This document shows, one piece after another, positions 1 to 64,000 of a DNA stretch of 64,000 nt. Each line of letters begins with the position of its first letter. The first letter of the stretch is position 1. The notes below the pieces were generated by a model. That model was not told where the DNA came from. It made no database searches and worked only from the letters and a program-made list of their open reading frames with translations. The position numbers and the translations under genes are program-made. The stretch is from Janibacter sp. HTCC2649 (GTDB taxonomy: Bacteria > Actinomycetota > Actinomycetes > Actinomycetales > Dermatophilaceae), in NCBI RefSeq assembly GCF_000152705.1, contig NZ_CH672413.1, positions 3,441,046 through 3,505,045 on the forward strand. Reading direction: 5' to 3'.

Positions 1-625
1 GCGTGCGCTCAGGGCCCAAAGCAACGAAGAACTGGTTCACGGTCTCCTTCCGGGCCCGCGATCCCACCCACACCAATCGACCGGTGTCGTGGTCGACGAC
101 AACCACCAGGTAGCGGCGACCACGCCGGTAGGCCACCTCGTCAATCCCGATCCGGCGCAATCCATCCAAGCCATCGCTGCCGCTGGCCGCGCGGCGATCG
201 GCGAGCACCCGCGTCACGATCGAACCGATGGTGCGCCACGCACATCGCAGGAGCGTGGTCACCGCCGTGATCGACATCTGCGTGGCGGCCCAGGCCGCCA
301 TGTCTTCGAACGCCGTGGTGTGCCTGGCCCCGTGCCGAGCCCACGGCACCCACGCGACCACGACCCCATGCTCACGGCAGCTCACCCGAGGGATCCGTGC
401 GTGGACAAACACGCGTCGACGATCCCAATCCAAGCCACGCCATCGCCGTTGCCGACCACGGTCATAGCGCGGACACCGCCGCCGGCAATGTGGACACCGC
501 TGCCGCGACCCGAACCTCGTGCGTGCCCGAACGAGCACAACGCCCTCGACCAATTCGGCCCCATCGACGACCACCTCGGAGGGGGCGAACCCGCACACCT
601 GACCGATTACCCTCGTACTGAGCAC
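1..625 (-). CDS. ISL3-family transposase, 5' part only (runs off left edge)
   Basis: DDE transposase that cuts and rejoins IS ends. Reading the minus strand from a GTG at 625 gives about 208 codons before the window edge. The protein has an N-terminal zinc-ribbon region (CPHCRRRCPRYDRGRQ), a basic RRWRGLDW stretch, a C-rEHG element, a helix-turn-helix region, then IGIDEVAYRRGRRY, which carries the first catalytic Asp of the ISL3 DDE domain. The second Asp and Glu lie outside the window. No frameshift is visible in the part present. The start is uncertain because an AAGGG sequence lies about 14 nt upstream of the GTG. Family assignment is from motif order; I cannot name the exact IS. Confidence 0.85.
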   Translation of the reverse strand, partial: MLSTRVIGQVCGFAPSEVVVDGAELVEGVVLVRARTRFGSRQRCPHCRRRCPRYDRGRQRRWRGLDWDRRRVFVHARIPRVSCREHGVVVAWVPWARHGARHTTAFEDMAAWAATQMSITAVTTLLRCAWRTIGSIVTRVLADRRAASGSDGLDGLRRIGIDEVAYRRGRRYLVVVVDHDTGRLVWVGSRARKETVNQFFVALGPERT

Positions 626-699
626 GCTGCCGCGATCCCTTCATTCTCGTTCCTAGACAGTCGAGAACTTAGGCCGCAGCAGCGTGCTCACTCACGTTT

Positions 700-728
700 A
701 CGACCCACACCAACAGCAGGAGAGCCCC
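700..728. repeat. Probable terminal inverted repeat of the ISL3 element
   Basis: Read on the minus strand, the element seems to begin at 728 with GGGGCTCTCCTGCTGTTGG, the GGnTCT-type end usual for ISL3 elements, about 100 bp before the transposase start. The other end is outside the window, so the inverted repeat cannot be confirmed. Confidence 0.4.
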
Positions 729-751
729 TATTGGGTGGGTTTGGGACGAGG
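727..751. repeat. Partial copy of palindromic repeat family A, abutting the IS end
   Basis: The 25 bases directly beside the ISL3 end (core TATTGGGTG, then GGGACGAGG) match the reverse complement of the left half of the palindrome at 8981-9013 at about 22 of 25 positions. Only half of the palindrome is visible because the IS interrupts it. This suggests the IS inserted into a family A repeat. Confidence 0.5.
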
Positions 752-770
752 CGCGCGGGTCGGGTTCGAG

Positions 771-1097
771 TCAGGCCGACTTGGCGGACGAGCCTGAGGT
801 CGTCGACGAGCTGCTGCTGGTCGAGGAGCTCTTGGACGAGTCGCTCGAGCTGGAGCCGCTCGAGCTGCCCGAGTCGGACGAGCTGCTGCTCGAGGCCGCC
901 GGGGTGCTGCTGCTCGCGGCTGCGCGCGAGTCGGTGCGATAGAAACCGCCGCCCTTGAAGACGACTCCGACGGAGTTGAAGACCTTGCGGAGGGACCCGT
1001 CGCACTCGGGGCAGATCGAGAGCGAGTCCTCGCTGAACGACTGCACGACCTCGAAACGGTGGTCGCATTCGCGACACGCGTAGGCGTACGTGGGCAC
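771..1097 (-). CDS. ruc: FmdB-type zinc-ribbon protein with Ser-rich tail (Ruc-like redox chaperone)
   Basis: The 108-residue protein has an N-terminal FmdB zinc ribbon with two Cys pairs (CREC at 8-11, CPEC at 29-32), the conserved VGVVFKGGGFYRTDS segment, and from about residue 60 a nearly pure Ser/Thr/Ala tail. This matches Rv0991c (Ruc) of M. tuberculosis, a cytosolic chaperone whose zinc-bound cysteines sense oxidation and whose tail is disordered. The GTG start at 1097 is set by AGGAGG six bases upstream (complement of 1104-1109); longer in-frame versions lack the family N-terminus MPTYxYxC. It lies in the same general block as 5-FCL, galU and moeA, as in mycobacteria. Function rests on homology and synteny. 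Confidence 0.85.
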   Translation of the reverse strand: MPTYAYACRECDHRFEVVQSFSEDSLSICPECDGSLRKVFNSVGVVFKGGGFYRTDSRAAASSSTPAASSSSSSDSGSSSGSSSSDSSKSSSTSSSSSTTSGSSAKSA

Positions 1098-1161
1098 GGG
1101 TTTCCTCCTGGGCACTGCGGGATGAGCGCTTCCAAGGATACGGAACGCCAAGGGATGCTCA

Positions 1162-1197
1162 GGTATGCCGCCCACGCACCGAGCCATCCGGCATACC
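1162..1197. terminator. Hairpin formed by an inverted pair of the GTATGCCG octamer
   Basis: GGTATGCCG at 1162-1170 pairs perfectly with CGGCATACC at 1189-1197 across an 18-nt loop. It lies downstream of the antiporter and upstream of ruc, both on the minus strand. No T-tract follows, so terminator function is inference. Confidence 0.45.
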
Positions 1198-1240
1198 GGA
1201 TCGTCGTTCTTGGGTCTGCGGCTCACCAGCATGCGCGACG

Positions 1241-1348
1241 TATTTTCTGCGCGCCTGGCGCCCGCCGCGCAGATCCTGACCCGCCGCGCCCCCATGGGAG
1301 TGCGGCGGGCCACGTTGTGCGCCTCTCGCGCCAGCCGCGCAGAAGATA
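1241..1348. repeat. 108-bp imperfect inverted repeat centred on CCATGG
   Basis: The two arms, read towards the centre at 1294/1295, begin TATTTTCTGCGCGCCTGGCGC and TATCTTCTGCGCGGCTGGCGC in 5'-3' sense on opposite strands, diverge for about 20 bases, then pair again through CCCGCCGC next to the central CCATGG. It occupies the 285-bp spacer between the antiporter and ruc. It could be a structured RNA, a MITE-like remnant or a processed leader. No protein is supported here. Confidence 0.6.
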
Positions 1349-1382
1349 GAGCGCGCAGACGCAAGGGAGAATCGGGACCGGC

Positions 1383-2984
1383 TCAGGTGGTGGGAGGCGG
1401 TCCGGAGGGTGACCAGCCGGCGAGGCGACCGCCGCGACTGACGGCATACAGGCGCTTCTCGACCTGGGCGCGCACGGCAGCAGGCGTGACGACGAGCAGC
1501 TGGTCCCCGCGGCGCAACGGGGTCGTCTCCTTGGGGACGAACGAGACGCCGTCGCGCACGATGAGCGCCACGTTGACGCCCGTGGGGAGCCTCAGCTCAT
1601 AGACCTGGACGCCCGAGAGGCGCGACGTCGGGCCGACGGATACCTCGATGAGGTGGGCGCCGATGTCGTCGAAGGCCGTCGTCTCGAGCGTGAGGTCGAC
1701 AGAGTGGTGGGAGTTGTCGAGCCCCAGTCGGTGCGCGACCCACGGCAGCGTCGGCGCCTGGACGAGCGTGAAGATGATGACGAGGACGAAGACGAGGTTG
1801 AAGATGCCCTCGGTGCCCTCGGTGCCGACGGTCAGCGGCACTGTCGCCAGGACGACGGGCACCGCACCGCGCAGTCCCGCCCACGACAGGAACGCCTGGG
1901 CGCGCCACCCCATCCTGAAGGGCGCGGTCGCGACGATCACCGACAACGGTCGCGCCACGAGGAGGAGGACGAGGCCGAGCACGAGGGCCGGGATCAGTTG
2001 CGACGGGAAGCCGGCCGGGTCGGCGAGCAACCCGAGCAGGACGAAGAGGCCGATTTGCGCGAGCCAACCGAGCGCCGTCGAGAACCCGAGGACGGACGCC
2101 CGGTGGGGGAGGCCCATGTTGCCGAGCACGAGGGACGCGAGGTAGCAGGCGATGAACCCGGACGCGTGGACGACATCGGCGGCGGCGTAGGCGAGCACCG
2201 AGATGGTGACGACCCCGATGGCGAACAGGGCTGAGGAGCCGCCGGCCACGCGCGCCATGAGTCGCCCCCCGAGCCACCCGACGGCCAGTCCGATGGCCGA
2301 ACCGATGACGAGTTCGGAGACGACGGTGAGGACGATGTGCCCCACCGACAGCCTCCCAGAACTCGCAGTCTGCAGGGCAAAGGCGGTCACGAGGATGACC
2401 ACGGGGGCGTCATTGAACCCCGACTCGGCCTCGAGCATGCCGCTGATCCGGCGCGGCAACGGGACCCTGCGGAGGACGGCGAAGACGGCGGCGGCGTCGG
2501 TCGAGGCGAGGATCGCGCCGATGAGCAGGGCGATATTCCATGTCATGTCGAGGACGAAGTGGGCGGCCACGGCAACGACCGCGATCGACACGACGACGCC
2601 CACGGTCGCGAGGGCTGCGGCCGGGGCGAGCGACCCCTTGATCGAGTCCCACTTCGTCGTGACACCACCCTCGGTGAGGATGAGGACGAGGGCGGCGTAG
2701 CCGAGAACCTGCGTGAGCTCCTCGTCGGAGAAGTCGATCCCGAAGCCTCGGTTGCCGAGCGCGAGACCGATGCCGAGGTAGATGAGCAGCGACGGCAGCC
2801 CCGAACGGGTCGAGAGCCGCACCGCCGCGATGGCGGTGATGAGGACCGCCGTGCCGATGAGCAGCGCCACCGACAAGGCGTGCAGGTCGCCGGACTCGGC
2901 AGCGGCCAAAGTCTGCGTGACCGAGTCGACGACTGTGCCGGGGGCACCACTGAGAGCGCGCGGCATACCCAGGGTGTCGATCAC
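1383..2984 (-). CDS. Potassium/proton-type antiporter, CPA1 family, with RCK_C domain
   Basis: Inner-membrane monovalent cation/H+ exchanger of 533 residues. About a dozen hydrophobic helices fill residues 40-430. The CPA1 signature ESGFNDAPVVI, with the Asp used for ion exchange, is in the middle, and a cytoplasmic TrkA-C/RCK_C domain (about residues 440-520) suggests ligand gating of a K+-linked exchanger. The start is a GTG at 2984; an ATG seven codons in (MPRALSG) is possible. It is transcribed towards ruc and away from the penicillin-acylase gene, with a 47-bp divergent spacer. Ion specificity cannot be read from the sequence. Confidence 0.85.
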   Translation of the reverse strand: MIDTLGMPRALSGAPGTVVDSVTQTLAAAESGDLHALSVALLIGTAVLITAIAAVRLSTRSGLPSLLIYLGIGLALGNRGFGIDFSDEELTQVLGYAALVLILTEGGVTTKWDSIKGSLAPAAALATVGVVVSIAVVAVAAHFVLDMTWNIALLIGAILASTDAAAVFAVLRRVPLPRRISGMLEAESGFNDAPVVILVTAFALQTASSGRLSVGHIVLTVVSELVIGSAIGLAVGWLGGRLMARVAGGSSALFAIGVVTISVLAYAAADVVHASGFIACYLASLVLGNMGLPHRASVLGFSTALGWLAQIGLFVLLGLLADPAGFPSQLIPALVLGLVLLLVARPLSVIVATAPFRMGWRAQAFLSWAGLRGAVPVVLATVPLTVGTEGTEGIFNLVFVLVIIFTLVQAPTLPWVAHRLGLDNSHHSVDLTLETTAFDDIGAHLIEVSVGPTSRLSGVQVYELRLPTGVNVALIVRDGVSFVPKETTPLRRGDQLLVVTPAAVRAQVEKRLYAVSRGGRLAGWSPSGPPPTT

Positions 2985-3031
2985 GGCCCGTCCTCGCTCG
3001 TCGTCTCGCCTGACTGTCCTAGTCTCGCAGG

Positions 3032-5701
3032 GTGACTTCCCACCGTGTTGCCCGACGGGTGGCCTACGCCGTCATCGGCGTCCTTGCCGTGACAGCCCTC
3101 GTCCTCTCGATCGTCGGCGTCTCCCTCGTCCGACGGTCCTTCCCGCAGACCGAGGGCGAGATCACCATCGCCGGTCTGAGCGGCAAGGTGGACGTCCTGC
3201 GCGACGAGCACGGTGTGCCCCAGATCTACGGCGACAGCCTCACCGACATCGCCAAGGCGCAGGGCTTCGTCCACGCCCAGGACCGCTTCTTCGAGATGGA
3301 CCTGCGCCGGCACGTGACGTCCGGCCGCCTCTCCGAGCTCGTGGGCGACGCCGGGATCGAGACCGACAAGGTCATCCGCACCATGGGCTGGCGGCGCATC
3401 GCCGAGGCCGAGCTGCCGACGCTGGAGCCGTCGACGCGGACCTACCTCCAGGCCTACGCGGACGGGGTCAACGCCTACCTGCGCGGACGCTCGCCGTCGC
3501 AGGCGTCACTCGAGTACGTCGTCCTCGGCACGAGCGTCAAGGACTACCGCATCGAGGACTGGACACCGGCCGACTCGATCGCGTGGCTCAAGGCGATGGC
3601 GTGGGACCTGCGCGGCGACTACTCCGACGAGCTCGCCCGCGCCCGCCTCTCGACGCGCATCTCCCCGGCGCAGATCGCCGAACTCTACCCGCCCTACGAC
3701 CTCGCGAAGCAGCCGATCCTTTCGCCGGAGGACTGGCGTCCCTCGGCCGGGCAGCCGCAGCAGTCCTCCGCCGTCCCGTCCGCGCTGAGCGCGAGCGCAC
3801 CCGCGTCTTCGCTCGTGGCCAAGGACGGTGCCGCGGGCACCGTCACCAGCCCTTCGGCGCAGCGGGCGTATGCCGCGGTCGGACGCGCGCTCGACTCCGT
3901 GCCTGCCCTTCTGGGTCGCGGTGACGGCATCGGCTCCAACTCCTGGGTCGTGGGGCCAGGCAAGTCCGCGACGGGAAAGCCGCTGCTGGCCAACGATCCG
4001 CACCTCAGCCCCGGTCAGCCCGGGATCTGGTACCAGGTCGGACTGCACTGCCGCTCGACCTCGACGCAGTGTCCGCTCGACGTCTCCGGCTTCTCGTTCT
4101 CCGGGGTGCCCGGCGTGGTGATCGGCCACAACAACAGGATCTCGTGGGGCTTCACCAACCTCGGGCCGGATGTCAGCGACTTCTACCTCGAGAAGCTCGA
4201 CGGCGATCGCGCGTTGCGCGGTGACGCCTGGGAGCTGCTCACCACGCGGCGCGAGGTCATCAAGGTCGCGGGGGCGGCCGACGAGACGATCACGGTGAGG
4301 TCGACCCGCCACGGACCGCTCATGTCGGACGTCATCGACAACGTCGACGATGCCGGCGAGCGCTCGCCTGTGCCGCCGTCCCAGGGTCCGGCGACTCCCG
4401 GCCAGGACTATGCCGTGTCGATGGCCTGGACCGGCCTGCGCCCGAGCAAGACGGCCGATGCGATCTTCGCGATCAACGTGGCCCAGAACTTCGGCGAGTT
4501 CCGCGAGGCGGCCAAGTCGTTCGCGGTCCCGGCCCAGAACCTCGTCTATGCCGACATCGACGGCCACATCGGCTACCAGGCTCCGGGCCAGATACCGGTG
4601 CGGGTCTCGGCCTTCCCCGGGTCACCTCCCGGCTACTGGCCCGCCCCGGGCTGGGACGAGTCCTTTGACTGGCAGGGCGACGTGCCGTTCGAGTCGATGC
4701 CGACCTCCCTCGACCCGGTCGAGGGGTTCATCGTCGCGGCGAACCAGGCCGTCACGGCGAGCACCACCCCGTTCCTCACGACCCAGTGGGACTACGGCTA
4801 CCGCGCCCAACGCATCCGCGACCTCATCGGCAGGGCCACCGAGGGCGGGGGCAAGATCTCGGTGCAGAAGATGGCGGACATGCAGATGGACTCCCGCAAC
4901 GAGTTCGCGCCGACTCTCATCAAGGCCCTGCTCTCCGTGCCCCTGGGTGACGCCAACGACTCCGACCAGGAGGTCGCCTTCACCCGCGAGGCACAGGACC
5001 TGCTGCGCGACTGGGACCACTCGACGCCAGCCGATGACTCCAGCGCGGGTGCCGCCGCGGCGTACTACAACGCGGTCTGGGCCAACCTCCTCCGGTTGCT
5101 CTTCGACGACGAGGTGCCCGAGGACCTCCAGGCCAACGGCGGCAGTCGCTACATGGCGGCGGTCGGACGCCTCCTCGCGAACCCCAAGAGCGCCTGGTGG
5201 GACAACCGGCAGACCGCCGGCATCACCGAGGGCCGCGACGAGATCCTGCGCCAGGCCCAGGTCGAGGCCCGCCTCGAGCTCACCAAGCGGCTCGGCAAGG
5301 ACCCCGACGACTGGCGCTGGGGGTCGCTGCACACCCTGGAGCTCAAGCACCAGGTCCTCGGCGGCGACACCGTCCCGGGCATCGTGCGCAGCATCTTCAA
5401 CCGCGGCGGCTTCGAGATGCCCGGCGGCTCGGCCATCGTCGACGCCAACGGCTGGGACGCGAGCCTGGGCTACGAGACCAACTGGGCGCCGTCGATGCGC
5501 ATGGTCGTCGACCTCGGAGGCCTCGACCGCTCGACGTGGGTCAACCAGACCGGCGCCAGCGGGCACGCCTTCAACGGGCACTACGACGACCAGACGGAGG
5601 ACTGGGTCAAGGGGCGGCAGAACCCGTGGCCCTTCACCGAGAAGGCCGTTCGTGAGGCGGCCGAGGACGAGCTGACTCTCGTCCCCGGTCGGTCGAGCTG
5701 A
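3032..5701 (+). CDS. Penicillin acylase family protein (Ntn hydrolase), membrane-anchored
   Basis: Self-processing N-terminal-nucleophile amidohydrolase of 889 residues. One N-terminal membrane segment (about residues 12-32) anchors or exports it. The alpha part carries the family elements DEHGVPQIYG and QGFVHAQDRFFEMDL. The autocleavage site lies in DGIGSNSWVVG, which makes Ser302 the new N-terminal nucleophile of the beta subunit, followed by LANDPHL and GHNNRISWGFTN. Starts at GTG 3032. Homologues hydrolyse penicillins, acyl-homoserine lactones or other N-acyl amides, and the substrate cannot be told here. A 4-bp gap separates it from the convergent 5-FCL gene. Confidence 0.9.
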   Translation: MTSHRVARRVAYAVIGVLAVTALVLSIVGVSLVRRSFPQTEGEITIAGLSGKVDVLRDEHGVPQIYGDSLTDIAKAQGFVHAQDRFFEMDLRRHVTSGRLSELVGDAGIETDKVIRTMGWRRIAEAELPTLEPSTRTYLQAYADGVNAYLRGRSPSQASLEYVVLGTSVKDYRIEDWTPADSIAWLKAMAWDLRGDYSDELARARLSTRISPAQIAELYPPYDLAKQPILSPEDWRPSAGQPQQSSAVPSALSASAPASSLVAKDGAAGTVTSPSAQRAYAAVGRALDSVPALLGRGDGIGSNSWVVGPGKSATGKPLLANDPHLSPGQPGIWYQVGLHCRSTSTQCPLDVSGFSFSGVPGVVIGHNNRISWGFTNLGPDVSDFYLEKLDGDRALRGDAWELLTTRREVIKVAGAADETITVRSTRHGPLMSDVIDNVDDAGERSPVPPSQGPATPGQDYAVSMAWTGLRPSKTADAIFAINVAQNFGEFREAAKSFAVPAQNLVYADIDGHIGYQAPGQIPVRVSAFPGSPPGYWPAPGWDESFDWQGDVPFESMPTSLDPVEGFIVAANQAVTASTTPFLTTQWDYGYRAQRIRDLIGRATEGGGKISVQKMADMQMDSRNEFAPTLIKALLSVPLGDANDSDQEVAFTREAQDLLRDWDHSTPADDSSAGAAAAYYNAVWANLLRLLFDDEVPEDLQANGGSRYMAAVGRLLANPKSAWWDNRQTAGITEGRDEILRQAQVEARLELTKRLGKDPDDWRWGSLHTLELKHQVLGGDTVPGIVRSIFNRGGFEMPGGSAIVDANGWDASLGYETNWAPSMRMVVDLGGLDRSTWVNQTGASGHAFNGHYDDQTEDWVKGRQNPWPFTEKAVREAAEDELTLVPGRSS

Positions 5702-5705
5702 CCGG

Positions 5706-6275
5706 TCACATCGCCTGCAGCCAGGTGATCCCGTCCACGGTGAGCATGCCGTGGACAGGGTGGTCGTGGTCGTAGCGGGGGAGTCGCACGCTGTGCACCT
5801 CACCGGGATGCAGGACGACGACGACCCGGGCGTCGGGGCGCAGCCGAACGAGCGCGCGGTCATAACTGCCGCCGCCGCGCCCGAGGCGCGTCCCGACGAG
5901 GTCGACCCCGAGGCCGGGAGTGAGGACGAGACCGGCGGCCGCAATCGAGTCGGGACCACGCGGCATACGCCGCTCGTCCTGGGCGTCGCACCAGTCAAGA
6001 TCGTTGTCCGCCAACGTGATGGGAACGATGACGCGTATGCCGTGTCCCACGAGGGCGTCGATCGTCGCCGCCGTGGGTGGCTCGGTCCGCAGGGCCTCGT
6101 AGGCCGCCACCGTGCCGCCCGGCGTGATGCCCAGGTCGCGCACGAGGTCGATGGCCCGGGCGGCGAGTGCGAGGTCGTCGGCGGCGCGGTCACGAGCGGC
6201 GGCGATCTCACGACGGGCAGCGAGCAACGTCGGGCGCAGGGCGGCCTTGTCCTGACTGACGCGGTCCTCTGTCAT
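5706..6275 (-). CDS. 5-formyltetrahydrofolate cyclo-ligase
   Basis: Cytosolic ATP-dependent enzyme converting 5-formyl-THF to 5,10-methenyl-THF, recycling a stored folate into one-carbon metabolism. The 189-residue protein has typical length, an N-terminal RRxI(A)AARDRAA helix, and the nucleotide-binding signature LGRGGGSYDR at residues 131-140 after TPGLGVDLVGTR. The ATG at 6275 begins MTEDRVSQ and sits at the end of a 17-bp tandem repeat that generates three upstream mini-ORFs (see 6264-6330). Divergent from the uridylyltransferase gene, as Rv0992c is from galU in M. tuberculosis. Confidence 0.93.
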   Translation of the reverse strand: MTEDRVSQDKAALRPTLLAARREIAAARDRAADDLALAARAIDLVRDLGITPGGTVAAYEALRTEPPTAATIDALVGHGIRVIVPITLADNDLDWCDAQDERRMPRGPDSIAAAGLVLTPGLGVDLVGTRLGRGGGSYDRALVRLRPDARVVVVLHPGEVHSVRLPRYDHDHPVHGMLTVDGITWLQAM

Positions 6276-6330
6276 TCACGGTCCTCAGTCATTCACGGTC
6301 CTGTGTCATTCACGGTCCTGGGTCATTCAC
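6264..6330 (-). repeat. 17-bp tandem repeat, four units, creating chained six-codon mini-ORFs
   Basis: On the minus strand ATG codons lie at 6326, 6309, 6292 and 6275, exactly 17 bp apart. The first three open ATG AC(C/A/T) (C/G)AG GAC CGT GAA TGA, encoding MTQDRE, MTQDRE and MTEDRE. Each TGA overlaps the next ATG as ATGA, and the last ATG is the 5-FCL start (MTEDRV...). Each internal ATG is preceded by AGGA about seven bases upstream. It is either slippage duplication of the start region or a translational-coupling leader. Confidence 0.9.
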
Positions 6331-6388
6331 ACAGTCTGGACGCAGACGCCACTGCAGGGGCACCGACCGGTCCCCTAGGGTGGCGACC

Positions 6389-7774
6389 ATGGGTGATGAC
6401 GGCCTCCGACGGGGCACTGACCTGATGCGTGTGCGTGGGGTGGATGAGCGGGCGGTCATGGCCTTCACCCGGTTCTACGCGATGCTCGAGGCAGACGCGA
6501 CCGGGCACATCCTCGAGGACACGATCGAGCCGCTCGGCACGGTCCACGCCCTCGAGGACATCGAGATCACCGACGCCGAGGCGCGTGAGGCCCTCGCGAC
6601 AACGGTCGTGCTGAAGCTCAATGGCGGCCTGGGCACGTCGATGGGCATCAGCGGGCCCAAGTCGGCACTGTCGGTGCGAGACGGGTTGAGCTTCCTCGAC
6701 ATCATCGCCCGGCAGGTGCTCGCGATCCGCAAGGAGTGCGACGTCGACCTGCCGGTCGTCTTCATGGACTCGTTCCGGACGCAGGACGAGACGCTCGAGA
6801 TCCTCGCGAAGCACGAGGGCCTCAAGCTCGACGGGTTGCCGCTCAGCTTCCTCCAGAGCGCCGAACCCAAGCTGCGTGCCGACGACCTGACTCCGGTGTC
6901 GTGGCCGACCGATCCCGAACTGGAGTGGTGCCCACCGGGACATGGGGATGTCTACATCGCGCTCCAGTCGAGTGGACTGCTGGACACGTTGCGCGAGAGG
7001 GGTTATCGCCACCTCTTCCTGTCCAACGCCGACAACCTCGGCTCCGTCTGCGACCCGCGGGTCCCGGCCTGGATGGCTGACGAGGACATTCCCTATGTCG
7101 CCGAGGTCTGCAAGCGGACCCGCAACGACCGCAAGGGCGGCCACCTCGCCCGGCGTCGCGAGGACGGGCGGCTCATCCTGCGCGACTCGGCCCAGGTGGC
7201 GCCGGGTGAGGAGGAGTTCTTCGCCGACAACGAGCGGCACGAGTTCTTCCATGTCAACAATCTGTGGATCGACCTCGACGTCCTCGCCACCACCCTCGCC
7301 GATCGGGCCGGCGTGCTCGAACTGCCGATCATCGTCAACCGCAAGACGGTCGATCCGACGGTCAAGGACTCGACGCCCGTGATCCAGATCGAGTCCTCCA
7401 TGGGCACGGCGATCGAGGTCTTCGAAGGATCGCAGGCCCTCTTCGTGCCGCGCGACCGCTTCCGTCCGGTGAAGACGACGAACGAGCTGCTGCTCGTGCG
7501 CTCGGACCTCTATGAGCTCGACGCTGCGAGCCAGGTGGTCTCGCTCATCGACCACGACGAACCGTTCATCGACCTCTCCAGCGACTTCAAGTTCATCCAG
7601 GACTTCGACCGGCACTTCCCGCACGGGGTCCCGTCGATCAGTGGAGCCCGCTCGCTCGTCGTCGACGGTGACGTGACGTTCGGGCGCGACGTGGTCTGTG
7701 TCGGTGACGTGAAGGTGCGCGCTGAGTCCCCGCGGGTCATTGACGACGGCGCCCGTCTCGAAGGCGATGCATGA
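6389..7774 (+). CDS. UTP--glucose-1-phosphate uridylyltransferase, eukaryotic-type UDPGP family
   Basis: Makes UDP-glucose from UTP and glucose-1-phosphate for cell-surface glycans. The protein (461 residues from ATG 6389; GTG 6380 would add three) carries the UDPGP nucleotide-binding loop LKLNGGLGTSMG at about residues 76-87, then SGPKSALSVRDG, FMDSFRTQDET, PPGHGDVY, the SNADNLG stretch and NNLWIDL. It occupies the syntenic position of galU between 5-FCL and moeA but belongs to the PF01704 family rather than the usual short bacterial GalU type. Its stop overlaps the moeA start (ATGA). Confidence 0.88.
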   Translation: MGDDGLRRGTDLMRVRGVDERAVMAFTRFYAMLEADATGHILEDTIEPLGTVHALEDIEITDAEAREALATTVVLKLNGGLGTSMGISGPKSALSVRDGLSFLDIIARQVLAIRKECDVDLPVVFMDSFRTQDETLEILAKHEGLKLDGLPLSFLQSAEPKLRADDLTPVSWPTDPELEWCPPGHGDVYIALQSSGLLDTLRERGYRHLFLSNADNLGSVCDPRVPAWMADEDIPYVAEVCKRTRNDRKGGHLARRREDGRLILRDSAQVAPGEEEFFADNERHEFFHVNNLWIDLDVLATTLADRAGVLELPIIVNRKTVDPTVKDSTPVIQIESSMGTAIEVFEGSQALFVPRDRFRPVKTTNELLLVRSDLYELDAASQVVSLIDHDEPFIDLSSDFKFIQDFDRHFPHGVPSISGARSLVVDGDVTFGRDVVCVGDVKVRAESPRVIDDGARLEGDA

Positions 7775-8976
7775 GGACCGTCGACGAGCACCGGGCGGCG
7801 CTGCTGGCTCTGGTCTCTGCCCTTCCACCGGTGACAGTGGCCCTGTCGGAGGCTTTGGGTCGGGTGTTGGCTGCCGATGTCGTTGCGGCCGTGGACCTTC
7901 CGGGCTTCGACAACAGTGCCATGGACGGGTATGCCGTCCGCTCGGCCGACGTTGCCGGTGCCAGTGGGGATTCGCCCGTGGTGTTGGACGTCGATGGCGA
8001 CATCGCGGCCGGGGACACCCGCCGTCACGTGCTGAGGCCAGGCGCGGCGATGCGGATCATGACGGGTGCGCCCCTGCCCGAGGGTGCTGACGCGATCGTG
8101 CCGGTCGAGTCGAGTGACGGGGGAGTGTCGCGGGTTGCCGTGACCTTGGCGGCCGAGGTGGGTCGGCACCTGCGCCTGCAGGGCGAGGACGTGCGTGTCG
8201 GAGATGTCGTGCTGCATGCCGGGGCTCGTCTGGGGCCGGGGCAGGTGGCGCTCGCGGCGGCGTCGAACGTCGCGGAACTGACTGTGGCTGCGCGGCCTCG
8301 CGTCTCGATCCTGTCCACCGGCGACGAGCTGGTCCTGCCGGGCCAGCCGCTCGAGCATGGGCAGATCGTCGACTCCAACAGCGTGATGCTGGCCGCCCTG
8401 GTGACGGCCGCAGGTGCGGAGGTCGTGGGCAGCGGTCACCTTGATGACGACGCAGCGGCCATGAGGTCCTTGTTGCAGGACCCGCCCGGAGAGCCCGACC
8501 TCATCCTCACGACGGGGGGTGTGTCGATGGGTGCCTACGACACCGTCAAGGAAGTCCTGTCGGCCACCGGCACGGTCGACTTCGTCAAGGTGGCGATGCG
8601 GCCGGGGATGCCGCAGGGAGCTGGCGTCGTGGGGGAGCGGCGCACGCCGATCGTCACGCTGCCGGGCAACCCGGTGAGCTCGTTCGTCTCGTTCCACGTC
8701 TTCGTGCTGCCTGTGCTGCGCGCCCTGGCCGGTCTGGAGTGGGAGCAGGCGACGGCCGGAAGCGTTGCGGCACAGGGGTGGTCGTCGATCGAGGGCAGGG
8801 CAGAGTTCACGCGAGTGGTGCTCGACACCGACGGGGTGCGACCGTCGGGTGGTCAGGGGTCGCACATGCTCGGTGCCCTCGCCGACGCGACCCACCTGGC
8901 GGTCGTCGACGCCGCGACCACCCAGATCCAGCCCGGCGACGCGGTTCGCCTCCTGCCATTGGTGGGGCAGGATTGA
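7771..8976 (+). CDS. moeA: MoeA/gephyrin-like molybdopterin molybdotransferase (candidate Glp)
   Basis: Classically inserts molybdate into adenylated molybdopterin. The 401-residue protein has the MoeA order: N-terminal domain with LPGFDNSAMDGYA and RIMTGAPLPEGADAIVPVE, the MoCF_biosynth fold (SILSTGDEL, TTGGVSMGAYD) and C-terminal domain IV after LPGNPVSSFVSFHVF. It is preceded by the UDPGP gene and followed by moaC and mogA, which supports cofactor synthesis. The gene set galU-moeA-rimJ-membrane protein is also the one in which corynebacterial MoeA-like Glp acts as an FtsZ-binding division protein with receptor GlpR. Either or both roles are possible. Confidence 0.9.
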   Translation: MRTVDEHRAALLALVSALPPVTVALSEALGRVLAADVVAAVDLPGFDNSAMDGYAVRSADVAGASGDSPVVLDVDGDIAAGDTRRHVLRPGAAMRIMTGAPLPEGADAIVPVESSDGGVSRVAVTLAAEVGRHLRLQGEDVRVGDVVLHAGARLGPGQVALAAASNVAELTVAARPRVSILSTGDELVLPGQPLEHGQIVDSNSVMLAALVTAAGAEVVGSGHLDDDAAAMRSLLQDPPGEPDLILTTGGVSMGAYDTVKEVLSATGTVDFVKVAMRPGMPQGAGVVGERRTPIVTLPGNPVSSFVSFHVFVLPVLRALAGLEWEQATAGSVAAQGWSSIEGRAEFTRVVLDTDGVRPSGGQGSHMLGALADATHLAVVDAATTQIQPGDAVRLLPLVGQD

Positions 8977-8980
8977 CCTC

Positions 8981-9054
8981 GTCCCCAACTCACCCAATAA
9001 GAGGGTTGGGGACGTGGAAAGTTCAATGTCCCCAACCCTCTTATTGGGTGAGTT
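8981..9054. repeat. Palindromic repeat, family A (27-bp perfect arms)
   Basis: Starting four bases after the moeA stop, 8987-9013 is perfectly complementary to 9028-9054 across a 14-nt loop. The left arm contains a smaller hairpin, GTCCCCAAC (8981-8989) with GTTGGGGAC (9005-9013), so two alternative folds exist. The shared core is CACCCAATAAGAGGG. It may attenuate transcription between moeA and moaC. A partial second copy flanks the ISL3 element at 727-751. Confidence 0.85.
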
Positions 9055-9063
9055 AGGAACCAC

Positions 9064-9573
9064 GTGGCTAGCGACGAGAGCGACCAGGGCGACGCTCAGG
9101 CTCCCCGCGGCCTGACGCACGTCCGGGCCGACGGGACGGCGCACATGGTCGACGTCTCCGCCAAGGCCATCACCGCGCGCGAGGCCAGTGCTCGTGGTCG
9201 GGTTCTCCTCGCTCCCGCGGCGATCGCTGCCCTGCGCGACGGGACCGTCCCCAAAGGTGACGCGCTTGCGGTCGCCCGGCTGGCCGGCATACAGGCCGTG
9301 AAACGCACACCGGAACTCATCCCGCTGGCGCACCCGGTGGCCGTTCATGCCGCCAGCGTCGACCTTGATGTCGTCGATGACGGGGTCGACATCAGCGCCA
9401 CTGTGCGCACCGCCGACCGCACGGGCATTGAGATGGAAGCCCTCACCGCCGTGAGCGTCGCTGCCCTCGCCCTCATCGACATGATCAAGGCCGTCGACAA
9501 GCACGCCCGCATCACCGACGTGCGCGTCACCGCCAAGTCCGGAGGGCGCTCCGGCGACTGGGTGGAGGCATGA
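9064..9573 (+). CDS. moaC: Cyclic pyranopterin monophosphate synthase MoaC
   Basis: Second enzyme of molybdenum-cofactor synthesis: converts the MoaA product 3',8-cyclo-GTP to cyclic pyranopterin monophosphate. The 169-residue protein has the full MoaC fold with KGDALAVARLAGIQAVK, the LIPLAHP loop, MEALTAVSVAALALIDM and the catalytic Lys/Asp region DMIKAVDK. GTG start at 9064, ten bases after the family A palindrome. Overlaps mogA by four bases (ATGA). MoaA is not in the window. Confidence 0.93.
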   Translation: MASDESDQGDAQAPRGLTHVRADGTAHMVDVSAKAITAREASARGRVLLAPAAIAALRDGTVPKGDALAVARLAGIQAVKRTPELIPLAHPVAVHAASVDLDVVDDGVDISATVRTADRTGIEMEALTAVSVAALALIDMIKAVDKHARITDVRVTAKSGGRSGDWVEA

Positions 9574-10064
9574 GCGGCGATGCCGGCCTGGCCGGTCGGC
9601 GCGCGATCGTCGTGACTGCCTCGACTCGTGCCTCTCAGGGCGTCTACCCCGACAAGGGCGGTGCCCTCATCGTGCAGACCCTGCGCGCCTGGGGTGCCGA
9701 GGTCGACGACCCCACCGTGGTGCCCGACGCTGACGTCGCCGAGACCCTCGTTGCTGCCCTGGCGGCACGGCCCGACCTGCTCATCACCACCGGTGGCACG
9801 GGCATCAACCCCACCGACGCGACTCCCGAAGCAACGGCTCCGCTCCTCGATCGCGTGATCCCGGGGATCGCCGAGGCAATCCGCGCGGCAGGCGTCGCGG
9901 GTGGCGTGCCGACCGCAATGCTCTCGCGCGGGCTCGTCGGCGTTGCTGGGGCGACTCTGGTCGTCAACCTGCCCGGGTCGACCGGTGGGGTGCGCGACGC
10001 TCTCGCGGTGCTCGAACCCGTCCTCGGCCATGCCCTCAGCCAGCTCGCCGGCGGTGACCACTGA
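9570..10064 (+). CDS. MogA/MoaB-family molybdopterin adenylyltransferase-like protein
   Basis: Single MoCF_biosynth domain of 164 residues, the fold that adenylates molybdopterin before MoeA adds molybdate. Visible motifs are IVVTASTRASQG near the N-terminus, DLLITTGGTGINPTDATPEA in the nucleotide loop and VVNLPGSTGGVRDAL at the end. It shares ATGA with moaC upstream and its stop abuts the acetyltransferase start (TGATG), so it is translationally coupled on both sides. MogA and MoaB cannot be separated by sequence alone here. Confidence 0.88.
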   Translation: MSGDAGLAGRRAIVVTASTRASQGVYPDKGGALIVQTLRAWGAEVDDPTVVPDADVAETLVAALAARPDLLITTGGTGINPTDATPEATAPLLDRVIPGIAEAIRAAGVAGGVPTAMLSRGLVGVAGATLVVNLPGSTGGVRDALAVLEPVLGHALSQLAGGDH

Positions 10065-10729
10065 TGCACTGGAGTCGCCCACGTCGTGGCTGGTCCCTGC
10101 TGCTGGCCGGCACGACGCCCCATGGTGTGCCGATCCTGCTGCGGCCGCTGAGGTCCGAGGACGTCGATGAGTACACGTCGGTCCGGGCCCTCAACCGGCA
10201 CTGGCTCAGCCCGTGGGACGCGACCTCGCCCGTGCCGGCGACGTCGCCCCGCACCTTCGATGATCTCGTCAACCTCTATCAGGAGGACGCGCTCGCCGGC
10301 CGAATGGTCCCGCTCGTCATCGAGACCGATGGCCGGCTCGTGGGCCAGGTCAACGTCAGCAACATCGTGATGGGGTCCTTCCGGTCCTGCACCGTCGGCT
10401 ACTGGGTGGCCCAGTCGGTGGCAGGCAGGGGCATCATCCCGACGGCTCTGGCCCTCGTCTGCGACCACGTGATCCATGACGTTGGCGTGCACCGGATCGA
10501 GGTCAACATCCGCCCCGAGAATGCCGCGAGCCTCGCCGTCGTCCACAAACTCGGCTTCCGTGACGAGGGACTGCGCGAGCGGATGCTCCACATCGACGGC
10601 GACTGGCGCGATCACCGCTCCTTTGCCCTGACGACAGAGGATCTGGCCGGTGGGACGGTCATGGACCGTCTGACCCACACGTCACAGCAGTCACGTGGGC
10701 GACACACCGTAGAGGGTCCGACTGACTGA
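10064..10729 (+). CDS. RimJ/RimL-type GNAT acetyltransferase
   Basis: Acetyl-CoA-dependent N-acetyltransferase of 221 residues, probably acting on a protein N-terminus. It has the LLRPLRSEDVDEY start of the GNAT_3 fold, GYWVAQSVAGRGIIPTAL as acetyl-CoA binding motif A, and the HRIEVNIRPENAASLAVVHK segment typical of RimJ. The gene lies between the molybdopterin genes and the GlpR-like gene, the place of rimJ (Rv0995) in mycobacteria. True ribosomal-protein S5 activity is not shown by sequence. Confidence 0.85.
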   Translation: MHWSRPRRGWSLLLAGTTPHGVPILLRPLRSEDVDEYTSVRALNRHWLSPWDATSPVPATSPRTFDDLVNLYQEDALAGRMVPLVIETDGRLVGQVNVSNIVMGSFRSCTVGYWVAQSVAGRGIIPTALALVCDHVIHDVGVHRIEVNIRPENAASLAVVHKLGFRDEGLRERMLHIDGDWRDHRSFALTTEDLAGGTVMDRLTHTSQQSRGRHTVEGPTD

Positions 10730-10749
10730 CCCTCTGCACGCATAACGTC

Positions 10750-11721
10750 GTGTTTGTGCAGCCGAGCAGCCTGATCTTCCTGGTCATCATCGGGATTTGG
10801 GCTGCCTATTTTGTCCAGTACTGGGTCCGTCGGCGCGAGCACCTCGCCACGATCCGATCGGTCGACGCGTTCTCCGAGACGATGCGAGTCCTTCAGCGAC
10901 GCGCGCCTCTGCCCTCGGTCGACCACGGTGGACAGGCTCCCCGGACCTACGCCGTCAGCCCCGCCCGCGCGATGCGACCCCAGGTCACGGTCAAGCGCGC
11001 CGAGGCGCACGTCGCCGCGCCGGTCGAGCAGATCGAGCACGTCGAGGTCGTCGAGCCGGTGGCCGCGACGCACGTCGGCATGCGCCCCAACCGCGCCACT
11101 CGCGGCACCGTCGTCCTCATCGGCCTGGCCGGGACCGTCATCTTCGGACTCCTCTCCGCGCTCGGTGTGCTGGTGTCCTGGTCCTTCGTCGTTCCTCTGG
11201 CCATGGCTGCCGGCGGCTTCGTCTGGCTCCGCGCCGGTGTCCAGGCCGAGATGAAGGCGCTGCGCGCCGCTCGCGGTCGTGCTCGTCGTGCTGCCGCGCG
11301 CACCTCAGCTCCTGCTCCGCGAGTGTCTGCGCCCGTTGCCGAGTCCTCGCCCCCGATGGCCGCGCCGTCGCCGCAGCGTTCGGCCGACGTTGTCGCCAAC
11401 GAGCCCGCTGTCGAACCCGTCCTCGAGTCGGCGCCCTTCGACGTGGCCACCGAGGTGGCCGCCAGCGCCGCCTCGTCATCGCCCGCCGCCGACGAGGTCG
11501 CGGAGCTGCCGCCCGTCGCCCAGCACGAGGTGGCACTGCCCGAGCTCGACGAGGACGACATCCCGCTCACGTGGGACCCCCGCCCGGTGCCTCGCCCGAC
11601 CTACACGATGAAGGCCAAGGCCGCCGAGCGGCCCGCTCCGACCCGGGAAGCCGAGCCGGAAGCGCGCGCCGAGCACCCGGCATACGACGAGGTTCTGCAG
11701 CGTCGCACGGCTGGTGGCTGA
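10750..11721 (+). CDS. GlpR/Rv0996-like membrane protein
   Basis: 323 residues. The first 22 residues form a membrane helix followed by WVRRREHLATIRSVDAFSETMRVL, a motif conserved in actinobacterial homologues of Rv0996. A cytoplasmic stretch follows, then two close helices (about residues 118-160) and a long Ala/Pro/Glu-rich tail. In Corynebacterium the orthologous neighbour of the MoeA-like protein, GlpR, is its membrane receptor at the division site. The same neighbourhood here suggests the same role, by synteny. GTG start at 10750; GTG 10756 is possible. Ends before a strong bidirectional terminator. Confidence 0.75.
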   Translation: MFVQPSSLIFLVIIGIWAAYFVQYWVRRREHLATIRSVDAFSETMRVLQRRAPLPSVDHGGQAPRTYAVSPARAMRPQVTVKRAEAHVAAPVEQIEHVEVVEPVAATHVGMRPNRATRGTVVLIGLAGTVIFGLLSALGVLVSWSFVVPLAMAAGGFVWLRAGVQAEMKALRAARGRARRAAARTSAPAPRVSAPVAESSPPMAAPSPQRSADVVANEPAVEPVLESAPFDVATEVAASAASSSPAADEVAELPPVAQHEVALPELDEDDIPLTWDPRPVPRPTYTMKAKAAERPAPTREAEPEARAEHPAYDEVLQRRTAGG

Positions 11722-11738
11722 GCCACCCCACACGCAGA

Positions 11739-11780
11739 CACGACGAACGCCCCCGCGACATCGCGGGGGCGTTCGTCGTG
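11739..11780. terminator. Bidirectional terminator between glpR-like gene and AI-2E exporter
   Basis: A nearly perfect palindrome of about 20 bp per arm with core GAACGCCCCCGCGA and TCGCGGGGGCGTTC, between two convergent genes (stops at 11721 and 11788). There is no U-tract, as is usual in actinobacteria. Confidence 0.85.
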
Positions 11781-11787
11781 GGCCAGG

Positions 11788-13014
11788 CTACGTTGAGTGT
11801 TCGGCGTCCTCGAGGTCTTCCTCGAGCTCGGCGGGCAGCGGCTCCTCGTCGAGGAGGTGGTGGCCGACGGCGTTGAGCACGGCAACGAGCGGGACGGCGA
11901 TGAGCGCGCCGAGGATTCCGGCGGCGACGACGCCGCCGGCGATGCCGAGGATGACGGCCAGCGGGTGCACCCGCACGGCGCGACCGAGGAGGAACGGCTG
12001 CAGGACGTGCGACTCGAGCTGCTGGACCGCGATAACGCCACCAAGCATGATCAGCGCCTGGACGGGGCCGAGGGCCACCAGAGCCAGCAGGACCGGCACG
12101 GCGCCGGAGATCGCGGCACCGATGACGGGGATGAACGCACCGAAGAAGACGAGCACGGCGACACCCGAGGCGAAAGGCACCCCGAGCAGTCCGGCCACGA
12201 TGCCGATGCCGAGGGCGTCAACAGCGGCCACGAGGATTGTCGCGCGGGTGAAGGCGGACAGCTGACCCCAGGCGATCACCCCGGAGGAGTGGACGCGATC
12301 GCGCGACGTGCGCGGGAAGAGACGGACGACCCACGCCCAGATGCGCTCGCCGTCGTAGAGGAAGAAGAAGAGCGCGAACATCGAGATGAAGAAGCCGGCG
12401 ACGAGGTGGGTCACGGTCAGCCCGGCCTGTGCCGCGGTCTCACCGAGGCTGCCTCCACCGGAGCTCAGCTGCTCGCGGGCCTTGTCGATCCATCCGTCGA
12501 CCTGCGAGTCCGTGAGCCCGAAGCTCGTGCGGAACCAGCTGCGGATCTCGTCGATGCCTTGACCGACCTGGGTGCTGATGTCGCTGAACTGCGACGAGAA
12601 CTGCGACCCGACGAAGCTCAGGGCGCCGATGATGACCGCGAGCGTGCCGAGGACGGTGAGACCGGCAGCAGCGCCGCGCGGGATGACGCGGGCCAGGAAG
12701 CGGGTGATCGGCATGAGCAGGGCCGTGAGGAGCATCGCGATGATGATCGGCACCGTGACCTCGGAGAAGTAGGCGAAGAGCCACAGGGCGCCGAGCACGG
12801 CGGCCGCGATGATGATCATGCGCCACGACCACTCGCTCGCGGTGCGCACTCCCATCGGGACCTGCCACGCTGCCGGCTGGTGCGTCGGATCGGTGTCGAC
12901 GCAGTGCTCGTCGGAGGTCAGCGGGGACGCGGGCGTCGGCGCCGGCATCCCGAGTTTGGGCAGGTCAGCGGGGTCGGCACGACCGGCCCGGGACGACGGC
13001 ATACGAAGGCGCAT
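11788..13014 (-). CDS. AI-2E family transporter
   Basis: Polytopic inner-membrane permease of 408 residues. After a Pro-rich N-terminal tail of about 80 residues come paired helices (AAAVLGALWLFAYF, VPIIIAMLLTALLMPI), a soluble loop (about 170-220), and the C-terminal helices with GVIAVQQLESHVLQPFLLGR, the best-conserved AI-2E_transport motif. Family members export diverse small molecules, so the AI-2 name is not evidence of substrate. ATG 13014 or 13002 could be the start; an octamer hairpin at 12997-13032 overlaps this region. Longer extensions run through a tRNA gene and are not real. Confidence 0.85.
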   Translation of the reverse strand: MRLRMPSSRAGRADPADLPKLGMPAPTPASPLTSDEHCVDTDPTHQPAAWQVPMGVRTASEWSWRMIIIAAAVLGALWLFAYFSEVTVPIIIAMLLTALLMPITRFLARVIPRGAAAGLTVLGTLAVIIGALSFVGSQFSSQFSDISTQVGQGIDEIRSWFRTSFGLTDSQVDGWIDKAREQLSSGGGSLGETAAQAGLTVTHLVAGFFISMFALFFFLYDGERIWAWVVRLFPRTSRDRVHSSGVIAWGQLSAFTRATILVAAVDALGIGIVAGLLGVPFASGVAVLVFFGAFIPVIGAAISGAVPVLLALVALGPVQALIMLGGVIAVQQLESHVLQPFLLGRAVRVHPLAVILGIAGGVVAAGILGALIAVPLVAVLNAVGHHLLDEEPLPAELEEDLEDAEHST

Positions 13015-13032
13015 GTTGCTGAGCGTATGCCG
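12997..13032. repeat. Hairpin of two inverted CGGCATAC/GTATGCCG octamers
   Basis: CGGCATACG (12997-13005) pairs with CGTATGCCG (13024-13032) over an 18-nt loop that contains the upstream candidate ATG of the AI-2E gene. This is the second of three closely spaced inverted octamer pairs in the window. Confidence 0.6.
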
Positions 13033-13087
13033 GGCCGATCCAGTTTCGTGACCGGCCGTCGCCGGTGTTATCGTGAGGCCGCTCAAT

Positions 13088-13163
13088 GGGGCTGTGGCGC
13101 AGTTGGTAGCGCGTCTCGTTCGCAATGAGAAGGCCAGGGGTTCGAATCCCCTCAGCTCCACCA
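13088..13163 (+). tRNA. tRNA-Ala (anticodon CGC)
   Basis: A 73-nt cloverleaf with encoded CCA (13161-13163). The acceptor stem GGGGCTG pairs with CAGCTCC and includes the G3-U70 pair that identifies alanine tRNA. The anticodon loop TTCGCAA puts CGC at 13121-13123; the T arm contains GGTTCGAATCC. Reads GCG codons. Confidence 0.96.
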
Positions 13164-13170
13164 GAGTGAA

Positions 13171-13205
13171 GAGGACCGGACACGACATCGTGTCCGGTCC
13201 TCTTT
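13171..13205 (+). terminator. Rho-independent terminator after tRNA-Ala
   Basis: GAGGACCGGACACGA (13171-13185) pairs perfectly with TCGTGTCCGGTCCTC (13188-13202), followed by TTT. It starts seven bases after the tRNA CCA. Confidence 0.9.
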
Positions 13206-13300
13206 CGTGTCCGTGCCGGGCAGACGCCTCACGGAGGTGATGGGATGGCTCAAGGGTCGCGGATGACCGGTCGCCCCCATCCCCGGAGCAAGGACGCCTC

Positions 13301-14071
13301 ATGACGGACAACCAGAACCCCTTCGCGCTGGACGGCCGGGTGGCCGTGGTCACCGGCGGGACCCGTGGCCTCGGAGAGGGATTCGCCAAGGCCCTCGGCG
13401 CCGCCGGCGCGTCGGTCATGCTGCTGGGACGCGACCAGGAGCGAGGCGCCGAGGTCGCACAGGCGCTGGCCGAGGACGGCGTCGACACGGCGTACCTCCC
13501 CGTGGACGTCACCCAGCCCGACGACGTGACCCGGGCCCTCGACCAGACCCTGGAACGCTTCGGGCGGTGCGACATCCTCGTCAACAACGCCGGTGCCTGC
13601 GTGCACGCCCCGGCCCTCGACGTCACACCGGAGGACTGGCGCCGGGTGATGAACGTCAACCTCGACGCGGTGTGGACCTGCAGCCAGACGTTCGGTCGGC
13701 ACTTCGTGCAGGAGCGGGCGGGGACGATCATCAACATTGGGTCCATGTCGGGCCTCATCGTCAACCGACCCCAGTGGCAGCCTGCCTACAACGCGTCCAA
13801 GGCGGCCGTGCACCATCTCACCCGTAGCCTGGCCGCGGAGTGGGGTGAGTTCGGGGTGCGGGTCAACGCGCTGGCGCCCGGCTACATCAAGACCAACATG
13901 TCCCCGGTCGACGAGCCGCGCTTCCGACAGAACTGGATCGAGGACGCCCCGTTGAGGCGCTACGGCACGGTCGAGGAGCTCGCGCCGGCGGTGGTCTTCC
14001 TGGCCAGCGACGCCTCGTCGTTCGTCACCGGCTCGGTGCTCGTCGCCGATGGTGGTTACACGGCCTTCTGA
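13301..14071 (+). CDS. SDR-family NAD(P)-dependent oxidoreductase
   Basis: Classical short-chain dehydrogenase/reductase of 256 residues. Rossmann glycine motif TGGTRGLGEG, NNAG motif (DILVNNAGAC), catalytic Ser in INIGSMSG, and YNASK for the Tyr/Lys pair; PGYIKT and the C-terminal GSVLVADGGYT complete the fold. Probably oxidises a polyol or sugar, but the substrate is not predictable. It has a GGAG-type RBS upstream of ATG 13301. It stands alone between tRNA-Ala and a decayed yihY fragment, which may mark an insertion point. Confidence 0.9.
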   Translation: MTDNQNPFALDGRVAVVTGGTRGLGEGFAKALGAAGASVMLLGRDQERGAEVAQALAEDGVDTAYLPVDVTQPDDVTRALDQTLERFGRCDILVNNAGACVHAPALDVTPEDWRRVMNVNLDAVWTCSQTFGRHFVQERAGTIINIGSMSGLIVNRPQWQPAYNASKAAVHHLTRSLAAEWGEFGVRVNALAPGYIKTNMSPVDEPRFRQNWIEDAPLRRYGTVEELAPAVVFLASDASSFVTGSVLVADGGYTAF

Positions 14072-14077
14072 CGCGGG

Positions 14078-14150
14078 CCGGCTACCTCTTCGGGCTCATC
14101 GCCTCATGGGCGTTCCTGTCCTTCTTGGCACTGCTCATCCTCTTGACGAC
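14078..14150 (+). pseudogene. Decayed fragment of a yihY-like gene
   Basis: These roughly 70 bases encode GYLFGLIASWAFLSFLALL in the frame matching GYLVGLIAYYAFLSFFPLL of the intact YihY protein (about 15150-15215), with clear nucleotide similarity as well. No start codon, no continuation; the UDG-like gene begins (on the other strand) right after. It is a relic of a duplication or rearrangement. Confidence 0.6.
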
Positions 14151-14163
14151 CGGCCTGACCCGG

Positions 14164-14955
14164 TCAGGGAACCTCGATCGAGATGTTGGCGCGCTCGGTG
14201 CCCGGAGTGGCCGTGGGCAGCGAGGCCCAGAAGTCCGTGTTGCGCATCCACGCCGGGAAGCCGAAGGGGAGGTCCCGGCTGGGGATCTCGGGGAGCTCGG
14301 CCACCGTGAAGTCGCTGCCGTAGGGGACGAGCGGCATGACGACGTCGGGGTGCGCGAGGGTGGGGTGGAGCGCTTGCAGGGCGACGTTCCAGTTGTCGAG
14401 GAGGTCCTTGCGGCTGATCGGTCCGTTGGGCTTGTCGGCGGTGGGGTGCAGCGCCTTGTGGAACTGGACCGTGGCGGCTGCGGCGGCCCCGGCCGGTGTC
14501 GCCTTGAAGGCCGTCCAGGCGTTGAAGGCTGGGGTGCCGAAGGTGACGACGGTTTCGATCCTGCCCTTGGCGAAGGCCGCTTCCAGCCACTGGTTCCGGT
14601 ATGCCGCGATCTCCGGATCGTTCAGGTGCGGCAGGGCCATGCTCTGGTTGAAGATGCCGTAGAGGAAGGCGTTGATCATCAGGTAGCTCTTGGTGTAGCC
14701 GAGCTTCTCGACGAAGCCCTGGACGCGTCGACCGGCCTGGCCCGACAGGCATCGGCGGGTGACCGCCTCGGTCTGGGCCGGGTCCTGGCCGATGACAAGC
14801 AGGCGCGCCGTGCCGTTGGCGCGTCCGCGGTAGAAGATCGGGCCCCACAGGGATCGGAAGCCGTCAGCGCCCCTGAAAACGGTTTCGTCGGGGTAGTTGC
14901 GGCACAACGTCCTGAACGTCCCCGTGGGTCCGGTATCGAACGGATCTGTGATCAT
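14164..14955 (-). CDS. Uracil-DNA glycosylase-like protein
   Basis: 263 residues from ATG 14955 (an upstream ATG at 15021 gives 285). The motif ARLLVIGQDPAQTEA resembles motif 1 of the UDG superfamily (GQDP), NAFLYGIFNQ and VVTFGTPAFNAWTAF fit the core, and ALHPTLAHP may be the C-terminal motif. That would make it a base-excision enzyme removing uracil from DNA. The family link is by motif only, and substrate range is open. It lies between the yihY fragment and intact yihY, transcribed away from the latter. Confidence 0.65.
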   Translation of the reverse strand: MITDPFDTGPTGTFRTLCRNYPDETVFRGADGFRSLWGPIFYRGRANGTARLLVIGQDPAQTEAVTRRCLSGQAGRRVQGFVEKLGYTKSYLMINAFLYGIFNQSMALPHLNDPEIAAYRNQWLEAAFAKGRIETVVTFGTPAFNAWTAFKATPAGAAAAATVQFHKALHPTADKPNGPISRKDLLDNWNVALQALHPTLAHPDVVMPLVPYGSDFTVAELPEIPSRDLPFGFPAWMRNTDFWASLPTATPGTERANISIEVP

Positions 14956-15052
14956 CGCGGCCACCCGTTGAAGTCGAGTTACGTGCACCACCCACCATCG
15001 TGGACCGCCTACGTGTCTCACGGGAAGGGCTCAGTGTGGTGAGATTCGTGGC

Positions 15053-16075
15053 GTGGGCGTCGTCGACTGGCTGGATCGGTTCCAGCGCAAGCACCGCGTT
15101 GTGGGCTTTCCACTCGCGGTCATCTACAAGTTCTTCGACGACCAGGCGGGCTACCTCGTGGGCCTCATCGCCTACTACGCGTTCCTGTCGTTCTTTCCCC
15201 TGCTCCTCATCTTCACGACGGTGCTCAGCTTCGTCCTGGTGAACTATCCGGACCTCAAGGAGCGGATGCTCGACTCGGCGTTGTCAGAGATCCCGATCAT
15301 CGGTGCCCAACTCGGACAGCCGCAGTCGCTGAGGGGGAGCGCTACCGGCGTCATCGTCAGCGGCGTGGTCGCCCTCTACGGTGGGTTGGGCGTGGGGCAG
15401 GCCTTCCAGTACGCGATGAACACCGTCTGGGGCGTGCCGAGGAACGTGCGACCCAACCCGTTCCGTGCGCGCGGTCGGAGTTTCCTCCTCCTGCTGACGA
15501 TCCTGCTGTTCGTCGTCCTCACCACGGGCATCACGATCGTCAGTGCGAAGGCGATCAGCAGCTTCCCCGTGACGACCCAGGTGGCCGTCGCGGTGGCAAC
15601 CTTCCTCGGCACCGCCCTCGTCTTCGGGCTCGGCATGCGGCGCGCCGTCGCTCTCGACCTGGGGCTGAAGAATGTGGCGGTGGGTGCGATCGGCGCCGCC
15701 CTCACGTGGCAGGCCCTGCAGAGCTACGGTGTTGGGTTCGTCGAGAGGGCAGTCAGTTCGACCTCGGCGACCAACGGCGTCTTCGGCCTCGTCATCGGCC
15801 TCTTCGCCTTCTTCCACTTAGCTGCTTTTGGCACGGTGTTCTTTGCCGAAGCCGACGTGGTCCGGGCCAACCACCTTTACCCGCGTGCCCTGTTGACACC
15901 GTTCACCGACAACGTGGACCTCACCGACGGTGATCGTCGGGCCTACGCGCAGCAGGCGCGCATCGGCCGCTTCAAGGAGTACCAACAGATCGACGTCGAC
16001 TTCGAGAAGCCGATCGAGCCCATCGCATCGACCGAGCCTGCCGAGCCCGCCCAGTCCGTCGACCCACCGCGCTGA
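15053..16075 (+). CDS. YihY/virulence factor BrkB family membrane protein
   Basis: Inner-membrane protein of 340 residues with six helices in the conserved YihY pattern: KHRVVGFPLAVIYKFFDDQAG before helix 1, GYLVGLIAYYAFLSFFPLLL, GLGVGQAFQYAMNTVWGVP, and a final helix ending in HLAAFGTVFFAEADVVRA. A soluble C-terminal tail follows (about 70 residues, Pro/Glu-rich at the end). Function of the family is not established. GTG start at 15053. Convergent with the nuclease-helicase gene, 11 bp apart. Confidence 0.85.
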   Translation: MGVVDWLDRFQRKHRVVGFPLAVIYKFFDDQAGYLVGLIAYYAFLSFFPLLLIFTTVLSFVLVNYPDLKERMLDSALSEIPIIGAQLGQPQSLRGSATGVIVSGVVALYGGLGVGQAFQYAMNTVWGVPRNVRPNPFRARGRSFLLLLTILLFVVLTTGITIVSAKAISSFPVTTQVAVAVATFLGTALVFGLGMRRAVALDLGLKNVAVGAIGAALTWQALQSYGVGFVERAVSSTSATNGVFGLVIGLFAFFHLAAFGTVFFAEADVVRANHLYPRALLTPFTDNVDLTDGDRRAYAQQARIGRFKEYQQIDVDFEKPIEPIASTEPAEPAQSVDPPR

Positions 16076-16086
16076 CCCGAGCTGGG

Positions 16087-19000
16087 TCAGGCGCTCACCG
16101 TCGGATGCTGCTCGTGGGTCGTGGTCGTCACGGCGCGCTCGCACAGCCCGAGAAACGCGCCGAGAGCGGTGAGCTCGTCGGGGGTGCGCGGCGCGAAGTC
16201 GGTGAGCACGGTCGAACGCACCAGGTATGCCGCGTGCTGGGCTCGCGAGACCGCGACGTTGAGACGGTGCCGGTCGAGGAGAAAACCGATGCCCCGCGGG
16301 ACGTCGGCGTGGGCGGACGCCGCCATCGACACGATGGCCACGGGCGCCTCGCGGCCCTGGAACTTGTCGACCGTGCCGACGGAGATGTCGAGGAAGCCTG
16401 CGGCGTCGAGGGCAGCGCGAAGCGTGCCGACCTGCGCGTTGTAGGGAGTGATGACGAGGACATCGTCCTGCGTCAGCGGGCGACCCGGCTCGTCGGGGGC
16501 GAGCTGCCAGGTGCGGCCGACGTGGTCGCGCACGAGGTCGACGACGACGTCGGCTTCCTCGGGTGACCACTGGGCGCGGTCGCGGTGGTCGACCAGGCGC
16601 ACGTGCAGGCCGGGTTCGACCCCTTCGAGCAGTCGCTTGGCGGTGCGGTCCTCGTGGGAACGCAGCCGGCCTTCGTATGCGAGTCGGGACACCGGCTCGG
16701 TGAGGGCAGGGTGCATGCGCCACGTCGTCTCGAGGAAGTAGCCGTGCGACGCGGGCAGGACTCGCTCGTCGTCGCGCTCGGCGCGGATGACCCAGCCCAG
16801 GGCGGAGGCATCGACGGGCTCGGGGTGCGTGCCCTGAGACACCTGGGGGAGCTGCTGCGGATCGCCCAGCAGGAGAAGGCGATCGGCCGACTCGGCCACG
16901 GCCAGGGTCTTGGCCAGGGAGTACTGACCAGCCTCGTCGATGACCAGCAGGTCGAGCTGACCGGGCTGGACGCGCTTGGGGTTGGTGAGGTCCCACGCGG
17001 TCCCGCCGATGACGTAGCCGCCCTGCTGCTCTGCGGCAAAGCCGGCGAGGTCATCGGCCGACGCGAGGTCGGTCCAGGTCGGCTCCGTGGCCTCCTTGGT
17101 CATCTTGGCGACCTGCTCCGGGTCGACCCCAGCGGCAACAACCGCGGCGAGGACGTTCTCGATCGAGGCGTGCGACTGGGCACAGACCCCGACCCTCCAG
17201 CCGTGATCGCGCACGAGGTCTGCAATCACCTGAGAAGCGACGTAGGTCTTGCCCGTTCCGGGAGGTCCCTGGACCGACAGCGCCGACCGGTCGAGGTCGA
17301 GCAGGGCAGCTTCAATGGCGCGGACGTAGCGGTCATCGCCCTCGCCGACCACCGGCAGCGAACCACCGGAGTGCAGCCGTGGCGAACGACGCAACAGCAC
17401 GTCGACCCCAGCGGCGGCCGGCAGTTCGGGCAGCGAGGACTGCACGCGGCGAGCCAAGCGCTCCAGGGCCGCATCGATGTTGGTGGTGCGCACGATGCCA
17501 CTGGGCACGAGAGCGGCGGGGGCGTCCGAGTGCTCGTCGCCGTCCTTGGGCATGAGCTCCTCGAGAGTGAGGACCTGGTGCACGTGGCCGTTGGGAGCGA
17601 TGACGTCGTCGGTCTCGAGCACCTTGACCGACGCAGACGACCGAGCGTTGAGATGACCGGGCAGGAGCTCAACACCCAGCGGCGGGGGAGAGGCGTAGAC
17701 CGCCGCGACCTCGGCACCGGGCTTCAGCAGGGTGCCACCCATCGGCTCGCCCTTGACGGCGATCGTGCGCCGAGGACGCTGTCGCGGGGTGTCGCGATGC
17801 CAGTCCTCGACGACCTCGCTGTCCTCGATGAGGAAGACGCCAGGGTCCGACATCCACTCGGTCACGGGCAGGCGCAACCGGTCGAAGTGCTTCCACCAGA
17901 ACGGCTTGTCCTCGCGGGCGTGGAAGAGCAAGGTCGCCGCGACCATGGCGATGGTCTGCTGCTCGGGAGTGCGGTCCTGCGGCTTGACGCCGTCGATCGT
18001 CGCACGCAGCAACCTCTCGAGCTCGAGCAGAGCCACCCGCGAGTCGCTCGGCACCTGCGCTGCCGCCTCCCCACCGGGCAGCGACCCGTCGCCGGCCAGT
18101 GGCGCAACAGTCGCCCCGTTGGGACCGCCCACCCCGTCGACCTCGACCTGACGCGCCAGCAGCCAGTTGCGCAGGAGGAGCGTCGAGACGCAGTCCTCCT
18201 CGTTGTAGTTGGCGATGTCCTGGATCTCGCGCTCAGCGGTGGCGCGATCCTCGATCTCTCGGGCCAGGACGAAACGGTGGTAGGCCACGATCGAGTCGTC
18301 ACCCTTGGCCACCGCAGCCGTGCGGTCACCCATGTAGAGGGGCTCGAGCTTCTTGATCGAGTAGGAGCGCTGCGAGACGCGAATCCCCGCTCGCACCACG
18401 GCATACAGGTCGACGAAGACGCCATCGCGCAGGAACTGGTCGATGTCGTCCTCGCACACCCCGTGGCGGGCAGCGAGCCGCAGCAAGGCGGTCTTCTCGT
18501 AGGGCGCGTAGTGGTAGACGTGCAGATCCGGCCACTGACGGCGGCGCTCGTGGAGATAGGCGACGAAGTCGATCAACGCCTGCTTCTCCTGCGCGCGGTC
18601 GTGCGCCCAGAACGTCACGAACCGCGGCTTCTCGCCCCCGACGAGATTTACGCCATCGATCTCGACGAGACCGAACAGGTACTCCAGTCCCCAGTCGTGA
18701 GAACCTCGCTCGCTCCACAGCGGATCGCCCTCGAAGTCGAAGAAGATGTCGCCATCACTCGGCGACGGCAGGGCTCGCAGTGCGGCCGGAGACGTCACCT
18801 CGGCAACCACCCGTCCGTCCGGGTCCGCCTCCTGCACCAGCTGCAACCGCGCCTGCTCGCGCAGCCGGTCGAGCGTCGACTCACGCACGTCCGGCACGGG
18901 CTCGGTGCGCACGGCCAGCTGCTCGATCGTCGAGACCCCTGCCTCGAGCAACCGACGACGCTGCGGCAGACGCACTCCCGCCACCAGCAGCACGTCGCGC

Positions 19001-19698
19001 GCGGCTTCCGCCTCGGCCTCGCACACCTCGCACCGACCACAGGCCAGCCAACGCGCATCGCCCCACTGCGCCAACCCCGACTCGGTGCGGTGCTCCGCCA
19101 GCACCGATTCCAGGCGAGCACGACGCGCGGCATACACGGGAAGGATGTCGTCGAGCAGGTGGTCCGTCGACACTCCACTGCCCAACACCAACCGGGCCAC
19201 AGGCGCAGTCGGCACGCCTGCGGAACGCAACTGGGCGGCATACGCCGCGATTTGCAGCAACGCTGGGACGCTCGCGGACCGCGCAAGCTTCGTGTCGCAG
19301 ACGAGCCAGCCGTCGTCGGTGCGCTCGAGGAAGTCGGCGTGCCCGACGAGTCCACCGTCGAAGAAGGTCGCCTGGAACACCACATCGGTGTCGTCACCAC
19401 GCAGCGTCGCGATCGTCGTCTCGTGCGCCGCCGTGAGCGACGCCAGGTCATAGGCAGGTCGCGGGAACTGCTTGACCCGCCCCGGGTGCGCGGCCGACAG
19501 GCGTAGCAACTCCTGGCGCTCGTGGGCGTCACCGAGCTCCTTGAGGCGCTCCATCATGAGCTCCTCGGTCTGCGGCGGCTTGGGAGCGCGACCCAGCGTG
19601 ACGTCGAGCTCGCGCACCAGGGCGAACTCGCACTGGGAGGCGAGGCGCAGGTCGCTCGGGCTGAGGATCAGACGCCCGTCGTCACGAAGGAGGAACAT
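16087..19698 (-). CDS. TM0106-family RecB-like nuclease fused to SF1 helicase
   Basis: 1203 residues in two halves. N-terminal RecB/Cas4-like nuclease: SPSDLRLASQCEFAL holds Cys23, and C220-x2-C223-x2-C226 could complete a four-Cys Fe-S cluster as in AddB/Dna2; DGWLVCDTKLARS carries the metal-binding Asp and Lys. An RNase_H-like middle region follows (IFFDFEGDPLW). The C-terminal half is an SF1 helicase: Walker A QGPPGTGKTY near residue 815, DEAGQ box (LLVIDEAGQYSL), GDPQQLP and VDKFQGREAP. Likely processes DNA ends or branched nucleic acid. ATG 19698 begins MFLLRDD; the longer upstream frame overlaps a divergent gene. Confidence 0.88.
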   Translation of the reverse strand: MFLLRDDGRLILSPSDLRLASQCEFALVRELDVTLGRAPKPPQTEELMMERLKELGDAHERQELLRLSAAHPGRVKQFPRPAYDLASLTAAHETTIATLRGDDTDVVFQATFFDGGLVGHADFLERTDDGWLVCDTKLARSASVPALLQIAAYAAQLRSAGVPTAPVARLVLGSGVSTDHLLDDILPVYAARRARLESVLAEHRTESGLAQWGDARWLACGRCEVCEAEAEAARDVLLVAGVRLPQRRRLLEAGVSTIEQLAVRTEPVPDVRESTLDRLREQARLQLVQEADPDGRVVAEVTSPAALRALPSPSDGDIFFDFEGDPLWSERGSHDWGLEYLFGLVEIDGVNLVGGEKPRFVTFWAHDRAQEKQALIDFVAYLHERRRQWPDLHVYHYAPYEKTALLRLAARHGVCEDDIDQFLRDGVFVDLYAVVRAGIRVSQRSYSIKKLEPLYMGDRTAAVAKGDDSIVAYHRFVLAREIEDRATAEREIQDIANYNEEDCVSTLLLRNWLLARQVEVDGVGGPNGATVAPLAGDGSLPGGEAAAQVPSDSRVALLELERLLRATIDGVKPQDRTPEQQTIAMVAATLLFHAREDKPFWWKHFDRLRLPVTEWMSDPGVFLIEDSEVVEDWHRDTPRQRPRRTIAVKGEPMGGTLLKPGAEVAAVYASPPPLGVELLPGHLNARSSASVKVLETDDVIAPNGHVHQVLTLEELMPKDGDEHSDAPAALVPSGIVRTTNIDAALERLARRVQSSLPELPAAAGVDVLLRRSPRLHSGGSLPVVGEGDDRYVRAIEAALLDLDRSALSVQGPPGTGKTYVASQVIADLVRDHGWRVGVCAQSHASIENVLAAVVAAGVDPEQVAKMTKEATEPTWTDLASADDLAGFAAEQQGGYVIGGTAWDLTNPKRVQPGQLDLLVIDEAGQYSLAKTLAVAESADRLLLLGDPQQLPQVSQGTHPEPVDASALGWVIRAERDDERVLPASHGYFLETTWRMHPALTEPVSRLAYEGRLRSHEDRTAKRLLEGVEPGLHVRLVDHRDRAQWSPEEADVVVDLVRDHVGRTWQLAPDEPGRPLTQDDVLVITPYNAQVGTLRAALDAAGFLDISVGTVDKFQGREAPVAIVSMAASAHADVPRGIGFLLDRHRLNVAVSRAQHAAYLVRSTVLTDFAPRTPDELTALGAFLGLCERAVTTTTHEQHPTVSA

Positions 19699-19797
19699 GC
19701 CTCCCACGATAGGTACGTGCACTGACAGGTCAGTGGACCTGCGCCGGTGCGCCGATGGGGCGGGACTGGCGATCCGCCACGGCCGTAGCCTGAGCCC

Positions 19798-20343
19798 ATG
19801 GTCACGCTGCAACGAGCGCCAGTCCGCCTCACCGCAGAAGGTCTGGTGCTGCGTGAGTTCCTGGAGGCGGATCACGCCGACCTCCAGAGCTCGTTCGCGT
19901 ATCCCGACGTCCGCCTCTGGAACCCGCAACTTGCCAGCGACCGGGACGTCGCAGAGTTCGTCACGGCTCGCAACGACTGGAGCGAGGGCACCCACGCATC
20001 GTGGGTCGTCGCGCAGGCGGGCGCCGCTGGCCGTCTCGTCGGCTACGTGTCCCTGCACCACATCGATGCCGCCAACGTGAACGCGGAGATCGGCTACTGG
20101 ACCGCGCCGTGGGCTCGCGATCGCGGGTATGCCGTGCTGTCCGTCCGCGCCGCCGTCACCTTTGCCTTCGAGACTGTTGGTCTCGTGCGCGTCCAATTGC
20201 TCCACGCCGTCGAGAACGAGGGTTCGTGTCGCGTGGCGCTGGCGGCCGGGTTCGTCATCGAGGGCACCTCACGCCAGTCCTACCGATTCGGGGACGGACT
20301 CCTGCACGACGAACACCTGCACTCCCGGCTGCGCTCCGACTGA
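19798..20343 (+). CDS. GNAT-family N-acetyltransferase (RimJ-like)
   Basis: 181-residue GNAT_3 acetyltransferase. LTAEGLVLREFLEADHADL opens the fold, GYVSLHHIDAANVNAEIGYW precedes the acetyl-CoA loop (APWARDRGYAVLSVRA), and FETVGLVRVQLLHAVENEGS is the RimJ-type segment. ATG at 19798. It is divergent from the nuclease-helicase gene, with a 99-bp spacer, and convergent with the mannosyltransferase. Target unknown. Confidence 0.85.
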   Translation: MVTLQRAPVRLTAEGLVLREFLEADHADLQSSFAYPDVRLWNPQLASDRDVAEFVTARNDWSEGTHASWVVAQAGAAGRLVGYVSLHHIDAANVNAEIGYWTAPWARDRGYAVLSVRAAVTFAFETVGLVRVQLLHAVENEGSCRVALAAGFVIEGTSRQSYRFGDGLLHDEHLHSRLRSD

Positions 20344-20349
20344 AGGACC

Positions 20350-21903
20350 TCAGATCCAGGAGGGGAACCACATGAGCCGCAGCCAGTGCGAGTACGGCAC
20401 GACCTGCGCCGAGTAGATCGGGTAGAACCACGCGAACAACCCGATCGTCACGAGCAGATAGCCACCGACGACGATCGCGCCGATCCGCCGCCGCTCCCGT
20501 GTCGCCGAGCGCCCGCCGAGCACCAACCCCGCGCAGAACGTGAGCCCCAGGATCACCCACGGCTCGAAGGCCACCGAGTAGAACGCATAGATGGTGCGGT
20601 GCTGGTACATGAACCACGGCGCATATCCCGCGAGCATCCCAGCCAGCACGGCTCCGGCTCGCCAGTCCCGACGCGCGACCCAGTAGAACGCGCACACCAG
20701 CAGCGCCACGATCCCGACCCACCACACCGACACGGTGCCGATCGTGTGCACGGCCTGCGAGCAGGAGTCGACGGTGCATGACCCCTCGCCGCGCTTGGTG
20801 CCCTCGTAGAAGAACGACGTCGGCCGCGCCTGGATCATCCAGCCCCACGGGTTCGACGAGTAGGAGTGCGGCGTCGACAGCGTGGTGTTGAAGTCCCACA
20901 TGTCCTGGTGGTACTTCACGAAGTTGCGCAGCACCGCCGGCAGCCACTGGATTCCCTCGCCGGGATGGAAGGTGTTCCACTGCCGGTGGTAGCCGTTCGA
21001 CGACGCGAACCAGCCTGACCACGACGCGACATAGACGACGGCGGAGGTCACGACCAACTGCACCGCGGCATACGGGCCGTCCTTGAAAAGCCCTTCACGC
21101 ACCCACGGCCGCACTCCGACCGCACGCCGAGCGCCCATGTCCCACAGCACGGTCATCAGGCCGAAGACCGCGAGGAAGAACAGGCCGGACCACTTCGTGG
21201 AGAGGCACAACCCGAGCGAGAGCCCCGCAAGCCAGCGCCAGGGCCGGACTCCCAGCCACGGTCCGTGTCGGAGGGGTATGCCGGGTGCCTGCCCTCCGAC
21301 GATCCGCGCGAGTTTCTCGCGGCTCTTGTCCCGGTCGACGACGAGCGCGGCGAACCCCGCCAGCGCGAAGAACGACACGATCATGTCGAGGATGCCGGTG
21401 CGTGACATCGCGAAGTGCGTGCCCTCGACCGCCAGCAGCAGTGCCGCGATGCAGCCGAGAAGCGTCGAGCCGAACATGCGCCGGGCGACGCGACCGACGA
21501 TGAGGATCGAGAGTGTCCCGAGGGCGGCGACGGCGAAGCGCCACCCGAACGAGCTCTGCGGACCGAAGAGCCACTCGCCGGCGCCGATGAGCCACTTGCC
21601 GACGGGCGGGTGCACGACCATGTCGCCCTGGTCGCTGAAGACGTTGACGTTGCCGGCGTTCCAGAGCTTGTCGGCGTCCTCGTTCTTGCCCTCGACGCGC
21701 ATCTCGACGCCGTGCTGGATCAGTGACCAGCCCTGCTTGACGTAGTACGTCTCGTCGAAGACCAGCGAATGCGGCCGGTCGAGGTGCCAGAAGCGGAGGA
21801 ACCCGCCGATCGCCGCGATGAACAGTGGCCCGACCCAACCCCAGACGCGGTCAGTGGGAGTTGTCCCGAGCAGGCGTTCGCGCAGCTCGTCGGTCCGGGT
21901 CAC
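20350..21903 (-). CDS. pmt: Polyprenyl-phosphate-mannose--protein mannosyltransferase
   Basis: Membrane glycosyltransferase of 517 residues that moves mannose from polyprenyl-phosphate-mannose onto Ser/Thr of exported proteins. The first luminal loop has the PMT Asp-Glu catalytic pair in LVFDETYYVKQGW, followed by VHPPVGKWLIG; about ten helices follow, with C-terminal PMT_4TMC-like elements. GTG at 21903 begins VTRTDELRERLL. It is divergent from rsmI with a 51-bp spacer, exactly the Rv1002c/Rv1003 arrangement. Confidence 0.92.
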   Translation of the reverse strand: MTRTDELRERLLGTTPTDRVWGWVGPLFIAAIGGFLRFWHLDRPHSLVFDETYYVKQGWSLIQHGVEMRVEGKNEDADKLWNAGNVNVFSDQGDMVVHPPVGKWLIGAGEWLFGPQSSFGWRFAVAALGTLSILIVGRVARRMFGSTLLGCIAALLLAVEGTHFAMSRTGILDMIVSFFALAGFAALVVDRDKSREKLARIVGGQAPGIPLRHGPWLGVRPWRWLAGLSLGLCLSTKWSGLFFLAVFGLMTVLWDMGARRAVGVRPWVREGLFKDGPYAAVQLVVTSAVVYVASWSGWFASSNGYHRQWNTFHPGEGIQWLPAVLRNFVKYHQDMWDFNTTLSTPHSYSSNPWGWMIQARPTSFFYEGTKRGEGSCTVDSCSQAVHTIGTVSVWWVGIVALLVCAFYWVARRDWRAGAVLAGMLAGYAPWFMYQHRTIYAFYSVAFEPWVILGLTFCAGLVLGGRSATRERRRIGAIVVGGYLLVTIGLFAWFYPIYSAQVVPYSHWLRLMWFPSWI

Positions 21904-21954
21904 CGGGCCATCGTAGGCAACGCTCCTTGGGAAACCCCGTGGGAGGATCGCGAC

Positions 21955-22803
21955 ATGACTGATGAGCCGCGTGACGGAGTTCTTGTCCTCGCGGCAACGC
22001 CCATCGGGGATCCTCGTGATGCGGCTCCCCGGCTGGCCGACGAACTGGCCACTGCCGACGTCATCGCCGCCGAGGACACGCGCCGGCTGAGGCGGCTCTG
22101 TCAGGCCCTCGACGTCAACCCTGTGGGCAGGGTCATCAGCTATCACGAGCACAACGAGGCGTCCCGGACCGCAGATCTCGTCGAGAGACTTCGCGAGGGC
22201 GCGCGCGTTCTCGTCGTGACCGATGCGGGTATGCCGTCCGTCTCCGACCCGGGGTACCGCCTGGTCTCCGCTGCGGTCGGGATCGACATTCGGGTGACCT
22301 GCGTGCCGGGACCGTCAGCGGTGCTGATGGCGCTCGCGGTGTCGGGGCTGCCGGTCGACCGGTTCTGCTTCGAGGGGTTCCTGCCGCGCAAGGGTGGCGA
22401 GCGGTTGCGTGCGTTGAAGGGTCTAGCCACGGAGCAGCGGACGATGGTCTTCTTCGAGGCGCCGCACCGTATCGCCAAGTCGTTGGCTGCGATGGAGGAG
22501 GCGTTCGGCGGGGACCGTCGAGCCGCCGTGTGTCGTGAGCTGACCAAGACGTATGAGGAGGTCCGGCGGGGTTCCTTGGTGGAGCTCGTCGCCTGGGCCG
22601 ATGACGGGGTGCGTGGCGAGATCACGGTGGTGGTGGCCGGGGCTGCCGCCGTGGCGGGCGATGTCGAGAGCAATCTGACCTCGATCCTCGACCGGGTCGC
22701 GGCGGGTGAACGCCTCAAGGACGTGTGCGCCGACGTCGCCTCGGCCACCGGCCTGTCCAGGTCAGCCCTCTACAACGCCGCCCTCGCCGCCCAGAAGCCC
22801 TGA
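21955..22803 (+). CDS. rsmI: 16S rRNA (cytidine(1402)-2'-O)-methyltransferase RsmI
   Basis: SAM-dependent enzyme methylating the 2'-O of C1402 in the ribosomal P site. The 282-residue protein has the tetrapyrrole-methylase fold with LVLAATPIGDPRDA, the AAEDTRRLRRL motif, VTDAGMPSVSDPGYRLV, VPGPSAVLMALAVSGLP and FFEAPHRIAKSL. ATG at 21955 is preceded by GGGAGG; longer frames have no family counterpart. Ends nine bases before a family B palindrome. Confidence 0.94.
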   Translation: MTDEPRDGVLVLAATPIGDPRDAAPRLADELATADVIAAEDTRRLRRLCQALDVNPVGRVISYHEHNEASRTADLVERLREGARVLVVTDAGMPSVSDPGYRLVSAAVGIDIRVTCVPGPSAVLMALAVSGLPVDRFCFEGFLPRKGGERLRALKGLATEQRTMVFFEAPHRIAKSLAAMEEAFGGDRRAAVCRELTKTYEEVRRGSLVELVAWADDGVRGEITVVVAGAAAVAGDVESNLTSILDRVAAGERLKDVCADVASATGLSRSALYNAALAAQKP

Positions 22804-22812
22804 CCCAAGACC

Positions 22813-22875
22813 GACTTCGTGCCCGGTACGGACACTCGTCGCTGCGCTCCTCCTGTCCGTACCGGGCACGAAGTC
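22813..22875. terminator. Palindromic repeat, family B copy 1
   Basis: Perfect 21-bp arms (22813-22833 with 22855-22875, beginning GACTTCGTGCC) around a 21-nt loop containing CTCGTCGCTGCGCTCC. It fills the spacer between convergent rsmI and the DksA-like gene, so it probably ends both transcripts. A sister copy lies at 47013-47075 with compensatory stem changes and an almost identical loop. Confidence 0.85.
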
Positions 22876-22879
22876 GAAA

Positions 22880-23221
22880 TCAGGGGGTCGGGCAGGTGAC
22901 GCAGGTTCGGGCTGTGGGTCGCGCCTCGAGACGGGCCTTCGGGATGGGATGCCCGCACTTCTCGCACCTTCCGTAGGTGTCGGTCGAAACCCGGACGAGG
23001 GCTGCCTCGATCTCGGCGAGCTGGACTCGTGCCTGGTGGATGAGGGCATCGACCTGGGACCGTTCGTACGCAATCGTGGCGCCCTCTGGGTCGTGTTCGT
23101 CGTCGGCGTTGCTGTCACGCGAGCTGTCGACGATCCGGTCGAAGTCGTCGGTCAGGGCAGCCAACCGCTCGAGCGTCGCCCGACGGTCCAGCTCGAGAAC
23201 ACGGCTGGTCTCCTCCACCAC
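22880..23221 (-). CDS. TraR/DksA-family zinc-finger protein
   Basis: 113 residues. The N-terminal two thirds is a charged coiled-coil-like helix pair (ERSQVDALIHQARVQLAEI), ending in DTYGRCEKC and, 17 residues later, CVTC: the C-x2-C-x17-C-x2-C zinc finger of the TraR/DksA/CarD-like group. Such small proteins bind the RNA polymerase secondary channel in proteobacteria, but actinobacterial short forms are largely uncharacterised. GTG 23221 (or 23218) is the start. It is immediately downstream of the IS110 left end in the reverse orientation, so its promoter could lie in or near IS DNA. Confidence 0.8.
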   Translation of the reverse strand: MVEETSRVLELDRRATLERLAALTDDFDRIVDSSRDSNADDEHDPEGATIAYERSQVDALIHQARVQLAEIEAALVRVSTDTYGRCEKCGHPIPKARLEARPTARTCVTCPTP

Positions 23222-23259
23222 CGCATCGTGTCAGCGAGCACCGACACTGATGATGTTTG

Positions 23260-23455
23260 TTGCCCCGAGGGTCATGACTCTGGCACTGACTGTCGGCCTG
23301 CTGGCTTGACCATCAACTGGACCGCCTGACTCTCGGGGTCCCGCGCGCAGGCCGGGCGGACATGACCTCATAAGAGCCTGGCGAAGCCTCATCAGTGTCC
23401 TGTCTGCTCGCCCGACCGGCGTCGACCAACCGAATCGACACGGAAGGCACTTTCC
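23260..23455 (+). ncRNA. Candidate bridge RNA locus of the IS110 element
   Basis: IS110 elements encode a structured bridge RNA in the non-coding end ahead of the recombinase; it pairs with donor and target DNA. This left end contains paired-looking segments such as CCCCGAGGGTC with GACTCTCGGGG (around 23261 and 23329) and CATAAGAGCCTGGCGAAGC at 23370-23388. I infer the RNA from position and family; I have not folded it. Confidence 0.4.
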
Positions 23456-23458
23456 ATC

Positions 23459-24670
23459 ATGACAGTGACAAATCTCGAGCCCGGAACGCTTGTGGGAGGC
23501 GTTGACACCCACGCCGACACCATCCACGTCGCGGCTGTTGACTCGTGGGGGAGGCAGTTGGGTGACCAGGAGTTCCCCACGACGCCTTCGGGGTATCGGC
23601 AGGCCCTGGCGTTCCTGACCGGTCGAGGTGAGGTGGTGGGGATCGGGATTGAGGGCACCAGTTCGTATGGAGTGGGTATCACTCGAGCGGCCGGTGAGGC
23701 GGGCATCGCGGTCTTCGAGGTGGTGCGGCCTGAGCGGGCGGTACGCCGGCGCGAGGGCAAGTCGGATCCGTTGGATGCCTACCAGGCGGCCCAGGCCATG
23801 TTGAGCGGTAGGGCAACCGCGGCAGCGAAGTCAGCGGACATCACCGCGCTTCGCGCTCTACACAATGCTCGGCGCTCAGCTGTCAAAGCCAGAGCAGCAG
23901 CACAGTCCAGATTCGCCACCAACTGGTGACGTCCCCGGCCGACCTGCGGGAAAAATATCGCAACCTCACCGCGGCACGCCTGATCCAGACGCTCGCAGCC
24001 TGCCGCCCCAGCGTGCACCCAGATCTCGAAGAACGTCTGGTCCTGACCGCATTGAAGTCCCTCGCGCGCCGCCACCAGAGCCTGACCCGAGAGATCAGCG
24101 AACTCGACACCGAACTGGACCACAATGATCGAAAGGGCCGCGCCCCATCTACTGCACCTCCACGGCGTTGGGAACACCACCGCGGCACAACTGCTCATCA
24201 CCGCCGGCGGCAACCCCGACAGGCTGCGCAGTGAGGCTTCGTTCGCCGCGCTCTGTGGCACCGCGCCCGTCCCGGCCTCGTCAGGCAAGACCACACGCCA
24301 CCGGTTGTCACGCGGGGGTGACCGACGCGCAAACAACGCATTGCACACCATCGCGATGGCACGGCTCAGGAACCACCCGCCCACCAAGGCCTTCGTACAG
24401 CGACAGCGTGACCGCGGCCGGTCCACGCCAGAGATCCTGCGGCTCCTCAAACGCGCCATCGCCCGGGAAATGTTTAAGCAACTCACGCGGCCACACGAGG
24501 ACCTCGGCGTCCACGACCTGCGCCCCACCAGGCAGGCCAAGAACATCACCCTCGCAGCAGCAGCCCACGCACTTGGCCTAGCAACGATAACCATCAGCCG
24601 AACCGAGCGAGGGCTGCACATCACTCCAGAAGTCGTTAACCGCTACCGCGAGTGGCTCAATACCGCTTGA
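23459..24670 (+). pseudogene. IS110 transposase (DEDD recombinase), two frameshifts
   Basis: The frame opens at ATG 23459 with the DEDD domain (GGVDTHADTIHVAAVD, IEGTSSYG, KSDPLDAYQAAQAML). Homology jumps frame at about 23905-23925, where the first frame ends at a TGA (23927-23929) while the next reads QLVTSPADLREKYRNLTAARL. It jumps again near 24123, where one extra A in GACCACAATG breaks the frame; removing it restores LDHMIERAAPHLL. The last piece has the Transposase_20 serine domain (HGVGNTTAAQLL, LCGTAPVPASSG, RGGDRRANNALH). An active full-length recombinase is not encoded. Confidence 0.85.
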
Positions 24671-24748
24671 CAGACATAGGAGCTTCAACGCGAGCGGACG
24701 GCATACGCCGCTCGGAGCTCTGTCAGGCACCGTCGATAGGTTGGGTCG

Positions 24749-25615
24749 ATGCAGACACGCAACGTAGGAGACATCCGGGTCGGCGCCATCGGGCTGGGCC
24801 TGATGACGTTCGACCAGAGTGGGACCCAACCCCGACAGCAGCTGCTCGACACCGTCCGCGCCGCGCTCGACGCCGGGGTGACCCTGCTCGACACCGCCGA
24901 CGCCTACGGTCCCGGCGAGGAGAAGGGCGCCGGAGCGCAGGGCGAGAACGAGCGGCTCATCGCGTCGATCCTCGACGAGCTCGGGGTGCGCGACCAGGTG
25001 CTCCTCGCCACCAAGGGTGGTCACGTGCGCACCGACGGCGGCGACTGGGGTCTCGACAGCTCCGCCGAGCACCTGCGTCGGGCCGTCGATGACAGCCTGG
25101 GCAGGCTCGGCGTCGACCAGATCGCCCTGTGGCAGCACCACCGCCCCGACCCGGCCGTGCCCTACGACGAGGTCATCGGCACGGTCAAGGAGATCGCCGA
25201 CAGCGGCAAGGTCGCCAAGGTCGGACTCTCCAACGCCAACCCCGACCAGATCCGTGCTGCCCACGCGGTTCTCGGCGACTCGCTCGTGAGCGTCCAGAAC
25301 CAGTTCAGCCCGGCCTTCCGCAGCAGTCGTCCGGAGATCGACGTCTGTGAGGAGCTGGGGCTGGCCTTCCTCCCGTGGAGCCCGCTCGGCGGCCTCGGCG
25401 GTGCCAAGGACCTCGCCGAGACCTTCCCAGTCTTCGCCGAGGTCGCCACGGCGCGAGGCGTCAGCGCCCAGCAGGTCGCCCTCGCGTGGGAGCTGGCCCA
25501 GTCCCCGGTCGTCATCCCGATCCCCGGCGCCAAGCGTCCGCAGTCGATCACCGACTCGGCGGCCGCCGCTGACCTCGAGCTGAGCGCCGACGAGCTGGCC
25601 CGCCTCGACGGCTGA
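24749..25615 (+). CDS. Aldo/keto reductase
   Basis: NADP(H)-dependent (beta/alpha)8-barrel oxidoreductase of 288 residues. Catalytic tetrad residues are visible: Asp and Tyr in LLDTADAYGPGE, Lys in LLATKGGHVR, and His in QHHRPDP. GLSNANPDQI and IPGAKRPQSITDSAAA form the cofactor pocket. Resembles AKR families acting on sugar or general aldehydes; substrate unknown. ATG at 24749, 59 bp beyond the IS110 right end. Confidence 0.88.
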   Translation: MQTRNVGDIRVGAIGLGLMTFDQSGTQPRQQLLDTVRAALDAGVTLLDTADAYGPGEEKGAGAQGENERLIASILDELGVRDQVLLATKGGHVRTDGGDWGLDSSAEHLRRAVDDSLGRLGVDQIALWQHHRPDPAVPYDEVIGTVKEIADSGKVAKVGLSNANPDQIRAAHAVLGDSLVSVQNQFSPAFRSSRPEIDVCEELGLAFLPWSPLGGLGGAKDLAETFPVFAEVATARGVSAQQVALAWELAQSPVVIPIPGAKRPQSITDSAAAADLELSADELARLDG

Positions 25616-25677
25616 GCCAGCCCCTACGCGCGGGCGGACGGCATACGCGTCAGTAACGTGCATATCTCACACGTGAG

Positions 25678-25692
25678 TTAGGTCTGCCTGAG
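25678..25692. promoter_or_regulatory. Weak IdeR/DtxR-like box upstream of sdhCAB
   Basis: TTAGGTCTGCCTGAG matches the inner IdeR/DtxR half-palindrome TTAGGTTAGCCTAA at about 11 of 14 positions and keeps the TTAGG-n4-CCTGA dyad. It lies 37 bp before the sdhC start. Iron regulators control sdh operons in corynebacteria, so it is plausible but unproven. Confidence 0.35.
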
Positions 25693-25728
25693 CGTGTCCG
25701 TCCGCCCGGCGCGAGGTACGTTTCGTCC

Positions 25729-26436
25729 ATGCCCACGACGACTCTCACTCCGCGCGGGACCACTGCGCGGGGCACGACGATCGCGCTCAAGCTGCTCATG
25801 GCAGTGACCGGCCTGGTCTTCGTTGGATACCTGCTTCTGCACATGTACGGAAACCTCAAGGCCCTGACGGGAGAGGAGGGTTTCAACGAGTACGCAGAGC
25901 ACCTGCGGACGTTCCTCACGCCGATGCTTCCCTACGGCGGCCTGCTCTGGATCGTGCGTGTCGTCCTCCTGCTCTCGATCGTCGGCCACGTGTATGCCGC
26001 GTTCAAGCTCTGGAGTCGCGCTGGCGAAGCGCGCCGCACGAAGTACGCCGCCGTCAAGACGGCCGCGACCTCGAAGTGGATGCGCTGGGGCGGTGTCTTC
26101 CTGCTCGTCTTCATCGTGTGGCACCTCCTGCACTTCACGATCATCAAGATCTCGCCGAACAGCGAGAAGCAGGGCTCCAACATCACCCAGAACCCCTACG
26201 AGCTCGTGGTCGCGAGCTTCCAGGTGCCGTGGATGACGCTGATCTACGTTCTCGCGATGATCGCGCTCTTCATGCACCTCAAGCACGGCGTCTACAGCGC
26301 GCAGCAGACCCTCGGCTGGACCGGATCCCCCAAGGCGCACGCCCGCGCCAAGACGATCGGCCTCGCCGTCGCGGCCCTCATCGTCGTCGGGTTCCTCATC
26401 CCGCCGCTGTCCATCGCATTCGGCCTGATCGACTGA
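25729..26436 (+). CDS. sdhC: Succinate dehydrogenase cytochrome b558 subunit
   Basis: Membrane anchor of complex II, 235 residues with five hydrophobic helices, the single-subunit b558 type that binds two haems. Candidate haem-ligand His residues lie in [27 protein letters not shown] and [11 protein letters not shown]. It passes electrons from the Fe-S subunit to menaquinone. First gene of sdhCAB, 14 bp before sdhA. Likely starts at ATG 25729. Confidence 0.9.
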
Positions 26437-26450
26437 AGGTGTCGCAGAAC

Positions 26451-28477
<2,027 letters not shown>

Positions 28478-28478
<1 letters not shown>

Positions 28479-29221
28479 TGGACCTCACTCTCAAGATCTG
28501 GCGTCAGACCGGCCCGAACGACCAGGGCGGCCTCGTCACCTACCAGGTGTCGGACATCAGCCCCGACATGTCGTTCCTCGAGATGCTCGACGTCCTCAAC
28601 GAGACGCTCAACGCCAAGGGCGACGAGCCGATCGCGTTCGACAGCGACTGTCGTGAGGGCATCTGCGGCATGTGTGGCCTGATGATCTCCGGCCACGCGC
28701 ACGGCCCCGAGAAGACCACGACCTGCCAGCTGCACATGCGCTCGTTCAAGGACGGCGAGACCATCACCGTCGAGCCGTGGCGAGCCGAGGCGTTCCCGAT
28801 CATCCGCGACCTCGTCGTCGACCGTGGCGCGTTCGACCGCATCATCCAGTCCGGTGGCTACATCTCCGCCAACACGGGTTCGGCCCCCGACGCCCACGCC
28901 GCGCCCGTCCCCAAGGACAAGGCCGACCGTGCGTTCATGGCAGCTGAGTGCATCGGCTGTGGCGCGTGCGTCGCGGCCTGCCCCAACGCCAGCGGCATGC
29001 TCTTCATGGGCGCCAAGATCACCCACCTCGGTGAGCTTCCCCAGGGCCAGCCCGAGCGCGACGCCCGCGTCGTCTCCATGGTCAACCAACACGACCACGA
29101 GGGCTTCGGCGGCTGCACCAACATCGGTGCATGCTCGAGCGCCTGCCCCAAGGGCATCCCGCAGGACGTCATCAGCCAGCTCAACAAGGACCTGCGCACG
29201 GCCCTCAAGAACGGCCACTGA
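28478..29221 (+). CDS. sdhB: Succinate dehydrogenase iron-sulfur subunit
   Basis: 247 residues carrying three Fe-S clusters that relay electrons from FAD to cytochrome b. The [2Fe-2S] ligands are in [11 protein letters not shown] and TTCQLHM; the [4Fe-4S] and [3Fe-4S] ligands in [15 protein letters not shown] and [15 protein letters not shown]. Coupled to sdhA by TAATG. Followed ten bases later by a family C palindrome that may terminate the operon. Confidence 0.95.
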
Positions 29222-29231
29222 CCCACCTGCC

Positions 29232-29305
29232 CGACCAGTCGGGGGTTCTGTGACCAGTCGGGGGCTCCGCAGGGCCCGACTCGTCACGCAACCCCCGACT
29301 GGTGG
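29232..29305. repeat. Palindromic repeat, family C copy 1
   Basis: Left arm 29234-29264 (ACCAGTCGGGGGTT...) pairs with mismatches to right arm 29274-29303 (...AACCCCCGACTGGT); a direct repeat of ACCAGTCGGGGG lies in the left arm. A second copy at 30310-30379 closes the other side of the broken gene between them. Confidence 0.75.
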
Positions 29306-29366
29306 CTACAGCTGCGGCCCTTGGGGATAACCGCGGGGCGAGATCGCGGGATCCTGCCATCCTCGG

Positions 29367-30329
29367 GTGATGCTTGGACCGCCTCGCCATCCACCCTTCG
29401 ACCCGAGCCAATTGCGCCGGACCGCCGATCTGCGGCACGTCGGGACCGAGCCGAGCCGCGGAGGGTGGCAACAGATCCGGACGGGCGTGTGGCTGCCGGA
29501 GTCGAACTTCGCGACCCTTTCCCCAGTCGACCGGCACGCCGCCTTCGTGCACGCCACGGCGCTCAGCCATCGCAATGGCGAGTCGCTGCAGCTCGCCTGC
29601 GAGTCAGCGGCCGCGGTCCTGGGCGTTCCTCGGATCAGCCGCTGGCCCACCACCGTGCGGCATCTGGTGACCCGCCGAGGGGTCAGCGGCTCTTCGGTGC
29701 TGCGCCCCCTTCTCGGTGGGGAGGCGGAGTGTGTGCTCGTGCAGGGGATACTCGTGACGCCACCAGCTCGCACGGTGATCGACCTTGCTCGATACGGCAG
29801 CTTGGACGATGCCGTGACTGCCGCTGACTACTGCCTGAGGCAGAGCCTGTGCACTCGCGCGGATCTCGCGGAGGAGCTTGCCCGCGTGCCCGCTCGAGCT
29901 TCTGGGCGGGCACTCGCGCAGACGGTGGTCGGGCTCGCCGACGGACTGAGCATGTCGCCGGGGGAGAGCCTTTCGCGGGTGCAGATGTTCCGCCTGCGGA
30001 TCCCGAAGCCGAGGTTGCAGGTGTCGTTCACCGACGACGAAGGGCTCATCTGAGACGTCGACTTCTGGTGGGAGCAGGCGGTGGGGGAGTTCGACGGCCG
30101 GACCAAGTACCGCGTGCCACCCGGCGCCGACCACGAGGAGGCAGGGCGGGTGCTGTGGGCGGAGAAGAAGCGCGAAGACCGGCTCCGGCGCAAGACGCAG
30201 GTGGCGCGCTGGGTGTGGGCCAATCTCCTGTATCCCCAGCAGCTGCTCGCGATCCTCGCCGAGAAGGGCGTTCGGCCCGAGCGGCGCTCGACGTGGCTGG
30301 ACCACGGGGACGAGTCGGGGGTTGCGTGA
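29367..30329 (+). pseudogene. AbiEi/DUF559-like protein gene with an in-frame stop
   Basis: The frame from 29367 (MMLGPPRHPPFD; a later ATG is possible) runs to a TGA at 30051-30053 and continues in the same frame to 30329. Homologous actinobacterial proteins of about 300 residues combine an AbiEi-like N-terminal region (GVWLPESNFATLSPVDRHAAF, TPPARTVIDLARYGS) with a C-terminal endonuclease-like VDFWWEQAVGEFDGRTKY. Here the TGA splits LI from DVDFWW, so a single base change is the simplest cause. The downstream piece opens again at ATG 30081. The last codons lie in the family C repeat. Function of the family is unproven. Confidence 0.7.
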
Positions 30330-30379
30330 CGACTCGGGGCCTCCCGCACCCCCGACTCGTCACAGAAGCCCCGACCGGT
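30310..30379. repeat. Palindromic repeat, family C copy 2
   Basis: Arms ACGAGTCGGGGGTTGCGTGA (from 30310) and CCCCCGACTCGTCAC (from 30349) pair, with the same base pattern as copy 1. It overlaps the end of the AbiEi-like pseudogene and lies just before the stop of the convergent CPBP gene. Confidence 0.75.
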
Positions 30380-30393
30380 GGACCGCGACGAGC

Positions 30394-31137
30394 TCAGAGC
30401 CAGCTGAGGTGGTCCTTGAGGAGGGCGTAACCCACGAACGCGACGACATCGAGGATCGTGTGGGCGACCACGAGCGGGCCGACACGCTTGGTCCTGGTGT
30501 AGATCCAGCCGAACAGCAGCCCCATGATCGCGTTGCCGACGAAGCCACCGAAGCCCTGATAAAGATGATACGAACCGCGAATCAGCGCTGAGGACACCAT
30601 GATTCGTCCCGTCGACCAGCCAGCCTGCGACCACCGGGTGAACAGGTAGCCGATCATCACCACCTCTTCGAGGATGGCGTTCTGTGCGGCGGCGAGCACC
30701 AGCACGGGCACTGCCCACCACACGTCGGTGAGGTTCGCCGCAGCGATGGTGGTGTTGAGATCGAGAGCCCGCGCCACGGCATACAGGCCGAGTCCGGGAA
30801 TCCCGACGAGAGCCGCGAGACCGAGTCCGCGCACGACGTCGCGGGCGGGCTGGGTCAGGTCCCAGCCGATGGTGAAGCGGGCGCGCACGTCATCGCGCGA
30901 CAGCAGGTGCAGGGCCAGCGCAACCGGCACGAGGGCCAGGGCGATCCCGACGAGCTGATACGCCAGGTCGAGCCAGGGTCGGTCGGGCGTGACCGAGGAG
31001 TTCATCGCGGTCGTCTGCTGGCTCAGGGCCACCTGGGCGGTGAGCTTGCGAATGAGCGACAGCGCGCTCCAGATGGCCGAGGCCCCGAGTGAGACACCGA
31101 GCACCAACCACGTCTCGACGAGGTGTTGGCGGCGCAT
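30394..31137 (-). CDS. CPBP-family intramembrane glutamic endopeptidase-like protein
   Basis: Polytopic membrane protein of 247 residues with about seven hydrophobic helices. The CPBP (Abi/Rce1) motifs are recognisable: AILEEVVMIGYL holds the Glu pair, SYHLYQG the first His and VAHTILD the second. The Arg usual after EExxx is replaced here (EEVVMI), a variant also common in actinobacterial members. Could cleave membrane-embedded peptides or act as a bacteriocin-immunity-like protein. Starts at ATG 31137. Confidence 0.8.
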   Translation of the reverse strand: MRRQHLVETWLVLGVSLGASAIWSALSLIRKLTAQVALSQQTTAMNSSVTPDRPWLDLAYQLVGIALALVPVALALHLLSRDDVRARFTIGWDLTQPARDVVRGLGLAALVGIPGLGLYAVARALDLNTTIAAANLTDVWWAVPVLVLAAAQNAILEEVVMIGYLFTRWSQAGWSTGRIMVSSALIRGSYHLYQGFGGFVGNAIMGLLFGWIYTRTKRVGPLVVAHTILDVVAFVGYALLKDHLSWL

Positions 31138-31178
31138 GACGTCAGCCTATGGCGCGCCTCTCGGGATGTGCTGTGAGG

Positions 31179-31367
31179 TCAGTGCGCGGCAGCGGTGTGG
31201 AAGTAGAACGCCGGGATGCTGAGCTGACGGCTGCGACGGACGGTGCGTGACTCGAGGAGTGCGGGGACTCCGGCGAACGCGGTGAGACCGACGACGAGGA
31301 CGCCGGCGACGGCGACGAGGACGGTGAGGTAGGTGGTGATGATCGAGAGATCGGTGAGCTGGCCCAT
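31179..31367 (-). CDS. Small single-helix membrane protein, 62 residues
   Basis: A strong AAGGAGG Shine-Dalgarno at 31374-31380 precedes ATG 31367. The peptide has one long hydrophobic segment (TYLTVLVAVAGVLVVGLTAF) then LLESRTVRRSRQLSIPAFYFHTAAAH. It shares a promoter region with the divergent TetR gene and two matching operators (31385-31418), so it is probably the regulator's main target. No homologous family recognised. It may be an envelope stress or detoxification peptide, but that is a guess. Confidence 0.75.
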   Translation of the reverse strand: MGQLTDLSIITTYLTVLVAVAGVLVVGLTAFAGVPALLESRTVRRSRQLSIPAFYFHTAAAH

Positions 31368-31384
31368 GGTGGGCCTCCTTTCGT

Positions 31385-31418
31385 TTCTACGTCTGTAGAA
31401 GACTCTACATCTGTAGAA
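31385..31418. promoter_or_regulatory. Two tandem palindromic operators for the TetR regulator
   Basis: TTCTACGTCTGTAGAA (31385-31400) is a 6-4-6 palindrome; CTCTACATCTGTAGAA (31403-31418) is a near copy 18 bp on. They lie between the divergent small membrane protein and the TetR gene, the classic place for an autoregulatory site. Confidence 0.8.
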
Positions 31419-31491
31419 AATCACGATGCAAGTCGGGGTCGCCCTCGAGGTCCACCCGGTGCGCCGAGCCCGCGACCGGCACAATGACGGG

Positions 31492-32085
31492 ATGACCTCA
31501 CGTGAGACCCCTGCCGCAACGGGGCGGCGGGCCGAGCTGCTCGAGGCCGCTGTCGAGGTCGTGGCCGACCTGGGGCTGCGGGGGCTCACCCACCGCTCGG
31601 TCGACGCCCGCGCCGGCCTGCCCGAGGGCACATGCTCGGCCTACTTCCGTTCTCGCGAGGCGCTGCTCATCGGTCTGGCGGAGCACGTCGCCGCGAGCAT
31701 GTCGCGTGATGTCGACGAGATGGCGACGCTCGCGTCCACCCATGCCGACGACACCGACGCCCTGGCCACCGAGGCCACCGACCTGCTCCTGCGTTGGCTG
31801 GACCGACCCCAGGTCGTCCGCACGCAGGGCGAGCTCTCGCTCGAAGCCGTGCGGCGCCCCGAGCTCATGAAGGTCTTCCAGAACTGGCGCGCCGGGCTCG
31901 ACACGCTCGTCGCCGGCATCTCCGAGGCTGGCGGAAGCCCCGATTCAGGGATCCGAGCATCCGTCGCCGTCGCTGCCCTCGAGGGAGTGCTCGGCTCGGC
32001 GACCCGGATGTCGGAGGACAAGCGGGAGGACTTCGTCAGGGCCGCCGTGCCCATGCTCGTGCGCGGGCTGCACGCCGACCGCTGA
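31492..32085 (+). CDS. TetR-family transcriptional regulator
   Basis: 197 residues. The N-terminal helix-turn-helix reads LLEAAVEVVADLGLRGLTHRSVDARAG followed by CSAYFRSREALLIGLAEHV, a TetR DNA-binding domain; a helical ligand and dimer domain follows. It is divergent from the 62-residue membrane protein and the two palindromes between them are its likely operators. ATG 31492 is chosen because the HTH then begins at about residue 12. Ligand unknown. Confidence 0.88.
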   Translation: MTSRETPAATGRRAELLEAAVEVVADLGLRGLTHRSVDARAGLPEGTCSAYFRSREALLIGLAEHVAASMSRDVDEMATLASTHADDTDALATEATDLLLRWLDRPQVVRTQGELSLEAVRRPELMKVFQNWRAGLDTLVAGISEAGGSPDSGIRASVAVAALEGVLGSATRMSEDKREDFVRAAVPMLVRGLHADR

Positions 32086-32119
32086 CCTCATCTTGCGGGG
32101 CGCGTGCCCGTTCGCGATG

Positions 32120-32737
32120 TCACGGACGCGGGTATGCCGCGTCGGGCCCGCCGCGCTCGAGTCGCCTTTTCTTCCACTTGCGGACCTTGAGCCACATCCA
32201 CACGAGGAACCAGGCCAGCGCGATCAGGGCAAAGATCACGAGGATGGGGATGAAGATCGCGACGAGCGACAGGCCCAGTGATGCCCCGTCCTCCGCCGTT
32301 GAGACCAGCGGTGCACCGACGCCCAGGGTCCCCACGTTGATCGCGGGCCGCGCGGCCATCTTGCCCGAATGGACGAGTCCGGACACGACGATGCCGAGGA
32401 CGACGCCGATCCACGGGTTGTCGCCCATCCACGTCGACTTGTCGAGCGACTCAGCGGCGTTCGTCGCCGCGAAGATCAGCCCGCCCATGCTCGGCCGGAT
32501 GAACGTCTGGATCGCGTCGTTGACGGTGTCCACCGCAGGGATCTTGTCGAGGACGAGCTCGGTGAGGAGCAGGAGCGCGCCGACGCCAATGGCCCACGGC
32601 GACTCGATCCACTGGAAGCTCGAGGGCAGCGTGATGACGTCGGTGAAGCGGGCGATGAGCGCGACGATCATGAACGGGATGTAGGCGTTGAGGCCAGCCG
32701 CAGCGGACAGCCCCATGCCGGTGAGTGCGGCGATCAC
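32120..32737 (-). CDS. DUF4126 domain-containing membrane protein
   Basis: 205 residues with four or five hydrophobic helices: AALTGMGLSAAAGLNAYIPF, GVGALLLLTELVLDKIP, ATNAAES and a C-terminal LVAIFIPILVIFALIALAWF followed by a basic KVRKWKKRRLERGG tail. The GTG start at 32737 is set by AGGAGG seven bases upstream; the longer frame lacks an RBS. The family has no assigned function. It follows rtcB on the same strand, separated by a strong hairpin. Confidence 0.8.
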   Translation of the reverse strand: MIAALTGMGLSAAAGLNAYIPFMIVALIARFTDVITLPSSFQWIESPWAIGVGALLLLTELVLDKIPAVDTVNDAIQTFIRPSMGGLIFAATNAAESLDKSTWMGDNPWIGVVLGIVVSGLVHSGKMAARPAINVGTLGVGAPLVSTAEDGASLGLSLVAIFIPILVIFALIALAWFLVWMWLKVRKWKKRRLERGGPDAAYPRP

Positions 32738-32828
32738 GTGTCGACCTCCTGAGTTCGTGCCGGGCGTCGGCACCGTCAGGACATGTCTACTCGATTCGCG
32801 CGCGCCACTCGGGTTTCACGCGCACCCG

Positions 32829-32876
32829 ACGCGTATGCCGTGTGGTCCCGCAATCGGGACCACACGGCATACGCGT
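32829..32876. terminator. Perfect 21-bp stem built on two inverted GTATGCCG octamers
   Basis: Left arm 32829-32849 (core GCGTATGCCGTGTGG) is perfectly complementary to 32856-32876 with a six-base loop GCAATC. It sits 13 bp after the rtcB stop and likely ends its transcript. The octamers at 32833 and 32865 form the stem core. Confidence 0.88.
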
Positions 32877-32889
32877 GTGTTGCTGTCAG

Positions 32890-34059
32890 TCAGTCGCCCT
32901 TGACGTTGACGATCTGCCGCAGCGTGTGCCGGACCTTGACCAGGTCAGCGGCGTCTGCCATGACCTGGTCGATGTCCTTGTAGGCGCCCGGGATCTCGTC
33001 GATGAACGCGTCCGAGTCCTTGTACTCGATGCCCACCATCGCCTCCCGCAGTTCGTCCCGGGAGAACGTCTTGCGTGCCTTGCTCCGCGAGAACATCCGA
33101 CCGGCACCGTGGGGTGCCGAGTTGAGCGACATCGCGTTGCCGAGACCTTCGACGACGTAGGACCGCGTGCCCATCGAGCCGGGGATGAGGCCGAGCTGGC
33201 CGACCTTCGCCTCGATGGCGCCCTTCCGGGACACCCACAGCTCCTTGCCCCAGTGCTTCTCCTGCTGGGTGAAGTTGTGGTGGCAGTTGACCCGTTCCTG
33301 CTCCTCCACCGGTGTCCCGACGAAGTCGCCGAGCTGCCGCAGGACCCGATCCATCATTTCCTCCCGGTTGAGCAGGGCGTAGTGCTGGGCCCACCGGAGT
33401 TCCCGGATGTAGGCCCAGAACTCGTCCGTCCCCTCGACGAGGTAGGCGAGGTCCCTGTCCTGGAGGGTGATCCAGTACCGGTCCATGAGCTGCCGGGCGA
33501 TCGCGATGTGGTGCTGCGCGATCTTGTTGCCGACCCCCCGTGAACCGGAGTGGAGGAAGGCCCAGGCCCGGTCCTGCTCGTCGAGGCTGACTTCGACAAA
33601 GTGGTTGCCCGATCCCAGTGTGCCGAGCTGTTCCCGCCACCGCCCGGCCCGCTGATCCGGGCTGAAGCCGGCCTCGACGGCCATGCCCTCGAGCTCGGCA
33701 GTCCGCGGCTCTGCGGTCGCGACGATCTTCTTGTTCGCCGCGCCCGCCGACAGCGGGATGGACCGTTCGATCGCCTCCCGCAGGGGAGTGAGTGACCGGC
33801 CCGCCAGGTCCGCAGCGGTGAACTGCGTGAGGACGGCGATCATGCCGCAGCCGATGTCGACGCCGACCGCTGCCGGGATGATGGCCCGTTCGGTCGGGAT
33901 GACCGAGCCGACCGTCGCCCCGAGACCGAGGTGGGCATCAGGCATGAGCGCGAGGTGCGGGAACACGAAAGGCAGTTCGGAGGTGCGCTCCGCCTGCTCC
34001 TGGGTCGAGGGTTCGAGGATTGAGGCCCAGTTCATGAGCCGGGGGGTGATCTGCTTCAT
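32890..34059 (-). CDS. rtcB: RtcB-family RNA ligase
   Basis: GTP- and Mn2+-dependent ligase that joins 2',3'-cyclic phosphate to 5'-OH RNA ends. The 389-residue protein contains the family landmarks: PDAHLGLG near the start, GVDIGCGM, GSGNHFVE, HSGSRGVGN, VNCHHNF, SRKGAI and PHGAGR, whose His is guanylylated. ATG 34059 has AGGAGG-like sequence upstream. No RtcA, archease or RtcR gene is adjacent, so its substrate (tRNA repair, rRNA or mRNA) is unclear. This short form belongs to the RtcB subgroup common in actinobacteria. Confidence 0.92.
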   Translation of the reverse strand: MKQITPRLMNWASILEPSTQEQAERTSELPFVFPHLALMPDAHLGLGATVGSVIPTERAIIPAAVGVDIGCGMIAVLTQFTAADLAGRSLTPLREAIERSIPLSAGAANKKIVATAEPRTAELEGMAVEAGFSPDQRAGRWREQLGTLGSGNHFVEVSLDEQDRAWAFLHSGSRGVGNKIAQHHIAIARQLMDRYWITLQDRDLAYLVEGTDEFWAYIRELRWAQHYALLNREEMMDRVLRQLGDFVGTPVEEQERVNCHHNFTQQEKHWGKELWVSRKGAIEAKVGQLGLIPGSMGTRSYVVEGLGNAMSLNSAPHGAGRMFSRSKARKTFSRDELREAMVGIEYKDSDAFIDEIPGAYKDIDQVMADAADLVKVRHTLRQIVNVKGD

Positions 34060-34184
34060 CGCGCACCTCCTGGGGCGTCGTGTGGATGTGTGTCACCCGC
34101 AGTGCCGTTGTTGGCTGCGGGCCGTCGGGAAGCCTGACAGGTGCCCGACAGCTGGTGCGAACGATTAATGGCGCAGCGGTGTGA

Positions 34185-34994
34185 ATGATGCAGAGTTGGG
34201 GTGTGTCCACCCACCTCACTGTCACCAGCTCCGAGCAACTCACCCCACGTCTGCGACGGCTGTGGTTCCACAGCGACGACCTGTCGGCGTTCGAGGGCAA
34301 CGAGTCGACCGACCGTTACGTGAAGCTCGTCTTCCCCAAGCCGGGCGTCGACTACCCGCAGCCTCTCGACATGAAGGCCCTGCGCGGGACGATCCCTCCC
34401 GAGGACATGCCGGTCGTGCGGACCTACACGGCTCTCTTTCCCGATGTTGCGGCCGGAACGTTGGCCATCGACTTCGTGATCCACGGCGACGAGGGAATCG
34501 CTGGGCCGTGGGCCGCTGCTGCCCAACCGGGCGACACCTTGCTCGCCAACGGTCCGGGCGGTGGCTACCGGCCGGACCCGACCGCCGACTGGTTCCTGTT
34601 CGCCGGTGACGAGTCGGCCGCTCCGGCCATCACCGCGGCTCTTGCCGACCTGCCTGCCGACGCCATCGCCCGCGTCGTGGTGCTCGTCGACAACGCCGAG
34701 CACGAGTTGCCACTGCCCCTTCCGTCCGGCGCCGAAGTGACCTTCGTCCATCGCGAGACCGGGGGAGACCTCGTCGAAGCTGTCCGGGCACTCGAGTGGC
34801 CGGAGGGTCGCGTCGACGTCTTCATCCACGGCGAGGGCAATGCGGTCATGCACGGCATCCGCCCCTACCTCCTGCGCGAGCGAGCACTGACGCGCGAGCA
34901 GGTGTCGATCTCGGGCTACTGGCGGCTGGGCCGCACCGAGGAGGGCTTCCGCGACTGGAAGGCCGAGCTGGCCGCAGCAGAGAGCGCGACCTGA
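34185..34994 (+). CDS. Siderophore-interacting protein (ViuB/SIP family)
   Basis: Cytosolic FAD-dependent ferric-siderophore reductase of 269 residues. The FAD-binding region includes DRYVKLVFPKPG and VRTYTALF, then GPWAAAAQPGD; the NAD(P)-binding half has FLFAGDESAAPAITAAL and ends GYWRLGRTEEGFRDWKAE, typical of SIP proteins. It frees iron after siderophore uptake. The start is uncertain: ATG 34185, ATG 34188 or GTG 34203 (VSTHLTV) all lack a good RBS. It stands alone before metG. Confidence 0.88.
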   Translation: MMQSWGVSTHLTVTSSEQLTPRLRRLWFHSDDLSAFEGNESTDRYVKLVFPKPGVDYPQPLDMKALRGTIPPEDMPVVRTYTALFPDVAAGTLAIDFVIHGDEGIAGPWAAAAQPGDTLLANGPGGGYRPDPTADWFLFAGDESAAPAITAALADLPADAIARVVVLVDNAEHELPLPLPSGAEVTFVHRETGGDLVEAVRALEWPEGRVDVFIHGEGNAVMHGIRPYLLRERALTREQVSISGYWRLGRTEEGFRDWKAELAAAESAT

Positions 34995-35040
34995 GCGGAC
35001 GGCGGCAAACCGGGTTGCGTGCGCCGCCTAGGATTCACGG

Positions 35041-36846
35041 GTGAGCAAAATCCTGTCTGCTGTCGCCTGGCCGTACGCCAACGGTCCGCGCCACCTCGGC
35101 CACGTGGCCGGGTTCGGTGTCCCCTCCGACGTCTTCAGCCGCTACATGCGGATGGCCGGACACGACGTGCTCATGGTCAGTGGCTCCGACGAGCACGGCA
35201 CCCCGATCCTCGTCCTCGCCGACCAGCAGGGCGTCACGCCGCAGGAGCTGGTCGACAAGAACCACGCGATCATCGCCAACGAGCTCGCTGACCTCGGCTG
35301 CGCCTACGACCTCTACACGCGCACGACGACGACCAACCACTACTCCGTCGCGCAGGAGCTGTTCAAGCAGGTCCACACCAACGGCTACATGATCGAGCAG
35401 ACGACCCGCGGCGCCATCAGCCCGAGCACGGGACGCACCCTGCCCGACCGCTACATCGAGGGCACCTGCCCGATCTGTGGCTACACCGAGGCCCGCGGCG
35501 ACCAGTGCGACAACTGCGGCAACCAGCTCGAGCCCACCGATCTCATCGACCCGAAGTCCAAGATCAACGGCGAGACACCGGAGTTCATCGAGACGCAGCA
35601 CTTCTTCCTCGACCTTCCGGCGCTCGCCGTAGCCCTGCGTGAATGGCTGGAGGGTCGTGAGGCGAGTGGCACGTGGCGACCCAACGTCATCAAGTTCAGC
35701 CTCAACATCCTCGAGGAGATCCGCCCGCGCGCGATGACCCGCGACATCGACTGGGGCATCCCCGTGCCGCTCGAGGGCTGGGAGGACCAGAGCGCCAAGC
35801 GCCTCTACGTCTGGTTCGACGCCGTCATCGGCTACCTCTCCGCGTCGGTCGAGTGGGCGCGCCGCCAGGGTGACCCCGAGCGCTGGCGCGAGTGGTGGAA
35901 CGACCCGGAAGCCCTGTCGTACTACTTCATGGGCAAGGACAACATCACCTTCCACTCGCAGATCTGGCCCGCAGAACTTCTTGCGTATGCCGGCCGCGGT
36001 GACAAGGGCGGGGAGCCCGGCACTTTCGGTGTGCTCGGCCTTCCGACCGAGGTCGTGAGCAGCGAGTACCTCACGATGGAGGGCAAGCAGTTCAGCTCCA
36101 GTCGTGGCCACGTCATCTACATCCGCGACGTCCTCGAGCGCTACGGCCCCGACCCGATTCGCTACTTCATCTGCGCGGCCGGCCCGGAGAACCAGGACAG
36201 CAACTTCACCTGGGCCGAGTTCGTGCAGCGCAACAACTCCGAGCTCGTCGCGGGCTGGGGCAACCTCGTCAATCGGACCGGCGCCATGATCGCCAAGAGC
36301 TTCGGTGAGATCCCGCAGCCGGGCCCGCTCGAGCCGGTCGACGAGGCCGTGCGCGCCGCGACGCTCGCAGCGTTCGACACCGTGGGTGACCTCCTCGCCA
36401 AGCAGCGCATCAAGGCAGCGGTCAACGAAGCCATGCGAGCGGTCGGCGACGTCAACAAGTACGTCACCGACACCGAGCCGTTCAAGCTCAAGGGCGACGA
36501 CCAGCGCGAGCGCCTCGCAACGGTCCTGCACACGCTCATCCAGTGCGTCAGCGACCTCAACACGATCCTCGCGCCGTTCCTCCCGCACGCCTCCAACCGG
36601 GTTCACGCCTTCATCGGCGGCGAGGGCGAGTTCACGCCGATGCCGGTGATCGAGGACGTCCACGGGCTCGACGAGGGCGACAAGGACCGCAGCTACCCGA
36701 TCATCACCGGCGACTACAGCGCCACGCCGCGCTGGGAGTCCCGTCCGGTGGCCGTCGGCGCGCCCATCGCCAAGCCCACCGGCGTCTTCGTCAAGCTCGA
36801 CGAGTCGGTCGTCGACGAGGAGCTCGAGCGGCTCCAGCAGTCGTGA
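35041..36846 (+). CDS. metG: Methionyl-tRNA synthetase
   Basis: 601 residues, class I synthetase charging tRNA-Met. The HIGH-type motif is in [13 protein letters not shown], four zinc-binding Cys in [18 protein letters not shown], and the KMSKS loop is KQFSSSRG, then an anticodon-binding helical domain. No C-terminal tRNA-binding (EMAPII) domain. GTG start at 35041. Leads the metG-tatD-rpfB-rsmA-ispE order as in mycobacteria. Confidence 0.95.
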
Positions 36847-36864
36847 GCGCGTTGTGAGTCCGTC

Positions 36865-37704
36865 ATGAGCGAGTCGACCAGGGGCGTTCCCGACCTGCCC
36901 GATCCGCTGCCCATCGCGGTCGTCGACAACCACACGCACCTCGACATCGAGCGTGATGGTCACCCCGTCGACGTCGCTGCCGCCCTGGCCAGGGCCAAGG
37001 CGGTCGGCGTCGACCGCGTCGTCCAGATCGGCTGTGACCTCCCCGGGGCCCGCGCGACCATCGAGATGATCGACACCCACCCCGCAATGCTCGGGGGAGT
37101 GGCCCTGCACCCCAACGAGGTGCCCGGGCTGGCCGACAGCGGAAGTCTCGACGCGGCATACGCAGAGATCGAAGAACTCGCCGGGCACCCCAGGGTGCGA
37201 GTCATCGGCGAGACCGGCCTCGACTACTTCCGCACCGGCCCCGAGGGGCGACCGGTGCAGCAGGACAGCTTCCGTTGGCACATCGACCTGGCCAAGCGGC
37301 TCGGCAAGGCGCTGCAGATCCACGACCGCGACGCCCACGACGACGTGCTGCGCATTCTCGAAGAGGAGGGCGCGCCGAAATCGACTGTGCTGCACTGCTT
37401 TTCGGGTGACCTGACGATGGCGCAGGAGTGCGTCGAACGCGGCTACTACCTCTCGTTCGCCGGGACCATCACCTTCAAGAACGCCCACGGCCTGCGTGAT
37501 GCGCTGTCCAACACGCCCCTCGATCGACTGCTCGTCGAGACGGACGCGCCCTACCTGACCCCGCACCCGTGGCGCGGTGCCGTGAACGCTCCGCACCTCG
37601 TGCCGCTGACCGTCCGTGCGATGGCGGCGACCCTCGGTGTGGCCGTCCCGACGCTCTGCGAAGCGCTGTCGACGAACTCGGAGCGCGTCTACGGTCCGTG
37701 GTGA
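36865..37704 (+). CDS. tatD: TatD-family metal-dependent DNase
   Basis: TIM-barrel hydrolase of 279 residues. Metal ligands: DNHTHLD near the N-terminus, Glu in GETGLDY, His in QIHDRDAH, His in VLHCFSG, and Asp in LLVETDAPYLTP. Homologues are 3'-5' exonucleases that repair oxidised DNA or hydrolyse D-tyrosyl-tRNA-like substrates. ATG 36865, 18 bp after metG. Confidence 0.92.
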   Translation: MSESTRGVPDLPDPLPIAVVDNHTHLDIERDGHPVDVAAALARAKAVGVDRVVQIGCDLPGARATIEMIDTHPAMLGGVALHPNEVPGLADSGSLDAAYAEIEELAGHPRVRVIGETGLDYFRTGPEGRPVQQDSFRWHIDLAKRLGKALQIHDRDAHDDVLRILEEEGAPKSTVLHCFSGDLTMAQECVERGYYLSFAGTITFKNAHGLRDALSNTPLDRLLVETDAPYLTPHPWRGAVNAPHLVPLTVRAMAATLGVAVPTLCEALSTNSERVYGPW

Positions 37705-37971
37705 CGCCTCATGAGTCACACGCGTCCCTGTGGTGACAAGGTGGCGGGGGTCACCGTTACCAAAATTTGACCTTTGCCCTGTTTGTCGGGATGGTTGATG
37801 GGTTGGCCGGAGCTGGGCTCCGGGTGAAAGCAAGGGGCGAGGACGCCGGTGTGATGCCGCGTGGACCTCGCTCTCCTGTTGTCGGGACTCTTCCCCTGTG
37901 GAGCCCCGCGGCCCTCCCCTGTGGGCTGTCGCCCGACCTGGTGTCCGGAGAGTTCGATCATCGGAGCACTC
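37705..37971 (+). other. Leader region of rpfB
   Basis: 267 bp without a gene. It holds GTCACCGTTACC (around 37755), TTGACC a little downstream (about 37768) that could be a -35, and several GC-rich inverted stretches (GGAGCTGGGCTCC, CCCCTGTGG repeated). No clear c-di-AMP riboswitch consensus is present. Probably a promoter and a long 5' UTR. Confidence 0.5.
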
Positions 37972-39123
37972 TTGATTTCTCGTCCCCTGCGTTTCGCTGC
38001 CCAAGGTGCTGCGGCACTCACGGTGGCCGCCGGATCCTTCGGCGTTGCCCACCTCGACAAGGCTGTCGCGCTGTCCGTCGACGGCCAGTCCTCGTCGCTG
38101 CACGTCTTCGGCTCGACCGTGGGCGATGCCCTCGCCAAGAAGGGCATCAAGGTCGGCGAGCACGACCAGGTCGTCCCTTCCATCGGCTCGTCCCTCGAGG
38201 ACGGCGACACCATCTCGGTGCGTTACGGGCGCAAGCTCACCGTGACCATCGACGGTGTTGCGAAGGAGTACTGGACGACGGCCACGACCGTCGATGCCGC
38301 GCTGCGCGATCTCAACATCCGCGCCGGCAGTGACGCCAAGCTCTCGGCCTCCCGCTCGCAGGCACTCGGCCGTCAGGGCCTGGCGCTCACCGTGTCGACC
38401 CCCAAGGCGTTCTCGGTCAAGCTCGGCGGCAAGACCCAGACCTTCACGACAGACGCCGCCACCGTTGGCGAGGCGCTCTCCACCGCGGGTGTTGCCGTCG
38501 ACCGTGACGACCTCGTCGCCCCGGCACGCACGGCCACCCTGACGCGCGGCCTCGCCGTTGCCGTCACCAAGGTGGACGTCAAGAGCTCCGCCAAGAGCGA
38601 GTCCGTCGCCTTCGGGACGGTCACCAAGAAGGACGCGACCCTCCTCGAGGGTCAGAAGAAGGTCCTGACCGCGGGCAAGGCAGGCGCACGCGCCCTCGTC
38701 CTGCGCCTCACCTACCTTGACGGCGTCCTCAAGGGCACCAAGGTTCTCTCGAGCAGCACCACGAGCCAGCCGGTCGCCCAGGTCGTCGCAATCGGCACCA
38801 AGCCCAAGCCGGCCGCCCCGAAGCCGACGGCGTCGGCCCCGGCCCCGTCCGCCGGCAACACCTCGGGTGCAGGCATCAACCTGTCCAACGCCGCCATGTG
38901 GGACCGCATCGCTGAGTGCGAGTCCAGTGGCAACTGGTCGATCAACACCGGCAACGGCTACTACGGCGGCCTGCAGTTCGACCTGCAGACCTGGCGTGGT
39001 GCTGGCGGTGGCGACTTCGCCTCGCGCCCCGACCTTGCCTCGCGCGCCGAGCAGATCACCGTCGCGAACCGCGTCTACGCGGACCGTGGCCTCCAGCCGT
39101 GGGGTTGCGCACACGCAGCCTGA
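37972..39123 (+). CDS. rpfB: Resuscitation-promoting factor RpfB (DUF348-G5-Rpf)
   Basis: Exported peptidoglycan-cleaving factor of 383 residues. TTG 37972 begins LISRPLRFAAQGAAALTVAAG, a signal/anchor segment; three DUF348 repeats follow (GSTVGDALAKKGIKV, ATTVDAALRDLNI, AATVGEALSTAGV), then a G5-type region, a Pro/Ala linker and the C-terminal Rpf domain (WDRIAECESSGNWSINTGNG) with the catalytic Glu. RBS-like CGGAG lies 6 bases upstream. Resuscitates dormant cells by wall remodelling. Position after tatD matches Rv1009. Confidence 0.92.
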   Translation: MISRPLRFAAQGAAALTVAAGSFGVAHLDKAVALSVDGQSSSLHVFGSTVGDALAKKGIKVGEHDQVVPSIGSSLEDGDTISVRYGRKLTVTIDGVAKEYWTTATTVDAALRDLNIRAGSDAKLSASRSQALGRQGLALTVSTPKAFSVKLGGKTQTFTTDAATVGEALSTAGVAVDRDDLVAPARTATLTRGLAVAVTKVDVKSSAKSESVAFGTVTKKDATLLEGQKKVLTAGKAGARALVLRLTYLDGVLKGTKVLSSSTTSQPVAQVVAIGTKPKPAAPKPTASAPAPSAGNTSGAGINLSNAAMWDRIAECESSGNWSINTGNGYYGGLQFDLQTWRGAGGGDFASRPDLASRAEQITVANRVYADRGLQPWGCAHAA

Positions 39124-39219
39124 CGCTGACAGACACCTCCGAGGCCGTGCCTCCCACTTCGGTGGGGCGCACGGCCTCGGTGCATCTGCGGGTCCGTCCG
39201 GGGCAATAGGGTGGCGGCC

Positions 39220-40107
39220 ATGTCGACGTCAGGGCTCCTCGGGGCCGCCCAGATCCGCGAGCTCGCGGCCCGCTTCGGCATCCGGCCCACGAAGTCCTGG
39301 GGCCAGAACTTCGTCATCGACGCCAACACGGTGCAGCGCATCGTGCGCGTGGCCGGTGTCGGCCCCGACGACGTCGTCGTGGAGATCGGACCAGGCCTGG
39401 GCTCCCTGACCCTCGCCCTGCTACCGGTCGTGCGTCACGTCACCGTCGTCGAGGTCGACCCGATCCTGGCGGGCGCCCTGCCCGAGACCGTCGAGACGGT
39501 GGCTCCCGGCGTCGTGGAGCGGCTCACCGTCGTCCACGCCGACGCCCTGCGCATCGAGGAGCTCCCCGGTGACGCGCCGACCGCTCTCGTCGCGAATCTG
39601 CCCTACAACATCTCGGTCCCCGTAGTCCTCAACTTCCTCGAGCGCTTCGCGAGCCTCGAGCGCATCCTCGTGATGGTGCAGCTCGAGGTCGCCGAGCGGC
39701 TCGCGGCCAAGCCGGGCTCCAAGATCTATGGCGTGCCGAGCGTCAAGGCCGCGTGGTACGCCGAGGTCACGCTGGCCGGCAACGTCAGTCGGTCGGTCTT
39801 CTGGCCCGTGCCCAACGTCGACTCCGGCCTCGTCAAGCTCGTCCGGCGGGAGCAGCCGACGACCGATGCCTCCCGCGAGCAGGTCTTCGCGTGCATCGAT
39901 GCCGCCTTCGCGCAGCGCCGCAAGACCCTTCGCGCCGCGTTGGCGACCTGGGCCGGCTCGCCGTCAGCCGCCGAGGCCGCGCTCGTCGCCGCTGGCATCG
40001 ACCCGCGCACGCGTGGCGAGCAGCTCGACGTCCACCAGTTCGCGGCGATCGCGAGTGCCCACCGGGCCAACCTCGCGGCGCCGTCAGTGGCCGAGCAGGC
40101 CGAGTAG
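39220..40107 (+). CDS. rsmA: 16S rRNA dimethyladenosine transferase RsmA (KsgA)
   Basis: Dimethylates A1518 and A1519 of 16S rRNA, a late ribosome checkpoint. 295 residues from ATG 39220 (GTG 39211 adds three). SAM-binding [16 protein letters not shown], the catalytic NLPYNISVP and [11 protein letters not shown] near the N-terminus are present. Its end overlaps the convergent epimerase gene by 24 bp. Confidence 0.94.
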
Positions 40108-41091
40108 CTCTCGCTCGGTCTCGTCGCTCAGACCGCACCGTCGTGGGTCGGTCGCCTCACGGCCTTCTTCGTATGCCGCGGCGTCACGCATCGTGTCCGC
40201 CACCGGCCGGTTGGTGAGGCCGGCCGCGCGGGCGGCCTCACCGGTGTGAGAACTGAAGCCGCGCCACTCCGGGTCCGAGATCCACAGCGGCAGGCTGTCC
40301 TCGCCCATCCACTCCTGCACGCCGTGCTCGGCGAGCCATGGAGCCGGAGCGGCGACGACCGGCCCCCGGTGCCCCGCGACCTCACGCGCCGTCGAGAGCA
40401 GCCCACCCAAAGTGTCGGGCGAACCCACCGCGTCGAACACCCCGGCCGTCCGTGAGTCGGCGCAGCGCACGAGCCAGGTGGCCAGGTCGCGCACGTCGAT
40501 GATCGCCATCGGCAGGGTCGGGTCCTCGGGAGCCAGCACGGCCCCGCCAGCCCCCACGGGATGGGCGAAGCGCCACGGCCACCACCCCGAACGCCCCGAA
40601 GCGTCGCCGGGCCCACCGATGAGGCCGGCCCGCGCGATGAGCACCCGCTCCGCGCCGAACCCCGCGAGCACCGCCGCCTCGCACGCCACCTTGGCCTCGC
40701 CATAGACGCTCATGTCGCTCATGACGTCGCCGTCCAACGGCGACAACAGCGGAACGGACTCGTCGGACGCGAGACGCGAGTGGTCGGCATACACATTGCC
40801 TGTCGAGACGAACACGAAGTGATCGGCGACCGGTGCGAGCTCGGCCACGGCACGGCGGACCTGCCCGGGCTGGCGCGACACGTCCACGACGGCGTCCCAA
40901 CGCTCACCGGCGCCAGCCACCTCGGCGAGCCCGTCGGGATGGTCCCGGTCGCCCCGAACCCACCGCACTCCACCCGGCACGTCGCCCGCGACGCCGCGCG
41001 CCAGACAGGTCACCTCATGGCCGTCGGTCACCGCCCGGGTGGCCACCGCACGTCCGAGCATCGCTGTCCCACCGAGCACGAGAAGTTGCAT
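40084..41091 (-). CDS. NAD-dependent epimerase/dehydratase-like protein
   Basis: 335 residues with an N-terminal extended-SDR Rossmann motif [36 protein letters not shown] and [11 protein letters not shown] (YxxxK), as in atypical isoflavone-reductase or sugar-epimerase relatives. It is the only minus-strand gene inside the metG-ispE run, tail-overlapping rsmA by 24 bp and divergent from ispE with about 96 bp between. Could modify a nucleotide sugar; unknown. Confidence 0.82.
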
Positions 41092-41187
41092 GCGACCAGT
41101 GGACCGCGGCCGACCGCGCGGGCGCGAGCGTGTTCGCTGAGAGCGTGGATGTCAGAGCACGCCCACCCCATGACTAGGGTGGGCGAC

Positions 41188-42125
41188 ATGACCTCGGCCC
41201 ACTCGGACCCCTCACCTGTCACGGTGCGTGTCCCCGCCAAGGTCAACCTCGAGCTTCTGGTCGGCCCCCTGCGCGATGACGGCTTCCACACGCTGTCGAC
41301 GGTCTACCAGGCCGTGAACCTCCACGACGACGTCACGGTCGCCCTCGATGACGAGTGGAGCTGCTCGGTCTCGGGCCCCTACGCCGACATCGTGCCGACC
41401 GACGCGAGCAACCTCGCACTGCGCGCCGCCCGTCTCCTCGCCGAGGAGACCGGTGTCGAGACACCCGTCCACATCTCCATCGCCAAGTCGATCCCCGTCG
41501 CCGGCGGCATGGCCGGCGGTTCGGCCGACGCCGCCGCGACCCTCGTCGCCTGCGACCGTCTCTGGTCGCTCGGTCTGTCGACCGAAGAGCTCGAGGAGTA
41601 TGCCGCCGAGCTGGGTTCCGACGTCCCGTTCCTGATCCGTGGTGGCACGGCTGTGGGGAGCGGGCGCGGCGAGCGGCTGGCTCCGGTCCTGGCCCGGGGG
41701 AGCTATCACTGGGTCTTCGCGATCAGCGACATCGGCCTCTCGACGCCCGATGTCTATGCCGAGTGCGATCGACTGCGCGGCAAGTCCAAACCAGCGGACG
41801 CCTCACCTGAGCCCAATTCTCAGCTCATGATCGCCCTGCGCTCTGGTGACCCGCACATCCTCGCGCCGCAGCTCACCAACGACCTGCAGGACGCCGCGAT
41901 CTCGTTGCGCCCCGAGCTCGGCGAGCTCCTCGCCAGTGGCATGGAGTTCGGTGCCCTCGGTGGCGTCGTGTCCGGGTCGGGGCCGACGGTGGCGTTCCTC
42001 GTCGAGGACGTCGAGTCGGCCATCGACCTCACCGTGGCCCTCACCGCCACCGGCGCCGCCCGTGAAGTGCGCAAGGCGATCGGGCCCGTCCACGGCGCCC
42101 ACGTCATCCCGGCCCGGGTCGACTA

Positions 42126-42126
<1 letters not shown>
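41188..42126 (+). CDS. ispE: 4-diphosphocytidyl-2-C-methyl-D-erythritol kinase
   Basis: GHMP kinase of the MEP isoprenoid pathway, phosphorylating CDP-ME. 312 residues from ATG 41188. VPAKVNLELLVG near the start, the ATP loop PVAGGMAGGSADAAATL, and the third GHMP motif with GVVSGSGPTVAFL. Longer upstream frame overlaps the epimerase. The stop TAG shares its G with the GTG of the ABC-F gene. Confidence 0.94.
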
Positions 42127-43967
<1,841 letters not shown>

Positions 43968-44035
43968 TCTGTCCAACGAGCGGGATCGCTGGCGCGCTGC
44001 TACCTTGACGCCAAGGCCCATCGCTTCTGTGTTGC

Positions 44036-44053
44036 GGGCCCCAGCAGGGGCCC
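44036..44053. terminator. Short GC hairpin ahead of the GH20 gene
   Basis: GGGCCCC (44036-44042) pairs with GGGGCCC (44047-44053) over AGCA. It may terminate ABC-F transcription or lie in the hexosaminidase leader. Confidence 0.5.
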
Positions 44054-44077
44054 CTCAAGCAGAAGTCAGAGGTCCGG

Positions 44078-45169
44078 ATGAAACGGCGAACAGTGTTGTT
44101 GGCAGCGGGAATTGGCGCGGGCTCGATGCTCGGGGCCGGAACGGCTGAGGCTGCCGTGCGAACCATCGACCGCGTGGGTCTCAACCTCGACATCGCCCGC
44201 CGCTACTGGTCGCCGGCGTCGATCATCACCCTCATCAAGCTCGTGGCGGACAAGGGCGGGAACTCCCTTCACCTGCATGCGTCCGACGACCAGGCCTACG
44301 GTCTCGAGTCAGCGCTGCTGGGGCAGACCGTGGCCAAGGCGCAACTGGTGGGGACGAAGTACACCAACCCGCGCACCGGGAAAGGTTTCCTCAGCCGAGC
44401 CCAGCTCGCCTCCGTGATCGCGTATGCCGCCACTCGTCGGGTCGACGTCATGATCGAGATCGACACGCCAGGGCATGCGGGCGGCATACGCCGTCTCATG
44501 GATCTCACCCCGATCGCGAGGTTCCCGACGTCGCAGGTCTTCTCCAACTACGCGCCGAAGGAGATCGAGGTCCACAGCTCGACCGCCTGGGCCTTCGTCC
44601 GCGAGCTGTGGGCCGAGGTGCTGGCGATGCACCCGACAGCCACGCGGGTCCACCTGGGCGGGGACGAGTTCGCCGGATCAGCGGTTGAGAAGAAGGCGTG
44701 GGCCACGGGGGTGAGCGCCCTCGCTGCGGCCCTCAGGACGAAGAACAACGTGACCTCGACGGTGTGGAACGACTCGATCATCCCCGAGTCGGCGGCGCTG
44801 CTCAGCCGCTCGATCACGGTGGCCTACTGGGACTACGACGACTGGGGAGCTGCGGGCACGCGGCTGACGATGCCCGCGGTGGCGAGTGCGGGCTTCACCA
44901 TCCACAACTACAACGGCTACTACCTCTACTGGGTCCCTCGCACCTACGAGACGGTTGGCGACCGGCAGTGGATGTGCGACGCCCTGCGGGACTGGTGGAC
45001 GCTGGGCTACTGGGGAGCGGACCGCGCCATGAGTGAGACCAACACCAAGTTGCGCGGTGCCTGCTTCTCGATCTGGGGTGAGGAGAGTGCTTCACTCTCG
45101 GAGGCCACGATCATCAGCCGCGGCTCGCCCATCTACAGCGCGTTCGCGTCGAAGGTTCGCGCGATCTGA
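44078..45169 (+). CDS. Exported glycoside hydrolase family 20 beta-N-acetylhexosaminidase
   Basis: Cleaves terminal beta-GlcNAc/GalNAc from chitin or glycan fragments. 363 residues with a twin-arginine signal MKRRTVLLAAGIGAG, hydrophobic core and a cleavable AEA-type end near residue 25. The GH20 barrel shows HLHASDDQAYG, DTPGHAGG and the catalytic Asp-Glu pair D196/E197 in HLGGDEF; INYNG-like HNYNGYYLYW and YWDYDDW line the sugar pocket. Shorter than multidomain hexosaminidases, so barrel only. Stands alone. Confidence 0.88.
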   Translation: MKRRTVLLAAGIGAGSMLGAGTAEAAVRTIDRVGLNLDIARRYWSPASIITLIKLVADKGGNSLHLHASDDQAYGLESALLGQTVAKAQLVGTKYTNPRTGKGFLSRAQLASVIAYAATRRVDVMIEIDTPGHAGGIRRLMDLTPIARFPTSQVFSNYAPKEIEVHSSTAWAFVRELWAEVLAMHPTATRVHLGGDEFAGSAVEKKAWATGVSALAAALRTKNNVTSTVWNDSIIPESAALLSRSITVAYWDYDDWGAAGTRLTMPAVASAGFTIHNYNGYYLYWVPRTYETVGDRQWMCDALRDWWTLGYWGADRAMSETNTKLRGACFSIWGEESASLSEATIISRGSPIYSAFASKVRAI

Positions 45170-45203
45170 GCTGCCCGACCACGACTGCGGCCGAGTGAAC
45201 CGT

Positions 45204-45698
45204 TCAGCTCGTCTCGAACGGGGCGAGCAGGACCCGCAGGTGGCGGGCCAGTGCCGTGCGCTCGCCCTTGGGGAGCTCGGCCAGCAGGTCGCGTTCGTGC
45301 GCGAGCAGGTCATCGAGGGCGCCATCGACGGTCTGCATGCCGTCGGCCGTGAGCCGGACGATGACTCCTCGACGGTCGCGCGGGTCCGGGTGGCGCTCGA
45401 CGAAGCCTCGGGTGAGGAGGCGGTCGACCCGGTTGGTCATGGTCCCGCTCGTCACGAGCGTCTCTGCGATGAGCTGCCCGGGGGAGAGTTCGTAGGGCGC
45501 TCCCGCGCGGCGCAGGGCCGAGAGGACGTCGAACTCCCAGCCGTCGAGACCGTGCTCGGCGAAGGCCGTTCCGCGGGCGAGGTCGAGGCGGCGGGCCAGC
45601 CGTGAGACCCGGCTGAGGATCTCGAGCGGAGTGACGTCGAGTTCAGGACGCTCACGCCGCCAGGCTGAGACGATACGGTCGACATCATCCTCGGGCAT
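45204..45698 (-). CDS. MarR-family regulator, TamR-like
   Basis: 164 residues with a winged HTH: LDGWEFDVLSALRRAG, LIAETLVTSGTMTNRVDRL as recognition region and RHPDPRDRRGVIVRLT as the wing. It is divergent from a trans-aconitate methyltransferase, the arrangement of tamR-tam in Streptomyces, where TamR senses citrate-type metabolites and controls tam. A perfect 14-bp palindrome lies between the genes at 45725-45738. ATG 45698 is chosen; the longer frame covers the operator and lacks an RBS. Confidence 0.85.
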   Translation of the reverse strand: MPEDDVDRIVSAWRRERPELDVTPLEILSRVSRLARRLDLARGTAFAEHGLDGWEFDVLSALRRAGAPYELSPGQLIAETLVTSGTMTNRVDRLLTRGFVERHPDPRDRRGVIVRLTADGMQTVDGALDDLLAHERDLLAELPKGERTALARHLRVLLAPFETS

Positions 45699-45724
45699 GA
45701 GGGCGACTGTACTCCCGTCAAGTA

Positions 45725-45738
45725 TCTTGATATCAAGA
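45725..45738. promoter_or_regulatory. MarR/TamR operator palindrome
   Basis: TCTTGATATCAAGA is a perfect palindrome, extended to TATCTTGATATCAAGAGA. It matches the TCTTGATATCAAGA-type site bound by MarR/PecS regulators of this group and lies between the divergent regulator and tam starts. Confidence 0.85.
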
Positions 45739-45807
45739 GAAATTGTGGGGAGGGTAGCCAGGAGGACGGGCCGACGGATCATTCATGACCTGCAGGAGGA
45801 AGCAACG

Positions 45808-46623
45808 ATGCGCACACAGCCGAGCTGGGACCCCGCGGCATACTCACGATTCGGTGAGCAGCGGAGCCGTCCGTTCGCCGACCTCGTCGCGCAGATCCGG
45901 TCCGACGAACCCGCACTCGTCGTCGACCTCGGTTGCGGCCACGGGCCCGCCACCTTGACCCTCGGTGAGCTGTGGCCCAACGCCCGCATCGTCGGCGTCG
46001 ACGAGTCCGAGTCGATGCTCGAGGCGGCGCGGGCCATGGACACCGGCAACCGCGTGGAGTGGGTTCAGGCCGACCTCAAGGACTGGGACCCCGCGTCGCT
46101 CGGCCAGGCGCCCGACGTCATCATCACGAACTCGACCCTCCAGTGGGTCCCGGGTCACCTCAACCTGTTGCCGACGTGGATGGATGCGCTGGCTCCCGGT
46201 GGTTGGCTCGCGATCCAGGTTCCCAACAACTTCGACGCCCCGAGCCATGCCCTCATGCGTGAGACAGCGGCCACCCACGCCCGCGCCAACGAGCTGCTCG
46301 CTGCGCTCGACCTGCCGGCGGTGGGGGAGCCCAAGACCTACCTCACGTTCCTCAGCCGGCTGGGTGCCACGGTCGATGCGTGGGAGACGGTCTACTCACA
46401 CATCCTCGACCCCGAAGGAGAGTCCGAGGACCCCGTGCTCGACTGGGTGAGCGCCACTGGTCTGCGCCCGGTTCTCGACATCCTTCCCGAGGGCGAGGAG
46501 CGTGACGCTTTCACCGAGCCGTATGCCGCCGCCCTGCGTGAGGCCTATCCGCGCAGCGAGGTCGGTGTCCTGTTCCCGTTCCGGCGCGTGTTCGCCATCG
46601 CCCAGAAGAACGACGCCAGCTGA
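45808..46623 (+). CDS. tam: Trans-aconitate 2-methyltransferase
   Basis: SAM-dependent esterification of trans-aconitate, which would otherwise inhibit aconitase. 271 residues. SAM motif I is VVDLGCGHGPATLTL, then GVDESESMLEAAR, NSTLQWVPGH and VPNNFDAPSH, followed by the Tam-specific LRPVLDILPEGEE near the C-terminus. AGGAGG at 45795-45800 supports ATG 45808. Overlaps the VOC gene by one base (TGATG). Divergent operator suggests control by the TamR-like protein. Confidence 0.9.
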   Translation: MRTQPSWDPAAYSRFGEQRSRPFADLVAQIRSDEPALVVDLGCGHGPATLTLGELWPNARIVGVDESESMLEAARAMDTGNRVEWVQADLKDWDPASLGQAPDVIITNSTLQWVPGHLNLLPTWMDALAPGGWLAIQVPNNFDAPSHALMRETAATHARANELLAALDLPAVGEPKTYLTFLSRLGATVDAWETVYSHILDPEGESEDPVLDWVSATGLRPVLDILPEGEERDAFTEPYAAALREAYPRSEVGVLFPFRRVFAIAQKNDAS

Positions 46624-47009
46624 TGACCGTCATCGGCATCCATCACATCCAGATCGCCTGTCCCGCAGGCACGGAGGACCTGCTCCGTCATTTCTACGGG
46701 GTGGTGTGCGGGATGCCCGAGATCCCCAAGCCGCCGGCCCTTGCTGCTCGAGGTGGCGTGTGGTTCGCCGCTGGTGAGCAGCAGCTGCACTGCGGTGTCG
46801 AGAACGGTTTCGCTCCCGCCCTCAAGGCGCACCCGTGTCTGGCCACTGACGATGTCGACGGCCTCGCCGCTGCCATCGCGGGTGTCGGGGGAGAGGTGCG
46901 CTGGGACAACGCCATCCCCGGCGTTCGGCGCTTTCACACCGACGACCCGGTGGGCAACCGGGTCGAGTTCCAGCTGGTGCGCGGCCCGAAGCTCGACTTC
47001 ATCGTCTGA
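46623..47009 (+). CDS. VOC (glyoxalase-fold) protein
   Basis: 128-residue vicinal-oxygen-chelate domain with two beta-alpha-beta-beta-beta units. GIHHIQIACPAG, ending VRRFHTDDPVGNRVEFQLV. Metal ligands appear as His near residue 7, His in LHCGVEN and Glu in RVEFQLV, so catalysis (isomerase, lyase or resistance) is possible. Coupled to tam by TGATG. Function unknown. Confidence 0.82.
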   Translation: MTVIGIHHIQIACPAGTEDLLRHFYGVVCGMPEIPKPPALAARGGVWFAAGEQQLHCGVENGFAPALKAHPCLATDDVDGLAAAIAGVGGEVRWDNAIPGVRRFHTDDPVGNRVEFQLVRGPKLDFIV

Positions 47010-47012
47010 CCC

Positions 47013-47075
47013 GACTTCGTGCCCCGCACGGACGCTCGTCGCTGCGCTCCGCTTGTCCGTGCGGGGCACGAAGAC
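47013..47075. terminator. Palindromic repeat, family B copy 2
   Basis: 21-bp arms (47013-47033 with 47055-47075, one mismatch) around a 21-nt loop with CTCGTCGCTGCGCTCCG. Loop is 18/21 identical to copy 1 while stem bases differ in compensating pairs. Lies between convergent genes (VOC stop 47009, TetR stop 47090). Confidence 0.85.
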
Positions 47076-47089
47076 GAAGCGGGTCGTGC

Positions 47090-47743
47090 TCAGAGGTGGG
47101 TGATTTCGGGCTTTGCCTCGAGGCCGGTGAGGCCGTTCCACGCCAGGTTGACCAGAGCCGCCGCGACGTCGCGCTTCTTGGCCTTGGGGTTCTCGAGCCA
47201 CCACTGACCCGTGAGCGCGACCATGCCGACAAGCATCTGCGCATACATCGGCGCCTGCTTCGGGTCCAGCCCGCGATTCGTGAACTGGGCCGCGAGCAGG
47301 TGCTCGACCTGGGAGGCCACGTCGGACATGAGCGACGCAAAGTTTCCGGTCTGTTGTCCCGGCGGCGAGTCGCGCACGAGGATTCGGAACCCGTCCGTCG
47401 ACCCCTCGATGTAGTCGAGCAGCGCCGTCGCGGCGCGCTCGAGCAGCGCCCGCGACCCTCCGCCGGAACTCAGCGCCTGAGCGATTCCCCCGAGAAGGGA
47501 CTGGATCTCACGGTCGACCACGACGGCATACAGGCCCTCCTTGCCACCGAAGTGTTCGTAGACAACGGGTTTGGAGACACCCGCCGCGCTGGCGATCTCT
47601 TCGACCGTCGTCGCTTCGTAGCCCCGCTTGGCGAAGATCTGGCGCCCGATCCCCACGAGCTGCTCGCGACGTTGCGCCCCCGTCATCCGCCCCCGCGGAG
47701 TGCGCACCTTGGCTGTTGCCTCGTCTCGACTCACCTGCGCCAT
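47090..47743 (-). CDS. TetR/AcrR-family regulator
   Basis: 217 residues. HTH helix region: QLVGIGRQIFAKRGYEATTVEE then ASAAGVSKPVVYEHFGGKEGLYAVVV; a C-terminal ligand domain follows, ending with aromatic-rich QWWLENP. ATG 47743 has GGAGGG upstream; the longer frame is not needed. No divergently paired gene (a tRNA is upstream), so targets are unknown. Confidence 0.88.
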   Translation of the reverse strand: MAQVSRDEATAKVRTPRGRMTGAQRREQLVGIGRQIFAKRGYEATTVEEIASAAGVSKPVVYEHFGGKEGLYAVVVDREIQSLLGGIAQALSSGGGSRALLERAATALLDYIEGSTDGFRILVRDSPPGQQTGNFASLMSDVASQVEHLLAAQFTNRGLDPKQAPMYAQMLVGMVALTGQWWLENPKAKKRDVAAALVNLAWNGLTGLEAKPEITHL

Positions 47744-47848
47744 TGTGCCCTCCGTCGCGCCTCCCCGCTGACGAGACCGTTCGTGAGGTCGCGCACGCGT
47801 CAACTACCCTTTGCGACGTATGCCGTGAGCACGCCTGACGCGCATCGT

Positions 47849-47927
47849 TCCCCGGTTGGTCTGCCGGCAGGGCCCGCCTGACTTTGAATCAGGACTAGCG
47901 ACGTAGGTTCGACTCCTACCCGGGGAG
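47849..47927 (+). tRNA. tRNA-Gln (anticodon TTG), unusual D arm and variable loop
   Basis: Acceptor TCCCCGG pairs with CCGGGGA, giving the weak U1-A72 pair and G73 typical of Gln identity; anticodon stem CCTGA/TCAGG surrounds loop CTTTGAA with TTG at 47884-47886; the T arm is GTAGG-TTCGACT-CCTAC. The D region is long and the variable loop is nine nt (47894-47902), not the usual five. CCA is not encoded. Confidence 0.8.
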
Positions 47928-48043
47928 CGCAGTTGGCACGCAGAGGCCCGGCGAGAAGTCCAGTCCTTGGCGGCGCGATCACGCAGAGATGATCGCCCCA
48001 TCAGGACCTGGTCATCTCGGCGCCCGCGGCGGTGGGGCGGCGG

Positions 48044-48442
48044 TCACACCTGGGGCCAGACCTGCGGCCAGGCCGTGACGAGAGCGCTCTTGGTGCGCGA
48101 CGCCAGCTCCATGGACGTGATCTCGTCGAGGCTCCACCACAGCGAGCTCGACGAGACAGGTGAGTTCTTCCAGACCCGTTCGGCGCTGCAGCGATAGACG
48201 ATGTCGAGGAAGTGGTCGCCATGCTCCATGGCGCTCTCCACGCCGTGCACGCGCGCCATCGAGGGTGAGGCTCCGGTGTCGTGCACGAGACCGCGGGCCA
48301 CGCGGCCGGGATCCTCGCCGATCCGCAGATAGGCCCACGGCAGCGTCCAGGTCAGCGTGCCGTGCCGTCGGTCGAGCAGCATCCGATGGTCGTCGTCAAT
48401 CGCGACGATGTGCACCCGCACCCGTGGCCGTGCTGTGTTCAC
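48044..48442 (-). CDS. Nudix-like protein with degenerate catalytic box
   Basis: 132 residues from GTG 48442, set by GAGGAG upstream. The fold begins RVRVHIVAIDDDHRMLL and continues TWTLPWAYLRIGEDPGRVARGLVHDTGA, where a Nudix box should read REUxEExGU. Here the Arg-Glu and Glu-Glu positions are RG and HD, so metal-dependent hydrolysis is doubtful; it may bind a nucleotide or act as a regulator. Lies downstream of the LysR gene on the same strand. Confidence 0.7.
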   Translation of the reverse strand: MNTARPRVRVHIVAIDDDHRMLLDRRHGTLTWTLPWAYLRIGEDPGRVARGLVHDTGASPSMARVHGVESAMEHGDHFLDIVYRCSAERVWKNSPVSSSSLWWSLDEITSMELASRTKSALVTAWPQVWPQV

Positions 48443-48502
48443 TTCAGGCTCCTCGACAGTCGCAGCAGTCTCCGTCGACCACCGCAATCCCCTTGCTCGG
48501 GC

Positions 48503-48521
48503 TTAGGTTAGGGCGTCCTTC
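48503..48521. promoter_or_regulatory. Possible IdeR/DtxR box
   Basis: TTAGGTTAGGGCGTCCTTC matches the 19-bp IdeR/DtxR consensus (TTAGGTTAGGCTAACCTAA) at 13 positions, with the first ten perfect. It is about 60 bp before the Nudix-like start. Confidence 0.4.
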
Positions 48522-48557
48522 GGTGAGGCTGTCAACTGCCTCGGACATCCCGCCGGG

Positions 48558-48576
48558 CGCAGGTCTGCGACCTGCG
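48558..48576. terminator. Hairpin downstream of LysR
   Basis: CGCAGGTC (48558-48565) pairs with GACCTGCG (48569-48576) over TGC, 14 bp after the LysR stop on the minus strand. Confidence 0.6.
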
Positions 48577-48590
48577 GCGATCCGACTCTG

Positions 48591-49469
48591 CTACCCGATA
48601 TTGCCCGTTGTGGTGCCCACGAAGGCGACGAATCGGGCAGCCGGTGGAGCGAGGTCGCGGTCGCTGCGCCAGGTGAGGCCGATGGTCCGACGGGCCGCGG
48701 ACGAGGCCAGTGGGATGCCGATCGTGCCCGTGTGTCCGGCGAACTGCGCGGGCAGGACCGCGACCCCGAGTCCGGCCGACACGAGGCCCTCGATCGTCGC
48801 GAGGTCGGCGCTCTCGAACGACACGTTCGGTCGGACGCCGGCCGATGCCAGGAGGTCATCGATGAGGGTTCGGTAGCCGAACCCGTGGGGTGTGGTCACG
48901 AGGTCCTCGTCGGCCAGTGCCTCGAGCGAGATCCGACGCCGCGCCTTCCAGCGATGGTTCGGGGGAACGACGAGGACGAGCCGCTCCTCCTGCAGGGGCA
49001 CCCAGCCGAAGGGCCCGGGAGGCAGCCACGACGTGATGGCCAGCTCGACGGCACCCGAGTCGAGGTCGCGGGTGATGTCGTGGTGCGGCTCCTGGGTGAG
49101 GAGGACCCGGACTGCCGGTGCGTGCGCGTGGAACTCGCGCAACACCCGCGGCACGAGCGACGTCGACATCGAGTCGAGGAAGGCCAGCCGGACGGTTCCG
49201 CTGTCCGGATCGAGACGCCCGGCCAGGTCGGCCCGCAACTGGTCATGTCGGGCCGTGAGGTCTCGCGCCGCCGTGACCACCAGTTCCCCGTGCGGCGTGA
49301 GCACCACCCCCGTCGGCACCCGCTCGAAGAGCCGAGCCCCCAGGTCGGCCTCGATCCGAGCGAGCGCACGAGAGAGCGTCGGCTGGCTCACTCCGAGCAC
49401 GGCCGCGGTGTCAGTGACGTGACGGTGCTCTGCCAGGGCCACCAGCCATTCGAGATCGCGCAGCTGCAT
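48591..49469 (-). CDS. LysR-family regulator
   Basis: 292 residues from ATG 49469. N-terminal winged HTH: LRDLEWLVALAEHRHVTDTAAVLGVSQPTLSRALARIE, then the periplasmic-binding-type ligand domain. Divergent from an MFS exporter 82 bp away, so it most likely controls that gene. The spacer has a repeated GACGTAT (49487, 49518) that may be part of its binding site. Ligand unknown. Confidence 0.88.
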   Translation of the reverse strand: MQLRDLEWLVALAEHRHVTDTAAVLGVSQPTLSRALARIEADLGARLFERVPTGVVLTPHGELVVTAARDLTARHDQLRADLAGRLDPDSGTVRLAFLDSMSTSLVPRVLREFHAHAPAVRVLLTQEPHHDITRDLDSGAVELAITSWLPPGPFGWVPLQEERLVLVVPPNHRWKARRRISLEALADEDLVTTPHGFGYRTLIDDLLASAGVRPNVSFESADLATIEGLVSAGLGVAVLPAQFAGHTGTIGIPLASSAARRTIGLTWRSDRDLAPPAARFVAFVGTTTGNIG

Positions 49470-49551
49470 CAATCCATCATGCGCCAGACGTATGCGGATT
49501 TGCCATGAACGTCATTGGACGTATCCATGCCCGTCACGTCAACCTCGAGAG

Positions 49552-50784
49552 ATGAAGAGCGCAACGCAGATCCCGGCGATCGTCGAGCCGGGCCACCGTC
49601 CCGGCACGTCGGGCTACCGTCGCGTGGTCCTCGCGCTTTTCGCCGCCGGCGTCGCCACCTTCGCCCTCATCTACAGCACCCAGGCCCTGCTGCCCGAGCT
49701 CGCCACCGACTTCGGCGTCTCGTCGGCGCAGAGCACCCTCTCGCTCTCGCTCACCACCATCGCGCTCGGACTCACCCTCCTCGTCGCCGGACCCCTGTCC
49801 GATCGCATCGGCCGCACCCGCCTCATCCACGCCAGCCTCATCGCCTCCGTGGTCGTTGCTGCGGCGTCCGCGCTGGCGCCCACATGGCCCACCTTCCTCG
49901 GGCTGCGGCTTGCCCTCGGCGTGACGATCGCCGGACTCCCGGCGGTCGCCACGGCATACCTGCGTGAGGAACTGCATCGTGGTGCGCAGGCGCGCGCCGC
50001 CGGTCTCTACATCGGCGGAACCGCCATCGGCGGCATGACCGGCCGCCTGGCCACTGGCGCCGTTGCGGAGGCGTGGGGGTGGCGTTGGGCGCTCACGGCC
50101 GCCGCGCTGCTGGGCCTCCTGTGTGCCGTCACCGTCTGGTTCGCGCTGCCGGCATCGCGTCACTTCGTCGCACGCCGGGCCGGTGTGCGGCCCATGCTCG
50201 GGATGGCCCGCCGTGCCGTGTCCGACCCGGTGCTCCTCGCGCTCTACGGGATCGGGATGCTCGGCGCCGGCGCGTTCGTCGCGGTCTTCAACGCGCTCGG
50301 TTTCCGGCTCACGAGTGCGCCTTTCGGCCTCGGTCTCGGCGCCGCGAGCCTCGTCTTCCTCGTGTACGCGTTGGGCTCGGCCGGATCAGCGATCGCCGGA
50401 CGGCTCGCCGACACCTTCGGCCGCCGTGCGGTCGTCCCGATCGGCGCAGGGCTCGCCCTCGCCGGCGTGCTCCTGACCACCTGTGGGCAGCTTGCCGTCG
50501 TCATCGCCGGCACCGCCCTCATGACGGCCGGCTTCTTCGTCTTCCACGGCGTCGCCAGTGGCTGGGTTCCGGTGCGGGCGCACGCAGGCGGAGTGGCTGG
50601 CGCACAGGCCGCCTCGCTCTACCTGTTCGCCTACTACGTCGGCTCTTCCGTCTTCGGGACGGCTGGGGGACATGCCTGGGCGTATGCCGGGTGGTCCGGT
50701 GTCGTCGTCCTCGCCGGTGCGCTGTTCGCCGGGGTGGCCGTGCTCAGCCTCGTGCTGCGCCGCAGCCGCGCCCTGACCAGTTGA
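49552..50784 (+). CDS. Major facilitator superfamily transporter
   Basis: 12-helix exporter of 410 residues. Loop motif A is GPLSDRIGRTRL between helices 2 and 3, and a second copy GRLADTFGRRA in the C-half; RLALGVTIAGLPAVATAYLREE and GGTAIGGMTGR resemble drug/arabinose efflux DHA1 members. Divergent from the LysR gene, suggesting ligand-induced efflux. ATG 49552; the longer frame overlaps the regulatory spacer. Confidence 0.87.
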   Translation: MKSATQIPAIVEPGHRPGTSGYRRVVLALFAAGVATFALIYSTQALLPELATDFGVSSAQSTLSLSLTTIALGLTLLVAGPLSDRIGRTRLIHASLIASVVVAAASALAPTWPTFLGLRLALGVTIAGLPAVATAYLREELHRGAQARAAGLYIGGTAIGGMTGRLATGAVAEAWGWRWALTAAALLGLLCAVTVWFALPASRHFVARRAGVRPMLGMARRAVSDPVLLALYGIGMLGAGAFVAVFNALGFRLTSAPFGLGLGAASLVFLVYALGSAGSAIAGRLADTFGRRAVVPIGAGLALAGVLLTTCGQLAVVIAGTALMTAGFFVFHGVASGWVPVRAHAGGVAGAQAASLYLFAYYVGSSVFGTAGGHAWAYAGWSGVVVLAGALFAGVAVLSLVLRRSRALTS

Positions 50785-50799
50785 CGAGCGCGAGTCGCG

Positions 50800-51315
50800 T
50801 CAGCGGGCGACGGAGTAGCGGCCACACATGAAGTCGCGGTTGCGCGCGACCTCCTCGAGGTTCAGCTCGACGTGACGGGGCAGGACTGGCGCACCTCCAC
50901 CAAGGGTCACGGGGGCGTACTGCACCCACACCTCGTCGAGCAGCCCGACGTCGTGGAACTGGCCGACGAGGTCGCCGCCCCCGACGATCCACAGGTCCTT
51001 GTCGCCCGCCACGGCGACCATCTCGGCGTGGACCCGGGTCACGTCGGCCGTCGTGAACCGGACCTGCTCCGACGGCGCGAAGTCGCGATGGGTGAAGACC
51101 CAGGTGGGCTTGGGCGTCCAGCCGTCAGGGTCGTGGTCGAGGAGCCACTGCCACGTCGATGCGCCCATCGCACATGCACCGACAAGCGGCGCGAAGGTGT
51201 CGAAACCCATGTCGACGTCGCCGACGATGTCGCGCGAGACCAGCCAGTCGAGGGAGTGGTCGGGCGTCGCGATGAAGCCGTCGAGGGAGCACCCGGTGTA
51301 GTAGATCGTTGCCAT
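50800..51315 (-). CDS. Dihydrofolate-reductase/RibD-like protein
   Basis: 171 residues from ATG 51315. RibD_C fold: MATIYYTGCSLDGFIATPDHSLDWL, then VFTHRD, DLWIVGGGDLVGQF and a C-terminal NRDFMCGRYSVAR. Actinobacterial members reduce flavin or pterin-type substrates with NADPH, but the role is not established. Convergent with the MFS gene (15 bp) and divergent from glmU. Confidence 0.82.
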   Translation of the reverse strand: MATIYYTGCSLDGFIATPDHSLDWLVSRDIVGDVDMGFDTFAPLVGACAMGASTWQWLLDHDPDGWTPKPTWVFTHRDFAPSEQVRFTTADVTRVHAEMVAVAGDKDLWIVGGGDLVGQFHDVGLLDEVWVQYAPVTLGGGAPVLPRHVELNLEEVARNRDFMCGRYSVAR

Positions 51316-51462
51316 CCCCGCACGATGGCACGTCCCACCGACAGGCAGGAGTGGCGAGTGGACGGGTCCGCGGGCCGGGAGCGCAACGGGCGTGGACGGC
51401 ATACCGGCTGGTCGTCGGTAGAGTGGCGCGGTACGCCGCCACGAACCCCGGGAGCCCCACTC

Positions 51463-52953
51463 GTGACCACTGCTCGGCCCACCGCTGTCATCATCCTCGC
51501 CGCAGGCGAGGGAACCCGGATGAAGTCGGCCACCCCCAAGGTCCTTCACCGGATCGGGGGTCGCAGCCTCCTCGGCCACGCTCTCGTCGCCGCCCGCGGG
51601 TCCCACGCCGAGAGCGTCGTGGTCGTCGTCCGCCATGACCGCGACCGGGTCGCCGCGCATGCCACCGAGGTGGACGAGGCCGCGGTCATCGCCGACCAGG
51701 ACGAGATCAAGGGCACGGGACGCGCCGCCGAGTGCGGTCTCATGGTCCTCCCTGAAGGCCTGAGCGGCACCGTCCTCATCACCTCCGGCGACACGCCACT
51801 GCTCACCGCCGAGACGATCACCGCCCTCTTCACGGCGCATGACACCTCCGCCAGTGCGGTCACGGTCCTCACCGCGCGAGTGCCCGACCCCACCGGCTAC
51901 GGCCGGATCCTGCGCGCCGACGACGACTCGGTGCTCGGGATCGTCGAGCACAAGGACGCGACCGACGACCAGCGCGAGATCACCGAGATCAACTCGGGGA
52001 TCTGGGCTTTCGACGTCGACGTGCTGCGCACCGCTCTCGGCAGCGTCGGGACCGACAACTCGCAGGGCGAGAAGTACCTCACCGACGTCCTCGCCATCGC
52101 CAGCGACGGCGGCCACCGGGTCGGCGCGCACCTCATCGATGACCTCTGGCAGACCGAGGGCGTCAACGACCGCGTCCAGCTCGCCGCCCTCGGCCGCGAG
52201 CTCAACCGTCGCAACAACGAGAAGTGGATGCGTGAAGGCGTGACCATCGTCGACCCCGCGACGACGTGGATCGACGCCGACGTCACCCTTGGCCGCGACG
52301 CGACGATCCTCCCGAACACGCAGCTCCTCGGCGCCACATCGGTCGGCGCCGGCGCACGCATCGGCCCCGACACCACGCTCACGGACACCGAGGTGGGCGA
52401 GGGCGCCGAGGTCAAGCGCACCGAGGCCAACCTCGCGCAGATCGGTGCGCAGGCCACCGTCGGTCCCTTCTCCTACCTTCGCCCCGGCACGGTCCTTGGC
52501 ACCAAGGGCAAGATCGGCGGCTTCGTCGAGACCAAGAACGCCAAGATCGGCGACGGCGCCAAGGTCCCGCACCTGACCTACGCCGGCGACGCCACGATCG
52601 GCGATGGCGCCAACATCGGCGCCGGCACGATCTTCGCCAACTACGACGGCGTCAACAAGCACCACACGACGATCGGCAAGCACTCGTTCATCGGCTCGGA
52701 CACGGTCCTCATCGCGCCGGTCGACGTGGCCGACGGCGCCTACGTCGCCGCGGGCAGCGCCCTCACCGGCGACGTCGAGCCCGGCCAGATCGCCGTGGCC
52801 CGCGGGCGCCAGAAGAACGTCGACGGCTGGGTCGCCCGGGCCCGCGCCGGCTCCCAGACCGCAGCGGCAGCCCAGGCGGCCGCGGACGCGGGCACCCGGC
52901 ATACCGAGAAAAATCCGGAACCGACGACTGAGTCCCAAGAAAAGAAGGCCTGA
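51463..52953 (+). CDS. glmU: Bifunctional UDP-N-acetylglucosamine pyrophosphorylase / glucosamine-1-phosphate acetyltransferase
   Basis: Makes UDP-GlcNAc for peptidoglycan. 496 residues from GTG 51463. N-terminal uridylyltransferase (AVIILAAGEGTRMKS, ITSGDTPLL), then a left-handed beta-helix acetyltransferase with hexapeptide repeats and KIGGFVETKNAKIG; the C-terminal 25 residues are disordered. The longer upstream frame crosses a divergent gene and is rejected. Two bp before prs. Confidence 0.95.
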   Translation: MTTARPTAVIILAAGEGTRMKSATPKVLHRIGGRSLLGHALVAARGSHAESVVVVVRHDRDRVAAHATEVDEAAVIADQDEIKGTGRAAECGLMVLPEGLSGTVLITSGDTPLLTAETITALFTAHDTSASAVTVLTARVPDPTGYGRILRADDDSVLGIVEHKDATDDQREITEINSGIWAFDVDVLRTALGSVGTDNSQGEKYLTDVLAIASDGGHRVGAHLIDDLWQTEGVNDRVQLAALGRELNRRNNEKWMREGVTIVDPATTWIDADVTLGRDATILPNTQLLGATSVGAGARIGPDTTLTDTEVGEGAEVKRTEANLAQIGAQATVGPFSYLRPGTVLGTKGKIGGFVETKNAKIGDGAKVPHLTYAGDATIGDGANIGAGTIFANYDGVNKHHTTIGKHSFIGSDTVLIAPVDVADGAYVAAGSALTGDVEPGQIAVARGRQKNVDGWVARARAGSQTAAAAQAAADAGTRHTEKNPEPTTESQEKKA

Positions 52954-52955
52954 CG

Positions 52956-53957
52956 ATGAAGGAAGACCGTCCCAAGTCGGCCAACATCCGCAAGAAGCCC
53001 AAGAAGAAGCTCATGGTCTTCTCTGGGCGCGCGCACCCGGGGCTCGCCCAGGAGATCGCCGCGCTCATCGGCACCGAGCTCGTCCCGACGAGCGCCTACA
53101 ACTTCGCCAACGGTGAGATCTACGTGCGCTACGAGGAGTCCGTGCGCGGGTCCGACGCGTTCGTCATCCAGAGCCACGCCGCCCCGCTCAACGAGGCGAT
53201 CATGGAGCACCTCATCATGATCGACGCGCTCAAGCGGGCCTCTGCCAAGCGCATCACGGTCGTCATGCCGTTCTACGGCTACGCCCGCCAGGACAAGAAG
53301 CACCGCGGCCGCGAGCCGATCTCGGCCCGCCTCATGGCCGACCTCTTCCGCACCGCCGGCGCCGACCGCCTCATCGCCGTCGACCTGCACACCGACCAGA
53401 TCCAGGGCTTCTTCGACGGACCCGTCGACCACCTCATGGCCCAGCCGGTGCTGTCGGACTACGTGTCGGCGAAGTACGGCCACGAGGACCTCGCGGTCGT
53501 CTCGCCCGACGCCGGCCGCATCAAGGTCGCCGAGCAGTGGTCCAAGCGTCTCGGTGGTGCGCCGCTGGCCTTCATCCACAAGACGCGCGACGTCAACCAG
53601 CCCAACCAGGCCGTGGCCAACCGCGTCGTCGGTGAGGTCAAGGGCCGCGTCTGCGTCCTCGTCGACGACATGATCGACACGGGCGGCACCATCACCAAGG
53701 CCGCCGACGCGCTCATGGCCGACGGTGCCAAGGACGTCATCATCGCTGCGACACACGCCATCCTCTCGCCGCCAGCCATCGAGCGGCTTCGGGACTGCTC
53801 GGCCCGCGAGGTCATCGTCACCAACACCCTGCCGATCGCGCCGGAGTCGGAGTTCGAGGGCCTCACGGTCCTGTCGATCGCCCCGCTCATCAGCGCTGCC
53901 ATCAAGGAAGTCTTCGAGGACGGCTCGGTGACGAGCCTCTTCGGCGGCCGCGCCTGA
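52956..53957 (+). CDS. prs: Ribose-phosphate pyrophosphokinase
   Basis: Makes PRPP from ribose-5-phosphate and ATP. 333 residues: FSGRAHPGLAQEIAA, NGEIYVRYEESVRG, VDLHTDQIQGFFD and the PRPP-binding CVLVDDMIDTGGTI. Follows glmU by 2 bp as in Rv1017c/Rv1018c, so co-transcribed. Confidence 0.95.
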   Translation: MKEDRPKSANIRKKPKKKLMVFSGRAHPGLAQEIAALIGTELVPTSAYNFANGEIYVRYEESVRGSDAFVIQSHAAPLNEAIMEHLIMIDALKRASAKRITVVMPFYGYARQDKKHRGREPISARLMADLFRTAGADRLIAVDLHTDQIQGFFDGPVDHLMAQPVLSDYVSAKYGHEDLAVVSPDAGRIKVAEQWSKRLGGAPLAFIHKTRDVNQPNQAVANRVVGEVKGRVCVLVDDMIDTGGTITKAADALMADGAKDVIIAATHAILSPPAIERLRDCSAREVIVTNTLPIAPESEFEGLTVLSIAPLISAAIKEVFEDGSVTSLFGGRA

Positions 53958-53961
53958 AGCT

Positions 53962-54016
53962 CCGACATATTGCGCAATACGTCGGGAGATCCGGCGGATT
54001 GCGCAAGACGTCGGCG
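53962..54016. repeat. Palindromic repeat, family D (two tandem units)
   Basis: First unit CCGAC...GTCGG (53962-53985) is nearly palindromic around ATTGCGCAAT; the second (53991-54016) repeats GATTGCGCAAGACGTCGG. Located between convergent prs and the CGNR gene; may end both transcripts. Confidence 0.65.
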
Positions 54017-54029
54017 TGTGTGCGTTCAG

Positions 54030-54578
54030 TCAGGTGTTCTGACGAGCGCGGTATGCCGCGACGTGGGCCTTGTTGGCGCACGTCCCGTCGCAGTAGCGCC
54101 GGCTCCGGTTCTTGCTGAGGTCGATGACGACGTCGTCACAGTCGTCCGCAGCGCACACGCGCAGGCGCTCGGTCTCACCGGCGCGGATGAGGTCGATGAA
54201 CGCCATGGCTGCCTCGACGGCCATGCGCCTGGCGATGGGTTCGTCGTCGCGCGTCGCGTGAATGTGCCAGTCGAGGTCGTCGTGCCTGACCAGGCGGGGG
54301 ACGGCTTGGTGCTCGGCCAGGAGCTCGTTGACGCCGACGACCAGGCCATCGACCTCGCGCGTCCACAGGTCGAGGAGTCGGGGCCGCAGGGCATGGACCT
54401 CCTCGAGTGCTGATCGAGTTCGGGGGAGTTCCCCACTCCACTGCCACCCCGTCATGTGGGCGACGAGCGACTCCACCGTGGGGAGATCCTCAACCATCGA
54501 GTCGCCGTGACCGGGCGCAGTGTTGATCAGCGACGCGGCGTATTGCAGCGCCAACTCGGTGTCATGGGCAAAGAGCAT
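54030..54578 (-). CDS. CGNR zinc-finger / ABATE-domain protein
   Basis: 182 residues. N-terminal ABATE (stress-induced ligand-binding-like) region and a C-terminal CGNR finger: RVCAADDCDDVVIDLSKNRS then RRYCDGTCANKAHVAAYR, where the Cys set binds zinc and the SKNRSRRYC stretch is the family core. Likely a DNA-binding regulator. It is divergent from an EamA exporter with a palindrome between (54609-54626), so the exporter is the probable target. Confidence 0.85.
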   Translation of the reverse strand: MLFAHDTELALQYAASLINTAPGHGDSMVEDLPTVESLVAHMTGWQWSGELPRTRSALEEVHALRPRLLDLWTREVDGLVVGVNELLAEHQAVPRLVRHDDLDWHIHATRDDEPIARRMAVEAAMAFIDLIRAGETERLRVCAADDCDDVVIDLSKNRSRRYCDGTCANKAHVAAYRARQNT

Positions 54579-54579
54579 C

Positions 54580-54649
54580 TTGACTCCTGACAGGGCGAAG
54601 CCCTAGCGTGATCCTTGTAAGGGTCATAGACCTAGTTTACTCCTGACAG
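54580..54649. promoter_or_regulatory. Regulatory spacer of the CGNR/EamA pair
   Basis: Near-palindrome TGATCCTTGTAAGGGTCA (54609-54626) flanked by a direct repeat of ACTCCTGACAG (inside 54580-54593 and 54636-54649). One or both may bind the CGNR regulator; the second copy touches the exporter RBS. Confidence 0.6.
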
Positions 54650-54651
54650 AG

Positions 54652-55674
54652 GTGAGTGCCGTGAACGCCGGAATCCAGACTCGATCGGCGCGCACGCTGC
54701 TGCTCGGGCTCATCCTCGTCGTGGTGTCCTCGGCCGCGTTCGGATCGTCCGGGGCCTTCGCCAAGTCTCTCCTCAGTGCCGGCTGGACTCCTGCGGGCGT
54801 CGTCACGTGGCGCGTCGGATTCGCTGCCCTGGTCCTCGTGCCGGTCGCGACCTGGGCGCTGCGTGGTCGCTGGAGTCTGCTGCGCCGCAACGCCGGTCAG
54901 GTCATCGCCTTCGGGGCCGTGGCCGTCGCCGGGTGCCAGTTCGCCTACTTCAACGCCGTCGAGACCCTGTCGGTCGCCGTGGCCCTGCTCCTTGAGTACC
55001 TCGGGATCGTCGTCGTCGTCGGCTGGATGTGGGCCCGTCACGGTCAGCGTCCGTCCCGCCTCACGCTCGTCGGTGTGGGCCTCTCCGTCGCCGGGCTCGT
55101 CCTCGTCCTCGACGTCTTCTCCGGTGTCCAGGTCTCGTGGGCGGGCGTGGGCTGGGGCCTGCTCGCAGCCGTCGGCCTCGCCACCTACTACGTCACCTCG
55201 GGCCACGAGCACGAAGATTCGCTGCCGCCGCTGGCCCTGGCCGGGTTCGGCCTCGGCGTCGGTGCCGTCCTCCTCGTCGTCGCCAGCGCCACCGGGCTCA
55301 TCGACTACGGCACCGCCCGCGAGAGCGTCGAGATCGCCGGCCTCACCACCGTGTGGTGGGTGCCCGTCGCCGAGCTCGCCCTGGTCGCGGCCGCCCTCGC
55401 CTATGGCGTCGGCGTCATCGGCACGCGCCTCGTCGGCGCCACGGTCGCGAGCTTCGTCGGGCTCTCCGAGGTGCTGTTCGCGGTCCTCATTGCCTGGGTC
55501 CTGCTCGACGAGCTGCCCGGCTGGATCCAGCTCGCGGGCGGGCTCCTCATCCTCGGTGGCGTGGTCGCCGTGCGTCTGGGTGAGTCACGCGGGGCCACAG
55601 ACGAAGGCGACGGGCACGACGACGGCGAGCAGGCGGCATACACCGATTTCCCTGCGCCGCACCCCGTCGCCTAG
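54652..55674 (+). CDS. EamA-family (DMT) transporter
   Basis: 340 residues, ten helices in two EamA repeats: FGSSGAFAKSLLSAGWTPAGV and, later, FVGLSEVLFAVLIAWVLLDE. An acidic C-terminal tail (about 30 residues) follows. Exports small metabolites or amino acids. GTG 54652 or 54661. Divergent CGNR regulator suggests inducible efflux. Confidence 0.87.
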   Translation: MSAVNAGIQTRSARTLLLGLILVVVSSAAFGSSGAFAKSLLSAGWTPAGVVTWRVGFAALVLVPVATWALRGRWSLLRRNAGQVIAFGAVAVAGCQFAYFNAVETLSVAVALLLEYLGIVVVVGWMWARHGQRPSRLTLVGVGLSVAGLVLVLDVFSGVQVSWAGVGWGLLAAVGLATYYVTSGHEHEDSLPPLALAGFGLGVGAVLLVVASATGLIDYGTARESVEIAGLTTVWWVPVAELALVAAALAYGVGVIGTRLVGATVASFVGLSEVLFAVLIAWVLLDELPGWIQLAGGLLILGGVVAVRLGESRGATDEGDGHDDGEQAAYTDFPAPHPVA

Positions 55675-55914
55675 ACTTCCCGGGTTGCCTCGGCGAGGGA
55701 CGCTGCACCGGCCAGAGAATGTCCGGCCAAGCACGTCCGTGATCGACGCGGTGGTCATAGAGAGATTCGGTTCTTCTGACTCCGAGAACTTTCCGTGGAC
55801 CAGCGCGCCTGTCCGTGCCGTGTCCCGCGTCGAGGCCACCGCAGACGTCGAGTCCCCTCCGACGTCGTCGCTCATCGAAATCGCCCGATTCGCTCGACAA
55901 ACTCAGGAGTCCCC
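55675..55914. other. Leader of rplY, no gene seen
   Basis: 240 bp with a GGCC-containing dyad around 55710-55730 but no protein or known RNA. Likely the promoter and 5' UTR of rplY. Confidence 0.5.
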
Positions 55915-56601
55915 GTGGCCAACGACACCATCAAGCTGCAGGCGCAGGCCCGCACGAAGTTCGGCAAGGGCGCTGCCCGCCAGATCCGCCGCGACCACAA
56001 GATCCCCGCCGTCATGTACGGCCACGGTTCCGAGCCGGTGCACATCACCCTCATGGGCCACGACGCCATGATGGCGCTCAAGAACCCGAACGCCCTGCTC
56101 ACGATCGTCCTCGACGGCGCCGAGCAGCTCGCTCTCGCCAAGGACGTCCAGCGCGACCCGATCAAGCCGGTCATCGAGCACATCGACCTGGTCATCGTCC
56201 GCAAGGGCGAGAAGGTCACCGTCGACGTGAACGTGCACCTCGAGGGCGAAGCCGCCCCCGAGACCGTCGTCAGCCTGGACAACTCGAGCATCCAGCTCGA
56301 GGTCGAGGCCACCAACATCCCCGAGTCGGTCACCGTCTCCGTCGAGGGCCTCGAGGCCGGCACCCAGATCCTCGCCGGCGCCATCGAGCTGCCCGAGGGC
56401 GCGACGCTCATCACCGACGCCGAGGCGCTCGTCGTCAACGTCACCCAGCAGATCTCCGAAGAGGCCCTTGAGGCCGAGCTCGCCGAGGCCGAGGCCGAGG
56501 CCGGCATCGAGCACGAGGAGTCCGACGAGGACGCCGCCGAGGGCGAGACCGCCGAGGGCGACGCAGCCGAGGGCGACGCGGAGAAGTCCGAAGACGCCTG
56601 A
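55915..56601 (+). CDS. rplY: 50S ribosomal protein L25/general stress protein Ctc
   Basis: Binds 5S rRNA. 228 residues: N-terminal L25 domain (KLQAQARTKFGKGAARQIRR, IPAVMYG), TL5-type C domain, and a long Glu/Ala tail. AGGAG before GTG 55915. Ctc forms are linked to stress survival. Ends before a hairpin terminator. Confidence 0.94.
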   Translation: MANDTIKLQAQARTKFGKGAARQIRRDHKIPAVMYGHGSEPVHITLMGHDAMMALKNPNALLTIVLDGAEQLALAKDVQRDPIKPVIEHIDLVIVRKGEKVTVDVNVHLEGEAAPETVVSLDNSSIQLEVEATNIPESVTVSVEGLEAGTQILAGAIELPEGATLITDAEALVVNVTQQISEEALEAELAEAEAEAGIEHEESDEDAAEGETAEGDAAEGDAEKSEDA

Positions 56602-56625
56602 GCCACGCGCTCACTCGATCCATCC

Positions 56626-56660
56626 CAGCAGGCCCGGTCCATGGCGGACCGGGCCTGCTG
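56626..56660 (+). terminator. Terminator after rplY
   Basis: CAGCAGGCCCGGTCC (56626-56640) pairs perfectly with GGACCGGGCCTGCTG (56646-56660) over ATGGC. Confidence 0.88.
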
Positions 56661-56715
56661 TGCTGTTCGCGGGTGACTTGGGGACAGAGGTGCGCGGGCG
56701 GCATACTCGGGGATT

Positions 56716-57321
56716 GTGAGCGAGACATGGATGGTCGTCGGGTTGGGCAACCCGGGACCGACGTATGCCGGCAACCGTCACAACGTCGGAGCGATGGTCA
56801 TCGACGAGCTGGCCTCCAGGACGAAGAGCGCGCTGCGCACGCACAAGGCGCGTGCGGTCGCGGCGCAGGTCCGGATCGGCACGGGTCCCGGGGGAGTGCC
56901 GGGCCCGAGTGCGGTCATCGCGGTGCCGGGCAGCTACATGAACGAGTCGGGTGGGCCGGTCAAGGCACTCATGGGGTTCTTCTCGGTGGAGCCCGACCGC
57001 CTCGTCGTCATCCACGACGAGCTCGACATCCCCGCCGGTGACGTCCGTCTCAAACTCGGCGGCGGTGAGGGCGGCCACAATGGGCTGCGCTCGATCTCGA
57101 AGTCGCTCGGCACCAAGGACTATCTGCGCGTGCGCGTCGGCATCGGTCGCCCGCCAGGGCGCCAGGACGCCGCCGACTTCGTGCTCAAGGACTTCTCGCC
57201 GGTCGAGCGCAAGGAGCTGCCGTTCCTCCTCGGCGACGCTGCCGACGCGGTCGAGATGCTCGTGACCCACGGCTTGCTCGACACCCAGCAGAAGTTCCAC
57301 GCGCCTGCGGCTGCCAACTAG
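56716..57321 (+). CDS. pth: Peptidyl-tRNA hydrolase
   Basis: Recycles tRNA from stalled peptidyl-tRNA. 201 residues with [17 protein letters not shown] (catalytic His), [29 protein letters not shown] and [11 protein letters not shown] start at 56716, preceded by the octamer at 56699. Confidence 0.95.
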
Positions 57322-57351
57322 CGTCAGACCACGGCACTAGGCTGGTGGGCG

Positions 57352-60300
57352 ATGCCCACGTTGCAACCGGTTGTCGATCATTTCGGCGCCGCCCCCCAGA
57401 TCCACTCTTTCCTCGAGACCGCCACTGGCCCCGGCACGGAGACGCTCGACGTCTCCGTCAGCGCCGGTGCCCGCCCGGCACTCATCGCCGCGGCGGTCGA
57501 GCGTCTGCGCGCGACCGCCCCTGACCGCCTACCCCTGCTGGTCGTCACCGCGACGAGCCGCGAGGCGGAAGACCTGACCAACGCCCTCGGGTGTGTCCTC
57601 GACCCCGACGTCATCGCCGACTTCCCTTCGTGGGAGACGCTGCCGCACGAGCGCCTCAGCCCGCGCTCCGACACCGTCGGTCGCCGTCTGGCCGTCCTGC
57701 GGCGCCTCACCCACCCCGCCTCCGTCGCCGATGACGACGTCGCGCACGGCCCGCTGTCGGTCGTCGTGTCGCCGGTGCGTGCCGTCCTGCAGCCGATCTC
57801 CATCGGCCTCGGTGACCTCACCCCCGTCGCCCTGCGCGCCGGTGAGGACCACAACCTCGACGAGGTCGTCGAGGCACTGGCGGGCGCGGCCTACAGCCGC
57901 ACGGACCTCGTCGAGCGCCGGGGCGAGTTCGCTGTCCGCGGTGGCATCCTCGACGTCTTCCCGCCGACCGAGGAGCACCCGCTCCGCGTCGAGTTCTGGG
58001 GCGACACGATCGAGGAGATCCGCTGGTTCAAGGTCGCCGACCAGCGTTCGCTCGAGGTCGCCTCTCACGGACTGTGGGCCCCGCCCTGCCGCGAGGTGCT
58101 CCTCACCGATGCCGTCCGCGACCGCGCCGCTGCCCTGGCCGACCAGCTGCCCGGTGCCGCTGACCTGCTCCACAAGCTCGCCGCCGGCATCGCCGTCGAG
58201 GGCATGGAGTCGCTGGCTCCCGCCCTGGTCGACGGCATGGAGTCGATGCTCGACAGCTTCCCCGCCGGTTCACCCGTCGTCACCTGCGACCCCGAGCGGG
58301 TGCGCACCCGAGCCCACGACCTCGTCGCCACGAGCCAGGAGTTCCTCGAGGCCGGCTGGGCCAACGCCGCTGCCGGCAACGCCGTTCCGATCGACCTCGG
58401 GAAGATCCTCGGATCCGCCTCGTTCTGGTCGGTCGGCGACCTGCGCGACCACGCCCAAGCCACCGAGCACCCCTGGTGGGACCTCACCCCCTTCGTGCTC
58501 GACCTGGAGACGACCGACGGCAACGCCGTCGAGACCGGCACAGAGGACCCCACGGCATACCGGGGAGACATCGAGTCCGCCGCCTCGGATCTGCGCACGT
58601 GGACCGATGACGGGTGGCGGGTCCTCGTCGCCACCGACGGACAGGGCTCGGCCAAGCGCATCGTCGAGGTCCTCGGCGAGGCCGAGGTCCCCGCTCGCCT
58701 CGAGACCGCGCTCGACACCTTCGAGCCCGGCATCGTCCACGTCACGACGGCCCAGCTGGGCCGCGGGTTCGTCCATGCCGCGAGCCGTCTCGTCGTCCTC
58801 ACCGAGACCGACCTCACCGGAACGCCGTCGACGGGTCCGTCGACCAAGGACATGCGGCGTATGCCGTCGCGCAGACGCAACCAGGTCGACCCGCTCCAGC
58901 TCAAGCCGGGTGACTTCGTCGTCCACGAGCAGCACGGTGTCGGCAAGTTCGTCGAGATGATGCAGCGCACCGTCCAGGGTGCGACGCGTGAGTACCTCGT
59001 GCTCGAGTACGCCCCGGGTACGCGTGGAAAGCACAGTCAGCCCGACAGATTGTTCGTGCCGACGGACCAACTCGACCAGATCACCCGCTACGTCGGTGGC
59101 GAGCAGCCCACCCTCAACAAGATGGGTGGCTCGGACTGGAAGACCACCAAGTCCAAGGCGCGTCGCTACGTCAAGCAGATCGCGGCCGAGCTCATCCAGC
59201 TCTACTCCGCCCGGATGGCGACCAAGGGTCACGCCTTCTCGAAGGACACCCCGTGGCAGCGCGAGCTCGAGGACGCCTTCGCCTACATCGAGACGCCCGA
59301 CCAGCTCAGCTCCATCGACGAGGTCAAGGCCGACATGGAGCGAGAGGTCCCGATGGACCGCCTCATCTGTGGCGACGTCGGCTACGGCAAGACCGAGATT
59401 GCGGTGCGGGCTGCGTTCAAGGCGATCCAGGACGGCAAGCAGGTCGCCGTCCTCGTGCCGACGACCCTGCTCGTCCAGCAGCACCTCCAGACCTTCACCG
59501 AGCGCTATGCGCCGTTCCCGGTGACGGTGAAGCCGCTGAGCCGGTTCCAGTCCAAGAAGGAGACCGACCTCGTCCTCGAGGGTCTGGCCAACGGGTCCGT
59601 CGACCTCGTCATCGGTACCCACCGACTGCTGTCCGACTCCGTGCACTTCAAGGACCTCGGACTGGTCGTCGTCGACGAGGAGCAGCGCTTCGGTGTGGAG
59701 CACAAGGAGCAGCTCAAGCAGCTCCGCACGGCCGTGGACGTGCTTGCAATGTCCGCGACCCCGATCCCGCGCACCCTCGAAATGGCTGTGACCGGCATAC
59801 GCGAGATGTCCACTCTCGCAACGCCTCCGGAAGAGCGGCACCCTGTCCTCACCTACGTGGGCGCCTACGAGGAGAAGCAGATCACCGCTGCGGTTCGCCG
59901 CGAGATGCTGCGGGAGGGGCAGGTCTTCTACATCCACAACAAGGTGTCGACGATCGAGAAGGCTGCGGCGCGCATCCGCGAGCTCGTGCCCGAGGCCCGC
60001 ATCGCGACCGCCCACGGCAAGATGGGCGAGCACCGGCTGGAGCAGGTCGTCCTGGACTTCTGGGAGAACAAGTTCGACGTCCTCGTCTGCACGACGATCG
60101 TCGAGACCGGCCTCGACATCTCCAACGCCAACACGTTGATCGTCGAGCGCGCCGACCGGCTCGGGCTCAGCCAGCTGCACCAGCTGCGCGGGCGCGTGGG
60201 GCGTGGACGTGAGCGTGCGTACTCCTACTTCCTCTACCCGCCCGAGAACCCGCTCACGGAGACAGCTCACGACCGCCTCCAGACGATCGCCAGCCACACC

Positions 60301-60966
60301 GACCTCGGTGCCGGTATGCAGGTCGCGATGAAGGACCTCGAGATCCGTGGCGCCGGCAACCTCCTCGGTGGGGAGCAGTCCGGCCACATCGCCGGGGTCG
60401 GGTTCGACCTCTATGTCCGGCTCGTCGGCGAGGCGGTGTCGAGCTTCCGCGGTGACATCGACGAGGAGATTGGCGAGATCAAGATCGAGCTGCCGGTCGA
60501 CGCCCACCTGCCGCACGACTACGTGCCGGGGGAGCGGCTGCGGCTCGAGGCCTACAAGAAGCTCGCGACCGTCGCCGACGAGGCTGCGCTCGAGGAGATC
60601 GAGGCCGAGCTCCTCGACCGCTACGGCAAACCGCCCGAGGCCGTCCGCAACCTCTTCGAGGTCGCTCGCCTGCGTACCGTGGCCAGGGCTGCCGGCATCA
60701 AGGACATCGCGGTGCAGGGCAACACGATCCGCTTCGGCCCGGTCGAGCTGCGCGAGAGCCAGGAGCTGCGACTCCAGCGCCTCTATCCCGGCTCCATCAT
60801 CAAGGAGTCGCTCGGCACGATCCTCGTGCCCAAACCCATGACGGCCCGCGTCGGAGGGCAGCCGCTGCGCAACCACGCGGTCCTCGAGTGGGCGGGTGCG
60901 GTCATCCGCACCGTCGTCATGGACAATGTCGGAGAAGCAGCACGGGTGGCGACGTCCACCCGATGA
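57352..60966 (+). CDS. mfd: Transcription-repair coupling factor Mfd
   Basis: Removes stalled RNA polymerase and recruits UvrA. 1204 residues: UvrB-like N part (FPSWETLPHERLSPRSDTV), CarD-type RNAP-interaction domain (KPGDFVVHEQHGVGKF), then a RecG-like helicase with Walker A GDVGYGKTEIA, DEEQRFGV and a TRCF C-terminal domain. Stop overlaps the lipoprotein ATG (ATGA). Confidence 0.96.
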   Translation: MPTLQPVVDHFGAAPQIHSFLETATGPGTETLDVSVSAGARPALIAAAVERLRATAPDRLPLLVVTATSREAEDLTNALGCVLDPDVIADFPSWETLPHERLSPRSDTVGRRLAVLRRLTHPASVADDDVAHGPLSVVVSPVRAVLQPISIGLGDLTPVALRAGEDHNLDEVVEALAGAAYSRTDLVERRGEFAVRGGILDVFPPTEEHPLRVEFWGDTIEEIRWFKVADQRSLEVASHGLWAPPCREVLLTDAVRDRAAALADQLPGAADLLHKLAAGIAVEGMESLAPALVDGMESMLDSFPAGSPVVTCDPERVRTRAHDLVATSQEFLEAGWANAAAGNAVPIDLGKILGSASFWSVGDLRDHAQATEHPWWDLTPFVLDLETTDGNAVETGTEDPTAYRGDIESAASDLRTWTDDGWRVLVATDGQGSAKRIVEVLGEAEVPARLETALDTFEPGIVHVTTAQLGRGFVHAASRLVVLTETDLTGTPSTGPSTKDMRRMPSRRRNQVDPLQLKPGDFVVHEQHGVGKFVEMMQRTVQGATREYLVLEYAPGTRGKHSQPDRLFVPTDQLDQITRYVGGEQPTLNKMGGSDWKTTKSKARRYVKQIAAELIQLYSARMATKGHAFSKDTPWQRELEDAFAYIETPDQLSSIDEVKADMEREVPMDRLICGDVGYGKTEIAVRAAFKAIQDGKQVAVLVPTTLLVQQHLQTFTERYAPFPVTVKPLSRFQSKKETDLVLEGLANGSVDLVIGTHRLLSDSVHFKDLGLVVVDEEQRFGVEHKEQLKQLRTAVDVLAMSATPIPRTLEMAVTGIREMSTLATPPEERHPVLTYVGAYEEKQITAAVRREMLREGQVFYIHNKVSTIEKAAARIRELVPEARIATAHGKMGEHRLEQVVLDFWENKFDVLVCTTIVETGLDISNANTLIVERADRLGLSQLHQLRGRVGRGRERAYSYFLYPPENPLTETAHDRLQTIASHTDLGAGMQVAMKDLEIRGAGNLLGGEQSGHIAGVGFDLYVRLVGEAVSSFRGDIDEEIGEIKIELPVDAHLPHDYVPGERLRLEAYKKLATVADEAALEEIEAELLDRYGKPPEAVRNLFEVARLRTVARAAGIKDIAVQGNTIRFGPVELRESQELRLQRLYPGSIIKESLGTILVPKPMTARVGGQPLRNHAVLEWAGAVIRTVVMDNVGEAARVATSTR

Positions 60967-61487
60967 CGAAGGGACAACCTGTGAAGGCCGTGAAGGCTCG
61001 CACCATCGCTCTCGCCCTCGCGGGCGTCCTCGCACTCTCTGCCTGCTCTGGCACGTCTTCGGCGCAGACCGCCGCGGTCGTCGACGGCCGGGTCATCACC
61101 GAGCAGCAGGTCCGGGAAGCGACCGAGCAGATCAACGCCGCCTTCAAGCCGGAGCAGCCCCTCACGGCAGCCCAGGCGCTCACGCTGCTCATCCGTGCGC
61201 CCTACATCAACAAGGCCGCTGCCGACGCCGGCAAGGCGCAGAGCGAGTCGGCTGCGCGCGCCGCGTTCAAGGACTACCCCGAGACGCCGTCCGACACGAC
61301 CGTCGAGATCCTCCAGGCCGAGGCCAGCCTCCAGCAGATCGACGACGCCGGTCGCCAGAAGCTCACCAAGGAGTTCGCGGCTCTGCAGATGACGGTCAAC
61401 CCGCGCTACGGAACGTTCGACGCGTCCCAGGCGGCCGTCGTCGCCGACACGCCCAACTGGCTCGTTCCCGTCCCCAGCGCGGGCTGA
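60963..61487 (+). CDS. Lipoprotein with SurA N-terminal-like domain
   Basis: 174 residues. Signal peptide KARTIALALAGVLALSACSG holds the lipobox LSAC, so Cys is lipid-modified and the protein is exported. The rest resembles a SurA/PpiC chaperone N-terminal helical part (VVDGRVITEQQVREATEQI) without a PPIase domain. GTG 60981 may be the true start. Coupled between mfd and mazG, the place of LpqU in mycobacteria but a different family. Confidence 0.75.
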   Translation: MTKGQPVKAVKARTIALALAGVLALSACSGTSSAQTAAVVDGRVITEQQVREATEQINAAFKPEQPLTAAQALTLLIRAPYINKAAADAGKAQSESAARAAFKDYPETPSDTTVEILQAEASLQQIDDAGRQKLTKEFAALQMTVNPRYGTFDASQAAVVADTPNWLVPVPSAG

Positions 61488-61491
61488 CGCA

Positions 61492-62238
61492 GTGGGGCGT
61501 CTGAGCCTCCTCGTCACCAGTCCGCGCGTTGCGCCGGGCCTGTTGTCCCGCAGTGCCTGGTATGCCGTCGAGTCGGCTTCCGCGCGCCTGTGCCGTGATC
61601 TTTCGGAGCCGGTCGTGGACGCGATCGTCGAGTCGGGCCTGACCGTGGACGCTGTCGGTCCCGAGCCGACGGCACCCGACCTTGCCCGCCTGCTCGTGAG
61701 CCGTTGCGTGGACAGTGACGTCGTCTGGCTGGGTTCGTCGGACGCGGATCCCGGGCTCACCGACGCGATCGCCTCCGAGGTGTCTCGGCTCGAGGTGCCG
61801 CCAGAGGTCGAGGTCATCGTCGGGTCGTGGGACGTGCCCGGGTCCCGGTTGCTCGATGCCGTCGCAGTGATGGACCGGCTGCGCTCAGCGGATGGCTGCC
61901 CGTGGGACGCCAAGCAGACCCACGAGTCCCTCGCGAAGTACCTCACCGAGGAGGCCGCCGAAGCGGTGGAGGCGATCGAGTCCGGCGACCGCCAACACCT
62001 CGCCGAAGAGCTCGGTGACGTGCTGCTCCAGGTGCTCTTCCACTCGCGGGTCGCCGAGGACGCCGAGTCGGCGCAGGACCAGTTCGACATCGACGACGTC
62101 GCTGGTGGTCTCGTCGACAAGCTGGTCCGTCGTCACCCGCACGTCTTCGCCGATGGTGACGCCTCGACTCCCGAAGAGGTCGAAGCCGAGTGGGCGCGGA
62201 TCAAGGCACAGGAGAAGGCCGCGAAACAGGCCCGCTGA
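61492..62238 (+). CDS. mazG: MazG nucleotide pyrophosphohydrolase
   Basis: Removes noncanonical or stress NTPs. 248 residues. The C half has one MazG domain: DGCPWDAKQTHESLAKYLTEE, EEAAEAVEAI with Mg-binding Glu, LAEELGDVLLQVLFHSR; the N half (about 110 residues) is a degenerate region seen in actinobacterial MazG. GTG 61492, 4 bp after the lipoprotein stop. Confidence 0.9.
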   Translation: MGRLSLLVTSPRVAPGLLSRSAWYAVESASARLCRDLSEPVVDAIVESGLTVDAVGPEPTAPDLARLLVSRCVDSDVVWLGSSDADPGLTDAIASEVSRLEVPPEVEVIVGSWDVPGSRLLDAVAVMDRLRSADGCPWDAKQTHESLAKYLTEEAAEAVEAIESGDRQHLAEELGDVLLQVLFHSRVAEDAESAQDQFDIDDVAGGLVDKLVRRHPHVFADGDASTPEEVEAEWARIKAQEKAAKQAR

Positions 62239-62290
62239 GGGTCGTGCTCGTGCGAGGGTGAGCCACCCGTTCGCCCGCAAGGAGCTCACC

Positions 62291-62836
62291 GTGTCGTACC
62301 AGCCACCACTGCCGCCCGGCCCTGGCCACGATCCTGGGTACGGTCAGGGCCCCGGCCATGGACCCGGTCCACACGCCTACTACGGCCAGCCCACCCAAGG
62401 TGCGCCGACTCCGTACGGCGCACACCCGGCATACCTCGGAATGCCTTCTCCCGCACCACGATCCGCAGGCATGAACCCGTGGGTCGCCGGACTCCTCGGC
62501 GCGTTCGGCGGAGTGGTGCTGACCGTCATCGGCATGACCGTGATCCCGATGCTCCTGTTCGGCTTCCTGCTCAGCGGGCCGATGGGTGACGGCGGATTCA
62601 TGGAGAGTTCTCCACAACGCGTGACGGTGGCCGCAGATGGCTCCGTCTCGGGGACGGCGCTCGCGGAGGCGCTGGAGAGCGGGTGGTACGAGGACATGAC
62701 CTGCCCGAACACGGCGGAGGTCGCCACCGATGTCACGACGATCTGCGAGGGCAGCGACGGAGTGGACCCCATGCGGGTGGTCGTCGTGTTCCGCGGCACG
62801 GACGGAAGGTTTGGCACTGCCGACCTCTTCGAGTGA
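62291..62836 (+). CDS. Small membrane protein with Gly/Pro-rich N-terminus
   Basis: 181 residues from GTG 62291, with AAGGAG six bases upstream. A Pro/Gly/Tyr-rich cytoplasmic tail (about 60 residues), one or two helices (AGLLGAFGGVVLTVIGMTVI, MLLFGFLLSGPM) and a 90-residue extracytoplasmic domain with two Cys (DMTCPNTAEV, TTICEGSDG) that may form a disulfide, resembling DUF4333-like domains. Not recognised further. Confidence 0.7.
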   Translation: MSYQPPLPPGPGHDPGYGQGPGHGPGPHAYYGQPTQGAPTPYGAHPAYLGMPSPAPRSAGMNPWVAGLLGAFGGVVLTVIGMTVIPMLLFGFLLSGPMGDGGFMESSPQRVTVAADGSVSGTALAEALESGWYEDMTCPNTAEVATDVTTICEGSDGVDPMRVVVVFRGTDGRFGTADLFE

Positions 62837-62866
62837 GCGCGCCCACCGGGGCAAAGGTCACGCTGC

Positions 62867-62904
62867 TTGACTTAGAAATACAAGTGGTGCTTAACTTTAC
62901 AACG
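62867..62904 (+). promoter_or_regulatory. Promoter of the PfkB gene, likely leaderless
   Basis: TTGACT (62867-62872) and TTAACT (62891-62896), 18 bp apart, form a sigma-70-like pair in an AT-rich pocket. The start point would be close to the GTG at 62904, so the mRNA could be leaderless. No Shine-Dalgarno is seen. Confidence 0.5.
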
Positions 62905-64000
62905 TGAAACTCACTCCCCAGGAACAGACGATCCTGCGCCTGCTCCGTTCGGACCCGCTGCTCGATGCAGCAGGTCTCGCGGACCGCGTCGGCACCACGA
63001 AGGCCTCGGTCTCGGTGGCGCTGTCCAACCTCACCCGCAAGGGCGCGATCCTCGGTCGCGGCTACCTCGTGCGCGGCGAAGCAGCGGTGGTCGTCGTGGG
63101 GGGAGCCATCATGGACGTCAAGGCCCGCTCGAGCGCACCGCTCGACTCCGCGACCAGCAACCCCGGTGAGGTCGCGACCGACCCCGGTGGCGTCGGCCGC
63201 AACATCGCCGAGAACCTCGCCCGCCTGGGCACTCCGACCCACCTCGTGGCCTCGGTCGGGAGCGACTCCTTCGGTGACGAGCTCCTCGCCCACACCCGAG
63301 GTGCCGGTGTCCAGCTGGACCACGTCGTCACCGGCAGCAGGCCCACGGGCACCTACCTCGCGGTCCTCGACCACGACGGTGACCTCTCGGTCGCGGTCTC
63401 CGACATGAGTGCCACCGATGCCCTCACCGTCGCCGACATCGAACCGGCTCGCTCACTCATCCAGAACTGCGACCTGCTCGTCGTCGACGGCAACATCCCG
63501 ATCGAGGTCGCGACCTGGCTCTGCGACATCGCCAACAGCGCGGACGTGCCCGTCGTCATCGAACCCGTGTCCGTCGTCAAGGCTCGCCGGTTGCGCCCCC
63601 TCCTTGCGCCCGATCGGCCCATCCTCGCCGTGACACCCAACATCGCCGAGCTCGCTGCCCTCGTCGGCCACGACGTCGCCGACACGATCCCCGAGATCAG
63701 CCGCGCGACCACCGAGCTGCATGCCCTCGGTGTGCGGCACGTGTGGGTGCGGCGCGGGGCCCGCGGCAGCCTCCTCTCTTCGGCCCCGGCCGACTCCGCT
63801 GACACCTCCCGGCCGACCGTCACCACGAACACCGCTGTCAGCGCCGAGGTCGTCGACGTCACCGGCGCCGGTGACTCGATGACCGCCGGGTTCGTCCACG
63901 CCCTGCTCCACGATGACGACGCCGTCGCCGCCGCAGCCTTCGGTCAGGCCACCGCCGCCCTGACCACCGAGTCCGCGCACACCGTGCGCCCCGACCTCAC
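62904..64000 (+). CDS. HTH-PfkB carbohydrate/pseudouridine kinase, 3' part missing
   Basis: About 365 codons before the window edge. Residues 1-55 form a winged HTH (LTPQEQTILRLLRSDPLL, TKASVSVALSNLTRKG) and the remainder a PfkB ribokinase domain: VVVVGGAIMDVKARS, GGVGRNIAENLARLG, and DVTGAGDSMTAGF with the catalytic Asp. This architecture is that of PsuK pseudouridine kinases, normally next to psuG, which would lie outside. The HTH may make it a self-regulator. No frameshift seen. Confidence 0.82.
   Translation, partial: MKLTPQEQTILRLLRSDPLLDAAGLADRVGTTKASVSVALSNLTRKGAILGRGYLVRGEAAVVVVGGAIMDVKARSSAPLDSATSNPGEVATDPGGVGRNIAENLARLGTPTHLVASVGSDSFGDELLAHTRGAGVQLDHVVTGSRPTGTYLAVLDHDGDLSVAVSDMSATDALTVADIEPARSLIQNCDLLVVDGNIPIEVATWLCDIANSADVPVVIEPVSVVKARRLRPLLAPDRPILAVTPNIAELAALVGHDVADTIPEISRATTELHALGVRHVWVRRGARGSLLSSAPADSADTSRPTVTTNTAVSAEVVDVTGAGDSMTAGFVHALLHDDDAVAAAAFGQATAALTTESAHTVRPDL

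What the first reader, a model, noticed from the sequence alone, without database searches (positions are those of the whole stretch)
1163..62434. Extremely over-represented octamer GTATGCCG resembling a DNA uptake or chromosome-architecture sequence
I counted 53 exact copies (25 forward, 28 reverse) in 64 kb, about one per 1.2 kb. With roughly 69% GC, independent-base expectation is near 2. Copies occur in different reading frames and in spacers, so codon or amino-acid preference does not explain them. Both orientations are balanced, unlike KOPS/Chi-type skewed motifs. They are missing from the ISL3 part and the IS110 element but reappear right outside (24699). The spacing resembles Haemophilus and Neisseria uptake sequences. 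Competence is not well known in this group, so a novel uptake, segregation, methylation or nucleoid-protein site is possible.
Basis: partly seen in the sequence, partly recalled or inferred. Interest (0 to 1): 0.88.

Follow-up and report, generated by a model that had tools for sequence, protein, structure and literature searches.

The report
Uptake-like DNA signposts in actinobacteria
An eight-letter DNA word is repeated about three thousand times in this bacterium's genome and has lineage-specific 'dialects' in its relatives, which looks like the self-recognition signposts that some bacteria use when they take up DNA, but in a major bacterial group where I found no report of such signposts.

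Summary
Observation confirmed. GTATGCCG occurs 53 times in the window (25+/28-) against 0.9 in dinucleotide shuffles and 2.5 under synonymous-codon shuffling. The genome (probably Knoellia) holds 1486+1496 copies against 59 for the reversed word, without regional strand bias. Intergenic density is twice coding density, close pairs mostly face each other and several form near-perfect hairpins, and the word is the core of a ~19-bp motif. 17 of 22 aligned sites are conserved in a second Knoellia-group genome, versus 22% of all 8-mers.

The motif is clade-specific: 105 of 186 genomes of the GTDB family are loaded, 0 of 362 sampled from 19 other families. Relatives use GGATGCCG, GAATGCCG, or unrelated words (19 of 19 Janibacter-type genomes: GCGAAGGGG; G016: GGTCTACG). 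In a second family 21 of 33 sampled genomes hold at least 2000 GGATGCCG.

Best reading: an uptake-sequence-like system kept by biased transformation through ComEA/ComEC and a Tad pilus. The genome signature is shown; uptake, competence and receptor are inferred. comEC occurs in motif-free relatives too, no receptor was found, the intergenic excess and extension are not seen in every lineage, and a methylation/repair drive is untested.

The parts
1163..1170 (+). GTATGCCG copy, intergenic; inverted pair with 1189
1189..1196 (-). GTATGCCG copy, intergenic; inverted pair with 1163
1442..1449 (-). GTATGCCG copy
2961..2968 (-). GTATGCCG copy
3868..3875 (+). GTATGCCG copy
5961..5968 (-). GTATGCCG copy
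6035..6042 (+). GTATGCCG copy
7929..7936 (+). GTATGCCG copy
9285..9292 (-). GTATGCCG copy
11678..11685 (-). GTATGCCG copy
12997..13004 (-). GTATGCCG copy, intergenic; inverted pair with 13025
13025..13032 (+). GTATGCCG copy, intergenic; inverted pair with 12997
14599..14606 (+). GTATGCCG copy
16225..16232 (+). GTATGCCG copy
18399..18406 (-). GTATGCCG copy
19128..19135 (-). GTATGCCG copy
19236..19243 (-). GTATGCCG copy
20127..20134 (+). GTATGCCG copy
21066..21073 (-). GTATGCCG copy
21276..21283 (+). GTATGCCG copy
22229..22236 (+). GTATGCCG copy
24699..24706 (-). GTATGCCG copy, intergenic, just outside the IS110 reading frames
25639..25646 (-). GTATGCCG copy, intergenic
25992..25999 (+). GTATGCCG copy
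30777..30784 (-). GTATGCCG copy
32132..32139 (+). GTATGCCG copy
32833..32840 (+). GTATGCCG copy; left arm of a long intergenic hairpin
32865..32872 (-). GTATGCCG copy; right arm of a long intergenic hairpin
35985..35992 (+). GTATGCCG copy
37154..37161 (-). GTATGCCG copy
40171..40178 (+). GTATGCCG copy
40785..40792 (-). GTATGCCG copy
41598..41605 (+). GTATGCCG copy
43658..43665 (+). GTATGCCG copy
44422..44429 (+). GTATGCCG copy
44482..44489 (-). GTATGCCG copy
45836..45843 (-). GTATGCCG copy
46521..46528 (+). GTATGCCG copy
47524..47531 (-). GTATGCCG copy
47818..47825 (+). GTATGCCG copy, intergenic, upstream of tRNA-Gln
49952..49959 (-). GTATGCCG copy
50682..50689 (+). GTATGCCG copy
51397..51404 (-). 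GTATGCCG copy, intergenic
52897..52904 (-). GTATGCCG copy
54051..54058 (+). GTATGCCG copy
55634..55641 (-). GTATGCCG copy
56699..56706 (-). GTATGCCG copy, intergenic
56763..56770 (+). GTATGCCG copy
58553..58560 (-). GTATGCCG copy
58859..58866 (+). GTATGCCG copy
59793..59800 (-). GTATGCCG copy
61560..61567 (+). GTATGCCG copy, intergenic
62427..62434 (-). GTATGCCG copy, intergenic

Best explanation
GTATGCCG is the core of a ~19-bp DNA-uptake-sequence-like motif. Shown: thousands of strand-balanced copies, an extended asymmetric consensus, conservation of sites between related genomes, opposite-facing hairpin pairs, clade-specific dialects, and an adjacent comEA-comEC pair plus Tad (Flp) pilus clusters in the genome. 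Inferred: during natural transformation a surface DNA receptor, most likely a pilin-like component of a Tad pilus or the ComEA step, prefers DNA bearing the motif. Fragments from kin that carry a copy are taken up and recombined more often, so over evolutionary time copies spread and are kept by this uptake bias. When receptor specificity shifts, the thousands of copies drift to a new dialect.
For: Abundance and balance: 1486/1496 copies, control 59; 349 in 464 kb of the own genome against about 16 under a synonymous-codon null; orientation homogeneous over 21 regions, chi2 p=0.99. Asymmetric extension: consensus GTATGCCGTGCGCTCGCCT from 80 intergenic sites; the downstream 11 bp learned there also score high at 269 coding sites against stretches 30 bp further on in the same codon phase (p=4e-21). 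Intergenic 1.39/kb against coding 0.66/kb. Adjacent pairs within 100 bp: 27 of 31 opposite-facing (p=3e-5); 8 of the 17 opposite-facing pairs outside genes are long near-perfect hairpins. Site maintenance: 10 of 12 own sites conserved in K. subterranea and 7 of 10 in G007 (17 of 22), against 21.7% of all 8-mers (p=4e-8); a further comparison of L066 sites with K. remsis gives 7 of 8. Codon conversion: 119 of 461 TAT codons lie in the motif; G-TAY-GCC-G is TAT:TAC 119:12, while outside the motif TAT is 342 of 2231 Tyr codons. Dialects; in the GAATGCCG genome G055 the left-over GTATGCCG lies 34 of 41 times in the Tyr-Ala frame, against 119 of 349 in the own genome (p=2e-9). Machinery: ComEA domains, ComEC and Tad clusters in G000. 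In passages read: M. luteus needs ComEC, its Flp pili are part of the transformation apparatus, and tad + comEA/EC is frequent in actinobacteria (PMC4322843); DUS dialects and inverted pairs (PMC3630211); non-coding excess, even spacing and lack of orientation bias of uptake sequences (PMC1939737).
Against: comEC is in 180 of 186 genomes, so it does not track the motif, and comEA lies beside it in most motif-free loci examined; the two Tad clusters examined are mostly present in motif-free relatives too, and in G178 (GGATGCCG dialect) cluster-A pilin genes were not detected. No receptor was found. I saw no report of competence in these genera. The intergenic excess is not universal: G007 0.60 intergenic vs 0.66 coding per kb (5 intergenic sites), five Ornithinimicrobium genomes 0.29 vs 0.48 (4 sites), and the g4 genomes do not share the +8 preference; G221 of the second family 0.86 vs 1.32. 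Even spacing is weak: dispersion 0.78 over 92 bins, p=0.07 (p=1e-4 only if the 6 empty bins are left out). In G055 only 5 of 11 close GAATGCCG pairs face each other (one contig counted twice). The relic reading of G055 is partial: the antisense Ala-Tyr frame, where the switch would change Tyr to Phe, kept only 2 GTATGCCG. Janibacter and G016 words share no sequence with GTATGCCG and may be unrelated. IS depletion rests on 3 expected copies; the empty tracts were picked because they are empty. A methylation/repair drive was not tested.
Confidence: 0.6

Rival explanations
1. HIP1-like drive: a methyltransferase recognises the motif and a methylation-coupled mismatch-repair bias creates and keeps copies; dialects follow methyltransferase specificity.
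For: HIP1 is also hyper-abundant and is replaced in some lineages by alternate HIPs, each matched by a methyltransferase (PMC4390886 passages); one alternate HIP in the passages (ACCGGC/GCCGGT) is itself not a palindrome. The one-transition neighbour GTACGCCG is depleted here (26 against 63 expected), as a repair drive predicts (an uptake drive predicts it too).
Against: The abstract describes HIPs as palindromic words; this motif is asymmetric with a ~19-bp extension and occurs in opposite-facing hairpin pairs. No methyltransferase was searched for, so this rival is open.
Confidence: 0.16
2. Chromosome-architecture site: a sequence-specific nucleoid or segregation protein binds the thousands of copies.
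For: Conservation of sites; slight evenness of spacing.
Against: No regional strand bias (chi2 p=0.99), unlike KOPS or Chi; dialect turnover (G055, G016) would need thousands of sites to change with the protein without any drive; hairpin pairs unexplained.
Confidence: 0.12
3. Transcription terminators or a small mobile repeat family.
For: Inverted intergenic pairs fold into strong hairpins.
Against: 268-269 of 349 copies are not intergenic and most are single; flanks beyond the motif look unrelated by inspection, and in aligned DNA of motif-free relatives the sites differ by 2-4 substitutions in 11 of 13 comparisons (2 gapped), not by clean insertions.
Confidence: 0.04
4. Codon or composition artefact.
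For: 205 of 349 copies sit in two frames (Tyr-Ala sense 119, Ala-Tyr antisense 86).
Against: Synonymous-codon shuffling gives 16 against 349; intergenic density is higher; 67 of 186 related genomes are low.
Confidence: 0.01

Closest known systems
Neisseriaceae DNA uptake sequence (DUS) and its dialects, receptor ComP
   Same: Hundreds to thousands of copies, inverted stem-loop pairs, clade-specific dialects (PMC3630211 passages)
   Different: No DUS core CTG; no PilM hit in G000 (7 of 186 family genomes have one); monoderm actinobacteria; no ComP-like receptor found
Pasteurellaceae uptake signal sequence (USS)
   Same: [quoted passage not shown] core plus weaker extended flank (recalled)
   Different: Sequence unrelated (USS core recalled, not fetched); Gram-positive host
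Cyanobacterial HIP1 and alternate HIPs
   Same: Hyper-abundant 8-mer replaced by other words in some lineages (PMC4390886 passages)
   Different: HIP1 is palindromic and tied to orphan methyltransferases; this motif is asymmetric with a ~19-bp extension and hairpin pairs
Micrococcus luteus Flp-pilus/ComEA-ComEC transformation
   Same: Also an actinobacterium, with the same gene set (tad + comEA/EC; PMC4322843 passages)
   Different: The term 'uptake sequence' does not occur in that paper or in PMC8467076

Membership tests
Uptake sequences in general (DUS/USS) | Hundreds to thousands of copies genome-wide, far above chance | tested here: met
   2982 copies, control 59; codon null 349 vs 16 in 464 kb
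Uptake sequences in general (DUS/USS) | Asymmetric core, both orientations, no orientation bias along the chromosome | tested here: met
   174 of 349 forward, homogeneous over 21 regions p=0.99
Uptake sequences in general (DUS/USS) | Inverted pairs able to form hairpins | tested here: met
   27 of 31 close pairs opposite-facing; 8 of 17 outside genes near-perfect hairpins; weaker in G055 (5 of 11)
Uptake sequences in general (DUS/USS) | Excess in non-coding DNA | tested here: met
   1.39 vs 0.66 per kb in the own genome; not in G007, Ornithinimicrobium or G221
Uptake sequences in general (DUS/USS) | Even spacing | tested here: inconclusive
   dispersion 0.78 over 92 bins, p=0.07; p=1e-4 without the 6 empty bins
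Uptake sequences in general (DUS/USS) | Clade-specific dialects | tested here: met
   labels cluster on a ComEC tree
Uptake sequences in general (DUS/USS) | Scarce in foreign DNA | tested here: inconclusive
   0 in 3,960 bp of IS (3.0 expected); three near-empty tracts were picked after the fact and their accessory nature is inferred; phage TJE1 2 copies in 49 kb = control, motif status of its host not checked
Uptake sequences in general (DUS/USS) | Organism naturally competent | tested here: inconclusive
   comEA, comEC, tad genes present but also in motif-free relatives
Uptake sequences in general (DUS/USS) | Motif enhances DNA uptake or transformation | not testable with these tools
   needs experiment
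Neisseriaceae DUS | DUS core CTG | tested here: not met
   GTATGCCG and its complement lack CTG
Neisseriaceae DUS | Type IVa pilus with ComP | tested here: not met
   no PilM hit in G000; ComP itself not searched
Chi / KOPS | Strand skew relative to replication | tested here: not met
   no regional orientation bias; 1486 vs 1496; origin not mapped
HIP1-type | Palindromic word | tested here: not met
   GTATGCCG / CGGCATAC is not a palindrome
HIP1-type | Cognate orphan methyltransferase | not tested
   no search made

The most novel reading that the evidence does not exclude
Two families of one actinobacterial order run a DNA-uptake-sequence system of their own, read by a Tad-pilus or ComEA-linked receptor rather than ComP, with at least three one-base dialects and possibly wholly different words (Janibacter, G016). 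It would be an independent evolution of self-DNA recognition in monoderm bacteria, caught in mid-switch in at least one genome.
Probability: 0.53. Interest if true: 0.93.

Novelty: new variant of a known kind. Interest (0 to 1): 0.87.

Why it matters
From what I read and recall, uptake sequences are known from two Gram-negative families, Neisseriaceae and Pasteurellaceae. A third, independent case in actinobacteria with natural dialect switches would let the self-recognition and molecular-drive hypotheses be tested again, would give a hunting list for a first Tad-pilus DNA receptor, and would offer a practical handle (adding the motif to donor DNA) for transforming poorly tractable environmental actinobacteria such as the Tetrasphaera group.

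Tried and rejected
Type IVa pilus as carrier: PilM hit in 7 of 186 genomes, none of them G000. Presence of comEC, gene content around comEC, ComEA alignment by eye and two Tad clusters in 20 fetched stretches each: none tracks the motif. Other abundant words in motif-free genomes checked and not claimed: ACGCCGGTCGAG in G027 (mostly a clustered intergenic repeat array) and CGAGCAGGACGA in G083 (coding repeats); GTACGCCG in G088 (145 vs 22 expected) is left open because the same and similar TAC-rich words rank high outside the family. A test of dialect relics in the mixed genomes G044/G045 had too few sites (8 GTATGCCG in 36 kb). Word scan in other families: 16 stretches of 20 kb. Literature: the listings of full-text searches showed no uptake-sequence report for actinobacteria in the held open-access library; several listings were capped (15 of 643 papers; 20 of 402; 15 of 121).
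Full report
OBSERVATION. GTATGCCG occurs 53 times in the window, 25 forward and 28 reverse, against a mean of 0.90 in 100 dinucleotide shuffles. It is the top 8-mer. With genes re-coded by shuffled synonymous codons the window expectation is 2.5. The whole genome G000 (4,235,068 bp, 7 contigs) has 1486 + 1496 copies; the reversed word has 35 + 24. In 464 kb of own sequence (window plus twenty 20-kb stretches) there are 349 copies against 16 under the codon null.

ANATOMY. Gene calls are from a simple finder of my own, trained on codon usage. Intergenic density is 1.39 per kb, coding 0.66 per kb. In genes the motif uses mainly the frame G-TAT-GCC-G (Tyr-Ala, 119) and its antisense (Ala-Tyr, 86): 205 of 349 copies. 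119 of 461 TAT codons lie in the motif, and the context G-TAY-GCC-G is TAT 119: TAC 12, while outside the motif TAT is 342 of 2231 Tyr codons. In motif-free relatives the context is 0:6 (Phycicoccus jejuensis clade), 0:13 (Janibacter G092) and 0:41 (G088), but TAT is rarer there overall. The 80 intergenic sites give a 19-bp consensus GTATGCCGTGCGCTCGCCT; the downstream 11 bp learned from them score higher at 269 coding sites than at stretches 30 bp further on in the same codon phase (means 0.22 and -2.64, p=4e-21). Of 31 adjacent pairs within 100 bp, 27 face opposite ways; 10 of these are inside genes and 17 not, and 8 of the 17 are long near-perfect hairpins, for example window 32833/32865. 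Counts per 5-kb bin are slightly underdispersed (mean 3.77, variance 2.96, 92 bins): p=0.07, or 1e-4 if the 6 empty bins are left out. Orientation does not differ between regions (chi2 7.5, 20 df, p=0.99). Sense copies lie slightly nearer gene starts and antisense ones nearer gene ends (p=0.007).

MAINTENANCE AND ORIGIN. Own-genome sites in alignments with Knoellia-group genomes (about 77-82% identity) are conserved in 10 of 12 cases in K. subterranea and 7 of 10 in G007, together 17 of 22, against 21.7% of all 8-mers (p=4e-8). K. remsis, compared at some of the same sites, gives 7 of 8. In aligned DNA of G065 (Janibacter-type) and G160 (Phycicoccus jejuensis clade) none of 13 site comparisons is conserved; 11 differ by 2-4 substitutions and 2 are gapped. 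Copies therefore seem to arise by point change, not by insertion.

DISTRIBUTION. ComEC neighbours with names put the window in or next to Knoellia (K. subterranea ComEC 83% identical). All 9 held genomes of the genus are loaded. In the family, 105 of 186 genomes have at least 600 copies and at least 2.5 times the control; 14 are intermediate (180-600) and 67 low; the forward fraction in the 105 is 0.47-0.53. In the order scan none of the 362 sampled genomes of 19 other families is loaded with GTATGCCG. Losses inside genera: G016 (37 copies; siblings 1251-1660), G113 (50), G083 (19; siblings 3681 and 1062).

LINEAGE DIFFERENCES. The extension varies: not-A at +8 and G/C at +12 recur in several genera, but the g4 genomes do not share the +8 preference. 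Intergenic excess is strong in the Terrabacter group (2.14 vs 0.40 per kb), absent in G007 (0.60 vs 0.66) and in five Ornithinimicrobium genomes (0.29 vs 0.48), both with very few intergenic sites.

DIALECTS. GGATGCCG: 3816 and 3838 (G025, G026), 4480 and 3619 (G042, G043), 3949 (G178); mixed with GTATGCCG in G044 (2195 + 1217) and G045 (2099 + 1189); mild in G153 and G158 (1210, 1336); the other family members have about 240-1240, more in larger genomes. GAATGCCG: 3135 in G055, 730 in G054, 388 in G057, 352 in G086, at most 253 in the other 182. In G055 the left-over GTATGCCG lies 34 of 41 times in the Tyr-Ala frame, where the new dialect would change Tyr to Asn, while intergenic sites are 26 GAATGCCG to 4 GTATGCCG. 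I read this as a relic of a switch; against that, the antisense Ala-Tyr frame, where the switch would give Phe, kept only 2. GAATGCCG sites keep part of the extension (not A at +8, G or C at +9); some close pairs form hairpins, but only 5 of 11 face each other (one contig counted twice). Two unrelated words appear in lineages without GTATGCCG: GCGAAGGGG in all 16 genomes of g27 (478-1136 copies) and all 3 of g35 (1304-1941), at most 124 in the other 167; g27 is called Janibacter-type because named Janibacter loci group with G065. GGTCTACG has 1183 copies in G016 against 234-315 in its four siblings. A second family, handle f19, carries GGATGCCG: 21 of 33 sampled genomes have at least 2000 copies, 10 have 1000-2000, 2 fewer; no genome of another family outside f1 exceeds 1481, reached in a 9.4-Mb genome with control 681, so the f19 genomes near 1000 are not clearly above background. 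In G221 there are 282 copies in 220 kb against 47 under the codon null, without intergenic excess (0.86 vs 1.32 per kb). On a quick ComEC tree of 63 rows the labels cluster (12 changes against 27.9 when shuffled); GGATGCCG needs at least two origins and the 4 Janibacter rows are one clade (a gene tree, 20 of 60 inner branches weakly supported).

MACHINERY. comEC is in 180 of 186 genomes. In G000 comEA (SLBB + helix-hairpin-helix, L066:8306-8779, called without its true start) and comEC (L066:8833-11157) are adjacent. G000 has four Tad-type loci (L067, L073, L076, L084). PilM, a type IVa pilus marker, has no hit in G000. In passages read, deleting M. luteus comEC abolishes transformation and Flp pili are part of the apparatus (PMC4322843), so the same parts are plausible here. 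None of the loci compared distinguishes motif-bearing from motif-free genomes, so the receptor remains unknown.

FOREIGN DNA. IS stretches: 0 copies in 3,960 bp, 3.0 expected. Three tracts are nearly empty (L067:3611-20000, 0 vs 12.3; L084:1-12790, 0 vs 9.6; L069:7121-19620, 1 vs 9.4); they were picked after seeing the counts, so this is description, not a test; two of them hold extra Tad clusters. Phage TJE1 of Tetrasphaera jenkinsii: 2 copies in 49 kb, equal to the control; whether its host carries the motif was not checked.

MECHANISM. A drive is needed to replace thousands of sites when the word changes. Biased uptake followed by recombination supplies such a drive and, by precedent in Neisseriaceae and Pasteurellaceae, fits asymmetry, both orientations, non-coding excess, hairpin pairs and dialects together. 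The HIP-like methylation/repair model is the main rival and was not tested. Membership in the Neisserial DUS family is rejected; 'works like an uptake sequence' is proposed at 0.60.

PAPERS. Seen as passages: PMC4322843, PMC8467076, PMC6370729, PMC3630211, PMC4390886, PMC1939737; as abstract and outline: PMC2346458; all others only as search listings.

Noticed in passing
G092/G065 genomes (L063, L203, L213-L219; L059, L185): Janibacter-type genera carry their own abundant word GCGAAGGGG (19 of 19 genomes); in G092 its 8-base part CGAAGGGG is sevenfold denser in intergenic DNA and some copies form inverted pairs.
   Followed up: partly
L049, L169, L189, L206-L212 (G016): A genome inside a GTATGCCG genus has almost none of that word and has 1183 copies of GGTCTACG instead.
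   Followed up: partly
L239, L242-L251 (G221) and family f19: A second, unnamed family carries GGATGCCG in the thousands (21 of 33 sampled genomes with at least 2000).
   Followed up: partly
L062, L183, L220-L225 (G088): GTACGCCG is six- to sevenfold above the codon null (145 vs 22); unclear whether a further dialect or codon context.
   Followed up: partly
window 23459-24670: The IS110 transposase is split over two open frames (DEDD part and Transposase_20 part), so the copy looks broken.
   Followed up: partly
L067:5878-12121 and L084:4921-13328: Extra Tad pilus clusters of the own genome lie in tracts almost without the motif, which suggests later acquisition.
   Followed up: no
L054:6900-7290 (G027): Clustered intergenic repeat array with ACGCCGGTCGAG in both orientations.
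   Followed up: no
L237 (G204, family f4): GCGGCGAA 13 copies in 20 kb against 0.4 under the codon null; not followed. Several f4 genomes also have GGATGCCG up to about 8 times control, at low absolute counts.
   Followed up: no
L063 (G092): Thirty CCCCCCCC words in 20 kb, i.e. long C runs.
   Followed up: no
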